Positions 1-64,000 of a DNA stretch of 64,000 nt are shown piece after piece. This stretch comes from Chondrosia reniformis (lineage: Eukaryota; Porifera; Demospongiae; Chondrillida; Chondrillidae). The first letter of the stretch is position 1. Every line of letters begins with the position of its first letter. The DNA lies in assembly GCA_947172415.1 (NCBI GenBank), contig OX359200.1:4900501-4964500 (forward strand), given 5' to 3'. The translations under genes were made by a program, and so were the position numbers. Under the pieces are notes generated by a model, which was given only the letters and a program-made list of their open reading frames with translations, made no database searches and had not been told where the DNA came from.

Positions 1-383
1 CACACTCAGCCTCAGCCATTTTTATGAATTACATAAGTAAATTGCGCAATTATAACGCATAGGGGAGATCCCATTTATGTAAGACGAGTCAAGAAAAATA
101 AGAGGCGTTACCTTCAAGAAGCGAGTCCAATAAAATAGGCTGACGATCGTTACCTTCAATATGGTAGGAGTGACACTGTCAGCATTGTAGATGTAGTTCA
201 GTTCTGACACTTAAATCTATATGAAAATGTCAAATATTTTAAAAGTGCCGTCTAGAGCTATCATCTCTTTGATTGTAATAATTTCCTTCTGTTTCCATTA
301 AATTATTCATATATTTATGAATATCTAGTTCAAATTCGTGAAGTTTATGACCAATTAAAATTCATATACGATACTTACTTTAT
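1..383. repeat. Left flank of array 1, duplicated at 30889-31195
   Basis: From about position 88 this segment matches 30889-31195 nearly base for base, and both copies lead directly into the 218-bp array. It is therefore one anchor of the segmental duplication. On the minus strand there is a short coding-like stretch (SELNYIYNADSVTPTILK) ending at GAAG/GTAACG, which could be an exon of a minus-strand gene. I do not recognise it. Nothing else is seen in 1-87. Confidence 0.7.
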
Positions 384-3300
384 TGATTGAATTGCTTTCT
401 TGTATAATGATACTCCAAGTGAAGTATAGAATGATAATGACATGTAGACCATTAAATTGTATACAGAAATGTAACACTTTATTGTCATGAACATTTTTTG
501 TATTGACTGAGTTGTTTTCTTGTATCTTTCACTATCTCCTTAACTAATTCAACAAATGAATATTATGGATTAACAGGATGTGAGTATCTGCTTAATGTAG
601 TAGTGTGCATCCATTTTGTTCCTGTGTGTGTTCCAAGTGAAGTGCATAATGATAATGACATGTAGACCATTAAATTTTGTACAGAAATGTAACACTTTAT
701 TGTCATGAACATTTTTTGTATTGACTGAGTTGTTTTCTTGTATCTTTCACTATCTCCTCAACTAATTCAACAAATGAATATTATGGATTAACAGGAAGTG
801 AGTATCTGCTTAATGTAGTAGTGTGTATCCATTTTGTTCCTGTGTGTGTTCCAAGTGAAGTATAGAATGATAATGACATGTAGACCATTAAATTGTAGAC
901 TTTAATATAACACCTTATTGTCATAAACATTGTTTGTATTGACTGCATCTTTCACTATCTCCTCAACTAATTCAACAAATGAATATTATGGATTAACAGG
1001 AAGTGAATATCTGCTTAATGTAGTAGTGTGCATCCATTTTGTTCCTGTGTGTGTTCCAAGTGAAGTATAGAATGATAATGACATGTAGACCATTAAATTG
1101 TATACAGAAATGTAACACTTTATTGTCATGAACATTTTAATGAATTGTTTTCTTGTATCTTTCACTATCTCCTCAACTAATTCAACAAATGAATATTATG
1201 GATTAACAGGATGTGAGTATCTGCTTAATGTAGTAGTGTGCATCCATTTTGTTCCTGTGTGTGTTCCAAGTGAAGTGCATAATGATAATAACATGTAGAC
1301 CATTAAATTGTATACAGAAATATAACACTTTATTGTCATGAACATTGTTTGTATTGACTGAGTTGTTTTCTTGTATCTTTCACTATCTCCTCAACTACTT
1401 CAACAAATGAATATTATGGATTAACAGTCTGTGAGTATCTGCTTAATGTAGTAGTGTGCATCCATTTTGTTCCTGTGTGTGTTCCAAGTGAAGTGTATAA
1501 TGATAATGACATGTAGACCATTAAATTGTAGACTTTAATGTAACACTTTATTGTCCTAAACATTGTTTGTATTGACTGAGTTGTTTTCTTGTATCTTTCC
1601 CTATCTCCTCAATTAATTCGACAAATGAATATTATGGATTAACAGTCTGTGAGTATCTGCTTAATGTAGTAGCGTGCATCCATTTTGTACCTGTGTGTGT
1701 TCCAAGTGAAGTGTATAATGATAATGACATGTAGACTATTACATTGTAGACTTTAATGTAAGACTCTATTGTCATGAACATTGTTTGTTTTGACTGAGTT
1801 TTTTTCTTGTATCTTTCCCTATCTCCTCAACTAATTTAACAAATGAATATTTTGGATAAACAGATTGTGAGTATCTGCTTAATGTAGTAGCGTGCATCCA
1901 TTTTGTACCTGTGTGTGTTCCAAGTGAAGTGTATAATGATAATAACATGTAGACTATTAAATGGTAGACTTTAATGTAACACTTTATTGTCATGAACATT
2001 GTTTGTATTGACTGAGTTGTTTTCTTGTATCTTTCCCTATCTCCTCAACTAATTCGACAAATGAATATTTTGGATTAACAGCCAGTGAGTATCTGTTTAA
2101 TGTAGTAGCGTGCATCCATTTTGTACCTGTGTGTGTTCCAAGTGAAGTGTATAACGATAATAACATGTAGACTATTAAATTGTAGACTTTATAATGTAAC
2201 ACTTTATTGTCATTAACATTATTTATATTGACTGAGTTTTTTTCTTGTATTTTTCACTATCTCCTCAACTAATTCAACAAATGAATATTATGGGTTAACA
2301 GGAAGTGAGTATCTGCTTAATGTAGTAGTGTGCATCCATTTTGTTCCTGTGTGTGTTCCAAGTGAAGTATAGAATGATAATGACATGTAGACCATTAAAT
2401 TGTAGACTTTAATGTAACACTTTATTGTCCTGAACATTGTTTGTATTGACTGAGTTGTTTTCTTGTATCTTTCCCTATCTCCTCAATTAATTCGACAAAT
2501 TAATATTATGGATTAACAGTCTGTGAGTATCTGCTTATTGTAGTAGCGTGCATCCATTTTGTACCTGTGTGTGTTCCAAGTGAAGTGTATAATGATAATG
2601 ACATGTAGACTATTACATTGTAGACTTTAATGTAAGACTCTATTGTCATGAACATTGTTTGTTTTGACTAAGTTTTTTTCTTGTATCTTTCCCTATCTCC
2701 TCAACTAATTTAACAAATGAATATTTTGGATAAACAGATTGTGAGTATCTGCTTAATGTAGTAGCGTGCATCCATTTTGTACCTGTGTGTGTTCCAAGTG
2801 AAGTGTATAACGATAATAACATGTAGACTATTAAATTGTAGACTTTATAATGTAACACTTTATTGTCATTAACATTATTTATATTGACTGAGTTTTTTTC
2901 TTGTATTTTTCACTATCTCCTCGACTAATTCAACAAATGAATATTATGGGTTAACAGGAAGTGAGTATCTGCTTAATGTAGTAGTGTGCATCCATTTTGT
3001 TCCTGTGTGTGTTCCAAGTGAAGTGCATAATGATAATGACATGTAGACCATTAAATTGTATACAGAAATATAACACTTTATTGTCATGAACATTGTTTGT
3101 ATTGACTGAGTTGTTTTCTTGTATCTTTCACTATCTCCTCAACTACTTCAACAAATGAATATTATGGATTAACAGGATGTGAGTATCTGCTTAATGTAGT
3201 AGTGTGCATCCATTTTGTTCCTGTGTGTGTTCCAAGTGAAGTGTATAATGATAATGACATGTAGACCATTAAATTGTAGACTTTAATGTAACACTTTATT

Positions 3301-3638
3301 GTCCTGAACATTGTTTGTATTGACTGAGTTGTTTTCTTGTATCTTTCCCTATCTCCTCAATTAATTCGACAAATGAATATTATGGATTAACAGTCTGTGA
3401 GTATCTGCTTAATGTAGTAGTGTGCATCCATTTTGTACCTGTGTGTGTTCCAAGTGAAGTGTATAATGATAATGACATGTAGACCATTAAATTGTAGACT
3501 TTAATGTAACACTTTATTGTCCTGAACATTGTTTGTATTGACTGAGTTGTTTTCTTGTATCTTTCCCTATCTCCTCAATTAATTCGACAAATGAATATTA
3601 TGGATTAACAGTCTGTGAGTATCTGCTTAATGTAGTAG
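384..3638 (+). repeat. 218-bp tandem array 1a (15 units carrying the variable triplet)
   Basis: Head-to-tail repeat with a ~218-bp period. The first copy (about 384-500) has lost its middle. On the + strand each complete unit shows a pyrimidine-rich stretch (TTGTTTTCTTGTATCTTTC), a CTAAT branch-point-like motif about 33 nt before CAG, a variable triplet, then GTGAGT. Triplets and first base: GAT 577, GAA 795, GAA 1000, GAT 1210, TCT 1428, TCT 1646, ATT 1864, CCA 2082, GAA 2302, TCT 2520, ATT 2738, GAA 2958, GAT 3176, TCT 3394, TCT 3612. The unit at 1000 has GTGAAT instead of GTGAGT. Arrays 1a and 1b are one array split by a transposon. It could be a plain satellite, but the arrangement looks like a 3-nt exon with splice sites. 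Units here are more diverged from each other than those in array 2. Confidence 0.95.
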
Positions 3639-3999
3639 CCCATGAAAAAATGTTTGCCTGCTACAGAACTGTGGCACAACTGCTTAACAGTTAATATGAC
3701 TGTTGCATGACTGTTTAACAACTGTTTATTTATCAGTTGTTTAGCAGTTAGGGCTCAGACCTGAAATTTTCATTAATTTAATTATCACATTGTTATCACA
3801 TTGTCACACAACTGTCATTCAACTGTCAATTTACATGCCTGAAAATTACAGGTCTGCCACAGATTTAAAACTTGCCACATCTTGTTATCACGTAGTTACA
3901 CAACTGTCGATCAACTGTCAATTTACATGCCTGGAAATTACAGTTCTGCCACAGATCAAAATAATTATAATAATGTACCTATAATGAATAAAGCTGATA

Positions 4000-6303
4000 T
4001 TAGTCACCATCAAAGTGAACTAGTGGAATGGCTACAAAATTGTGATTACAGTTAGTAATGACCATACATTTAGCTAAAATAGAAGAAACTGGAATGCAAT
4101 GTAGAGTTTGTACATCAGTTGAAATACGATGTATATGAGTAATAGAAGAAAAAACTGATGTCTGTAATGTAAATGGTCTGATCATTACATATGTTTTTGA
4201 TGGCTGTTGACCATGTTGAAGGATGAATGATACTATGCGACCAAAGTTAATGTTCTGCTGATTGGTTGCATACATGGCTACAGTATTATCATGATGGGAT
4301 GATTGATTCCATGATTCACTATGATAACTAACATTTTTGTGACATATTCTTGAGAATTTAACCCATGTTGCAGTACTCCAATCGCAGTGCACAACTTTGA
4401 TTACATCTTGTTCATCTTTGGTCATTTCATGCACTGAAGTTGCTCCCAAAATTATTGTTTCATTTCCTTCCACTTTTTCCCTTTGATATTTTTTTTGCAT
4501 TATCTGAACACACTGGATTGCCTGTTCTCCAATCCCTCTTGTGCCATGGATGAAGCAACGAACTTGCCCATTAAAGCTCTCAAACGGGAACAATGAGGTG
4601 GTCCATAATGGACCTAACTCTCTGACACTATCAGCATAGTGGAGGAGGTTATGCACATTCATGTTCATATGCTGCTCGCCATACAAATTTGCATATCTAT
4701 GCACAAAATTGGTGAGAAATCTCTCAGCTGCTGTTATCTGATTCTCTGAAATATTCATACTAAGTAGAATATAAACAGCTTGAACCAAAAGCTCCAAATG
4801 TTCAAAATAGACTGATGGTAGGATACCTTCTAGGATAGGCGTGTAATAGAGCAGGAACATTCTATACTCAGAAGCCTTCCAGTCCTTCCTTTCACTAATT
4901 GATCGGGGGCACCGACTAAATTCACATGGAGGCTTGGAGGACAGGAGTAGTTGACTGATGATGTTGGTACTCTTACCAAGATAATAAGGTTCCTTGTGGT
5001 GGTCAGATTGAAACCATAATGAGAGAAGGTTCCTAACAACTCCCAGGAATATTCCATGCATGTGGTCTATAGCTGTTCCTTGAATCACATTGTAACTGTG
5101 AACCATTGCAAGTGGAGTTATACCTACAATTCCTGCGATGGGATTGTGAGACCTGGCAGCTTCTATGCCATTGGCAATGAACTGCTGATGAGTTCTTTTT
5201 GGTCCAGTAGGATCACTCTTGATGAACGGCCAAACATGTGAATGTGCTCTTGGACCACTATGATAGGTCTTTCCTGGTTGGGTACACTTCACACAGGCAT
5301 AAAAAGCATTAAATTGCTTCATGTTTAGTACAGATGCTCTGGCAGGCAAATCAAAGGTGCCAGAAAGTAACATTATTTTGCTTGTGAAGGGACTGGAGAA
5401 GTGTGGTGAGTGGACTTGCATTCCAAAAAGGCATAAATTCTTCAAAGCTTCACAAATTCTTTTTAAAAACAGCGACATGAATGGCTTTTGAAAACTACAC
5501 CAGACACCTCCTATGAGCATATTTTCCAGCCGAAATCGCATTTTAGGAGGTAACTCATTTATGATGAAATAAACAGGCCAAAAGGACCTCTTGGAAGAAT
5601 TGAATATTTTTACGCCATCAGTATTCACGGTAAGTGAAAGGTTATTTGGGCTGGAAAGAGGGCCTTCATTTTCACTTAAACGTTTATATACTGATCCATC
5701 ATAAATATCCTGAATAGTTGATGAATCCCTGTGTACAGATCTTTCAAAGCGATACTCTAAGTTAGAAACAAATTTTTTCTGGTCAAATTTTCGCTGTATT
5801 TGAGCTTCAAGAGGAAGTAGTAGGAAGTATGGAGCATTTGCAAACTTCTCACCACAATCGGAACATTCACTATCGCAATTTGGTAGTTCTCCTCCACATG
5901 TTGAACAGTAGTAACAACGTTGCGCTTCCTCCATGTCTTCTCCAATGTGCTTAGTAAATAGGTATGTACTTCTAAAGAAAGCTGCTGGAAGCGTACACAC
6001 ACGCGAAAGCAGTTTTAATAGATCACCAAGCGCCTTCTTAGTTAGTTTGTGCTTTAGGTAGAATGATGTTACGAGTGATAAAAGTTCATCTGACGAAATC
6101 TGCAAATCAGCGTCCTCAGCCTCAGTCAGTTCTGTAAATCTGTCATATTCGGCGTAATCTTCGAAGTCTTCGTCTGAATGATTAAAGCAAATAGGGTCGA
6201 TCTTTTAATTCCGTACAAGTTAAATTGTATATATTTCTCTCTTACCATCAGACAGCTTCCAGTCCTCGCTCTCATTTGCTCTCCGCTTCTTACGCTCTGA
6301 CAT
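4000..6303 (-). CDS. tnp2-family transposase, two exons
   Basis: Exon 1 is 6303-6246, starting at ATG (MSERKKRRANESEDWKLSD). It is followed by a 72-bp intron (GTAAGA...TTCAG), then exon 2 at 6173-4000. Joined they encode about 743 aa with no internal stop. The protein has an acidic N-terminus and a zinc-ribbon-like cluster (CYYCSTCGGEL then CSDCG). It then has the tnp2/DDE core of CACTA transposases: TVNTDGVKIF, RSFWPVYFIINELPPKMRF, DLPARASVLNMKQFNAFYAC, AIDHMHGIFLGV and FPFESFNG. The aspartates of TDG and IDHMHG and the glutamate of PFESFNG are the likely catalytic residues by family analogy. Later RSISERKDWKASEYR and the LLVQAVYILLS helix match the DUF4218-like C-terminal region. It would excise and reinsert the surrounding element. 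It is transcribed divergently from the BEN gene. Without the intron the frame opens only at a TTG (6105), so the spliced start is preferred. Confidence 0.88.
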
Positions 6304-6512
6304 CGTAGACGATTTAGGCAAAAAAGTTAACAAATTACCAACTCGAAAACTATACCGTATACTAAGTATCGACACGGACGAACACTAAAATATCCGATAC
6401 TAGGGCAACACTGATTGGCCTATTTTATATGACGTAATAATAGCGGAAGTTTTAAACATTTCTTACACCTCGAATGAGTCAGTTTTTAGAGTAAAAGCGC
6501 TGCATATCGATC
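6304..6512. promoter_or_regulatory. Shared divergent promoter region of the transposon genes
   Basis: About 209 bp separate the ATG of the minus-strand transposase (6303) from the ATG of the plus-strand BEN gene (6513). This stretch must hold both promoters. I see AT-rich blocks (CTATACCGTATACTAAG near 6350) and a TGACGT motif near 6430, but no clear TATA box assigned to either gene. Confidence 0.5.
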
Positions 6513-7881
6513 ATGAGTGGAATGGAATACTGCATAGTTCAGTGGGAAAATGGTTCTTACAGTAAAAGAAGTCGACAGCAAATCAAGCATGGAAATATTA
6601 AGATTGGTGAAAAGGTTAAATGTCAGTGGAAGAAAACAAGTGCCATGGGAACTATTATTAGATATGGCAGTAAGGAAGACATGGATTCCTATTTAGAAGG
6701 CTTTTTGCAAACTAAGCAGGACAGCAGAATAAGGAAGAGGACAAATCCTCAGACTAAGAAGCAGACAGAAAGAATCAAAACAATAAAAAACAATAGGGCA
6801 CAGAAAGAAGCAGAAGAATTTCAGGCTCAACTTCATCAGCCTTATGAAAGTTGTAGCCAACCTATTGGGTTAGAAACCCCTTCTACAGATGAAGAAAGTG
6901 ACTTACAAATAAGTCAAAGAATAAGAAGAATTGAAGAAAATATGATCCAAAGATCTGAGGTAGAACAGAGCTTAGCATGCCCTGCTGAAAACATCCAACC
7001 TAGTGTTTCATCAGTGATTGGATCTGCCTATTCTAGCATAGGCTTAGGGTCTGAGACAGAGAGAAATATCCAGGTATCATCTGCAGTGACACCTAATGAG
7101 AACAGCTTCAATTTGGCAGGATACCTACCAATAACAAACACTGGGCAAACCTATAATGGCTACCAGTTCACCTCCCCACCTATGCAACCACCCCAAGTCC
7201 ACCCAAGAAACCAAGACCTGTATCAGAGAAGTCCTCTTACAACAATGCCATTGAACCACATGCAGTCACCAGATCGATTAGGATGGTCCCTTAACTACAC
7301 TCAATACTTAAAACTCACTGCAACAATTGATATGCTAACTGAAAAGGTTTTTAATCTGGAAAAAACAGTACAAGAATTAACTAATGAACGAAGTAGTCAA
7401 GGGACCACTACTAGCTCACAGCTGGATCTGGTGGAGATTTCAAAAGGTTCTGGCATCCACATTGGAAGGAATGCAGCCAAGACATTACAGCTACTGTCCA
7501 AAAACCACAGCTGGAAGTACTGCTTTAGGAAACTCCTACAGACAGTTTTTGATGTGGAATATCTGGCTGATCATTCTGCCAAAGGAAAGAAAGGCTCAGC
7601 TTTTGTTGCTGTGGATCCTAACAAGCTTGGAGCATGCAAAGGTTTGCAGCTATCTGTATATTGCTAGCTAATATATCATGATGTGCTCTTTTATCCTAAT
7701 CCTATACTACTCTTCAGATTTCATTTTACTGCTTTATAAAAACGTAAGTGAAATAACAGAGGAAGCCATCACAAAGATTGTAAACGATGTATGTGCTGAA
7801 AAAAGGAGGAAACTAAAGACTTTAGACCAAGGTAGCCAGCCATCGTGTAATGATAATGAAGAAGATGAAGTCATACAGTGA
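6513..7881 (+). CDS. BEN-domain protein of the CACTA-like element, two exons
   Basis: Exon 1 is 6513-7641, intron 7642-7717 (GTTTGC...CTTCAG), exon 2 7718-7881. The join restores KLGACK-DFILLLYKNVSEIT in frame and gives 430 aa. The N-terminus (about 1-60) resembles a small beta module: YCIVQWENGSYSKRS ... GEKVKCQWKK ... GTIIRYG. The middle is polar and low-complexity, with a short coiled coil (MLTEKVFNLEKTVQELTNE). The C-terminal ~110 aa match a BEN domain: helices around AAKTLQLLSKNHSWKYCFRK, LLQTVFDVEYLADHS, then VDPNKLGACKDFI and EEAITKIVNDVC. BEN domains bind DNA or chromatin, so this is probably the accessory DNA-binding protein of the transposon, acting on the terminal repeats. That function is inferred from the pairing and domain, not shown. 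Confidence 0.82.
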
Positions 7882-8366
7882 AGAACAACAGATCATTTTT
7901 TAGTTTATTTTATAATATAATATTTTCAAGACCTGATATCTACTTTTGTCTTTTATGTATCATGCTAATGTATTATATAGTAATCACTGACTGCAATATA
8001 TGTACAATATGTGCAGAGTGCTAACATGACTGTAGCTGTACAGTGGTCACATGATTGTAGCTGACATATATAAATAGCTGTCCCATGACTGTAAACTGCA
8101 GATATGACTGTGGCAGGCCTGTTGAATACATGCTAACTAGCCTTTAAAAATCATAACTGTGGCAGGTCTGTATGCTGCAGTTAAATTAACACTTTTAATC
8201 AAAATATTAGTTGTTAATTCAAAAGATTTTTACAGTACTGTCAGAGAACTGTCAGAGAACTGTTTCAGAGCTGTAACATATTTCCTACAGTTATGAAACA
8301 TTTCTGTCTATGACAGAATTAACTGCAGCTGACAGACCTGCTACATGTAACACTCTTTTTCATGGG

Positions 8367-11300
8367 AGTGTGCATCCATTTTGTACCTGTGTGTGTTCCA
8401 AGTGAAGTGTATAATGATAATGACATGTAGACTATTACATTGTAGACTTTAATGTAAGACTCTATTGTCATGAACATTGTTTGTTTTGACTGAGTTTTTT
8501 TCTTGTATCTTTCCCTATCTCCTCAACTAATTTAACAAATGAATATTTTGGATAAACAGCCAGTGAGTATCTGTTTAATGTAGTAGCGTGCATCCATTTT
8601 GTACCTGTGTGTGTTCCAAGTGAAGTGTATAACGATAATAACATGTAGACTATTAAATTGTAGACTTTATAATGTAACACTTTATTGTCATTAACATTAT
8701 TTATATTGACTGAGTTTTTTTCTTGTATTTTTCACTATCTCCTCAACTAATTCAACAAATGAATATTATGGGTTAACAGGAAGTGAGTATCTGCTTAATG
8801 TAGTAGTGTGCATCCATTTTGTTCCTGTGTGTGTTCCAAGTGAAGTATAGAATGATAATGACATGTAGACCATTAAATTGTATACAGAAATGTAACACTT
8901 TATTGTCATGAACATTTTTTGTATTGACTGAATTGTTTTCTTGTATCTTTCACTATCTCCTCAACTAATTCAACAAATGAATATTATGGATTAACAGTTT
9001 GTGAGTATCTGCTTAATGTAGTAGTGTGAATCCATTTTGTTCCTGTGTGTGTTCCAAGTGAAGTATAGAATGATAATGACATGTAGACCATTAAATTGTA
9101 TACAGAAATGTAACACTTTATTGTCATGAACATTTTTTGTATTGACTGAATTGTTTTCTTGTATCTTTCACTATCTCCTCAACTAATTCAACAAATGAAT
9201 ATTATGGATTAACAGTTTGTGAGTATCTGCTTAATGTAGTAGTGTGAATCCATTTTGTTCCTGTGTGTGTTCCAAGTGAAGTATAGAATGATAATGACAT
9301 GTAGACCATTAAATTGTAGACTTTAATATAACACCTTATTGTCATAAACATTGTTTGTATTGACTGCATCTTTCACTATCTCCTCAACTAATTCAACAAA
9401 TGAATATTATGGATTAACAGGAAGTGAGTATCTGCTTAATGTAGTAGTGTGCATCCATTTTGTACCTGTGTGTGTTCCAAGTGAAGTATAGAATGATAAT
9501 GACATGTAGACCATTAAATTGTATACAGAAATGTAACACTTTATTGTCATGAACATTTTAATGAATTGTTTTCTTGTATCTTTCACTATCTCCTCAACTA
9601 ATTCAACAAATGAATATTATGGGTTAACAGGAAGTGAGTATCTGCTTAATGTAGTAGTGTGCATCCATTTTGTTCCTGTGTGTGTTCCAAGTGAAGTATA
9701 GAATGATAATGACATGTAGACCATTAAATTGTATACAGAAATGTAACACTTTATTGTCATGAACATTGTTTGTATTGACTGAATTGTTTTCTTGTATCTT
9801 TCACTATCTCCTCAACTAATTCAACAAATGAATATTATGGATTAACAGTTTGTGAGTATCTGCTTAATGTAGTAGTGTGAATCCATTTTGTTCCTGTGTG
9901 TGTTCCAAGTGAAGTATAGAATGATAATGACATGTAGACCATTAAATGCAGATATGTAACACTTTATTGTCATGAACATTGTTTGTTTTGACTGAGTTGT
10001 TTTCTTGTATCTTTCACTATCTCCTCAACTAATTTAACAAATGAATATTATGGATTAACAGGATGTGAGTATATCTGTTTAATGTAGTAGCATACATCCA
10101 TTTTGTTACTGTGTGTGTTCCAAGTGAAGTGTATAATGATAATGACATGTAGACCATTAAATTGTAGACCTTAATGTAAGACTCTATTGTCATGAACATT
10201 GTTTGTATTGACTGAGTTGTTTTCTTGTATCTTTCCCTATCTCCTCAACTAATTCGATAAATGAATATTATGGATTAACAGCCAGTGAGTATCTGTTTAA
10301 TGTAGTAGCGTGCATCCATTTTGTACCTGTGTGTGTTCCAAGTGAAGTGTATAACGATAATAACATGTAGACTATTAAATTGTAGACTTTATAATGTAAC
10401 ACTTTATTGTCATTAACAGTATTTGTATTGACTGATTTGTTTTCTTGTATCTTTCACTATTTCCTCAACTAATTCCACAAATGAATATTTTGGATTAACA
10501 GAGAGTGAGTATCTGCTTAATGTAGTAGTGTGCATCCATTTTGTTCCTGTGTGTGTTCCAAGTGAAGTGTATAATTATAATGACATGTAGACTTTAATGT
10601 GACACCTTATTGTCATTAACATTATTTATATTGACTTAGTTGTTTTCTTGTATTTTTCACTATCTCCTCAACTAATTCGACAAATGAATATTATGGATTA
10701 ACAGAGAGTGAGTATCTGCTTAATGTAGTAGTTCATGTGCATCCATTTTGTTCCTGTGTGTGTTCCAAGTGAAATGTATAACGATAATAACATGTAGACT
10801 ATTACATTGTAGACTTTAATGTAAGACTTTATTGTCATGAACATTGTTTGTATTGACTGAGTTGTTTTCTTGTATTTTTCACTATCTCCTCAACTAATTC
10901 GACAAATGAATATTTTGGATTAACAGAGAGTGAGTATCTGTTTAATGTAGTAGTGTGCATCCATTTTGTACCTGTGTGTGTTCCAAGTGAAGTGTATAAC
11001 GATAATGACATGTAGACCATTAAATGCAGATATGTAACACTCTATTGTCATGATCATTGTTTTTTTGACTGAGTTGTTTTCTTGTATCTTTCACTATCTC
11101 CTCAACTAATTGAAAAAATGAACATTATGGATTAACAGGATGTGAGTATACGTATGTTTAATGTAGTAGCGTGCATCCATTTTGTACCTTTGTGTGTTCC
11201 AAATAAAGTGTATAACGATAATGACATGTAGACCATTAAATTGTAGACTTTAATGTATAACAATTTATTGTCATTAACATTATTTGTATTGAGTGAGTTG

Positions 11301-11470
11301 TTTTCTTGTATCTTTCACTATCTCCTCAACTAATTCAAAAAATGAATATTATGGATTAACAGGATGTGAGTACATCTGTTTAATGTAATAGCGTGCATCC
11401 ATTTTGTACCTGTGTGTGTTCCAAGTGAAGTGTATAACGATAATGATATGTATAGACTGTTAAATTGTAG
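8367..11470 (+). repeat. 218-bp tandem array 1b (14 units carrying the variable triplet)
   Basis: Continuation of array 1a after the transposon. Triplets between CAG and GTGAGT: CCA 8560, GAA 8780, TTT 8998, TTT 9216, GAA 9421, GAA 9631, TTT 9849, GAT 10062, CCA 10282, AGA 10502, AGA 10705, AGA 10927, GAT 11139, GAT 11363. All are followed by GTGAGT. The last unit decays near 11470. Only 48 bp later comes the 3' splice site of the first exon (11518) of a phase-0 coiled-coil gene on the same strand. Small in-unit indels occur elsewhere in the repeat (for example a short unit at 9300-9420), but never inside the triplet. Confidence 0.95.
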
Positions 11471-11517
11471 ACCAATAATCTAATGTTATATTTACGTCTA
11501 TATGGACTAAAATATAG

Positions 11518-14500
11518 GGAAGAGATTTATCTCTTAAAGAAAGTAAAGATAGTGATTCCAAATATGTGTCACAATTGACTATGAAATTAAGTGCAGTTAA
11601 GGTGAGTATAAAACTTGTTTAGGTAAGTGTTCGCTAAAGCAAATTTGTATATCATTGAAGCCATATCTATAGTTATAATGTGGAAGTTGAAGAGTATTAG
11701 TAGAAATAATATGTCATACCTATATTGCTACTATATGGTTTGTTTGTATTTTGTAGGATGAGAGAGATAGATACTTGTCTGAAAAACTTAGCCTTGAAAG
11801 CAAACTGAAAGAATTTGAAGTTCAACTATTGGATTTACAAGCAGTTATGGTGAGAACAATGCCAAATCAGCCATCCCTACTAAGTACACATATAGCTTCA
11901 TTTTTCAAATGTTTTCATATATAATTTTCATATGTATGTATGAATTGACTGTTATTTAGGAAAAACTTCCATCACTTGAAGAAAGCAATAAAAGTCTTTC
12001 CTACAATGTGTCACAATTGTCTACAAAATTGAAAGTAGTTGGGGTAAGTACAGCTCCAATTTCTAAGGCAAGAATAATTGTTTATGCAATTAATAAATGT
12101 TTATTAAAGCATACATACGTGCAGCATTTTGACGTGTGAAATTGTTATTTTGACGGAGAGATAGCTGGTAAACCTTTTAAAAAGAACGAAATATATAGGT
12201 GCGAAATGGCTCGATTCGCAAGACAAAGGGAAATTATTCGAATAAACGTTAAACACGTAGAAGACGATCTTAGCGATGCCAGGAAAGGAACAGAAGTCAC
12301 GGTAAAGCTAATTTATAAGTTCACATCGCTATCGTGCAGGGATCGTTAATTTATTATTTATTAATTTATTTATTTGTTAATAAATGCTATTTTGGATATA
12401 TTATTTCCTCCTTCTGCCAAGGTCACAATTCGTTTAATAGCTTGAAAGTTGACTGGTCATCTTCTATTTGGTTTCGTACGTTTGGCTTCTCTACTTGTAA
12501 ATACGTTTACCTCTTCCATTCGTCAATTAATTCGTCTGCATCTTCGTTTATTCAGCTTATTCACAACTTCTGACTTGTTAATTGAATAAAAAATCTGTTA
12601 ATACTATTCTAGGACAGCATTCGAACCAAACACGTTCAAAGTGGTAAAGTAATTTTAAGCAGTACTGTACATGTGATTTGAAGAAAAAGCAGGTAATTTA
12701 TCTGTTACTGTAACTGCAATACATAGAACAAGTTTCAAACATTTAGTTAGTTTCAAAAATGTATAGCTAGAAATAAGAATGGTGTTCTAGAGTAATGAAA
12801 CAAGACAGTGATTATATACGTATGATAAGGCTAACCATACAGAAATGACATGCTGATTAAGCACACACATCATTACTAAGATCAAGCACATCATCCCTAT
12901 TTCAGCTATACATGATTCATCTAAACATAGACGTGATGAGTATGGTTATAATCACTTAAGTAAGCACGGCTATGTTTTCTAAGTTCCTTCGGGTAAAAGC
13001 TTTCTCTGACTATCTACGGAAGCAAATTCGGTCAGGAAGAGCCCTGGTTATCCTTTTGTAACGGTATATCTTTATGTAGTCTTTTCAAAGCCCTAGAACG
13101 TGGGAGAAGCGTCGTAGCCTCAAACAAATTGTTTACCAAACCATCAAGTGAAGCGTGGCAAGCAGAATAAGGCGCACAAATAAACCACCGTCTTTAGTCT
13201 TTGTATCGCCAACATTTCGGCTGCAGCAGTGTTATGTAGCTCTGTAAATCTTACTACAAAACGTCCATGGTATCTTTGACGCAAATATGCGGCACTCGCT
13301 ATTGAAGATACCTAATTAATTGACGCAAATATGCGTCACTCGCGCATAAAGGGTTAACTTAAATATGCCATATCTATAATAGTTATAATGTGCAATTAAA
13401 AGAGAATTAGTATATAGAAATAATATATATCATATTTAAATTACTCCTATAATTGTTTGTTTGTACGTATTTTGTAGGATGAGAGGGATAGGTACCAATC
13501 TGAAAAACTTAGCCTTGAAACCGAATTGAAAGAACTTGAAGTAAAAGTAAAAGTTAGAGAAGATGACTTGAAGGACACCCAGGTAATTTTTTATGTGAAT
13601 ACAGCATATTTACAAGCAATTCTCACACTAGTGGATATAAAACACACCTACTATATCTGTTTTATATTATATTTACATGATATTCAATCCTTATCTTATG
13701 CCACTAATATGGTTTTATTTATATATATAATATGTATTTACATATAACACAAATGAATTTTATGAGAAATAAATTCAATTCCAATGATCTAAAATTTCAG
13801 GTTCAACTTTTTGAAACAAAGAGGCAATTACAAGAGATTCAACAATCTAATGTACAGAGAGAGAGGATTGCCCTTGGGAAGATTGTGCAAGACCAGAAAG
13901 TGAGTTATCTTTGTACGTAACAGTGGATCAGTAAGTAATTATGCCTGTATATTTGAGAGAGAGACACAACATATCACATGCCAACAAATTGTAAAAGGTA
14001 CTTCAGTTAGAGTGGATACTCGAGGCACAAATGCAAAGTGAAGAATGGCTGATATCCATTGTCAACCTTGACGGGATCTTCATCATCATCATCGTTGTCA
14101 TCATCATCATCATATTTGTATAAGTATATAGCACAAATTACAATATACCCAAGTAATTAATTAAATAATTTACAAGCATTTGGGAGAGTCATGTGACCCA
14201 ACTGAAAAGATTTAATAAATTTTAGCAAATTTTCAGTTTTAAATGAAAGGAATTAATTAGATACTATCTGTCTCTCTGAAAAACTTTGAATATAAAATCC
14301 CATAGGGGTATATAAAATTTATTACACATTTATATTGAGAACAGGTGTACATGTAGTATGAATACAAAATAGATTGTCATAGAAACATAAATTTTGTTAT
14401 ATGTATAGACCTTACTAAATTAAGTGACAGCATTTACGGACTTAAATTGATTATATAATTAAATTAAGGAGGGAGGTTTTTTCAAGAACTAATTAACACC

Positions 14501-16660
14501 TGCAAACAAGGGCATGAAAGATAATATAAGATATAATATCCTTGTGCAAGATTATAACACCAGTAGCCATGTATGTATGTGTGTACCAATGTAAAGAAAC
14601 TGCAAGGCAGGGTTAACTTGAATGGTATGAACGGTCGGTCACCCCTCTAGGAGGGTCACCTTTCTAGGACGGTCACCTGCTTAAAGTGACCACTTCAATC
14701 AAGTCCCAGAAATCGTATGTTGCTGTTGACTCAATCCACTTACCAATAATACAGTCACCTATCTAGTGCTTACATATACGTATGTGTGTGCCTCCCTAAA
14801 TGATCTTTACAGATGAAATTTTACTATAAACAAAACTACATGAACAATCTAAGATACCATTTTCCTACGTACATGCTATATATCCCTATTCTATAAAAGA
14901 GCCTATAGGGGAACTAAACCTGAAGAGAGCTTTGGATGAAGATACAGGGGTATTTTCTTCCTTCTTTCATCTTCTTCTCCACTGGGTCAGACAGCCGTTT
15001 CTGGGAATTCCACCCTTCATCAGTGATCCTGGGAGTCTTTGTCTTTTTCTTTATCTTTATCTTGATCTTCTGTGAATCCTTGGCTCTGTATGCTAAATCT
15101 AGGGGGCTTATATACACCATTTTGGTGCTAAAAGTTAAACAAGGTGTTAACTAAGACAATTTTATGAAAGGAATGTAAGTCAAATTAAATTTTATGAATT
15201 AAAGTATTAGTAATCTTGCTTGTACAGGTAATTTAAAAACAGACTCAGCCTAACTATAGACACAAGTAGGACATATTACATAAGTCTATCCTTAGGTCTT
15301 ATAATAGTAACATTTTTTTGGAGGTGGGGTAACACAATATGGGGTAACACAGACAGTCCTTAAGCATACTAGCTACATTGTGCTTATAATTGATTCTAAC
15401 TAGAGGCTGCCGGGATAGGAAGGTTTTAAAGGTTTTACATCTACTGTAACTACCTTTAGTGTATTGCCTCTAAACGAACATCAAAAATCTGTTGTTGTTA
15501 ACTGAGACCCCTTATATATGGAGATAGCTCTTTTTGTGTAACAGATACGTATATAGGAACTGCAGTCTAGTGTGAAATTGTAATAGTGTGATCTACCTTA
15601 AAATATGCAAACTTATGCATAAGTCTGATCAATGTCTCAATGTGCCAATGTCCAATTTGTAGATTACATTCAGTACTATATATAATGATTAAAATGTTTG
15701 ATTGTAGTCATCTTAGGTTCTATAACTTGCACTGTGTTGTAGTTTTAATAGTAGTACGTATTTATAATTTACATATTACATATTATTTTAATTATATATT
15801 CTAGAATGTAATTGAAAGGTTAAGAGGCAAGAAGGAAAGATTATATGCTGATTTGATAAAATCCAGGAATGAATTAAAAGTATTTTAAGCACTGTTAAGA
15901 TTTGGTATAGACTTGTTTATGTAGTAGTTATACTTTTAGGATAAGACAGATGAACTGCTAGTAGAAAAAAATAAGTCAAGCAAAAGACTTGAGGCCACAG
16001 AAAAGGAAAGAGCTGTTTTAGAGGAGAGAAATGAAAGTTTCCAAGCTAACTTGATGAAGAAAGTTGGAGACATTCTAGAAGAAGTTAAAAAGCCATTAAA
16101 AATGATTGAAAGTAAATCAACATACCTTAATTTATCACATACGTAGTTCAGTTGGGCCCTCTTGTTGTAATATTAATTGGATATAGTACAATACTTTGAC
16201 TTACTTAAAGTTTATGAACTTATTTATTGCTTTTAATTACAGAGTGCCAGAATATTGAAACACTCTTGAGGTAAACACATATATTCAACGTTAACATTGC
16301 AACCTAATTGTCAAGATTGTTATTACAATGTACGTGGACCTATACTTTTATAATAGTACTCAGTTCAGAGATAAGGACCACCTATCAGTCCTGCAAACAG
16401 TTGTGGTTGACCGGGTATCACACAAGTGGAGAGGGATTGCTACCTTTTTCAAGTTCTCCATAAACAAAATGGACTTCATAGAACATGAGGTAGGCAAGGA
16501 TAAGAAAGACCTTTGCTTAAAGATGTTCAGTGAATGGCTGAAGAGAGCTAAAGAAACTGGAGACTTGCCAAGGACACTTCGAAGTGTTTGTGAAGCTCTT
16601 GATGATCGTGATGAGAAACAAGTAGCCGATGAACTTGTGGCCACAATACAAAATGCTTGA
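11518..16660 (+). CDS. Coiled-coil protein with C-terminal death domain (5' end not seen)
   Basis: Exons with GT-AG borders: 11518-11601, 11757-11849, 11960-12043, 13478-13582, 13801-13899, 15805-15879, 15940-16111, 16243-16270, 16369-16660 (stop). The first six are phase 0 at both ends, and the later joins (A/AG and AG/A) keep frame. The encoded part is mostly heptad-rich helix, for example EKLSLESKLKEFEVQLLDL and EKLSLETELKELEVKVKV. The last exon encodes a death-fold domain of about 90 aa: DKDHLSVLQTVVVDRVSHKW, FIEHEVGKD, CLKMFSEWLKRAKETG, PRTLRSVCEALDD. Exons 2 and 4 (DERDRY.SEKLSLE) are duplicates, and exons 1 and 3 share V.QL..KL. Death domains assemble signalling complexes in innate immunity and apoptosis. 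Such a role is inference. Upstream exons lie before or within array 1, or the alternative start at 12206 is used. Confidence 0.8.
12206..12301 (+). CDS. Probable alternative first exon of the death-domain gene
   Basis: ATG at 12206 opens 32 codons (MARFARQREIIRINVKHV...) ending at ACG/GTAAAG, phase 0. It lies within the intron between exons 3 and 4 of the coiled-coil gene and could splice straight to 13478, which also begins phase 0. That would give a shorter isoform lacking the array and the first three exons. The peptide is charged and helical like its neighbours. No TATA box is obvious upstream. It could instead belong to a separate small gene. Confidence 0.45.
12600..13400. repeat. Intronic repeat cluster
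   Basis: The stretch 12790-12920 (ACAAGACAGTGATTATATAC ... TAAGGCTAACCATACAG) resembles 25380-25470, part of a hairpin MITE there. Near 13270-13350 a short sequence (GACGCAAATATGCG, followed by CACTCGC) occurs twice. I see no coding signal in this part of the intron. Confidence 0.45.
13900..15804. repeat. Large intron with microsatellite and dispersed repeat copy
   Basis: This intron of the death-domain gene contains a (CAT)n-like tract at about 14080-14115. It also contains a copy (about 14880-15075) of a dispersed repeat seen again at 24170-24350 (same strand) and inverted at 58905-59100 and 60158-60255. The rest shows no gene that I recognise. Confidence 0.6.
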
Positions 16661-16864
16661 AGCAACTTGCACAAAACTGGTAAAATATGATTTGGAAAGC
16701 TGTTTCTTTCTTAGCTTGTAACTAAGACTTAGGTACATACATGTGGCAGTAGAAAATGCTTGACATTCAGCTATTTGGTAAATAATACATTGAATTAACT
16801 TCAACTCAACCCTATATCACTTATTATGATAACTGTATATGATCTGTTTGATTGCAATTAACGC
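16661..16864. repeat. 3' flank of the death-domain gene, copied at 56400-56520
   Basis: The sequence from about 16680 (AAATATGATTTGGAAAGCTG) to 16790 recurs at 56405-56500 just upstream of the TMBIM6 exons. It is one of the anchors of the segmental duplication. Confidence 0.7.
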
Positions 16865-17085
16865 ATTTTAAGGTTATTCCTAATAATGACGTAATACACG
16901 TAAGTAACTGACCACTGAATCTCCAACTGTGTTGATTATAAAGTGGAGAGACTCGGGAAGAACTCCATGATTACAACAACAGCAGCTGGAACTGTAGAAG
17001 AAGAGATTTGGCTAGTATAGTGTTCTCCTATATGAAATATATATCATGGGTTCTTCAGCAGTGAATGAGGTGAAGAAGGATAATA
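16865..17085 (+). pseudogene. Relic of TMBIM6 (promoter fused to the end of exon 3)
   Basis: The first half matches the upstream and exon-1 region at 56555-56645 (TAATGACGTAAT, GTTGATTATAAAGTGGAGAG, CGGGAAGAA). The second half (about 16982-17085) matches the end of exon 3 and the following intron at 57562-57670 (CAACAGCAGCTGGAACTG, AAGAAGAGATTTGG). The middle, with exon 2 and most of exon 3, is missing. A TAG stop sits where CAG is present in the intact copy. This is the decayed TMBIM6 of unit 1. Confidence 0.75.
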
Positions 17086-17335
17086 TTATATATAGAAATA
17101 TTAAAAATTTTCTACAAAAATAGTGAAGATGTAGGGATGGCATAAAAAGTAGAGAAACAAGAAAGGGATGTTACACAGTGAAGCATTAGCTGTGCATGAA
17201 TCATACAACACCCTTGCTTGTAGGATTCATGTATAGCTAATGCTTCACTGTGTAACATCCCTTTCTTGTTTCTCTACTTTTTATGCCATCCCTACATCTT
17301 CACTATTTTTGTAGAAAATTTTTAATATTTCTAGT
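17086..17335. mobile_element. Hairpin MITE (fold-back, about 115-bp arms)
   Basis: Arm 17091-17205 (from AGAAATATTAAAAATTTTC to AAGCATTAGCT) is an almost perfect reverse complement of 17221-17335, around a short loop. The arms contain the GATGTAGGGATGGCA motif shared by several repeats in this window. It is non-coding and was presumably mobilised by a transposase elsewhere. Confidence 0.85.
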
Positions 17336-17399
17336 TTCTGTACTTTTTATGGAGCATGGGCTAGGAATTAGATTCATATAATTAAAATCATTTTGGTTT

Positions 17400-17860
17400 C
17401 GCAATCTTCGACTGATTATGACGTCATTACAATGGCGACTTTATTGAGGCCTTGACTCTAGGGTCATGAAAACCGTCATGCTCAATAATAGCGTTATCGC
17501 TCTCGCTTCTACAAAAGAATACAGCTCGGAAAATTTGCAGTAGTTTCGTGTAACAATTAGTCCAAAAGCTTATATAGTTTTTTAGTTATGGCTGACGAAG
17601 AAGAAGAAGAATATGAAGAAGACGAAAATGGGAATTTTTAAAGTTTATTATTTCGCCAGCGGGACATATTCGCTTGCCTTTAAGGTCTATTTAGAGTATG
17701 TATATTGTATATTTAGCTATACATAGCCTTGTTTTGTCGATTTTCGGCCTAATTCGGGATTTCGCTCCTATACCAATGTATATGGGGAAAACGAAAAAAA
17801 CCGTGTCATCCCTACATAGGGAGTACTACCGTACTCCCTGATAACAAGTTTTATTGGAAA
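17400..17860. repeat. Dispersed repeat with acidic mini-ORF
   Basis: It is related to 19787-20080 (inverted) and 50651-51085 (inverted). Shared features are a GCGAGAGCGATAAC block, a TACAAAAGAATACAGC block, a GAA-rich mini-ORF at 17588-17641 (MADEEEEEYEEDENGNF) and an end with CCATCCCTACATAGGGAGTA, followed by CCGTACTCCCT. The mini-ORF is also open in the 19870 copy. This is probably a non-autonomous DNA element. Confidence 0.65.
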
Positions 17861-18424
17861 AGGTGTCATGAGCCATCATCTAGATTTATGTATAGAACAT
17901 TAGTAGTTATATCCTTATTAAGTTCTTAATACAGACACCTCTCTCTGTATGCTATATAGTTATACCAACTGAGACTGAGAGAACTTCCTTTCCTCCTTGT
18001 ATATCAGTTTTTTAATGATCTCTATGCACTGTCATATATATATATATATATGTCCATATATATAATATTATATATGGAAGAATAAAGAGTGCTTGCTGCA
18101 ATATATATATATAGCTAGATAAAGCCTTATTATTGACCCTCAGCAACATGGATTTATAATTACTAATTGATGTATTGACCCGGAAGTCTAGATCTTCATC
18201 GGCAATATATATATGAGGATTTATTCTCCAATGCTATACACCTACCTATACACTCATTTGCACTCCACTGGTCATGACATCTATATATATAGCAATATCT
18301 CTTCCATATAAGCACATTCTACAGCTATATTCAATTGCATATAATGTACAAATCAAAACAAAAATGCATTTAATGGCATATATGTCTTCTCTCTCCTACA
18401 GCATATAAGGAGACACTTTAACAA
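17861..18424. repeat. Duplicated non-coding segment with AT microsatellites
   Basis: The part 17861-18010 (TGTCATGAGCCATCATCTAG through CAGACACCTCTCTCTGTATG) matches 57680-57810 downstream of TMBIM6. The part 18350-18424 matches 61680-61745. Between them lie several (AT)n tracts (18030-18115). No gene seen. Confidence 0.7.
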
Positions 18425-18855
18425 TCATACAGTTTCCAGAAAGGATCGCAAGGAGTTTTTTGGTTCAGAGTGACACAATCTCCTTTCCTGATCACTGACA
18501 GCCAACTTCAGTGCATTCAACTGCCTCTTCCTCCCAGTTGACAGGGTTGACTGAGTATATGTTGGTAGATTGGCCAATCAATGAAATCTAATGCATACAG
18601 ATGGGTCCTAAAGAAAGCAACGCATGGTCCAGTATAGGAAGGAAGATAAGTTTCACTGTACAAGGTCCAGGAATGTGATGTTACACTGTCCTATAAACAC
18701 ACAATCTACAAAAAACACAAGTGCACTTACAATGTGTTTACTAGTATGGGATTTCTGTCCTTTGTGTTTTCTCTTAACTCGAATTGATGAGGATTTCCAA
18801 GTACGTAATGAGCCACAAAAATGGCAAAATTGAAGAGCAACATGTTCTGGTGGAG
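18425..18855 (-). pseudogene. Broken copy of the zinc-ribbon gene (UPF0711/C18orf21-like)
   Basis: Exon 18855-18731 (125 bp, with splice borders GTGTAG/ and /GTAAGT) keeps an open frame with QFCHFCGSLRTWKSS. The final exon, ending at the TGA at 18425-18427, retains only STGRKRQLNALKLAVSD... LRSFLETV. The part encoding the second CxxC pair, present at 61857-61975, has been replaced by unrelated sequence near 18545. The zinc ribbon therefore cannot form. This is the decayed unit-1 counterpart of the gene at 61745-63040. Confidence 0.65.
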
Positions 18856-18958
18856 CTACACAGAGAAAGGAGAGACGCACACTATACACTATACACTGTA
18901 TACATGAGTAAAAACTGGAATATGAAACTATGCTATGTGATTTATTCAATGTGAACAT

Positions 18959-19433
18959 CTACAGAGGCAATTTGTGAATCAAACTTGTAACACTTACCAA
19001 CTTTTATTTCTTTGTATTGCCTCAGCAAATTAAATTTAGCCTAAGATAAATAGAATATACATACATGTACATAAAACTGAAAAAACAAACAAATTACATA
19101 CAATTGACACTTTTGAAGAAGCTACGTACATAGCTACCTAAACTATAAAGTCCCTATACAAGATAGTGATAATACTCTGTTAAAGTACACCAGACATGTG
19201 TCATGTGTAACAGAATTTTGGATACAATGACATTTCAGACATTTGTTCTGATTAATCAGTTATATCTACTTATCATAATACAAATACAGTGGAAACTGGT
19301 TAACACAAATATAATTTACACAAATTATCACTTTACATGAAGTACACTAGAAAAACACAGTCCCTATAATACAAAAGTATAAGGAATACATAATATGTTT
19401 TCTTATTAATATATTTATTTATTTAGGTTTGTA
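18959..19433. repeat. Segment duplicated at 63143-63615
   Basis: Near-identical to unit 2 at 63143-63615, differing by scattered substitutions and small indels. No independent coding signal is seen. Confidence 0.8.
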
Positions 19434-19481
19434 TTAATCAGGACACCCAGGTAGACCAACAACTTCAGCTGATGGGTCCTC
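19434..19481 (-). CDS. Possible short terminal exon (also at 63616-63663)
   Basis: On the minus strand ATTTCAACAG is followed by 15 sense codons (EDPSAEVVGLPGCPD) and TAA. AATAAA motifs follow shortly after the stop. The copy at 63616-63663 is identical at protein level. This fits the last exon of an unidentified minus-strand gene, but upstream exons were not established. A second candidate tail (KRKRLEFESMVENS and stop) lies about 170 bp upstream in both copies. Confidence 0.35.
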   Translation of the reverse strand, partial: EDPSAEVVGLPGCPD

Positions 19482-19786
19482 CTGTTGAAATATCATTATT
19501 ATCTATCTTCTAAAACTTGCAACTGTTAGTCACAACAACTTTACTAGAAGAATGGCCAACACTGTATATGAAGGGATGGCCCAAGTAGAAGTTACAGTAT
19601 TAAGACATTTTACGAATTTTCTACCATTGATTCAAACTCAAGGCGCTTGCGCTTTCTAATAATGAAAATTCTTAGACAATAATTTAAAGGCTTTATAACT
19701 CGAAGTAAAGTTTCTGTACACATGTAATGCTACCCTTTATATGGAAGTTGCGGGTGAATAGTCAGTGCAATAATCTTATTCTGTAA

Positions 19787-20080
19787 GGCGAAATAATAAA
19801 CCTTAAAAATTTCCATTTTCGTCTTCTTCCGAGTCTTCTTCATATTCTTCTTCTTCTTCTTCGTCAGCCATAACTAAAAACCTACTTAAGCTTTTAGACT
19901 AATTGTTGGACGAAACTATTGCAAATTTTCCGCGCTGTATTCTTTTGTAGGAGCGAGAGCGATAACGTTAATATTGGGCATGACGTTTTTTGTAGCCCCC
20001 GTAGCAAAGGCATCAATAAATCCCCCATTTAATAACGACATCATCTCTAGGAAACCTCGGAGATTGCGAAATAAAAGTAG
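19787..20080. repeat. Inverted copy of the acidic-mini-ORF repeat
   Basis: Reverse-complement relative of 17430-17680. On the minus strand it carries an ATG (near 19870) followed by a run of GAA codons, giving a peptide of the form MADEEEEEEYEED...ENGNF before a stop. It is inserted in the duplicated segment: unit 2 lacks it at the matching point (about 63975). Confidence 0.6.
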
Positions 20081-20382
20081 GCCTTTATTTGAGTATTTGA
20101 GTATAGAAATGTACGTATATAGCTACGTATTGACGAAGTAGTATTGCCTTAGAAGTGATTTTATATTGTTCGCAAATTGCTAGCTATGTATTTTCGTTTT
20201 GGTACCCTCGACATCTTTAATGGGCTAACCCGCTTCAAAGTTAGTCAGATGGCTGCCTCGGATAAGTGACACAGAACTTGGTGAGTGAAACTACAGCAAT
20301 TGAATTAACAGAGGCGATCTGTGTATGTCTAAACTGTATTCTGAAACAGTTTGTTAGGGTAGGGTGTGGCCTAACAGAAGTA

Positions 20383-22771
20383 AGGTAGGCCAGGGTAATT
20401 TCGGAAACACTTCAGGTATATTGTGTATGGTATGACAGCAAGTTCAACAAATTTCCTAAAACTCGCACAATAGGAGGACAAACCTGTCCTCTCAAGACGC
20501 ACAACTTTTCAAGCCAACAGCAATATCGCCGACGAAGAGCGCTCCATTTTCTTAACTACGCCGAAAAACATCACTTCCGGTTAATTTCGGAAACTAATTA
20601 CAAATAGAGGTGACGGTAAAAAACAATGTCGGATCACTCTGGAAAGTTCAAAAAAGGTAATATTTACAAGTCTGTTTGCAAAGTTGGGTCATTGGGAGCT
20701 GCAGATAAGGCAGTACCACTCTTCACTTACTTCAGGTAGGCAATCAAACCCAACACACTGATAGTGGTACCACCTCCAACAAGAGTCACACCCCACGCAG
20801 TCTTCATCATTATTAAAGCAGTCACCACAAGAGAAACAGTGCTCAGTGTCCTTGTCCTCTTCAGTCTCTACATCAGTGTGATCCTCTTCTTTATCAGTGT
20901 GATCCTCTTCTTCATCAGTGTGATCCTCTTCTTCATCAGTGTCTTCATGGTCAGTGGCTTTGGGTTTGGAAGCCTTTGTCCTTGCTGTGGATTGTGTCCT
21001 CTTCCCCTGTCTCGCTGCTTTTCTTCTTCCTTTCTTTACACATTTTCCCTTTGCAGCTTGCTTAGCCATTTTCTCTTTCTCTGCCTCCTGCATCCTCTGT
21101 AGTACTTCCTCTTGTGTAAGAGCTTCCCCAAAGTGGTGTATCTTCACACGCTGTCGTCTGGTGGGTGTTGGTTGCTTCTTTGGACGGAGGTAATTAGCAA
21201 AAAAATGTCGCAGCGCTGCACGGAGTGGTGTTACTGCAGTACTAGTACCACTGTGTGATGTGGAAGTTGCAGCATCAAATGGTATTGATGTTGCAATTTT
21301 GTGGCTCTGAATAGCTGATGGCTGCAGTGGGTAGAGACCACATTCCCGAAAGGCAGACTGGAAGTGACATGGCTTGAATGCGTTGGTGCAGAGAGAGTGT
21401 ACCAGGGATGGAAACACCTCTTTAGTGATGCAGGCTGCTCTTGTTTGCAGTTTGTATGTTTTCATGATAGATTTCCAGGCTGCCTTTGCGGGTCCGAAGA
21501 CTCCCACATCCAGTGGTTGCAGGACATGTGTGGTGTTTGGCGGCAAGCAGTACAGCCAGATGTTCTTTGCCTTGCATGTTGCAATTAGCTGCACTGAAAG
21601 ATGGGAATGATGCCCATCAAAAAACAGAACAACAGGACCAGTTTCCAGATATGGCTGCACTTTGGGGATGAACAACTTATTCATCCACGACAGAAAGTTC
21701 TCCTTTTCCATCCATCCTGATGGAGAGCTACCGTACAGTGCACCTGGTGGTCCATGGCGGGTCCATGAAGTGTATAGGTGTTTGCCCTTATAGACAATGT
21801 ATGGTGTTAGCATTTCACCAGTTGCAGAGCCACACATGTGTACAGTGATGTTCTCCCTGCCAGATCCACCACCCGTTTCATGAACCCACTTCGACCCTCT
21901 CTTAGCAAAGACGTGCTGTGACCCCACTGCTGTGTTGAAGCAGGTTTCATCGCAGTTCCAAATCCTGGATGCCATGTCTGGGTAGCTGGTGAGTTTCAGC
22001 TTCTTATACAAGCTGTCGATGTTCAGGAAGAAGCCAGAGATGGTGGTGGGGTTGGCTGAACTGGCTCTTTTGGTGGAGAGGTGTTGCGCTTTCCTGGAAA
22101 CAAGCTTTGGCCACCTCTTCAGAAACCCACTCCACCAGTCCCATCCGGGTCGGCCACTGGCGAAAGGATGATCTCTCTTTTGTGCGTGCAGGTAGTCGAT
22201 AACGATGGAGGATACAATTTCTTTTGTCAGTCCAAACCCTATTTCCTGCAAGACCTGGCAGCAATACACTATTTCTTCCTCTTCTGCATAGGTCAGCACT
22301 GTTGGTTTTCCTGCCCCTACCTTCTTAACCTTACCCCTTACGTGATCATGTAGTGTGGACACTGGAATGCCATATTTCTTTGATATGGCATTTATGGATG
22401 CCTTCCCCTTCAACCTTGCTACCTCCTTCAATGCAGCATCTAACTGCTGCTTTGACCATTTAGGCATGTCCCAGAGGTGATAATCAAATTACCGTGCAGT
22501 ACTCACTCAGCAATTCAAACGTTCCCGCCAACCACAACGAAGTTTCCGGTAAAAACCGCAAAATATGCAGTGACGTTAGCTTCAAAATGGCGTCGCGTCG
22601 ACTCTTGCGTAGTTCGTTTCGCGCAGTTTAAGTCTCGAACTTGAGAGCGAGTCAAAGGTAAGCCCGAATATTAAAACAAAGTTTAACTTAATCCTGTAGT
22701 CTTCAGCCTACAAGCATATATGTTGCACATTTCCGGAATTACCCTGTTTCCGGAAATACCCTGACTTACCT
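20383..22771. mobile_element. Pogo/Tigger-type (Tc1-mariner) DNA transposon with PHD-finger transposase
   Basis: Inverted ends: left AGGTAGGCCAGGGTAATTTC (20383-) and right, read from outside in, AGGTAAGTCAGGGTATTTCC (22771 inward), both continuing into GGAAAC. TA dinucleotides flank both ends (20381-20382 and 22772-22773), as expected for Tc1/mariner insertion. Subterminal copies of the TTTC(C)GGAAAC motif occur near 20575 and 22735. One intact minus-strand gene fills the interior. Confidence 0.85.
20689..22467 (-). CDS. Pogo-type transposase with C-terminal PHD finger
   Basis: A 592-aa single-exon ORF starts at ATG 22467. It has an N-terminal psq-type helix-turn-helix (about 1-48, with INAISKKYGIPVSTLHDHVR) and a CENP-B-type second DNA-binding half (about 100-135, GWDWWSGFLKRWP). 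A DDE_1 core follows, with D173 (WNCDET), D284 (VVLFFDGHH) and D320 (HVLQPLDVGVF). The D-to-D spacing of about 35 fits the pogo DDxD class. Next come a basic segment (about 450-500) and an acidic repeat of DHTDEEE units (about 510-540). The last ~48 residues form a Cys4-His-Cys3 PHD finger (CFSCGDCF ... CVGCDSCWRWYHYQCVGF ... WYCLIC). PHD fingers read histone tails, so targeting to particular chromatin is plausible but inferred. The intact frame suggests recent activity. Confidence 0.92.
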   Translation of the reverse strand: MPKWSKQQLDAALKEVARLKGKASINAISKKYGIPVSTLHDHVRGKVKKVGAGKPTVLTYAEEEEIVYCCQVLQEIGFGLTKEIVSSIVIDYLHAQKRDHPFASGRPGWDWWSGFLKRWPKLVSRKAQHLSTKRASSANPTTISGFFLNIDSLYKKLKLTSYPDMASRIWNCDETCFNTAVGSQHVFAKRGSKWVHETGGGSGRENITVHMCGSATGEMLTPYIVYKGKHLYTSWTRHGPPGALYGSSPSGWMEKENFLSWMNKLFIPKVQPYLETGPVVLFFDGHHSHLSVQLIATCKAKNIWLYCLPPNTTHVLQPLDVGVFGPAKAAWKSIMKTYKLQTRAACITKEVFPSLVHSLCTNAFKPCHFQSAFRECGLYPLQPSAIQSHKIATSIPFDAATSTSHSGTSTAVTPLRAALRHFFANYLRPKKQPTPTRRQRVKIHHFGEALTQEEVLQRMQEAEKEKMAKQAAKGKCVKKGRRKAARQGKRTQSTARTKASKPKATDHEDTDEEEDHTDEEEDHTDKEEDHTDVETEEDKDTEHCFSCGDCFNNDEDCVGCDSCWRWYHYQCVGFDCLPEVSEEWYCLICSSQ

Positions 22772-22829
22772 TACTCTATGTTGTATGTCGTCTATTTGTA
22801 TCAGTCATTACATTAACAGTGTAACTCCT

Positions 22830-23480
22830 TTTTCGGATGCGTTTCTATGTGCAAGTCTTTAAAGCGACTCATTACAGTAGAACGTTAAGAAACACTTTAA
22901 TTTGTAAAAAAAGATAATCTTATCACTATCGTGAATGAATTATTAGAATGCCTAAGACTACGGTCAAAATTATTTAACATTATAAGTCAGGTTAGGGGTA
23001 GCTTGAAAGGTGTAAACCTTACAAGCTAACATTATTAAAAGTAACGTGTGGAATGGAAAGATGGGCGTTTCTATGTGCGAATCTTTTGAGCGACTCATTA
23101 CAATGTTACGTTTATAAACACTTTAATTCTAAAAAGAGCTAAGCTCATCAATAGCGTGAATGAATTATTAGGAGGCCTAGGGCTACGTAGCTTAGTTCTT
23201 TAGAAACACTTTAATTTGTAAAAGAGATAATCTTATCACTATCGTGAATGAATTATTAGAATGCCCAAGGCCTAAGTTAGAAGTCAGATTAGTGATAGCA
23301 TGAAAGGTGTAAGCCTTACTAGAAAGATAACATTAGAGTTTGTTTAGAAACACTTTAACTCGAGCTTATCAGTAGCGTGAATGAATTTTTAGGAGGCCTA
23401 GGGCTGCGTAGCTTAGCTCTTTAGCTTATCCCTAGCGTGTACGTACGACTGCATGTGTTTCTATGTAGTATTCTTGCGGT
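22830..23480. repeat. Imperfect tandem/interspersed repeats right of the Pogo element
   Basis: Blocks recur several times: GTTTCTATGTGC, GCGACTCATTACA, AAACACTTTAATT, TCTTATCACTATCGTGAATG and GGCCTAGGGCTACGTAGC. Copies are seen around 22836-22980, 23064-23200, 23205-23290 and 23340-23430, partly scrambled. Non-coding. It may be the flank of the insertion site or a decayed satellite. Confidence 0.6.
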
Positions 23481-23765
23481 GATTAGTTGATGTAGACATT
23501 CTTTAAATCTATAATTATGGTTGGCAATAGAATGGAAGCGTTTCTTTGTGCAAGACTTCACTAATTTGTTGGTAATGAGGATATGCATTAAAGATTATTT
23601 AACAAAGTCTTGGCATCCCTCTTTGCTTGCTGGTTAGTACATGTATATTGTACATGTAGTTTGACTCTGGATTATTTTGAAATCTTAAAGTTATTAGAAA
23701 TTTAATATGTAATTTAAAGAAGTTATGCAAGGAAGGTAATTCCCAGCTCATGCTCCATAAAAAGT
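23481..23765. other. Unannotated stretch
   Basis: AT-rich, with no ORF, repeat or RNA gene that I can support. Confidence 0.4.
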
Positions 23766-24550
23766 ACAGAAACTAGAAACAATAAAAATTTTCTACAAAA
23801 ATAGTAAAGATGTAGGGATGGCACAAAAAAGCACAGAAACAAGAAAGAATGTTACACATTGAAGTATTATATAGCCATGCATAAATTATACAAGCAAGGA
23901 TGTTGCACCATATCCCTACATATATGGCAGCATTTTGCATGTTTTGCCTCCACTAGAAGCTGGTGTCTACTTCCCATGTACATAGGTAAACAGGTAGCCT
24001 TGGTCCATCCATTCTTATAGCTATATAGTGCAAACAAATGTTTTATTCCTTTGAACCACTTAAATTTTACACATAACGTGTAACAAACATCTTCTTTGCT
24101 CTACTCAAGAGAAATTGTGACTGTGTCCAAGTATACATGAAAAATCTAAGAAACTATTTTCCTACATGCTACGTATGCCTATTCTGTAAAAGAGCCTATA
24201 AGGAACTAAACCTGAAGAGAGCTTTGGATGAAGATATAGGAGTCTTTCTTCCTTCTCTTCCCATCTTCTTCTCCACTGTGTCAGACAGCCGTTTCTGGGA
24301 ATTCCACCCTTCATCAGTGATCCTGGGAGTCTTTGTCTGTGAATCCTGTTAGGGTACTGCAGCTTCATTTGCCCCAGTCCCTATGCCAATGCTGCCATAT
24401 ATGTAGGGATATGGTGCAACATCCTTGCTTGTATAATTTATGCATGGCTATATAATACTTCAATGTGTAACATTCTTTCTTGTTTCTGTGCTTTTTTGTG
24501 CCATCCCTACATCTTTACTATTTTTGTAGAAAATTTTTATTGTTTCTTTA
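23766..24550. mobile_element. Long hairpin element with about 150-bp arms and captured repeat in its loop
   Basis: The arm at about 23785-23935 (ATTTTCTACAAAAATAGTAA to ATATGGCAGC) is the reverse complement of about 24390-24545. It is related to the hairpin at 17086-17335 and shares GATGTAGGGATGGCA. The loop (23936-24390) contains a copy of the dispersed repeat (24170-24350) seen at 14880 and, inverted, at 58905, so one repeat has been nested inside another. Confidence 0.8.
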
Positions 24551-25330
24551 TAATAGTATCAGAGAGTACGGTAGTACTCTCTAAGTAGGGATGGCCGAAA
24601 AAAAACATGGCCGCCCTATTCAATGTATTATCAATTAACACCTCATAAATCAACAACGATGGGATTTTCGGTTGCATTCGAGTGTTTGCGGTCGTTTTTG
24701 CATGTTTTTCTAAACGCCAAAACATGTTTCGATGCTCTACAACCTTCGCAAAGTGGTAAACCCGAGATAGGCCAAATTCTGAAATTCTTCATTTTTTCTT
24801 CTTTTTTCAAATGAGCTAGCGCTAACATGCGAACTTACGCAGGTACATACAAATACTAAATCGTCATGAATGTTTCCGAACTAGGGAATAGGCTACCCTA
24901 GATTTCAACGCGCTCTATCCGAAGCGTGTTACTGTTGAAAATTCCAAATTTAGGGCCTCTTCGAGCGCCATTTTTTAATTAAGTTTCAAACTCTCTGTAT
25001 ATAAAATAAGTAACTCGATTTAGAAATATTTGTGGTACTGCCGCCACCCGCGATCGAATTTCTTAGTCGCTTTGCAGGGCCTACATACAGTCGTATTCTT
25101 AACGATTATGGACCCTTTAATATCCTAACTGACTGTTAAAGAACGGTAGAAAACTTACTTGACAAATTTGGGATCTTTTCGGACGCCATTTTTTTAATTT
25201 AGAGCTCTATTATATCGTCTATTCTGCTACTTTATTTCGAGTTTTCGCCAAGAAAACTTTCAAAACAAATATTAACAAGAAAAAAGGGGCAATACAAGTT
25301 AAATAAAAACATTTAAAAATGAAGTTAAAA
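24551..25330. repeat. Putative non-autonomous element with AGTACTCTC-type end
   Basis: Begins with AGAGAGTACGGTAGTACTCT, then AGTAGGGATGGC, the terminal signature shared with 17815-17850 and 50651-50690. The interior has pyrimidine-rich stretches and no convincing gene. The short ORFs at 24537-24828 overlap on both strands and are not supported. The far end near 25330 again shows AGTAGGGATGGCA. Confidence 0.5.
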
Positions 25331-25558
25331 GTAGGGATGGCACTATAACAGAGATTGGCACATCTAGAAAAAGTAACGAAACAAGAGAGTGATCATATGG
25401 TAAGGCTAACATTGCAGAAGTGGCATACTGAAACTTAACTATACACATCACTTCTATGTTTGGGCGCATCGATCCCTACTTCTAATATATCCATGATACG
25501 CCCAAACATAGAAGTGATGTGTATAGTTAAGTTTCAGTATGCCACTTCTGGGACAAGG
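25331..25558. mobile_element. Hairpin MITE
   Basis: The sequence about 25418-25468 (AGAAGTGGCATACTGAAAC ... ATGTTTGGGCG) is repeated inverted at about 25500-25549. The left part resembles 12790-12860 in the death-domain gene intron. Non-coding. Confidence 0.7.
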
Positions 25559-26017
25559 GACATTGTTCATGAAATAAATTAAAGGCCCCAGCCTTTATGT
25601 CCCTGTGTGCAAGTTACCAAATCGTCTCTAACCCTGTTGTTTATGTGAATGCATGCAAGCAACCAATGGTACTCCTAGCTGACACTCAAGGCAAGTCAAA
25701 TCTGCGGTGATTATTGGCTGAGATCCCCTGCATGAGACTGGAATTTTTGCTGATAATGGCATGCAGATGCATCATCTTAAGTCTATACTTAGGTGTGAAA
25801 AGGTAATTGGAAGGCCATGTATTTAACCTTATATGATCTGTAGAGACTACTACTCTATATGCAGCAGTTGAGAATTTCAGTGTGGCTAAAGTCTTGTAGC
25901 GTTTATACCTGATTGTGATTATTTTGGGAGTCATTTGCATCCGTATTATATTATATACCTCAGTGTGATTATCTTGGGAGTCACTTGCATCGGTGTATAA
26001 ATTTGTAACTTGCACTA
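25559..26017. repeat. Outer inverted-repeat arm (partner 30338-30795)
   Basis: From ACATTGTTCATGAAATAAAT to GTGTATAAATTTGTAACTTG, this arm is the near-identical reverse complement of 30338-30795, spanning about 5.2 kb in total. The same family makes up both arms of the palindrome at 28959-29800. It looks like a fold-back transposon family with about 450-bp terminal repeats. Confidence 0.8.
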
Positions 26018-26044
26018 TAAATAATATAATATAATATAATATAA

Positions 26045-26830
26045 TTAAATAATTCATATGGCTCCAAGAAAGGATCTAGAAACAAAATGGGCATATCATC
26101 ATAAAGTATAGGGTATAAAACCCGTTTTAAATTAAGGGATTTCTTATTTAGGCCTCTGTTTGTTAGAAAACGGAAGACAAAGTCTGCATATAAAAGGCTA
26201 TAGGACTATAGAAAACCTATAGAAAATTTATATTCAAACCATGTGTTATATTAATAAAAAATTTCAATTTGTCAGATAACTGTGAAACCAACATATGTCA
26301 TGGTACATGTGCATAGGAAACGTCTGGCGAAGTTTTGCTTAATTAAATGAGCAAAATAATCAAGATAATAATGAAGAATTCAAGGTTACAATTGCACAAT
26401 CTGATGATGTATTATGATGTTTCTCTAGTGCGTCACCAACACCTCTCGTATGTCGCTCATAAACATTTAGTGAATCTTGTGACGTTGGGAAAACGTCACC
26501 GCCTCGTTGCTAATGAAGATCATCCCTTTCGTGAACGGCTATGACAAGTCGACGCTCTCCTACGAGAAGGAGATACAGAATAAGCGAGTTGTAGCGAAGG
26601 TTAGATAAAGCGTATTTGTATACGTTCATGTTAAGTTTAAGCCAAAATTGTTGCTATATATTGATGTAAAATAGATAAAATAAATTCGTTTGGACGACCG
26701 TAGTAAAACTTTGGTACTGTAAGCTCCGTCATCTCTTCTCTTGTTTTCTGTTAATATTTTTTCCTATCGATTTGTGTACGTACGTATGCAGGAGTGTAAT
26801 TGGATACGTAGGGGTGGATTTGGATAAATA
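26045..26830 (+). repeat. Direct repeat copy A (partner 27965-28750)
   Basis: Nearly identical to 27965-28750, including AATTCATATGGCTCCAAGAA at the start and GATACGTAGGGGTGGATTTG near the end. Near 26513 a short frame opens at ATG (MKIIPFVNGYDKSTLSYEKE...) and ends at a possible donor (AAG/GTTAGA). In the second copy the ATG is lost and a base is deleted, so it may be a first exon in one copy only. I cannot identify it. Confidence 0.7.
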
Positions 26831-27964
26831 TGCGTGCGTGCAACACATTCATCCATGTTTGTATTCAGTATAGTGAATATTCGATAGATTCAACTGTATA
26901 TTTATGTACACATTCATCCATGTTTGTACATATCCATTATGGGTGTATGTATCCATGTTTTATATATGTAACTTAACTAGAAAAACGGTTTGGCTCATGT
27001 GTACCTATTACCTCATTTGGAGCATTTTAAAAGTCTTTGAATATGATTGTGTGTTCTGTTTGAGTTCTAGAGGTACATTCTAAGGCAAAGTCTACAGTTA
27101 GTAATTTGTGACTCAAGAAAACGTAAATGGGAGATTTCAAAGTTCATTCATTTGCCAAATTTAAAGTAAACATGCTCCTATGCAAATGTATAAATAAGGA
27201 AATGAAATAATCACTACTATCCCTTGCAGTTTCCCTACACATTAATTGCTCTACATAAGAGTATATATATACCGTATATGCGTACTCTGATAAGAACAGC
27301 AATGTTTACATTCCAATTACTAAATATGGAAGGTGTTTGACCACAGAACGGTTGGCATTAATTGCGACCGAGCAAAAGCAAATCGGTAAATATACGCTTC
27401 TCTTTTAAAACGACTTGAACAGAATATATATATATATACAGTGGATCACATGCATAATCACAGTGACTGGACATATCTCATTACTATTTTACTATAGTCT
27501 GATGTGCTACTTTCTAATGCTTTATTTATACCCCACTTTTCACTTGGTAAGTTTGTTTTGAAAGTTTCCTTGGCAAAAATCCAAATAACATTGCACTCAA
27601 AGAGAAGAACAGGAACACATGTAACTTGCACTGTACATAGCTATTTTATTAAATTTGTTGCTGATTTGTACATGTGAGGTGATAGGTGATAGAACATAGA
27701 TAGGGCTGCAGCTGTTTTTCAGTAATTTATATACTATAATACTTCTTTGAGATATATTTTACCCTACCCTCTGATATTACTGGAGTATATATATAATGCT
27801 CCCTGTTATCCCCCTATATATTTAGGTTAATTATGCAGGCTTAAATAAGATATATATATTAACTTAAATACATATTATGTATGCCTGAAAGATTATATAC
27901 AGTGCAAGTTACAATATACTAAGGTAATCTAATATAATATAAATAAATAAATAATATAATATAA
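26831..27964. other. Unannotated spacer between direct repeats
   Basis: AT-rich, with (AT)n runs at 27427-27440 and 27785-27865. No gene or mobile element recognised. Confidence 0.4.
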
Positions 27965-28750
27965 TTAATTAATTCATATGGCTCCAAGAAAGAACCTAAC
28001 AACAAAATGGGCATATCATCATAAAGTTTAGGGCATAAAACTCATTTTAAATTAAGGGATTTTTGATTTAGGCCTCCGTTTGTTAGAAAACAGAGGACAA
28101 AGTCTGCATATAAAAGGCCATAGGACTATAGAAAACCTATGGGAAATTTATATTGAAACAATGTGTTATATTAATAAAAATTATCAATTGGTCAGATAAC
28201 TGTGAAATCAACATATATCATGGTACATGTGTATAAGAAATGTCTGGCGAAGTTTTGCTTAATTAAATGAGCAAAATAATCAAGATATAATGAAGAATTC
28301 AAAGTTACGATTGCGCAAGCTGGTGATGTATTGTGATGTTCTTCTATTGCGTCACCAACACCTTCGTATGTCGCTCGGTACACACATTTTGAGAATCTTG
28401 TGACGTTGCGAAAACATCACCGCCTCGTTGCTAAAGAAGATCATCCTTTCGAGAACGGCTATGACAAGTCGACGCTCTCCTACGAGAAGGAGCTACCGAA
28501 TAAGCGAGTTGTAGCGAAGGTTAGATAAAGCGTATTTGTATACGTTCATGCTAAGTTTAAGCCAAAAGTGTTGCTATATATATTGATGTAAAGAAATAAA
28601 AGAAATTCGTTTAGACGACCATAGTAAAACTGTGGTACTTTAAGCTCCGTCATCTCCTCTTATGTTTTCTATTACTTATCCATGTGTGTACGTGTGCAGG
28701 AGTGTAATTGGATACGTAGGGGTGGATTTGGATAAATATGCGTGCGTGCA
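27965..28750 (+). repeat. Direct repeat copy B (partner 26045-26830)
   Basis: Second copy of the ~790-bp repeat, same orientation, diverged by scattered substitutions and 1-nt indels. The short open frame of copy A is broken here. Between 28751 and 28958 is an (AT)n tract and the start of the palindrome family. Confidence 0.7.
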
Positions 28751-28958
28751 AGCTCATGAGTTAATTGAGTATATATATATATATACTTTAGTCACACTGC
28801 TGTAGATTTAAAACATCATTGAAATCCTCAACTTCTGCATGGAGAATAATACTTTATACATGGCCTGCCAATCAACTATTCACACCTCTGTTCGAAACAC
28901 AAATGATACTGCTTATATATTATGCATATTTAAATACAATCAAGTACTACACAGTGCA

Positions 28959-29800
28959 AGTTACAAATTTATACACGGATGCAAGTGACTCCCAAAATAA
29001 TCACACTGAGGTAGATAATATAATACAGATGCAAATGACTCCCAAAATAATCACAATCAGGTATATAATTAAACGCTACAAGACTTTACCACACTGAAAT
29101 TCTCAACTTCTGCATACAGAGTAGTAGTCTCTACAGATCATATAAGGTTAAACACATGGCCTTCCAATTACCTTTTCACACCTTAGTATAGACTCAAGAT
29201 GATGCATCTGCATGCCATTATCAGCAACAATTACAGTCTCATGTAGGGGGTCTCAGCCAATAATCACCACGGATTTGACTTGCCTTCAGTGTGAGGTAGG
29301 AGTACTGTTGGTTGCTTGGATACATTCACCAAAAATAACAGGGTTAGAGACAATTGGGTAACTTGCACACAAGGCTCATTATGAAATAAATTAAAGGCCC
29401 CAGCCTTTATGTCCCTGTGTGCAAGTTACCCAATTGTCTCTAACCCTGTTATTTTTGGTGAATGTATCCAAGCAACCAACAGTACTCCTACCTCACACTG
29501 AAGGCAAGTCAAATCCGTGGTGATTATTGGCTGAGACCCCCTACATGAGACTGTAATTGTTGCTGATAATGGCATGCAGATGCATCATCTTGAGTCTATA
29601 CTAAGGTGTGAAAAGGTAATTGGAAGGCCATGTGTTTAACCTTATATGATCTGTAGAGACTACTACTCTGTATGCAGAAGTTGAGAATTTCAGTGTGGTA
29701 AAGTCTTGTAGCGTTTAATTATATACCTGATTGTGATTATTTTGGGAGTCATTTGCATCTGTATTATATTATCTACCTCAGTGTGATTATTTTGGGAGTC
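28959..29800. repeat. Near-perfect palindrome, about 400-bp arms
   Basis: The left arm (GTGCAAGTTACAAATTTATA onward to about 29372) is mirrored by 29413-29800, with a loop of about 40 bp around AAATTAAAGGCCCCAGCCTT. The arms are the same sequence as 25559-26017 and 30338-30795. The arms are highly similar, so the palindrome is young or is maintained by conversion. An assembly artefact is possible. Confidence 0.85.
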
Positions 29801-29889
29801 AATATATATATATATATGAATCATGTCTAATTATAATCAATATAGTTAGCAAATGAACTCTCAAACAAGTGTTTCATTGAACATAATGT

Positions 29890-30310
29890 TAATGTCATTC
29901 ATACACCTCCAGGAGAGTGTTAGTATAGGTAGAGACTGGGGCGTCACTAGTATTAACCACTAGAACAAAACAAAGATTCGAAGCTATTGGATTTAATTAC
30001 ATTCATACACCTCCAGGAGAGTGTTAGTATAGGTAGAGACTGGGGCGTCACTAGTATTAACCACTAGAACAAAACAAAGATTCGAAGCTATTGGATTTAA
30101 TTACATTCATACACCTCCAGGAGAGTGTTAGTATACGTAGAGACTGGGGCTTCACTAGTATTAACCACTAGAACAAAACAAAGATTCGAAGCTATTGAAT
30201 TTAATTACATTCATACACCTCCAGGAGAGTGTTAGTATACGTAGAGACTGGCATCACTAGTATTAACCACTAGAACAAAACAAAGATTCGAAGCTATTGA
30301 ATTTAATTTT
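29890..30310 (+). repeat. Tandem repeat, about 107-bp unit, 4 copies
   Basis: Units beginning ATTCATACACCTCCAGGAG and ending GCTATTGGATTTAATTAC start near 29899, 30001, 30107 and 30208. They are nearly identical, with a few single-base changes and a 3-bp deletion in the last. It lies between (AT)n tracts at 29803-29817 and 30310-30330, inside the fold-back repeat mosaic. Non-coding. Confidence 0.9.
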
Positions 30311-30337
30311 TATACATATATATATATATGTAGTACT

Positions 30338-30795
30338 ACACAGTGCAAGTTACAAATTTATACACGGATGCAAGTGACTCCCAAGATAATCACACTAAGG
30401 TATATAATATAATACGGATGCAAATGACTCCCAAAATAATCACAATCAGGTATATTAAAAACTTTAGCCACACTGAAATTCTCAACTGCTGCATACAGAG
30501 TAGTAGTCTCTACAGATCATATAAGGTTAAACGCATGGCCTTCCAATTACCTTTTCACACCTTAGTATAGACTTAAGATGATACATCTGCATGCCATTAT
30601 CAGCAAAAATTCCAGTCTCATGCAGGGGGTCTCAGCCAATAATCACCGCAGATTTGACTTGCCTTGAGTGTGAGCTAGGAGTACCATTGGTTGCTTGCAT
30701 GCATTCACATAAACAACAGGGTTAGAGACGATTTGGTAACTTGCACACAAAGGACATAAAGGCTGGGGCCTTTAATTTATTTCATGAACAATGTC
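30338..30795. repeat. Outer inverted-repeat arm (partner 25559-26017)
   Basis: Reverse complement of 25559-26017, ending at TTTCATGAACAATGTC. Immediately after it (30796-30888) is a short unidentified GC-richer stretch, then the duplicated left flank of array 2. Confidence 0.8.
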
Positions 30796-30888
30796 AGCAA
30801 GACCAAGAAATGCGGCGAAATGTGCCAGACCCACTTTAAGCAGGCGGCAGCCATTATTGTGGAAGTGGGGCTGGGCACGAGACTAATT

Positions 30889-31195
30889 TATATAAGGCGA
30901 GTCAAGAAAATAAGAGGCATTACCTTCAAGAAGCGAGTCCAATAAAATAGACTGACGATCGTTACCTTCAATATGGTAGGAGTGACACTGTCAGCATTGT
31001 AGATGTAGTTCAGTTCTGACACTTAAATCTTATATGAAAATGTCAAATATTTTAAAAGTGCCGTCTAGAGCTATCATCTCTTTGATTGTAATAATTTCCT
31101 TCTGTTTCCATTAAATTATTCATATATTCATATATGAATATCTAGTTCAAATTCCTGAAGTTTATGACCAATTAAAATTCATATACGAGACTTAC
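30889..31195. repeat. Left flank of array 2 (copy of 88-383)
   Basis: Matches 88-383, including ACGATCGTTACCTTCAATAT and AAGTGCCGTCTAGAGCTATC, and leads into the array at TTACTTTATTGACTGAGTTG. It marks the start of duplicated unit 2. Confidence 0.85.
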
Positions 31196-34100
31196 TTTAT
31201 TGACTGAGTTGTTTTCTTGTATCTTTCACTATCTCCTCAACTAATTCAACAAACGAATATTATGGATTAACAGGCTGTGAGTATCTGTTTAATGTAGTAG
31301 TGTGCATCCATTTTGTTCCTGTGTGTGTTCCAAGTGAAGTATAGAATGATAATGACATGTAGACCATTAAATTTATACAGAAATGTAACACTTTATTGTC
31401 ATGAACATTGTTTGTATTGACTGAGTTGTTTCCTTGTATCTTTCACTAACTCCTCAACTTATTCAACAAATGAATATTATGGATTAACAGCAAGTGAGTA
31501 TCTGCTTAATGTAGTAGTGTGCATCCATTTTGTTCCTGTGTGTGTTCCAAGTGAAGTGGAAGATGATAATGACATGTAGACCATTAAATTGTATACAGAA
31601 ATGTAACACTTTATTGTCATGAACATTGTTTGTATTGACTGAGTTGTTTTCTTGTATCTTTCACTATCTCCTCAACTAATTCAACAAACGAATATTATGG
31701 ATTAACAGATTGTGAGTATCTGCTTAATGTAGTAGTGTGCATCCATTTGTTCCTCTGTGTGTTCCAAGTGAAGTATAGAATGATAATGACATGTAGACCA
31801 TTAAATTGTATACAGAAATGTAACACTTTATTGTCATGAACATTGTTTGTATTGACTGAGTTGTTTTCTTTTATCTTTCACTATCTCCTCAACTAATTCA
31901 ACAAATGAATATTATGGATTAACAGCAAGTGAGTATCTGCTTAATGTAGTAGTGTGCATCCATTTTGTTCCTGTGTGTGTTCCAAGTGAAGTGGAAGATG
32001 ATAATGACATGTAGACCATTAAATTGTATACAGAAATGTAACACTTTATTGTCATGAACATTGTTTGTATTGACTGAGTTGTTTTCTTGTATCTTTCACT
32101 ATCTCCTCAACTAATTCAACAAATGAATATTATGGATTAACAGCAAGTAAGTATCTGCTTAATGTAGTAGTGTGCATCCATTTTGTTCCTGTGTGTGTTC
32201 CAAGTGAAGTGGAAGATGATAATGACATGTAGACCATTAAATTGTATACAGAAATGTAACACTTTATTGTCATGAACATTTTTTGTATTGACTGAGTTGT
32301 TTTCTTGTATCTTTCACTATATCCTCAACTAATTCAACAAATGAATATTATGGATTAACAGCAAGTAAGTATCTGCTTAATGTAGTAGTGTGCATCCATT
32401 TTGTTCCTGTTTGTGTTCCAAGTGAAGCGTATAATGATAATAACATGTAGACTGTAAATTGTATACAGAAATGTAACACTTTATTGACATAAGCATTTTT
32501 TGTAATGACTAAGTTGTTTTCTTGTATCTTTCACTATCTCCTCAACTAATTCAACAAATGAATATTATGGATTAACAGCTAGTGAGTATCTGCTTAATGT
32601 AATAGTGTGCATCCATTTTGTTCCTGTTTGTGTTCCAAGTGAAGTGTAGAATGATAATGACATGTAGACCATTAAATTGTATACAGAAATGTAACACTTT
32701 ATTGTCATGAACATTGTTTGTATTGACTGAGTTGTTTTCTTGTATCTTTCATTATCTCCTCAACTAATTCAACAAATGAATATTATGGATTAACAGGAAG
32801 TAAGTATCTGCTTAATGTAGTAGTGTGCATCCATTTTGTTCCTGTGTGTGTTCCAAGTGAAGCGTATAATGATAATAACATGTAGACCATTAAATTGTAT
32901 ACAGAAATGTAACACTTTATTCTCATGAACATTTTTTGTAATGACTAAGTTGTTTTCTTGTATCTTTCACTATCTCCTCAACTAATTCAACAAATGAATA
33001 TTATGGATTAACAGCAAGTGAGTATCTGCTTAATGTAATAGTGTGCATCCATTTTGTTCCTGTTTGTGTTCCAAGTGAAGTGTAGAATGATAATGACATG
33101 TAGACCATTAAATTGTATACAGAAATGTAACACTTTATTGTCATGAACATTGTTTGTATTGACTGAGTTGTTTTCTTGTATCTTTCACTATCTCCTCAAC
33201 TAATTCAACAAACGAAAATTATGGATTAACAGCTAGTGAGTATCTGTTAAATGTAGTAGTGTGCATCCATTTTGTTCCTGTGTGTGTTCCAAGTGAAGCG
33301 TATAATGTTAATGACATGTAGACCATTAAATTGTATTCAGAAATGTAACACTTTATTGTCATGAACATTGTTTGTATTGACTAAGTTGTTTTCTTGTATC
33401 TTTCACTATCTCCTCAACTAATTCAACCAATGAATATTATGGATTAACAGCAAGTGAGTATCTGCTTAATGTAGTAGTGTGCATCCATTTTGTTCCTGTG
33501 TGTGTTCCAAGTGAAGTATAGAATGATAATGACATGTAGACCTTTAAATTGTATATATACAGAAGGGTTGCACTTTATTGTCATGAACATTGTTTGTGTT
33601 GACTGAGTTGTTTTCTTGTATCTTTCACTATCTCCTCAACTAATTCAACAAACGAATATTATGGATTAACAGATTGTGAGTATCTGCTTAATGTAGTAGT
33701 GTGCATCCATTTTGTTCCTCTGTGTGTTCCAAGTGAAGTATAGAATGATAATGACATGTAGACCATTAAATTGTATACAGAAATGTAACACTTTATTCTC
33801 ATGAACATTGTTTGTATTGACTGAGTTGTTTTCTTGTATCTTTCACTATATCCTCAACTAATTCAACAAATGAATATTATGGATTAACAGCAAGTGAGTA
33901 TCTGTTTAATGTAGTAGTGTGCATCCATTTTGTTCCTGTGTGTGTTCCAAGTGAAGTGGAAGATGATAATGACATGTAGACCATTAAATTGTATACAGAA
34001 ATGTAACACTTTATTGTCATGAACATTGTTTGTATTGACTGAGTTGTTTTCTTGTATCTTTCACTATCTCCTCAACTAATTCAACAAATGAATATTATGG

Positions 34101-37100
34101 ATTAACAGAGAGTGAGTATCTGTTTAATGTAGTAGTGTGCATCCATTTTGTTCCTGTGTGTGTTCCAAGTGAAGTATAGAATGATAATGACATGTAGACC
34201 ATTAAATTGTATACAGAAATGTAACACTTTATTGTCATGAACATTGTTTGTATTGACTGAGTTGTTTTCTTGTATCTTTCACTATCTCCTCAACTAATTC
34301 ATCAAATGAATATTATGGATTAACAGCAAGTGAGTATCTGCTTAATGTAGTAGTGTGCATCCATTTTGTTCCTGTGTGTGTTCCAAGTGAAGTGGAAGAT
34401 GATAATGACATGTAGACCATTAAATTGTATACAGAAATGTAACACTTTATTGTCATGAACATTTTTTGTATTGACTGAGGTGTTTTCTTGTATCTTTCAC
34501 TATCTCCTCAACTAATTCAACAAATGAATATTATGGATTAACAGCAAGTAAGTATCTGCTTAATGTAGTAGTGTGCATCCATTTTGTTCCTGTGTGTGTT
34601 CCAAGTGAAGTGTAGAATGATAATGACATGGAGACCTTTAAATTGTATACAGAAATGTAACACTTTATTGTCATGAACATTGTTTGTATTGACTGAGTTG
34701 TTTTCTTGTATCTTTCACTATCTCCTCAACTAATTCAACAAATGAATATTATTGATTAACAGCAAGTGAGTATCTGCTTAATTTTGTAGTGTGCATCCAT
34801 TTTGTTCCTGTGTGTGTTCCAAGTGAAGTATAGAATGATAATGACATGTAGACCTTTAAATTGTATACAGAAATGTAACACTTTATTGTCATGAACATTG
34901 TTTGTATTGACTGAGTTGTTTTCTTGTATCTTTCACTATCTCCTCAACTAATTCAACAAATGAATATTATGGATTAACAGGAAGTGAGTATCTGCTTAAG
35001 GTAGTAGTGTGCATCCATTTTGTTCCTTTGTGTGTTCCAAGTGAAGTGGAAGATGATAATGACATGTAGACCATTAAATTGTATACAGAAATGTAACACT
35101 TTATTGTCATGAACATTGTTTGTATTGACTGAGTTGTTTTAAAATTTCTTGTATCTTTCACTATCTCCTCAACTAATTCAACAAACGAATATTATGGATT
35201 AACAGAGAGTGAGTATCTGCTTAATTTTGTAGTGTGCATCCATTTTGTTCCTGTGTGTGTTCCAAGTGAAGTATAGAATGATAATGACATGGAGACCTTT
35301 AAATTGTATACAGAAATGTAACACTTTATTGTCATGATCTTTGTTTGTATTGACTGAGTTGTTTTCTTGTATCTTTCACTATCTCCTCAACTAATTCAAC
35401 AAACGAATATTATGGATTAACAGCAAGTGAGTATCTGTTAAATGTAGTAGTGTGCATCCATTTTGTTCCTGTGTGTGTTCCAAGTGAAGTGTATAATGAT
35501 AATGACATGTAGACCATTAAATTGTATACAGAAATGTAACACTTTATTCTCATGAACATTTTTTGTATTGACTGAGTTGTTTTCTTGTATCTTACACTAT
35601 CTCCTCAACTAATTCAACAAATGAATATTATGGATTAACAGGATGTGAGTATCTGCTTAATGTAGTAGTGTGCATCCATTTTGTTCCTGTGTGTGTTCCA
35701 AGTGAAGTGTAGAATGATAATGACATGTAGACCATTAAATTGTATACAGAAATGTAACACTTTATTGTCATGAACATTTTTTGTATTGACTGAGTTGTTT
35801 TCTTGTATCTTTCACTATCTCCTCAACTAATTGAACAAATGAATATTATGGATTAACAGGTGGTAAGTATCTGCTTAATGTAGTAGTGTGCATCCATTTT
35901 GTTCCTGTGTGTGTTCCAAGTGAAGTGTAGAATGATAATGACATGGAGACCTTTAAATTGTATACAGAAATGTAACACTTTATTGTTGTTTGTAATGACT
36001 GAGTTGTTTTCTTGTATCTTTCACTATCTCCTCAACTAATTCAACAAATGAATATTATGGATTAACAGCAAGTGAGTATCTGCTTAATGTAGTAGTGTGC
36101 ATCCATTTTGTTCCTGTGTGTGTTCCAAGTGAAGTGGAAGATGATAATGACATGTACTTAGACCATTAAATTGTATACAGAAATGTAACACTTTATTGTC
36201 ATGAACATTGTTTGTATTGACTGAGTTGTTTTCTTGTATCTTTCACTATCTCCTCAACTAATTCAACAAATGAATATTATGGATTAACAGCAAGTAAGTA
36301 TCTGCTTAATGTAGTAGTGTGCATCCATTTTGTTCCTGTTTGTGTTCCAAGTGAAGTGTAGAATGATAATGACATGTAGACCATTAAATTGTATACAGAA
36401 ATGTAACACTTTATTGTCATGAACATTGTTTGTATTGACTGAGTTGTTTTCTTGTATCTTTCACTATCTCCTCAACTAATTCAACAAATGAATATTATGG
36501 ATTAACAGCTAGTGAGTATCTGCTTAATGTAGTAGTGTGCATCCATTTTGTTTCTGTTTGTGTTCCAAGTGAAGTGTAGAATGATAATGACATGTAGACC
36601 ATTAAATTGTATACAGAAATATAACACTTTATTGTCATGAACATTGTTTGATATTGACTGAGTTCTTTTCTTGTATCTTTCACTATCTCCTCAACTAATT
36701 CAACAAATGAATATTATGGATTAACAGCAAGTGAGTATCTGCTTAATGTAGTAGTGTGCATCCATTTTGTTCCTGTGTGTGTTCCAAATGAAGTGTATAA
36801 TGATAATGACATGTAGACCATTAAATTGTATACAGAAATGTAACACTTTATTGTCATGAACATTGTTTGTATTGACTGAGTTGTTTTCTTGTATCTTTCA
36901 CTATCTCCTCAACTAATTGAACAAATGAATATTATGGATTAACAGCAAGTAAGTATCTGCTTAATGTAGTAGTGTGCATCCATTTTGTTCCTGTTTGTGT
37001 TCCAAGTGAAGTGTAGAATGATAATGACATGGAGACCATTAAATTGTATACAGAAATGTAACACTTTATTGTCATGAACATTGTTTGTATTGACTGAGTT

Positions 37101-40100
37101 GTTTTCTTGTATCTTTCACTATCTCCTCAACTAATTCAACAAATGAATATTATGGATTAACAGCAAGTGAGTATCTGCTTAATGTAGTAGTGTGCATCCA
37201 TTTTGTTCCTGTGTGTGTTCCAAGTGAAGTGTAGAATGATAATGACATGTAGACCCTTAAATTGTATACAGAAATGTAACACTTTATTGTCATGAACATT
37301 TTTTGTATTGACTGAGTTGTTTTCTTGTATCTTTCACTATCTCCTCAACTAATTCAACAAATGAATATTATGGATTAACAGCAAGTGAGTATCTGCTTAA
37401 TGTAGTAGTGTGCATCCATTTTGTTCCTGTGTGTGTTCCAAGAGAAGCGTATAATGATAATAACATGTAGACTGTAAATTGTATACAGAAATGTAACACT
37501 TTATTGTCATGAACATTTTTTGTTATGACTAAGTTGTTTTCTTGTATCTTTCACTATCTCCTCAACTAATTTAACAAATGAATATTATGGATTAACAGCA
37601 AGTGAGTATCTGCTGAATGTAGTAGTGTGCATCCATTTTGTTCCTGTGTGTGTTCCAAGTGAAGCGTATAATGTTAATGACATATAGACCATTAAATTGT
37701 ATACAGAAATGTAACACTTTATTGTCCTGAACATTGTTTGACATTGACTGAGTTATTTTCTTGTATCTTTCACTATCTCCTCAACTAATTCAACAAATGA
37801 ATATTATGGATTAACAGCAAGTGAGTATCTGCTTAATGTAGTAGTGTGCATCCATTTTGTTCCTTTGTGTGTTCCAAGTGAAGCGTACAATGTTAATGAC
37901 ATGTAGACCATTAAATTGTATACAGAAATGTAACACTTTATTGTCATGAACATTGTTTGTATTGACTGAGTTATTTTCTTGTATCTTTCACTATCTCCTC
38001 AACTAATTCAACAAATGAATATTATGGATTAACAGGAAGTGAGTATCTGCTTAATGTACTAGTGTGCATCCATTTTGTTCCTGTGTGTGTTCCTAGTGAA
38101 GTGTAGAATGATAATGACATGTAGACCATTAAATTGTATACAGAAATGTAACACTTTATTGTCATGAACATTGTTTGTATTGACTGAGTTGTTTTCTTGT
38201 ATCTTTCACTATCTCCTCAACTAATTCAACAAATGAATATTATGGATTAACAGAGAGTGAGTATCTGCTTAATGTAGTAGTGTGCATCCATTTTGTTCCT
38301 GTGTGTGTTCCAAGTGAAGTGTAGAATGATAATAACATATAGACTGTAAATTGTATACAGAAATGTAACACTTTATTGTCATGAACATTTTTTGTAATGA
38401 CTAAGTTGTTTTCTTGTATCTTTCACTATCTCCTCAACTAATTCAACAAATGAATATTATGGATTAACAGGATGTGAGTATCTGCTTAATTTAGTAGTGT
38501 GCATCCATTTTGTTCCTGTGTGTGTTCCAAGTGAAGCGTATAATGTTAATGACATGGAGACCATTAAATTGTATACAGAAATGTAACACTTTATTGTCAT
38601 GAACATTGTTTGTATTGACTGAGTTGTTTTCTTGTATCTTTCACTATCTCCTCAACTAATTCAACAAACGAATATTATGGATTAACAGTTGGTGAGTATC
38701 TGCTTAATGTAGTAGTGTGCATCCATTTTGTTCCTGTGTGTGTTCCAAGTGAAGTATAGAATGATAATGACATGTAGACCTTTAAATTGTATATATACAG
38801 AAGTGTAGCACTTTATTGTCATGAACATTGTTTGTATTGACTGAGTTGTTTTCTTGTATCTTTCACTATCTCCTCAACTGATTCAACAAATGAATATTAT
38901 GGATTAACAGATTGTGAGTATCTGCTTAATGTAGTAGTGTGCATCCATTTTGTTCCTGTGTGTGTTCCAAGTGAAGTATAGAATGATAATGACATGTAGA
39001 CCATTAAATTGTATACAAAAATGTAAAACTTTATTGTCATGAACATTGTTTGTAATGACTAAGTTGTTTTCTTGTATCTTTCACTATCTCCTCAACTAAT
39101 TCAACAAATGAATATTATGGATTAACAGCAAGTAAGTATCTGCTTAATGTAGTAGTGTGCATCCATTTTGTTCCTGTGTGTGTTCCAAGTGAAGTATAGA
39201 ATGATAATGACATGTAGACCTTTAAATTGTATACAGAAATGTAACACTTTATTGTCATGAACATTGTTTGTAATGACTGAGTTGTTTTCTTGTATCTTTC
39301 ACTATATCCTCAACTAATTCAACAAACGAATATTATGGATTAACAGAGAGTGAGTATCTGCTTAATGTAGTAGTGTGCATCCATTTTGTTCCTGTGTGTT
39401 TTCCAAGTGAAGTATAGAATGATAATGACATGTAGACCATTAAATTGTATACAGAAATGTAACACTTTATTGTCATGAACATTGTTTGTATTGACTGAGT
39501 TGTTTTCTTGTATCTTTCACTATCTCCTCAACTAATTCAACAAACGAATATTATGGATTAACAGGCTGTGAGTATCTGTTTAATGTAGTAGTGTGCATCC
39601 ATTTTGTTCCTGTGTGTGTTCCAAGTGAAGTATAGGATGATAATGACATGTAGACCATTAAATTGTATACAGAAATGTAACACTTTATTGTCATGAACAT
39701 TGTTTGTATTGACTGAGTTGTTTTCTTGTATCTTTCACTATCTCCTCAACTAATTCAACAAATGAATATTATGGATTAACAGCAAGTGAGTATCTGCTTA
39801 ATGTAGTAGTGTGCATCCATTTTGTTCCTGTGTGTGTTCCAAGTGAAGTGGAAGATGATAATGACATGTAGACCATTAAATTGTATACAGAAATGTAACA
39901 CTTTATTGTCATGAACATTGTTTGTATTGACTGAGTTGTTTTCTTGTATCTTTCACTATCTCCTCAACTAATTCAACAAACGAATATTATGGATTAACAG
40001 ATTGTGAGTATCTGCTTAATGTAGTAGTTTGCATCCATTTTGTTCCTCTGTGTGTTCCAAGTGAAGTATAGAATGATAATGACATGTAGACCATTAAATT

Positions 40101-41767
40101 GTATACAGAAATGTAACACTTTATTGTCATGTACATTGTTTGTATTGACTGAGTTGTTTTCTTGTATCTTTCACTATCTCCTCAACTAATTCAACTAATG
40201 AATATTATGGATTAACAGCAAGTGAGTATCTGCTTAATGTAGTAGTGTGCATCCATTTTGTTCCTGTGTGTGTTCCAAGTGAAGTGGAAGATGATAATGA
40301 CATGTAGACCATTAAATTGTATACAGAAATGTAACACTTTATTGTCATGAACATTGTTTGTATTGACTGAGTTGTTTTCTTGTATCTTTCACTATCTCTT
40401 CAACTAATTCAACAAATGAATATTATGGATTAACAGCAAGTGAGTATCTGCTTAATGTAGTAGTGTGCATCCATTTTGTTCCTGTGTGTGTTCCAAGTGA
40501 AGTGGAAGATGATAATGACATGTACTTAGACCATTAAATTGTATACAGAAATGTAACACTTTATTGTCATGAACATTGTTTGTATTGACTGAGTTGTTTT
40601 CTTGTATCTTTCACTATCTCCTCAACTAATTCAACAAATGAATATTATGGATTAACAGCAAGTGAATATCTGCTTAATTTTGTAGTGTGCATCCATTTTG
40701 TTCCTGTGTGTGTTCCAAGTGAAGTATAGAATGATAATGACATGTAGACCTTTAAATTGTATACAGAAATGTAACACTTTATTGTCATGAACATTGTTTG
40801 TATTGACTGAGTTGTTTTCTTGTATCTTTCACTATCTCCTCAACTAATTCAACAAATGAATATTATGGATTAACAGATTGTGAGTATCTGCTTAATGTAG
40901 TAGTGTGCATCCATTTTGTTCCTGTGTGTGTTCCAAGTGAAGTGTATAATGATAATGACATGTAGACCTTTAAATTGTATACAGAAATGTAACACTTTAT
41001 TGTCATGAACATTGTTTGTATTGACTGAGTTGTTTTCTTGTATCTTTCACTATATCCTCAACTAATTCAACAAACGAATATTATGGATTAACAGATTGTG
41101 AGTATCTGCTTAATGTTGTAGTGTGCATCCATTTTGTTCCTGTGTGTGTTCCAAGTGAAGTGGAAGATGATAATGACATGTAGACCATTAAATTGTATAC
41201 AAAAATGTAACACTTTATTGTAATGAACATTTTTTGTATTGACTGAGTTGTTTTCTTGTATCTTTCACTATCTCCTCAACTAATTCAACAAATGAATATT
41301 ATGGATTAACAGAGAGTGAGTATCTGTTTAATGTAGTAGTGTGCATCCATTTTGTTCCTGTGTGTGTTCCAAGTGAAGTATAGAATGATAATGACATATA
41401 GACCATTAAATTGTATACAGAAGTTTAACACTTTATTGTCATGAACATTGTTTGTATTGACTGAGTTGTTTTCTTGTATCTTTCACTATCTCCTCAACTA
41501 ATTCAACAAATGAATATTATGGATTAACAGATTGTGAGTATCTGCTTAATGTAGTAGTGTGCATCCATTTTGTTCCTGTGTGTGTTCCAAGTGAAGTGTA
41601 GAATGATAATGACATGTAGACCATTAAATTGTATACAGAAATGTAACACTTTATTGTCATGAACATTGTTTGTATTGACTGAGTTGTTTTCTTGTATCTT
41701 TCACTATCTCCTCAACTAATTCAACAAATGAATATTATGGATTAACAGCAAGTGAGTATCTGCTTAA
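31196..41767 (+). repeat. 218-bp tandem array 2a (49 units carrying the variable triplet)
   Basis: Same unit as array 1, far more homogeneous. All 49 units have CAG, exactly three bases, then GTGAGT (40), GTAAGT (8) or GTGAAT (1, near 40662). CAA occurs 25 times. Other triplets by first base: GCT 31274 and 39565; ATT 31709, 33673, 38911, 40001, 40877, 41095, 41531; CTA 32579, 33233, 36509; GAA 32797, 34981, 38036; AGA 34109, 35206, 38254, 39347, 41313; GAT 35642 and 38471; GTG 35860; TTG 38689. A different repertoire from array 1 (no TCT, CCA or TTT). Other variable spots in the unit (for example GTGTAGAATG, GTGGAAGATG or GCGTATAATG after CCAAGTGAA) have only a few states. Confidence 0.95.
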
Positions 41768-42729
41768 AGGGCCACTGACATGCTCAAAATTGATTTTGAG
41801 TTAGCAGCATTTTCCAAGTGTCTAACGAGTATAGGTAAAATCGAAATTTTGTTTTCGTCGATACCGTTCCTTCGAAGGGAAATTGAGGCACTTCCGGACC
41901 ACTTCGCTCGAAGCTCGGTCTATTTGCGGTCAACTGGTGGTTAGGCCGTTTGTGACGTCACGTCAGGAATAGATCGTTCGTGGACTTACCGTTTCGTATA
42001 CATCTCGTTCGACGAGAATGCCCAAACGATGCGCTGCAATCTTCAAAGACAGGACGATGTCAGCTTATTTACATTCTCTAATGATAAAGGTTTAACTCCA
42101 AAAGAAAAATACATATTCCCTACAATCTTTCCCAAGCCATGGTAATATTTTAAGTAATCATTTTTAGCGTGACCATCAGTAATCTGACCAGCCAAAATAG
42201 GCTTACTAGTCACGAAATTAGTAGGGTGATTTACATTTAGTTGTGAATAAAAGGGAATGCCTAAGTTTATACATCCTAAAGAAAATTTTAAAGTGGATGA
42301 TTCTATTATTGTCTGTGTTTAAGAGAACTAGCTTGTTGCTTTGGGACAGGGACATGAATTCGCAGTTGATTTGGTTACAATAAGCAAACAAGTCAGATCT
42401 GATAGAGTTCGGTTTGGTACAGTACAATCTGTACCCCCACGACATACTTGGCAGACCCTCTGCCCAAATGTGTATCAACCAACCCCTCAACAGCCAGGGG
42501 AAGACAACCAGTATGCAGACCAGGCATGATTCTTTTTCTGCCACTGTCACGACCAATTACATATGGCTCTACATTAGGTCTAAATTTAATGTTACGGTAT
42601 ATATTAATCTGCCTCCAGAGTTTAAATCACTAGGAATTATGTTAAAATTGTTGAGCCATCGCCACATAGTACATGTATATTCAATAAAGAGATATATATG
42701 CCATGTATCGATGACGTCTACAATATATT

Positions 42730-42760
<31 letters not shown>

Positions 42761-43555
42761 ATAAACATGCCATACATACGTACGTATATGAGGCTAATGC
42801 CATGGCACACAAATATATGCAAATTGTTATGCATGCAATATAACAATTTCCATAATATTATGTAGTATGGCATTAGTCTTCTGCCAAATAACTCATGCAT
42901 GTCTCCATTTAATGAGCCCTGTCCATACTCCTGGTTATATTGGAAACCATGCATGCAGCAGTTTGCAATACCCAAAAATTGAGGCATACAGACTCAAATC
43001 CTGGGTGTTGCAATATGCACTCAATGCCATTACCCCTAATATACATGATGGCGACTACTTTGCAGAGTAGATCGATCTAGGGCAAGTAGACCTTACCAAT
43101 CGTGATTTACCAGCCTTGCGCTATTGTTGGCCGTTTCATCGGTTCCTTCTGACCCGTGTAACGGTTCGAATTGATACGGCTCAATTGTAACCATAGTGTC
43201 TTCTAAAATGATTGCGCCACTATCTTCGCACGTTTCCGAATCAGATTCTGAATTGTCTTCATCCTCGTCAAAACTAGAAGACTCATAATATAGTTATAAG
43301 CTACCGAAATTGTCCTCTTCCATACTAAAACTGGTATACGATCCGTACTTCCGTTCCTGATGTGACGTCACAGCAGACCAGGCGAAAAAGTTGTTTTTTT
43401 TATTGCGGTTGTGTTTCGCCCACGTAAATATGACAAGTATTTATCTTTATTTAGGTAAAACTAAAGCGATCTGACCATTTTAATTTACACTGTTAGAGTA
43501 CTCTATATTATACCTAACTTTTAAGCAAAAGAAAAAATAGCATGTCAGTGGCCCT
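41768..43555. mobile_element. TTAA-flanked DNA transposon (Kolobok- or piggyBac-like), degenerate
   Basis: Ends AGGGCCACTGACATGCT (41768-41784) and its exact reverse complement AGCATGTCAGTGGCCCT (43539-43555) are each flanked by TTAA (41764-41767 and 43556-43559). Removing the element and one TTAA restores the normal repeat text CTGCTTAATGTAG. TTAA duplication fits Kolobok or piggyBac. The AGGG terminus and the P2X7R-like coding relic inside favour a Kolobok-like element, but this is inference. A (GATT)n run lies at 42731-42760. A minus-strand open stretch at about 42060-42310 (containing HPTNFVTSKPILAGQITDG) is unrecognised. Confidence 0.85.
42900..43323 (-). pseudogene. Decayed P2X7R-like intracellular-domain gene inside the TTAA element
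   Basis: The minus strand opens at ATG 43323 (MEEDNFGSL then a stop). It resumes in a shifted frame as an acidic stretch (SSSFDEDEDNSESDSETCED), then TIEPYQFEP and RLVNHD, ending in a good donor (ATTG/GTAAGG, 43097). A second block near 43035-42940 reads GIECILQHPGFESVCLNFWV followed by LQTAA. After a frameshift it continues QYNQEYGQ. The YxFEP motif, the ECI..HPGF..VCLN..VLQTA motif and the Y.QEYG motif are hallmarks of the P2X7 intracellular-like domain family, which is expanded in invertebrates. The zinc-binding CxCxxC segment between the two blocks is missing. It cannot make a full product. Confidence 0.7.
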
Positions 43556-43559
43556 TTAA

Positions 43560-46500
43560 TGTAGTAGTGTGCATCCATTTTGTTCCTGTGTGTGTTCCAA
43601 GTGAAGTGTAAAATGATAATGACATGTAGACCATTAAATTGTATACAGAAATGTAACACTTTATTGTCATGAACATTTTTTGTATTGACTAAGTTGTTTT
43701 CTTGTATCTTTCACTATCTCCTCAACTAATTCAACAAATGAATATTATGGATTAACAGGATGTGAGTATCTGCTTAATGTAGTAGTGTGCATCCATTTTG
43801 TTCCTGTGTGTGTTCCAAGTGAAGTATAGAATGATAATGACATGTAGACCATTAAATTGTATACAGAAATGTAACACTTTATTGTCATGAACATTTTTTG
43901 TATTGACTGAGTTGTTTTCTTGTATCTTTCACTATCTCCTCAACTAATTCAACAAACGAATATTATGGATTAACAGGCTGTGAGTATCTGCTTAATGTAG
44001 TAGTGTGCATCCATTTTGTTCCTGTGTGTGTTCCAAGTGAAGTGTAGAATGATAATGACATGTAGACCATTATATTGTATACAGATATGTAACACTTTAT
44101 TGTCATGAACATTGTTTGTATTGACTGAGTTGTTTTCTTGTATCTTTCACTATCTTCTCAACTAATTCAACAAATGAATATTATGGATTAACAGGCTGTG
44201 AGTATCTGCTTAATGTAGTAGTGTGCATCCATTTTGTTCCTGTGTGTGTTCCAAGTGAAGTGTAGAATGATAATGACATGTAGACCATTATATTGTATAC
44301 AGATATGTAACACTTTATTGTCATGAACATTGTTTGTATTGACTGAGTTGTTTTCTTGTATCTTTCACTATCTCCTCAACTAATTCAACAAATGAATATT
44401 ATGGATTAACAGGCTGTGAGTATCTGCTTAATGTAGTAGTGTGCATCCATTTTGTTCCTGTGTGTGTTCCAAGTGAAGTGTAGAATGTTAATGACATGTA
44501 GACCATTAAATTGTATACAGAAATGTAACACTTTATTGTCATGAACATTGTTTGTATTGACTGAGTTGTTTTCTTGTATCTTTCACTATCTCCTCAACTA
44601 ATTCAACAAATGAATATTATGGATTAACAGGCTGTGAGATCTGCTTAATGTAGTAGTGTGCATCCATTTTGTTCCTGTGTGTGTTCCAAGTGAAGTGTAG
44701 AATGATAATGACATGGAGACCTTTAAATTGTATACAGAAATGTAACACTTTATTGTCATGAACATTGTTTGTATTGACTGAGTTGTTTTCTTGTATCTTT
44801 CACTATCTCCTCAACTAATTCAACAAACGAATATTATGGATTAACAGTAAGTAAGTATCTGCTTAATGTAGTAGTGTGCATCCATTTTGTTCCTGTGTAT
44901 GTTCCAAGTGAAGTGTAGATTGAAAATGATATTTAGACCATTAAATTGTATACAGAAATGTAACACTTTATTGTCATGAACATTGTTTGTATTGACTGAG
45001 TTGTTTTCTTGTATCTTTCACTATCTCCTCAACTAATTGAACAAATGAATATTATGGATTAACAGATTGTGAGTATCTGTTTAATGTAGTAGTGTGTATC
45101 CATTTTGTTCCTGTGTGTGTTCCAAGTGAAGTATAGAATGATAATGACATGTAGACCATTAAATTGTATACAGAAATGTACGTAACACTTTATTGTCATG
45201 AACATTGTTTGTAATGACTAAGTTGTTTTCTTGTATCTTTCACTATCTCCTCAACTAATTCAACAAATGAATATTTTGGATTAACAGGCTGTGAGTATCT
45301 GCTTAATGTAGTAGTGTGCATCCATTTTGTTCCTGTGTGTTTTCCAAGTGAAGTATAGAATGATAATGACATGTAGACCATTAAATTGTATACAGAAATG
45401 TAACACTTTATTGTCATGAACATTGTTTGTATTGACTGAGTTGTTTTCTTGTATCTTTCACTATCTCCTCAACTAATTCAACAAATGAATATTATGGATT
45501 AACAGGCTGTGAGATCTGCTTAATGTAGTAGTGTGCATCCATTTTGTTCCTGTGTGTGTTCCAAGTGAAGTGTAGAATGATAATGACATGGAGACCTTTA
45601 AATTGTATACAGAAATGTAACACTTTATTGTCATGAACATTGTTTGTATTGACTGAGTTGTTTTCTTGTATCTTTCACTATCTCCTCAACTAATTCAACA
45701 AACGAATATTATGGATTAACAGCAAGTAAGTATCTGCTTAATGTAGTAGTGTGCATCCATTTTGTTCCTGTGTATGTTCCAAGTGAAGTGTAGATTGAAA
45801 ATGATATTTAGACCATTAAATTGTATACAGAAATGTAACACTTTATTGTCATGAACATTGTTTGTATTGACTGAGTTGTTTTCTTGTATCTTTCACTATC
45901 TCCTCAACTAATTGAACAAATGAATATTATGGATTAACAGATTGTGAGTATCTGTTTAATGTAGTAGTGTGTATCCATTTTGTTCCTGTGTGTGTTCCAA
46001 GTGAAGTATAGAATGATAATGACATGTAGACCATTAAATTGTATACAGAAATGTACGTAACACTTTATTGTCATGAACATTGTTTGTAATGACTAAGTTG
46101 TTTTCTTGTATCTTTCACTATCTCCTCAACTAATTCAACAAATGAATATTTTGGATTAACAGGCTGTGAGTATCTGCTTAATGTAGTAGTGTGCATCCAT
46201 TTTGTTCCTGTGTGTTTTCCAAGTGAAGTATAGAATGATAATGACATGTAGACCATTAAATTGTATACAGAAATGTAACACTTTATTGTCATGAACATTG
46301 TTTGTATTGACTGAGTTGTTTTCTTGTATCTTTCACTATCTCCTCAACTAATTCAACAAATGAATATTTTGGATTACCAGTTGGTGAGTATCTGCTTAAT
46401 GTAGTAGTGTGCATCCATTTTGTTCCTGTGTGTGTTCCAAGTGAAGTGGAAGATGATAATGACATGTAGACCATTAAATTGTATACAGAAATGTAACACT

Positions 46501-49500
46501 TTATTGTCATGAACATTGTTTGTATTGACTGAGTTGTTTTCTTGTATCTTTCACTATCTCCTCAACTAATTCAACAAATGAATATTATGGATTAACAGGA
46601 TGTGAGTATCTGCTTAATGTACTAGTGAGCATCCATTTTGTTCCTGTGTGTGTTCCAAGTGAAGTGTAGAATGATAATGACATGGAGACCTTTAAATTGT
46701 ATACAGAAATGTAACACTTTATTGTCATGAACATTGTTTGTATTGACTGAGTTGTTTTCTTGTATCTTTCACTATCTCCTCAACTAATTCAACAAATGAA
46801 TATTATTGATTAACAGTTGGTGAGTATCTGCTTAATGTAGTAGTGTGCATCCATTTTGTTCCTGTGTGTGTTCCAAGTGAAGTGGAAGATGATAATGACA
46901 TGTAGACCATTAAATTGTATACAGAAATGTAACACTTTATTGTCATGAACATTGTTTGTATTGACTGAGTTGTTTTCTTGTATCTTTCACTATCTCCTCA
47001 ACTAATTCAACAAATGAATATTATGGATTAACAGCAAGTAAGTATCTGCTTAATGTAGTAGTGTGCATCCATTTTGTTCCTGTGTGTGTTCCAAGTGAAG
47101 TGTAGAATGATAATGACATGTAGACCATTAAATTGTATACAGAAATGTAACACTTTATTGTCATGAACATTGTTTGTATTGACTGAGTTGTTTTAAAATT
47201 TCTTGTATCTTTCACTATCTCCTCAACTAATTCAACAAACGAATATTATGGATTAACAGATTGTGAGTATCTGTTTAATGTAGTCGTGTGCATCCATTTT
47301 GTTCCTGTGTGTGTTCCAAGTGAAGTATAGAATGATAATGACATGTAGACCATTAAATTGTATACAGAAATGTAACACTTTATTGTCATGAACATTGTTT
47401 GTATTGACTGAGTTGTTTTCTTGTATCTTTCACTATCTCCTCAACTAATTGAACAAATGAATATTTTGGATTAACAGCAAGTAAGTATCTGCTTAATGTA
47501 GTAGTGTGCATCCATTTTGTTCCTGTGTGTGTTCCAAGTGAAGTGTGGAATGATAATGACATGGAGACCTTTAAATTGTATACAGAAATGTAACACTTTA
47601 TTGTCATGAACATTGTTTGTATTGACTGAGTTTTTTTCTTGTATCTTTTACTATCTCCTCAACTAATTCAACAAATGAATATTATGGATTAACAGGCTGT
47701 GAGTATCTGCTTAATGTAGTAGTGTGCATCCATTTTGTTCCTGTGTATGTTCCAAGTGAAGTATAGAATGATAATGACATGTAGACCATTAAATTGTATA
47801 CAGAAATGTAACACTTTATTGTCAGGAACATTGTTTGTATTGACTGAGTTGTTTTCTTGTATCTTTCACTATCTCCTCAACTAATTCAACAAATGAATAT
47901 TATGGATTAACAGTTGGTGAGTATCTGCTTAATGTAGTAGTGTGCATCCATTTTGTTCCTGTGTGTGTTCCAAGTGAAGTGGAAGATTATAATGACATGT
48001 AGACCATTAAATTGTATACAGAAATGTAACACTTTATTGTCATGAACATTGTTTGTATTGACTGAGTTGTTTTCTTGTATCTTTCACTATCTCCTCAACT
48101 AATTCAACAAATGAATATTATGGATTAACAGCAAGTAAGTATCTGCTGAATGTAGTAGTGTGCATCCATTTTGTTCCTGTGTGTGTTCCAAGTGAAGTGG
48201 AAGATGATAATGACATGTAGACCATTAAATTGTATACAGAAATGTAACACTTTATTGTCATGAACATTGTTTGTATTGACTGAGTTGTTTTCTTGTATCT
48301 TTCACTATCTCCTCAACTAATTCAACAAATGAATATTATGGATTAACAGGCTGTGAGTATCTGCTTAATGTAGTAGTGTGCATCCATGTTGTTCCTGTGT
48401 ATGTTCCAAGTGAAGTATAGAATGATAATGACATGTAGACCATTAAATTGTATACAGAAATGTAACACTTTGTTGTCATGAACATTGTTTGTATTGACTG
48501 AGTTGTTTTCTTGTATCTTTCACTATCTCCTCAACTAATTCAACAAATGAATATTATGGATTAACAGCAAGTAAGTATCTGCTTAATGTAGTAGTGTGCA
48601 TCCATTTTGTTCCTGTGTATGTTCCAAGTGAAGTATAGAATGATAATGACATGTAGACCATTAAATTGTATACAGAAATGTAACACTTTATTGTCAGGAA
48701 CATTGTTTGTATTGACTGAGTTGTTTTCTTGTATCTTTCACTATCTCCTCAACTAATTCAACAAATGAATATTATGGATTAACAGTTGGTGAGTATCTGC
48801 TTAATGTAGTAGTGTGCATCCATTTTGTTCCTGTGTGTGTTCCAAGTGAAGTGGAAGATTATAATGACATGTAGACCATTAACTTGTATACAGAAATGTA
48901 ACACTTTATTGTCATGAACATTGTTTGTATTGACTGAGTTGTTTTCTTGTATCTTTCACTATCTCCTCAACTAATTCAACAAATGAATATTATGGATTAA
49001 CAGCGAGTAAGTATCTGCTGAATGTAGTAGTGTGCATCCATTTTGTTCCTGTGTGTGTTCCAAGTGAAGTGGAAGATGATAATGACATGTAGACCATTAA
49101 ATTGTATACAGAAATGTAACACTTTATTGTCATGAACATTGTTTGTATTGACTGAGTTGTTTTCTTGTATCTTTCACTATCTCCTCAACTAATTCAACAA
49201 ATGAATATTATGGATTAACAGCAAGTGAGTATCTGCTTAATGTAGTAGTGTGCATCCATTTTGTTCCTGTGTGTGTTCCAAGTGAAGTGGAAGATTGTAA
49301 TGACATGTAGACCATTAACTTGTATACAGAAATGTAACACTTTATTGTCATGAACATTGTTTGTATTGACTGAGTTGTTTTCTTGTATCTTTCACTATCT
49401 CCTCAACTAATTCAACAAATGAATATTATGGATTAACAGCGAGTAAGTATCTGCTGAATGTAGTAGTGTGCATCCATTTTGTTCCTGTGTGTGTTCCAAG

Positions 49501-50552
49501 TGAAGTGGAAGATGATAATGACATGTAGACCATTAAATTGTATACAGAAATGTAACACTTTATTGTCATGAACATTGTTTGTATTGACTGAGTTGTTTTC
49601 TTGTATCTTTCACTATCTCCTCAACTAATTCAACAAATGAATATTATGGATTAACAGCAAGTAAGTATCTGCTTAATGTAGTAGTGTGCATCCATTTTGT
49701 TCCTGTGTATGTTCCAAGTGAAGTATAGAATGATAATGACATGTAGACCATTAAATTGTATACAGAAATGTAACACTTTATTGTCAGGAACATTGTTTGT
49801 ATTGACTGAGTTGTTTTCTTGTATCTTTCACTATCTCCTCAACTAATTCAACAAATGAATATTATGGATTAACAGTTGGTGAGTATCTGCTTAATGTAGT
49901 AGTGTGCATCCATTTTGTTCCTGTGTGTGTTCCAAGTGAAGTGGAAGATTATAATGACATGTAGACCATTAACTTGTATACAGAAATGTAACACTTTATT
50001 GTCATGAACATTGTTTGTATTGACTGAGTTGTTTTCTTGTATCTTTCACTATCTCCTCAACTAATTCAACAAATGAATATTATGGATTAACAGCGAGTAA
50101 GTATCTGCTGAATGTAGTAGTGTGCATCCATTTTGTTCCTGTGTGTGTTCCAAGTGAAGTGGAAGATGATAATGACATGTAGACCATTAAATTGTATACA
50201 GAAATGTAACACTTTATTGTCATGAACATTGTTTGTATTGACTGAGTTGTTTTCTTGTATCTTTCACTATCTCCTCAACTAATTCAACAAATGAATATTA
50301 TGGATTAACAGCAAGTGAGTATCTGCTTAATGTAGTAGTGTGCATCCATTTTGTTCCTGTGTATGTTCCAAGTGAAGTATAGAATGATAATGACATGTAG
50401 ACCATTAAATTGTATACAGAAATGTAACACTTTATTGTCATGAACATTGTTTGTATTGACTGAGTTGTTTTCTTGTATCTTTCACTATCTCCTCAACTAA
50501 TTCAACAAATGAATATTATGGATTAACAGCAAGTGAGTATCTGCTTAATGTA
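43560..50552 (+). repeat. 218-bp tandem array 2b (32 units carrying the variable triplet)
   Basis: Continues array 2a after the TTAA element. Donor-like sequence: GTGAGT 20, GTAAGT 10, GTGAGA 2 (44634 and 45509). CAA occurs nine times. Others by first base: GAT 43759, 46599; GCT 43977, 44195, 44413, 44631, 45288, 45506, 46163, 47696, 48350; TAA 44848 (the only stop codon in 110 triplets); ATT 45066, 45941, 47260; TTG 46381, 46817, 47914, 48786, 49876; CGA 49004, 49440, 50094. Higher-order copies are visible: 44631-45423 recurs almost unchanged at 45506-46298 (875 bp, four units). Blocks of the type TTG then CGA, with GTGGAAGATTATAATG, recur near 47914, 48786 and 49876. Amplification is therefore recent. 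Confidence 0.95.
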
Positions 50553-50576
50553 GTAGTTGCATGTTATATGTATGGA

Positions 50577-50650
50577 CTAAAATATAGGAAAGAGATTTAT
50601 CACTTAAAAAAGCAAAGACAGTCATTCCAAAGATGTGTCACAATTGACTA
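50577..50650 (+). pseudogene. Broken copy of the first coiled-coil exon (partner 11518-11601)
   Basis: After ATGGACTAAAATATAG the text GAAAGAGATTTATCACTTAA... matches the exon at 11518. A 1-nt deletion about 25 bases in shifts the frame, and the sequence is cut after TCACAATTGACTA by the repeat at 50651. Array 2 therefore has no intact copy of the exon that follows array 1. Confidence 0.8.
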
Positions 50651-51085
50651 TCAGAGTACTCTCTATGTAGGGATGGTACGGGTTGTTTTGTTTTCCCTAT
50701 ACATTGGTATAGGAGCGAAAATCCGAAATAAACTGAAAATCGCCGAAAAAAAGCTATGTATTGTTAAAAATTCACCAGCCATACTATAAACTGGCCTAAA
50801 AGGCAAGCGACCGTGTTCCGCTGGCAAATGAGCAAACTTTGAAGTATCCCATTTTCGTTTTCATCTTCTTCATCTTCTTTGCCCGCTGTAACTAAACAAG
50901 GAAATAAGTTTTCGGGCTACTTCTAAAGCGAAAATACTCCAAATTTTCCGCACTGTATTCTTTTGTAGAAGCGAGAGCGATAACATTATTATTGAGCATG
51001 ACAGTTTTCGTGGCCCTAGAGTCAAGGCTTCAATAAATTCGCCATTTCAATGACGTCATATTCAGTCGAAGATTGTGAAAATCAT
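50651..51085. repeat. Copy of the acidic-mini-ORF repeat
   Basis: Inverted relative of 17430-17860. It shares AGAGTACTCTCTATGTAGGG, ACATTGGTATAGGAGCGAAA, a GAAGATGAAGAAGATG-type tract (minus strand, about 50855-50880), the GCGAGAGCGATAAC block and the TATTGAGCATGACAG block. The mini-ORF start is lost here. Confidence 0.65.
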
Positions 51086-52379
51086 CAAATGAGCGAGCTG
51101 AAGGTCTCATCAGTGTGGTGATCATTTTTAGACATTTCCCTTTTTTCTTTCTCTGCGCACGATGTTTGTGTATAACTTCCTTTCAACTAGGTTAATAGTA
51201 ATTATGTACATACTTTTGTATAAGGAAGTACGTAGTTGCTCCTTTTAAACCTTATATTACCATTGTGCGTCTCCATTAATCGTTTTATTTTCCTTAGTAA
51301 AAGAAATAAGTAATCCAAGTTTTCAAGTGAAAAGCTGAACTGTACTGTAGAAACTTTATAAGTGCTTATACGTAGGACCATGAGTTACTTTAAATTCCAA
51401 TTTAGATTGGGTTGTTTAATTGCTATTGCTTAGCTTTGTAGTATGCATAATTTGCAAGCTGTCTTAGATGTAATTAGTTAGATCTTGTGCATGTGATGTA
51501 TTCTTATCTTTGAGATGGTTTATCTTTAGTCCTTTTAAGCGTTTATGGATGCAGTTTGGTTTTTGTGATTTGAAATGCGATCAACATTTCAACCCTGAGT
51601 AGGGCAGGAGATAGAAATATATATTATACGTATTAGACTATACATATATGAAAGCCAAAGCAGCACGTCCACATTTACTGTATTATGGACATACATATAC
51701 GTATATATATGCATGTATTATAGCTGGTTTCTGACCCAAATTGGCACATCTGTACATGTATATAGTAGTACTTTTCCCAACCTCCAGTTTACATGCTAAT
51801 TCCAATGTCAAGATACTGTCGACATATGCATACTGTACATGTATACATAGCTGAAGGCAGCTATGGTGAAACACCTCATGCAATACATGGACAATCATCT
51901 ATAATATAATGGAGCTAAGATATAATGTTTGTGCATACATTTTATTGATAATTATATAAAAGTGGGTCATGTGATCAACGTGTGCACGTGGGTGGTATTC
52001 TCAATCTCACCGGTACCATCTCACCAAGGTTGCACATGTATATACACTAGCCTCCATTGGCACATTAGGATGTTGATAAGCTATATATAATGTATACGTA
52101 TACGTAAATGATCATGTATATGACACATGTATGGAAATGACACTATTAATATTATTACTGTGTATGTCGAATATGTGATCATATACGTATGTAACACAAT
52201 TATTCATCACTGAACTATGCAAATGGCTTCTTTAATGAATGGGCTTATGACAAGCCACCAAAGGCTATGAAATGGGTGTGAAAGAATAGATGAGCGAAAA
52301 GCAACACAGAAAGCACTATCATCCTTAATTCTCCTTGACACAGTACCTTCAGTACATAAAATGTAATAAAGATCAAGTG
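51086..52379. other. Unannotated stretch upstream of the secreted-repeat gene
   Basis: AT-rich with many TATATA and TACGTATA runs (51600-51720, 52080-52200). I find no exon or known repeat. Short ORFs at 51683-51898 and 52207-52449 (minus) lack coding character. Confidence 0.4.
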
Positions 52380-52387
52380 TATAAAAG
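52380..52387 (+). promoter_or_regulatory. TATA box (TATAAAAG)
   Basis: A canonical TATAAAAG lies about 60 bp upstream of the ATG at 52448, which opens a signal peptide. The spacing suits a short 5' leader. Confidence 0.55.
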
Positions 52388-52447
52388 TCGCAGATTTGAG
52401 GTATACCATATAATACACAGTTGAAGTACTTGGTAGAGTGATAGACC

Positions 52448-55400
52448 ATGGGAAGGGTGACCTTTCTTCTAGCTGGTGTTATAGCTTTGGTAGCAGTTAG
52501 CTCATGTGCGCCAGGTGAGTTGCTAATCGTTGACTACATTACCACCACTTGAATATTATGTGCATATAATTAACTACGTATAATGTAACACACTGCAGTA
52601 AAAACTCAATGGTGGACTGGATATCATCCAAACTCGGGTACAGAGCAACAGTCAACCAACACTGACACACAGGACACATCCACTAATAAGGATAATAATA
52701 ATAATAATAATGATTTTTATTAATGTGACATGCTATTCTGAAAAAAAGATCAGTCAGAAATAGCCCAACCCATGGTGGGTTTACAAGTCACTGGGTATAC
52801 ATTTCCAGGGCCATGCAGGGAGGGTGTGTGTATTACAAAACCTTTATGGAACAAAAATTAGTGAGAATGAGTGGGAGATTTACGATGAATGTACATACTG
52901 TAAATATAATTTGAGATCTTTTGATTTGGGTATGTTAGGATGAAGTGGTTTTTTTGGATACTTGGGTAAGAGTAGAAGTTAGGGGATAAAAGTGAGCATT
53001 CAGCAAAAAGATTACATCTTATATGATTGAAAGCTGGACAGGTTGTAATAAAATGAGTGGAGTCCTCTATTGCACCACAGTTACACAGCTGGCAAATCCT
53101 GCTCTCCAGATCAACCTTAGGGTGTCTCAATCTGCCCTTCTCAATTTCGAGAGGGAGGCACCCACACCTCAGGGCTGCCAGGACTCTCCTTTTATCAAAA
53201 TTACCAGTCCTTATATAGTCATCAGTTGAGGGCGTTCTCTTAATGAGCCTGTAGTCAGCTAACCTGCCCCCAGATCTACTATTTTTGTCTATAGTGTCTA
53301 GTCTTAAGGTCCAATCTTGTAAGGCTAATTTATTTATAAGTTGCATTGTATGACTGAGGAAGTGTGATCTATCATACATGATGGTGTTCATGAAATTACT
53401 GGGGTTAGAAATAGCAGGATAAGGAGCATCATTGGGGGTAATTAATTTAGAGATTACATCCATAACATTGCTATACCATGTATCTTTGAGGTTAAGTTTG
53501 GCTAAAAACAATAATACCTTCTTGGGCATGCATTTAATAGGGAGACCACAAAGGTGATGCCAGAATTTAATGGTGGTAAATTTAGTATGCCAGTGTAATG
53601 GCTTCCAGTTTAGTTCACCCATGAGTCCGACAAGAGGAGCAGTCTTACCAAGGCCTATAAATGATCTCATGACATTGTTTTGTACCAATTCAAGGGCCTG
53701 ATATTCTTTTGCACCCCAGACATGTGAGCTATAACTAGCTAATTATACTTAGGACTAGTGTTCGGTATAGATGACTAAAGACATTATAATGGAAGTTACC
53801 ATACGCTCTAGATTTAGCTGTTAAGAGGTTGGCAGCTTTGGAGGCTTTCTTGGATATTAATGCAATGGAATTGCTCCAGGTTAAATGTTCATTTAGTGAT
53901 AAACCTAAGTAATTATAATCTTTGGTGTATTCTATGTGAGAGGAGCCTATATGAAATTTGAACTGTGATAGTTTGTGTTGAGTCGGGCGGAAATGAATGA
54001 CCTTAGTCTTATTGGTGTTAATTTGGAGTTGCCATTTAGCACACCAAACATGAAGTATATCTAGTAGACGTTGTAAATCATTTACTGATTCGGCACAGGT
54101 TGCAATATCATCTGCATAGAGAAGGCAACTTAATTTATCATTATATATATTGAGGCCAAGCTGGCACTTTTTGAGGTCTATGGCTAAGTCATTAATGTAA
54201 ATATTGAAAAGTGTAGGGGAGGGGGGCATCCTTGTTTTACACCCTGATCTACCTTAAAGTATTCTGTAAAGGTATCATTAAGCTTTATTGTGTAGTGGAC
54301 ATTAGAGTACATACTTTGAATAACCTTAAGTAATTTGCCTCTTACACCAATCCTCTGTAGTTTATCCCAGAGATGATTTCTAGGGATAGAGTCGAAGGCT
54401 TTCCTAAAGTCAATAAAGCAGACAAAGGTGTCTAATTTCATTTTCATTCTAGCTTCAGTTACACTACTTAAAGAGAAAAGATGGTCGGAACAGCTTCTTT
54501 GTTTTCTAAATCCATACTGTTCCTCAACAAGTAAATCGTTAATTTCTAAGTACGAACTCAGTCTTTTGTTAAGTATGTGGCAGAAAACCTTTAGGATGAT
54601 TGATTGTATGGCAATGCCTCTGTAATTTTCAGGGGAGTAGGGGTCATTGTTATTTTTAGGGATAGGGCATATTAAGGTGTTATCCCAAGAGGAAGGAATT
54701 AGTCCAGAGTCAAAGCAATAGTTATAAAGCACGAGTAGGTATCTCTTGACCATTTCATTTTTAAGAATTGAGGTAGTAATTCCATCTAATCCGGGGGATT
54801 TGTTTTCTCCTAATAGGCTAATAGCTAAATCAATCTCCTCAGGGGTAATAGTCACATCTAATTCCTCTGGGGGCATTAGAGGGTTAGGTAACTCATTACT
54901 GGGGTCATGATCAGTGTTATTGTGGTTTACATCATATTCAGGTGTTATTTGGGAGACCAAAGGGTTACCTGCTGGGTTACAGTCAGTTGTTCCTGCATAA
55001 ATACTTTTGAAGAAAGACAACCAAGAATCTTTAACAACCCTAGGATCATTACTTAGATTACCATTATGCAGTCTAACTTGTCTAGGTATGCCTCTTTTTT
55101 GTGCCCTTTCACTAGCTACTGAGATTCTGTCAAAGGTTTTCCAAAACTTCCTTTGGTTTTTGGACAGCATTCTTAATAGATTCTCTCGTTTCTTCCTAAT
55201 TAGAGATCGTTTAGAATTTCTGACTAACTTATCAAAATGTCTTTGGGCAACCTTGTACTTTATAAACAGGTTCTGATCTGATTTATTTTTTAACCATCTC
55301 CTCTGTGTACTTTTAAGGGTTTTCCTAGCTGCAGTAAGGGAGCTACTCCACCAGGGTTTTTTAGAGGATCTAATGTAACTGGAGGAAGATTTATGTAAAA

Positions 55401-55842
55401 CTGAAGTAGTGCGGGGGGCAGGGGGGATAATAGTACTGAGAAATGTACTGTAATTGGCTTCTAGGGAGGGGTATGTAATTATAGAAGGGTCCTGGAGGCT
55501 TTCTATTACATACATCCACCAATACGGAGAATACAGCCAATGTAGAAGTATATAGCAGGAACAGCAAAGGGCAAGATTCACTGGTGGACAGGCTACAGGT
55601 CTGGGAGTGCCTCCTCTCAATCTGCCTCATCCAACACTAAGTCACTGGGGACATTGAATAACAAGGAGACTGCCAGCAATAATGAAGCTAATGTAGAAGA
55701 TGCAGGTACAGCAAAGGGCAAGATTCACTGGTGGACAGGCTACAGGTCTGGGAGTGCCTACTCTCAATCTGCCCCATCCAACGACGGATCTAATGCGTAT
55801 CTCCCTATGGCAGCTCTCTGTTCAGCGGTAAACACAGTGTAA
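52448..55842 (+). pseudogene. Secreted WWTGY-repeat protein gene, split by a LINE
   Basis: Exon 1 (52448-52514) encodes a clear signal peptide, MGRVTFLLAGVIALVAVSSC, and ends at CCAG/GTGAGT. Exon 2 starts at 52599 (after CTGCAG) and joins in frame as VKTQWWTGYHPNSGTEQQS, then a T/N-rich stretch. It runs into a LINE and stops at 52721. The gene resumes at about 55528 with two further repeats, GTAKGKIHWWTGYRSGSA (about 55560-55610 and 55709-55762), separated by an S/N/T-rich linker, and ends at 55842. The last codons (from YLPMAALCSAVNTV) come from an inserted transposase fragment, so the original C-terminus is lost. The family is unknown to me; a small secreted protein with Trp/Gly-Tyr repeats is all that can be said. 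The TATA box and open repeats suggest it was functional before the insertions. Confidence 0.65.
52694..55527 (-). mobile_element. 5'-truncated non-LTR retrotransposon (LINE)
   Basis: Minus-strand frames 55620-54184, 54229-53735 and 53688-52858 together form a degenerate LINE ORF. Reverse-transcriptase motifs are IPKNNNDPYSPENYRGIAIQ, EEQYGFRKQRSCSDHLF, CFIDFRKAFDSIPR, GVKQGCPPS and LLYADDIAT (the catalytic YADD). A C-terminal zinc knuckle, RICQLCNCGAIEDSTHFITTC, follows. Frameshifts occur at about 54230 (within the GC.PSP motif) and about 53735. The endonuclease domain is absent, so the copy is truncated at its 5' end near 55527. The 3' end runs into (ATT)n at 52691-52712. The arrangement fits CR1/L2- or I-like clades. 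It landed inside the WWTGY-repeat gene and is not autonomous. Confidence 0.85.
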
Positions 55843-55990
55843 GCCTTACGCTTTCTCGGCTGGTTTGTTGTCTGTGTTGTACCTCGCGTAGAACGGCCGC
55901 ATTTGCTGACTGTGTCACGACATCTCTGAGCTGTGTTTCTTTGGCTGTTGGCAAAGAATTCGCAGGTTGGAAGTAACGAAACAAAGCCAT
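55790..55990 (-). pseudogene. Fragment of a pogo-like transposase
   Basis: The minus strand reads QPRKRKAYTVFTAEQRAAIG, then RYA, the typical start of a pogo-like transposase helix-turn-helix region, preceded by an unstructured leader. Homology stops abruptly near 55797, where the host repeat gene begins on the other strand. It is therefore a short inserted fragment that now supplies an antisense C-terminus to the WWTGY gene. Confidence 0.55.
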
Positions 55991-56334
55991 CATTCACTGC
56001 ACTAAGATACGTACATGTGAAAATCACCCGCAAATTTGATCATGTACTTTTATGCCATACTAATATAGTGCGAATAGAAATTTATGCGCCTAGGAATTGC
56101 CTCACATAATTCGCATAAATAAAACTCACGCATACAATTGTCGCTTTACGGTATTCACAAGTAATTCCGTGCATTCATGCACACTATACGTAACACACAA
56201 CTGAAATATGTTTGAACTGATTATATACATATGCATACATGCATTAATAAAATGTTAAAATATTTATAATATATACCACAAAATGAAGTTGTATGAAAGA
56301 AATTGATACCTATTGCAATCTAAATATATTAGGA
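55991..56334. other. Unannotated stretch
   Basis: AT-rich sequence with no supported gene. Candidate transposon flank. Confidence 0.35.
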
Positions 56335-56520
56335 AGAACTTGATGAAGCAAGAAGGCAAAGAGATCCAGCAATCTGATGCACAGATCTAGAGAGAGAACA
56401 ACTAATAAAATATGATTTAGAAAGCTGTTTCTTTCTTAGCTTGTAACTAAGACTTAGGTACATGTGGCAGTAGAAAATGCTTGACATTTAGTAAATAAAT
56501 TTCAAACATTAGCTTCAACT
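56335..56520. pseudogene. Relic of the coiled-coil gene 3' region
   Basis: 56345-56400 (GAGATCCAGCAATCTGATG ... AGAGAGAGAACA) resembles the death-domain gene exon at 13820-13865 (GAGATTCAACAATCTAATG ... AGAGAGAGAGGA), with gaps and stops. 56405-56500 matches the 3' flank at 16680-16790. The death-domain exon itself is missing. This is what remains of the unit-2 coiled-coil gene. Confidence 0.6.
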
Positions 56521-56626
56521 CAACCCTCTAGCTATGTAGTCATACAGATGATTCAAAGGTTATCCCTTAATAATGACGTAATAACAAGTAACCGACCAAT
56601 CAAATCGCCAACCGTGTTGATTAAAA

Positions 56627-57598
56627 ATGGAGAGTCTCTCGGGAAGAAGTAGGAACAATGCCTTTTCCGCTAAAGCCCTTCTGGACTTTACCAGTCTGTG
56701 AGTTAAAGAAATCATATACATGAAGCAATAATTGACTTCTTATATATTCTGTAAGATAACATAGCGTAGGTTTTAATTTTACATTTTATGTGCATAATCA
56801 TAGAGTACGATAGTATTCTATATCATGTCTGATGATCGTATACATGATATAATTATATACCTTTGTGTTACCCTTGTTCTGTCATGGTGCTATTGTTAAA
56901 GTATATATATATATACTCTATGTAGACTGAAAAAAGGTCTTAGAAAGGTAGAGTATATACTTAGCGGACAATAATAATACTCACAACTAAGATACCAACT
57001 AGAATGAGAATACCACTCCTCATCAGTAGCACTGGGTAGCGTTCAAGTTAATACCAAGTGACCCAAGCTTTCGCTAGGGCTTGGTCATTATACGACCTAG
57101 CAACTCTACTTACATGTACATTATATAACGGTATACGTACATGGAAACACTTTTATTGTTAATATATTGTTAGGATATGGTAAATATTAGTCGTATACTA
57201 TCTTCATCTCACCATCACGGCGGAACACAGTATTAAAGCTCTGATCCTGACTTGTGGGTTAAGATGCTGTAAGTACGTATGTTACGCGCATTGCTTATCC
57301 TTTCCTCAGTACGAAGGGAGCGGCTCACCATCTAAAAACGGTGTATGCTGCTCAGCTGTCAGCCACCATGATCAGTGCTGGAGTAGCCGTTCTGTATTTC
57401 TTTTTGCCTTTTGGCGTAAGTTAAAGATCGATTGTGTCTCCCGTGACTGTTGAATGAATGAATGCGGAGGTGCTTAATTGTGTATTTAGTTTCTTGGCTT
57501 TATTGGCGCGATAGCCATGTTGTTTTGGCTCCTTTTCACTCCACTGGACTACAACTTGAATCAGCAACAACAGCTGGAACTGCAGAAGAAGAGATTTG
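56627..57598 (+). CDS. TMBIM6: Bax inhibitor-1 (TMBIM6) homologue, exons 1-3
   Basis: Exon 1 56627-56697 (ATG; MESLSGRSRNNAFSAKALLD...), exon 2 57310-57415, exon 3 57490-57598. Borders are CT/GTGAGT, CTCAG/T, GGC/GTAAGT, TTTAG/T and G/GTTAGT, and the joins are all in frame. Exon 2 encodes AAHHLKTVYAAQLSATMISA, matching the HLKKVYA signature at the start of transmembrane helix 1. Exon 3 encodes GFIGAIAMLFWLLFTPLDYN followed by a QKKRF-type basic end, matching the GSLxLMIWLMxTP...EQKRL stretch of BI-1. BI-1 is an ER multi-pass protein that modulates calcium leak and cell death. The remaining helices (normally about 150 more residues) are not found downstream before 64000, so the gene is 3'-truncated or its later exons are displaced. 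Upstream is CRE-like TGACGTAAT (about 56573). Confidence 0.75.
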
Positions 57599-58050
57599 GT
57601 TAGTATTGTGTTATAGCTCATTCTCCTATATGAAGTAATAGATGGGTTCCTCAGCAATGAATGAGGTGAAAAAGGATATATCCAGTTTTATTGGAACAAA
57701 GTGTCATGAATCATCTAGATTTATAGAACATCGATTGTTATATCCTTAAGTACTTAATACAGACACCTCTCTCTGTATGCTATAGCTACCAACTGGATGG
57801 GACTTAGAGACCTTCCTTTACTGCTGTTTCAGTTTTAATGATCTCTACGCTAACTTTAATATATCTTTATTCATATGGTGAACTAAATACAGGGTGCAGT
57901 TAGGGTAGAGGATGTATTTATTTAACTCAGTTAGAAGAAATCCTTATTCTATTATGATAGGATATAGCATGTATATATAATATCTGTATGCATTTTCATA
58001 TACAGTACGTACTTATGCATTTTCATTGGTTCTGTAAGGCAACCACTTAC
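57599..58050. repeat. TMBIM6 downstream segment, partly copied at 17850-18010
   Basis: 57680-57810 matches 17870-18000 in unit 1. The expected fourth TMBIM6 exon (GLLAGFAFLTG-like) is not visible here on the plus strand. Confidence 0.6.
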
Positions 58051-60000
58051 TTGTAGGATGAGTCGATGGGAAGTCAGTTTCCCTTGTGCACATAGGTAAA
58101 TGTGAAAGTTGTGCAAAACAGTTGACACGCTCCTCTCCCGATACAGCCCCTGGTCTTCGGCCATTTTGAGAGCTTCATTGATATCTAGCTCACCCGACTA
58201 CAAAAGAACAAGTTTAACTTGTAAGTTAAATTTAGAGTAAGTATTCAGTCATGATAAACATTTGAGGAAAGAGACATTGTAAACACATTCAACAGTTTAT
58301 TGAAACATCTAATGCAGTAATTGAAGCCAGTAGAGCATATCTGCAGACAATAAAGTGCTACATAACATGACATAGAAGTCAGTGATATAAGGCACTCCAG
58401 GATTAACACACAGGAAATGTTCTCATCAGTGGCTGTCTTGATGAACATTTTATTGGTTTTTGATTACATATTATGCAATCAAAGTGATAGTCAAACCACA
58501 AGTAATCATTCTCAAACAACATGAAGAGAAAACAGGAAGAAATTGCTGGGAATGAAACCCAGTAAGTTGTTTATGACATTCTGTTCTTTCTTACACTAAC
58601 CACAAAGTAATTAGTCTCTATTGGCACCAATACTTAGTGGTGATGCTTGCTATCAGAATTAGTTACCTGATAATTAACAACTATGTATCACCTCTATAGG
58701 GAATGCCTCTATAGTGAATACCTCTGTGAATATTACTATAGTGAATACCTCTGTGAATATTACTATAGTGTATTGACACGTAATCTCTTATCTTATACTT
58801 GGGAGATAGTCAAACAAGCCAGCCTTTATCTTTGAGGAATAGAATCCTAACATACTACTCTTACTATACTACACACGAAACAGACATCAGGATGTCAAGG
58901 ATTCACAGAAGATCAAGATAAGGAAAAGATAAAGACTCCCAGGATCACTGATGAAGGGTGGAATTCCCAGAAACGGCTGTCTGACCCAGTGGAGAAGAAG
59001 ATGAAAGAAGGGAAAAGAAGGAAGAAAAGACTCCTGTATCCTCATCCAAAAGCTCTCTTCAGGTTTAGTTCCCCTATAGGCTCTTTTACAGAATAGGCAT
59101 ATAGCATGTAGGAAAATGGTATCTTAGATTTTTCATCAGAGTAATGTAGTTTGAAGAATGAACATACACTTGTGGTTAAGTATGTTATCACTATACATAA
59201 AGTTATACATATATTATCATGAGTCATACATTGGAGAGATGGTAATAGCACATAGTGAGAGGTACATAAATATGAATGATGCACAATTCCTTGAATACAA
59301 GCATCAATAGCAACAGTTCAGAAAAGGCAAAATAACACAATTAAATATGTTGCAAGTGAAATTGTTTGTTCTCAATGTGCCTAAATATTTCCCAAGTCAA
59401 AATTAATGATTAATGATACTCAAAGCTTTAAGATGTTATAGTTCCTTATATTTCACTGTAACCATTATCATACAACTAAAGACCACATACACTCCACCCC
59501 TAGGCTTTTCTTGCACTTTCGCAGTATAGGAGTTTACTGAGTTATCAGTGGGATATCGCATTGTATAACCATAATAAGAGGCCAAAATGTCTCTTATTAT
59601 AGTTATACAACAGTTGTGGAATATAATATGTTTTGGTTGCCCCAGCAACGGAGTGTATGTATTAGTAATGCTACAGATGTAGGGATACATATATCCACTT
59701 AAAATACATTAATACCACATTTGTTGCGGACAGCTCCAGCTGTACATTACATTACTATTATCTACATGTTTACATTCAAACACTTAGCACAAGACCCACC
59801 CTGACTTTCTTCATTATGTCAATTCTTCTTTGTTCTTCTTGATTTTTAAACTACACAGGTTCAGTACAAAGGCATGAAAGGTCCTCCGACACGTGACAGT
59901 CACGTGTTGGGTGTACTAAGGCTAGACTCACTATAGCATTGCCCCCGACCGGACCAGTAATGTGTCCGACCCAGTGAGAAGTGCCACCGCCAGAACTCAT
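58051..60000 (-). CDS. Unrecognised minus-strand gene, three phase-0 exons (3' end not seen)
   Basis: Exon 1 60000-59932 (ATG; MSSGGGTSHWVGHITGPVGG..., ends ATA/GTGAGT). Exon 2 59850-59800 (after TGTGTAG; FKNQEEQRRIDIMKKVR, ends AGG/GTGGGT). Exon 3 58197-58051 (after TTTGTAG; SGELDINEALKMAEDQGLYR, then ERSVSTVLHNFHIYLCAQGK, ends CAA/GTAAGT). All borders are GT-AG and phase 0. Joining them gives 89 residues. The RIDIMKKVRSGELDINEAL part resembles short helical modules with a G-x-(I/L)-(S/D)-x-x-E-A-L pattern, but I cannot name the family. The 1.6-kb intron before exon 3 contains a dispersed repeat. No further exon was found below 58046, where the plus-strand TMBIM6 locus begins. Expression is unproven. 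Confidence 0.5.
58905..59140 (-). repeat. Dispersed repeat copy (inverted; partners 14880, 24170, 60158)
   Basis: Contains GACTCCCAGGATCACTGATG, AAACGGCTGTCTGACCCAGT and AAAGCTCTCTTCAGGTTTAG, matching the reverse complement of 14885-15045. Some frames are open across copies (TPRITDEGWNSQKRLSDP), so the repeat may derive from a coding element. Confidence 0.75.
59141..59790. other. Unannotated intronic sequence
   Basis: AT-rich part of the intron between exons 2 and 3 of the unrecognised gene. ORFs at 59042-59284 and 59436-59690 (minus) lack coding features. Confidence 0.35.
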
Positions 60001-60157
60001 CTCGATCTCTTCCGTTCACCGACTAATGAAATAAAATAGAGCACTATTAATGTGAAGCTAACATAAAATAGGCTGTGCAGTGACTTTGTTACCAAGTAAC
60101 AATGACAGACATGGTACGGGGGGTCTTTACGAAGAATTTATGCTGCTGTCTCACACA

Positions 60158-60255
60158 AAAGCTCTCTTCAGGTTTAGTTCCTCTATAGGCTCTTTTACAG
60201 AATAGGCATATAACATGTAGGAAAACGGTATCTTATATTTTTCATTCAGATTTTT
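60158..60255 (-). repeat. Truncated copy of the dispersed repeat
   Basis: AAAGCTCTCTTCAGGTTTAG to CGGTATCTTATATTTTTCAT matches 59048-59140, covering only the left end of the repeat. Confidence 0.65.
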
Positions 60256-60533
60256 CATGCAGTGACTGCCTATTATGTCCTAACGTGAAATAGCGATAGA
60301 GCGGGTGATTTTGCTACAGAAACCCAAGTGATTTAGAAATAGAATCATTCAAGAGTCGAGTGGCAGATATTGTAGTCCATATCAAAGTTTAATCCCTTTA
60401 AATGAAACTACATAAAAATCTATTCAGTTGGTAACGAATGAACCATAAACACAGTTATATTGTAAGATAGCTAGCGTACACTGTACAATTATCACAGACC
60501 GATAATTTCTGGTTGTAGAGTGTATTAGTGTAA

Positions 60534-60894
60534 CAGGGGCGTAGGAAGTAGTTTAAGAATGGGGCTGTAATAATGTGAGTAAGGTTTGCGAGGGAAGCGA
60601 GCGAAAATTTTTTTGACGTATTGCGCCACTCCTTCCACTTGCGCAATACAAAATGGCGGCAGGAGACACTTGGACAGTGCAGGGAAATGAATGGGCTACT
60701 GCTAGCCGTACGCGAGACTAATCACTGCGAGGCTTTAGCAACTTCAGACATCAGTCCAGTACAACAGACTGGCTACTATATTGGGCAAGTTGTGGTATTC
60801 ATACCTTCATTGTATGAACTTCACAACTTGGCAGTGTTGCCCTATTTTTAGGAGGGGCCCAGCCCCCCGAGCCCCCATGCTTCCTACGCCAGTG
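60534..60894. mobile_element. MITE with GGCGTAGGAAG ends and 5-bp TGTAA duplication
   Basis: Left end CAGGGGCGTAGGAAG and right end CTTCCTACGCCAGTG are imperfect inverted repeats. TGTAA flanks both sides (60529-60533 and 60895-60899). The element is 361 bp and carries an ORF (60621-60851, plus) without recognisable domains, probably derived from transposase sequence or fortuitous. The superfamily is uncertain. Confidence 0.7.
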
Positions 60895-61680
60895 TGTAAG
60901 ATAATTTATGATGGAGCTAACTCAAATATGCTGTCTACGGTGTCTCTGATATGACTAGTCTTCGGAAACGAAAGAACGAAAGGGTACGTCAACTGGGACT
61001 GGAGTCTTCTCCTCAAGATTAGCAGCAATCTGCAGTAAATACCTGTAAACTCACCTCAGGCGATCTCGATCGATGGATGTAGTGATATATTAGCAACCAT
61101 TTCTTGGTATGGTATCACTTCCTGTTTCCTGCACTTATCTATCATAATCACCTTTGGACGTTCACACCACAGACTAACCATATATCATAACCATATATAT
61201 GACTAGTCCATGTTCACACGCACACGCGCATGGATGAGCTGTTTCGTTAATGTAATTCCTTTCTGTCCATAATAATACGTATTCTTGGATATATTATTAT
61301 GATAACAAGAATAAAGTGGTCAAGATAATGCTTTGAACACCTGATCATGAGATTATCTTATATAGCTATATAGTTGAAATCAAATTGGAGGAATATTTAC
61401 AAGACAGACACATATCACCTATATACGTACTATATATACATACAGGCTTCATCAGGTATCTTATAGCCATAAATGCATCTAATCCAATTGACATGTTCTA
61501 ACTCAACTACATATGTAATATATTTTTCTTAATATGTCGTAATAATTCCATATATACATACATCTACCTGCACTTATTTGAACTCTACTGGTCATGGCAC
61601 AGGTCATCTGTGATCAAACATGACATCCAACAATATATATCACTTCATCATATAAGCACACTTCACTATTCAATTGCATA
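60895..61680. other. Unannotated stretch
   Basis: AT-rich with TATATA tracts (61395-61440). No supported gene. 61560-61680 partly resembles 18240-18360. Confidence 0.4.
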
Positions 61681-61744
61681 TAAAAACAAAAATGCATTTA
61701 ATGGCATATCTTCTCTCTCCTACAGCATTTAACTACGTTTACAA

Positions 61745-63040
61745 TCATACAGTTTCCAGAAAGGATCGCAAGGAGTTTTTCGGTTCAGAGTGATACAATC
61801 TCTTTTCCTGATCACTGACAGCCAACTTCAGTGCATTCAACTGCCTCTTCCTCCCAGTTGACAGGGCAGGAGACCTTCTCACCTGCTTCTTTGGAGTATC
61901 CATTTGGTGCTTGGATTTTGGTATGTTCTGTAAATCAAATGAACGTGTCTTTTTACAAAAGTGGCAGAGTGCAACCTGGATAGCAAAACGACATTATAAC
62001 ATACAATATTAGAGTAATCAACATAAACAGATGATAGGGTTTTCTTCTAACTGTCCAAAACCTATCTCTTTAAGATGGTTCCAACATCTGATTCAAAAGA
62101 AACAAACTATGTCTCAAGACACTCTAAAGACTAAAGATGAACCATCTCAAAGATAAAAATGCTAGGTAGATCCAGATCTAAAAACATGCAGTTTTAATAT
62201 CAACCCATACAGATGGGTCCTAAAGAAAGCAATACACAGTTCGGTATAGGAAGGAAGATAAGCTTTATTGTACAAGTGCTCTCGTCCAAAGCTCTAGAGC
62301 AAAAACAATCATTGGAAAGTTTTACGCCAAACCAGCCAAGTGACCAAGTCTAATCTTAGGGGGGGAAGTCCTATTAAATTGGCAACCAGTGATCGCCTCC
62401 CAGTCATCCAAGATGGAAAAAGTCATCAAAGAACCGCAGAAAGCTGTTTCGCCCTCATTTGGGCTCATCAGTGTGGTACACTTCAATGATGGTGAGTTGG
62501 ATGACTGTCTTCACTTAAGTTTTTAATCAACTACAAGTGAAACACTTGTGGTTTCATAATAAGAGAAGATGGAGGCTACAGTCTAAGTAAGACTGAGCAC
62601 ACACAATGAAAACTTTTTGCTTATCATAATATCCTTTGCACGGCTCAGTGCAATTACACCCATTTAATTCAAAGCTCCAAAGGACTTAAGTCATGATTGT
62701 GTTTTAGATGATTAGGTATATATAGGTCTTAAAGGTTCATGAATGTGATGTTTTCAAATTATTAACTTTACGCTGTGTTTTAAACATACGTACATTACAC
62801 TTGATCTTAAAATTTACAACAGAGTATTCGAAATAGTAAGCCATCACATATAGTTATATTTGAGGCTAGAAATTGGCTAAATAATCGAAACTACATTAGT
62901 ATCAAGTGCACTTACAATGTGTTTACTAGTACAGGATTTCTGTCCTTTGTGTTTTCTCTTAACTCTAAATGATGAGGATTTCCAAGTACGTAATGAGCCA
63001 CAAAAATGGCAGAATTGAAGAGCAACATGTTCTGGTGGAG
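61745..63040 (-). CDS. Zinc-ribbon protein resembling UPF0711 (C18orf21), last two exons
   Basis: Penultimate exon 63040-62916 (after GTGTAG, ends ATT/GTAAGT) encodes PPEHVALQFCHFCGSLRTWK... and a basic stretch. Final exon 61975-61745 (after ATCCAG) encodes VALCHFCKKTRSFDLQNIPK..., then STGRKRQLNALKLAVSD and the end NSLRSFLETV. Two CxxC pairs separated by about 35 residues, a basic linker, a TPKK segment, a K..QLxxLKxxLS-like helix and a terminal LRxFLxx(L/V) all parallel UPF0711/C18orf21, a small protein linked in vertebrates to RNase MRP. The identification is by remembered pattern, so moderate. The N-terminal exons are not found. The 940-bp intron holds an inserted repeat. The unit-1 copy (18425-18855) is broken, leaving this the likelier functional one. 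Confidence 0.55.
62275..62735. repeat. Insertion absent from the unit-1 copy
   Basis: Unit 1 runs directly from GGAAGATAAG (18643) to AGGAATGTGATGT (18668). Unit 2 has about 460 extra bases between the matching points. The insert contains AGAAAGCTGTTTCGCCCTCA followed by TTTGGGCTCATCAG, a motif style typical of SINE-like repeats. No coding signal. Confidence 0.55.
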
Positions 63041-63142
63041 CTACACAGAGAAAGGAGAAACGCACACTATACACTATACACTGTATACATGAGTGAAAAC
63101 TGGAATATGAAACTATGCTATGTGATTTATTCAATGTGAACA

Positions 63143-63990
63143 TCTACAGAGGCATTTTTGTGAATCAAACTTGTAACACTTACCAACTTTTATTTCTTTG
63201 TATTGCCTCAGCAAATTTAGCCTAAGATAAATAGAATATATATACATGTACATAAAACTGAAAAAACAAACAAATTATATACAATTGACACTTCTGAAGA
63301 AGCTACATACATAGCTACCTAAACTATAAAGTCCCTAGACAAGATAGTGATAATACTCTGTTAAAGTACACCAGACATATGTCATGTGTAACAGAATTTT
63401 GGATACAATGACATTTTAGACATTTGTTCTCATTATTCAGATATATCTACTTATCATAATACAAATACAGTGGAAACTGGTTAACACAAATATAATTTAC
63501 ACAAATTATCACTTTACGTGAAGTACACTAGAAAAACACGGTCCCTATAATACAAAAAGTATAAGGAATAAATAATATGTTTTCTTATTAATATATTTAC
63601 TTATTTAGGTTTGTATTAATCAGGACACCCAGGTAGACCAACAACTTCAGCTGATGGGTCCTCCTGTTGAAATATCATTATTATCTATCTTCTAAAACTT
63701 GCAACCGTTAGTCACAACAACCTTACTAGAAGAATGACCAACACTGTATATGAAGGGATGGCCCAAGTAGAAGTTACAGTATTAAGACATTTTACGAATT
63801 TTCTACCATTGATTCAAACTCAAGGCGCTTGCGCTTTCTAATAATGAAAATTCTTAGACAATAATTTAAAGGCTTTATAACTCGAAGTAAAATTTCTGTA
63901 CACATGTAATGCTACCCTTTAAATGGAAGTTGCGGGTGAATAGTCAGTGCAATAATCTTATTCTGTAAGGAGTTTTAATTTCTCATTGTA
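63143..63990. repeat. Unit-2 copy of 18959-19787
   Basis: Near-identical to unit 1, including the short terminal-exon candidate (63616-63663, minus). Homology ends at about 63970 (TTCTGTAAGG), where unit 1 instead continues into the 19787 repeat. Confidence 0.8.
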
Positions 63991-64000
63991 GTAGCTCTCT

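Follow-up and report, generated by a model that had tools for sequence, protein, structure and literature searches.

In the sponge Chondrosia reniformis, the N-terminal part of a Death-domain protein is probably written one codon per exon, by serial splicing of tandemly arrayed single-codon exons; we give this reading a probability of about 0.84. Serial splicing was already raised as one option in the initial annotation, and it is favoured by the array itself, the constraint on its splice signals, the phase of the exons, the open frame that runs through them and an intronless copy that has 57 codons where the array would be. The evidence points to such splicing in the present-day gene, presumably in a step-wise, recursive-like order.

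Array units on chromosome 12

The window (the whole 64,000-nucleotide stretch analysed) contains 110 single-codon units of ~218 bp, with introns of ~215 nt; in 110/110, CAG is followed by exactly three bases and then GT. They comprise 106 exact matches to TTAACAGNNNGT, three TAAACAG variants and one TTACCAG variant. A complete GTRAGT is present in 106/110 (of 108 pattern matches, those at 13897 and 56695 are unrelated to the array); the remaining four units have GTGAAT (1000, 40659) or GTGAGA (44631, 45506) instead. The triplet takes 14 states: CAA 34, ATT 12, GCT 11, GAT 10, GAA 10, AGA 8, TTG 6, TCT 5, CCA 3, TTT 3, CTA 3, CGA 3, GTG 1 and TAA 1. The initial annotation had given the same numbers of units, full GTRAGT sites and triplet states, and our recount reproduces them; the CTAAT motif that it placed ~33 nt upstream is located, as CTAATT, at -33..-28 in 367/397 units of the wider family.

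The window holds only the smaller part of the array family, which numbers at least 397 units across 251 kb of chromosome 12 (C12). A scan of a 264-kb region allowing up to five mismatches returned 376 units on the + strand; the single match on the - strand lacks GT and was discarded as a unit. Over 284 kb, CAG is found in 392 of 397 units, AG in 397, GT in 396 and GTRAGT in 390, so that a few units outside the window depart from the rule. A 25-mer unit pattern gave 307 exact matches on the + strand, 0 on the - strand and 0 in the control; among the matches listed, all are on contig C12. Left and right unit anchors could be paired 373 times, with a gap of 3 in 365; the other 8 pairs (gaps 2, 5 and 7) have, by inspection, three bases, GT and an indel further on. 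No array exon of a length other than 3 was seen among the units inspected, namely those of the window and the 373 anchor pairs. A few unit remnants lie at insertion edges (43544, 77760, 202836).

Other array families were sought with one pattern, TTNCAGNNNGTRAGTA, which gave 28 + and 17 - matches; the control gave 8 and 11. Nine matches are units of the chromosome 12 cluster, five form a set on C2 and the other 31 are scattered.

Variability and constraint of the triplet

A column-entropy plot had been named in the initial annotation as a potential refutation, should the triplet vary no more than other columns. Over 376 units, the triplet columns reach 1.90, 1.75 and 1.36 bits and rank 1st, 2nd and 4th of 218, the median column entropy being 0.174 bits; the flanks stay near zero (0 bits for the AG before the triplet, 0.03 and 0 for the GT after it). 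One intron column (+71), at 1.37 bits, exceeds the third triplet column. Between units identical over 202 intron bases, the triplet differs in 38/65 pairs, at all three bases in 14; with one difference in those 202 bases, it differs in 156/210 pairs, units being shared among pairs in this comparison.

Stop codons occur in 1/397 triplets against 17.5 expected, and xAG triplets once against 20.6 expected; 0/20,000 column shuffles, which ignore kinship among units, were as low. Upstream, AG is absent from -45..-3 in 395/397 units, and 1/301 observed substitutions introduces an AG ahead of the 3' splice site, against 20/129 possible ones (15.5%). The strong depletion of stops, xAG triplets and AG-creating substitutions is, judging from these counts, splicing and coding constraint. 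The third base of the triplet is C in only 5/397 units; C is expected to be rare there, in the last exon base (-1) ahead of a 5' splice site. Taking microexons as exons of at most 30 nt with functional splice sites, kept in mRNA, we find strong splice-site constraint here, and the intronless copy indirectly suggests retention.

The tandem, highly homogeneous arrays resemble a satellite, and the triplet could in principle be a local mutation hotspot within it. Satellite DNA carries no protein-coding constraint, whereas here stops and xAG are depleted and the length is fixed at 3; the units also keep a single orientation, are tied to one gene family and have a counterpart in the intronless copy. 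On the stop, AG and length evidence, we reject this explanation as extremely improbable.

Recursive-splicing ratchet points, in which a 3' splice site adjoins a 5' splice site (PMC8605326, PMC6110457), were the other alternative raised initially. The units share with them the adjacent 3' and 5' splice sites and a likely step-wise splicing; acting as ratchets only, they would aid the removal of a long intron without contributing any sequence to the mRNA. However, the window and paired units have three variable bases between CAG and GT instead of a zero-length exon, and the introns are short. The three-base spacer, sense codons and codon diversity would all be needless for a ratchet, and codons are retained in the intronless copy. 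The three bases and that copy lead us to reject ratchets alone, whose probability we consider negligible. Neither ratchet points nor a hotspot explains the intronless copy, the missing stops or the missing AGs.

The Death-domain gene

Gene 1 occupies 47..16660 of the window, on the + strand. Its exon 1 (47..163) consists of the 5' UTR and an ATG (161-163), with GTAGGA, its 5' splice site, directly behind. Where the exon begins is inferred from the alignment, in which it matches the 5' end of the intronless copy over two stretches, L031:1890-1933 and 1942-1974. The junction ATG|GTAGGAGT (ATG|GTAGGA) is kept in 9/9 exon-1 copies found in the cluster, the ninth at 118152-118203. A start at an upstream exon (window -63..-22) was considered and set aside: the transcript of the intronless copy begins later, at ~47, with the ATG at 161-163, and the upstream exon is therefore only a possible alternative start. 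It has eight copies, four equal to MPRGPIRAADIKRS and four variants, with GTAAGT after 5/8.

Microexons m1-m15 (577..3614, +) carry 15 single codons, DEEDSSIPESIEDSS, and m16-m29 (8560..11365, +) another 14, PEFFEEFDPRRRDD. Between them lies a transposon insertion (3640..8366, borders approximate) with a tnp2-type transposase ORF (4003-6204, -) and a BEN-like ORF (6495-7667, +). The coiled-coil-like part begins in the phase-0 exon e1 (11518..11601, +; GRDLSLKES...) and is followed on the + strand by e2-e4 (11757-11849, 11960-12043 and 13478-13582) and e5-e8 (13801-13899, 15805-15879, 15940-16111 and 16243-16270), all in an open joined frame. The last exon, e9 (16357..16660, +), holds the Death domain and the stop; its 3' splice site, TAG|TACTCAG, is also used in the intronless copy, and a candidate site at 16369 was replaced by 16357. 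The same-strand gene annotated initially at 11518-16660 is real, but its exon borders are in phase 0 only up to the start of e7, and its first exon had gone unlisted. From the ATG through 29 microexons to the Death domain, the open frame counts 377 residues over 1 + 29 + 9 exons.

With 26.7 bits for Pfam Death (PF00531; window 16295-16657) against a gathering score of 22.6 (E 6.4e-06), gene 1 qualifies as encoding a Death-domain protein. The best solved relative of the domain is FADD (1fad, E 0.005). The predicted N-terminus, MDEEDSSIPES..., is acidic and by eye unlike a signal peptide. One example of a peptide that the array would encode is that from DEEDSSIPESIEDSSPEFFEEFDPR.

In the serial reading, each ~218-bp unit would be one complete spliceosomal intron with one single-codon exon, and tandem duplication would have multiplied the units, each adding one residue in frame. 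Exon 1, at its ATG end, would be joined to the first triplet and each NNN|GTRAGT to the next CAG, until e1 (GRDLS...) is reached. The mRNA would then encode M, the codon run, the coiled coil and, in one copy type, the Death domain; the expected transcript joins the array-codon run to GGAAGAGATTTATC. Recombination among units presumably keeps the introns alike while selection keeps the codons different. The inclusion of array exons may be variable, and the array could perhaps serve as a fast-evolving N-terminal segment of a death-domain signalling family. More speculatively, and in our view unlikely, the array would be a programmable peptide writer: since the frame survives whichever one-codon exons are joined, codon runs would be specific to cells or individuals and form a combinatorial N-terminal tag on a death-domain protein of immune or self-recognition type, and array length and content would shift between individuals by unequal exchange.

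The intronless copy on chromosome 13

The intronless copy (C13:6440890-6442204) presents, in order, the 5' UTR and ATG, 57 codons, the e1 counterpart (read from the translation) and the later exons, with e2/e4-type, e5, e6, e7 and e8 joined at gene 1 exon borders. Its Death domain scores 24.6 bits. The 57-codon block (EDDEFQPQDD...YEQDD) sits at the array's place, between the counterparts of exon 1 and e1. As its sequence suggests, the copy acts as a fossil cDNA. It lacks an e3 counterpart and part of e7, no clear poly(A) tail was seen by eye, and the possible target duplication has only 7 bases; because of these points, the label 'retrocopy' rests on the absence of introns.

The units might instead be alternatives, with one or a few triplets per mRNA, as cassette or mutually exclusive exons, swapping or inserting single residues. 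Phase 0 on both sides would keep any subset in frame, and codon content within arrays is redundant; against this, the copy holds 57 consecutive codons at the array's place, and we regard such use as improbable.

The third base of the block is C in 0/57 codons, against 44/300 elsewhere in the frame (Fisher P 0.0006); for GAG, the counts are 0/14 in the block and 13/39 elsewhere. On these counts, the bias is the same as in the arrays. The last two codons of the block before e1, GAT GAT, are those of m28-m29 in gene 1. Among Gln codons, CAG accounts for 7/9 in the block against 0/72 in the arrays; either CAG exons existed in the past, or some CAGs arose by use of an upstream AG or by later change.

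Could the block come from an ordinary exon since lost, the arrays being decayed or unspliced intron DNA? The difference in CAG codons would fit, as would a codon order that, by eye, is unlike any present array, no array peptide among these resembling the block. Yet splice signals, stops and AG are constrained in 397 units, the neighbours of the block are the counterparts of today's array flanks, and the third-base bias is common to block and arrays. A lost exon accordingly seems to us a poor candidate, with little probability, and serial splicing remains the preferred reading.

Compared with the 284-kb cluster, the block gave no match except one 22-base piece (E 0.09). When the genome was searched with the block plus flanking sequence, no place other than the block's own came up; this search is not very sensitive, as it also missed the short exon-1 matches. 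The block contains an internal 24-base repetition. More intronless copies were sought with the terminal exon and 3' UTR, giving 13 places, all on C12 or at the known C13 copy; a search with exon 1 gave 7 places, all on C12, and says little because even the C13 copy was missed. Among 5.8 billion proteins, 1 of 2611 candidates matched, identical to the C13 protein and from another record. Ka/Ks between the intronless copy and gene 1 is 0.52 over e1-e9 and 2.8 in the Death-domain stretch, the latter value from just 2 synonymous changes; for a further two pairs it is 0.54 and 0.30.

Comparison with known systems

In schistosome micro-exon genes (MEGs), long introns separate numerous tiny exons of 3-81 bp, and the conserved feature is an N-terminal signal peptide for secretion (PMC10526429). 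The sponge gene, as modelled, is likewise made of many very short exons; however, the exons of MEGs differ from one another in length and sequence, whereas every exon of the array is a single codon within a near-identical tandem unit of 218 bp, and the sponge gene is a death-domain gene without an evident signal peptide (by eye). MEG exon lengths keep the frame, and the gene 1 model likewise has numerous short exons with lengths divisible by 3, namely 29 of 3 nt. In Dscam-type clusters, variable exons are duplicated in tandem and their introns are related, the exons being full-size and mutually exclusive. The sponge array has the same tandem layout, but its exons are one codon each and, by the intronless copy, would be used in series; the 57 codons there speak against one exon per mRNA. 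A 3-nt exon adds one residue in mouse Ncam (PMC8042270), and single 3-nt microexons are described for RPS24 and PICALM; in these genes the exon is isolated, whereas tens stand in a row in the sponge array.

Judged from search results alone, we found no precedent in the literature for a tandem one-codon-per-exon array. If the serial reading is true, this would be, so far as our literature search shows, the first gene architecture to spell a protein segment one codon per exon through a tandem whole-intron array. The spliceosome would have to process 3-nt exons by the dozen, one after another, which would put exon versus intron definition, and step-wise splicing too, sharply to the test. Such an architecture would also be a new route to protein diversity, in which duplication of an intron unit adds a residue in frame and codons diverge while introns stay near-identical. 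Such exons probably escape standard gene annotation, and therefore similar genes may hide elsewhere. RNA reads for Chondrosia reniformis are public (ERR10177766; PMC12181767), so the claim is testable at once.

Other genes of the cluster

A second gene begins with an exon 1 copy (30886..30975, +), whose ATG (30973-30975) is followed by GTAGGA. Its array (31274..50532, +) has 81 single-codon units, 79 from the scan with up to five mismatches plus those at 44631 and 45506 (GTGAGA). The codons are mostly Q/R/L/I/A/E, with one TAA (44848-44850). The e1-like exon after it (50588..50656, +, borders approximate) is frameshifted; it is open in the copies following the arrays at +86.8 and +177.4 kb. 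Because of the TAA and the frameshifted e1, this gene may no longer be functional, or some of its units may be skipped.

For the 101-unit array, one of nine arrays, no exon-1 copy was found in the cluster. Array genes without a Death domain have in common a short terminal exon with 3' UTR (56333..56543, +, borders approximate). The predicted array peptides are acidic in gene 1 and the intronless copy and Q/E/K/L-rich in others; a test for helical, coiled-coil-like periodicity gave an uncorrected P < 0.06 in 3/8 segments.

Extent and regularity of the unit array

Units of ~218 bp, each placing a putative single-codon microexon (the triplet) between CAG and a GT 5′ splice site, are repeated in tandem on chromosome 12 (C12), of which the window covers C12:4900501-4964500. 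A recount bears out the 110 units of the initial annotation, with their triplet counts and 106 full GTRAGT sites. The units extend past both window ends, to 376 in 264 kb and 397 in 284 kb (the cluster), the 397 spanning 251 kb from window coordinate -37896, upstream of the window start, to 213238. All 397 have AG before the triplet (CAG in 392), 396 have GT after it and 390 GTRAGT; a lone minus-strand match, having no GT, was rejected as a unit. In the whole genome (117,379,552 bases, 15 contigs), a 25-mer pattern of the unit matches 307 times on the plus strand and never on the minus strand; among the matches listed, all places lie on C12, as do those listed for the unit as a DNA query. The triplet gap is three bases in 365 of 373 paired anchors and, on inspection, in the other eight too; the intron measures 215 nt in 250 of 365 pairs of adjacent units. 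A few unit remnants lie at the edges of insertions.

The cluster contains nine arrays, of 29, 8, 1, 29 (gene 1, the first in the window), 79, 54, 21, 101 and 75 units, all sizes coming from one scan that missed at least two units of the 79-unit array. By eye, their content differs: the array of gene 1 is acidic, the window's second array (31274-50532) Gln-rich and the last array Lys/Glu-rich.

Constraint on the triplet and its splice signals

In an alignment of 376 units, the triplet columns come first, second and fourth of 218 in variability, with 1.90, 1.75 and 1.36 bits. The hypervariability first proposed for the triplet is thus upheld against a column median of 0.174 bits, save for one intron column (+71, 1.37 bits). 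The AG before and GT after the triplet stay at 0-0.03 bits. The triplet varies far more than ordinary intron columns, and relaxed constraint alone does not account for this. In ungapped comparisons, whose pairs share units, the triplet differs in 38 of 65 unit pairs without any difference across 202 intron bases, and in 156 of 210 with one.

Only one of the 29 triplet types in the 397 units is a stop, found once (TAA, window 44848) against 17.5 stops expected under column independence. A triplet with AG at its end would add another 3′ splice site, and such triplets also occur once, against 20.6 expected; counts as low arose in none of 20,000 shuffles, which treat units as unrelated. No AG lies between -45 and the final AG in 395 of 397 units and, in units with at most four substitutions from the consensus, one of 301 substitutions creates an AG, versus 20 of 129 possible ones. 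The CTAAT motif noticed earlier about 33 nt upstream is found as CTAATT at -33 to -28 in 367 units, and the 5′ splice sites read GTGAGT in 352 and GTAAGT in 38. The depletion of stops and AG, the CTAATT motif and the 5′ sites are all signs that the spliceosome uses the units.

Structure of gene 1

Gene 1 lies on the plus strand. Its exon 1 (window ~47-163) ends in an ATG (161-163) directly followed by GTAGGA. The predicted microexons, m1-m29, come as 15 + 14, split by a transposon; the later exons are e1 (11518-11601), e2 (11757-11849), e3 (11960-12043), e4 (13478-13582), e5 (13801-13899), e6 (15805-15879), e7 (15940-16111), e8 (16243-16270) and e9 (16357-16660). Joined, these exons give an open frame of 377 residues. 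The predicted protein starts with M, continues with DEEDSSIPESIEDSSPEFFEEFDPRRRDD, encoded by the microexons, and with GRDLSLKES..., and carries a Death domain that scores 26.7 bits in Pfam (cut-off 22.6).

The transposon between m15 and m16 (4003-7667) is of the tnp2 transposase type (Pfam Transposase_21, 2.8e-10) and contains a BEN-like ORF (0.0035, below cut-off). Upstream of the window, at -63 to -22, lies an exon-like stretch in phase 0, M(P/E/A)RGPI..ADIK.S, with seven more copies in the cluster and GTAAGT after five of the eight. As it has no counterpart in the intronless copy described below, this stretch may either serve as an alternative start or be a dead exon.

An intronless copy on chromosome 13

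A protein search of the genome found an intronless match at C13:6441175-6442044. The 4-kb stretch holding it (L031) has a 358-residue frame: M, EDDEFQPQDDFLEDDYQDYPDSDEHEDYLEQEQEDYLEQEQEDYLEYGDEDQYEQDD, GRDLSYKDPKDLSQLTQLEFNVVK, DERDRYLSEK... and a Death domain. Its 5′ UTR and ATG align with window 47-91 and 133-164, and later blocks with chromosome-12 exons, the breaks falling at exon borders. The e1 counterpart is recognisable from translation only; two e2/e4-type exons follow it, and the alignment has no e3 counterpart and only part of e7. Between ATG and e1, in the array's place on chromosome 12, stand 57 codons (L031:1974-2144). In our reading, this copy is probably a retrocopy, for which a gene related to gene 1 would have supplied the spliced message.

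Third-position C is found in 0 of these 57 codons against 44 of 300 in the remaining frame, and GAG in 0 of 14 against 13 of 39; array codons avoid both likewise. The last two codons, GAT GAT, equal m28 and m29 of gene 1. Some features count against a perfect fit: seven of nine Gln codons in the block are CAG, against 0 of 72 in the array units scanned, which might reflect past use of the AG three bases upstream; the block in part repeats a 24-base stretch within itself; a poly(A) tail cannot be seen; and the sole candidate target duplication is 7 bases. The block has no match in the 284-kb cluster beyond 22 bases at E 0.09; with its flanks it matches only itself in the genome, in a search too insensitive to recover short exon-1 matches. 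Compared with gene 1, the copy has a Ka/Ks of 0.52 across e1-e9 and of 2.8 in the Death-domain stretch, the latter on two synonymous changes.

A possible splicing mechanism and known short exons

The simplest account would be that single-codon exons are spliced serially, each fresh NNN/GTRAGT junction serving as the 5′ splice site of the following step. A step-wise order is likely, because a 3-nt exon can hardly hold factors on both sides at once. Duplication of a unit would add one in-frame codon, and exchange among units would keep introns alike, with the codons still differing. The codon differences may reflect selection for diversity, or selection keeping a given peptide. The array is real and ordered, bears the marks of constraint on both splicing and coding, and is backed by the copy on chromosome 13 as a fossil message.

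Single 3-nt exons are known in RPS24 and PICALM, and in Ncam (PMC8042270); Arabidopsis reportedly has an exon of 1 nt (PMC4674806), schistosome micro-exon genes have exon sizes of 3-81 bp (PMC10526429), and the aphid bicycle genes turned up under microexon families (PMC9168663). Among the papers listed, a minority of the hits in the larger searches and drawn from a collection with few subscription titles, no title or abstract opening describes an array of single-codon exons.

Other array genes and the death-domain family

Nine exon-1 copies lie in the cluster, all nine with ATG directly followed by GTAGGAGT; none was found there for the 101-unit array. Death-domain exons at window coordinates -11940, 114803, 133208 and 146206 are 87-91% identical to that of gene 1. 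Several long arrays end in a shortened e1, with a short terminal exon and a related 3′ UTR farther on; these genes have no Death domain. The window's second array is of this type; one of its units carries the TAA, its e1 is frameshifted, and its gene may be dead.

A 104-bp sequence, repeated in tandem about four times (29889-30308, 97% matches), lies shortly before exon 1 of this second gene. In the interval from the second array to its terminal exon, a minus-strand reverse transcriptase frame (52861-55626; RVT_1 2.1e-18 for 54187-55626) is, with adjoining frames, LINE-like. Another minus-strand frame (20692-22488) encodes a transposase, presumably pogo/Tigger-like, with DDE_1 and Psq HTH domains; its C-terminus matches a PHD finger weakly, below threshold.

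The gene 1 protein has 114 matches in the whole genome, mostly Death-domain exons: a large death-domain family in Chondrosia reniformis. They occur on many chromosomes and are densely grouped on C2. Five copies of TTCCAGTGAGTAAGTA at C2:6926984-6978635, spaced ~12-14 kb apart, point to a tandem gene cluster.
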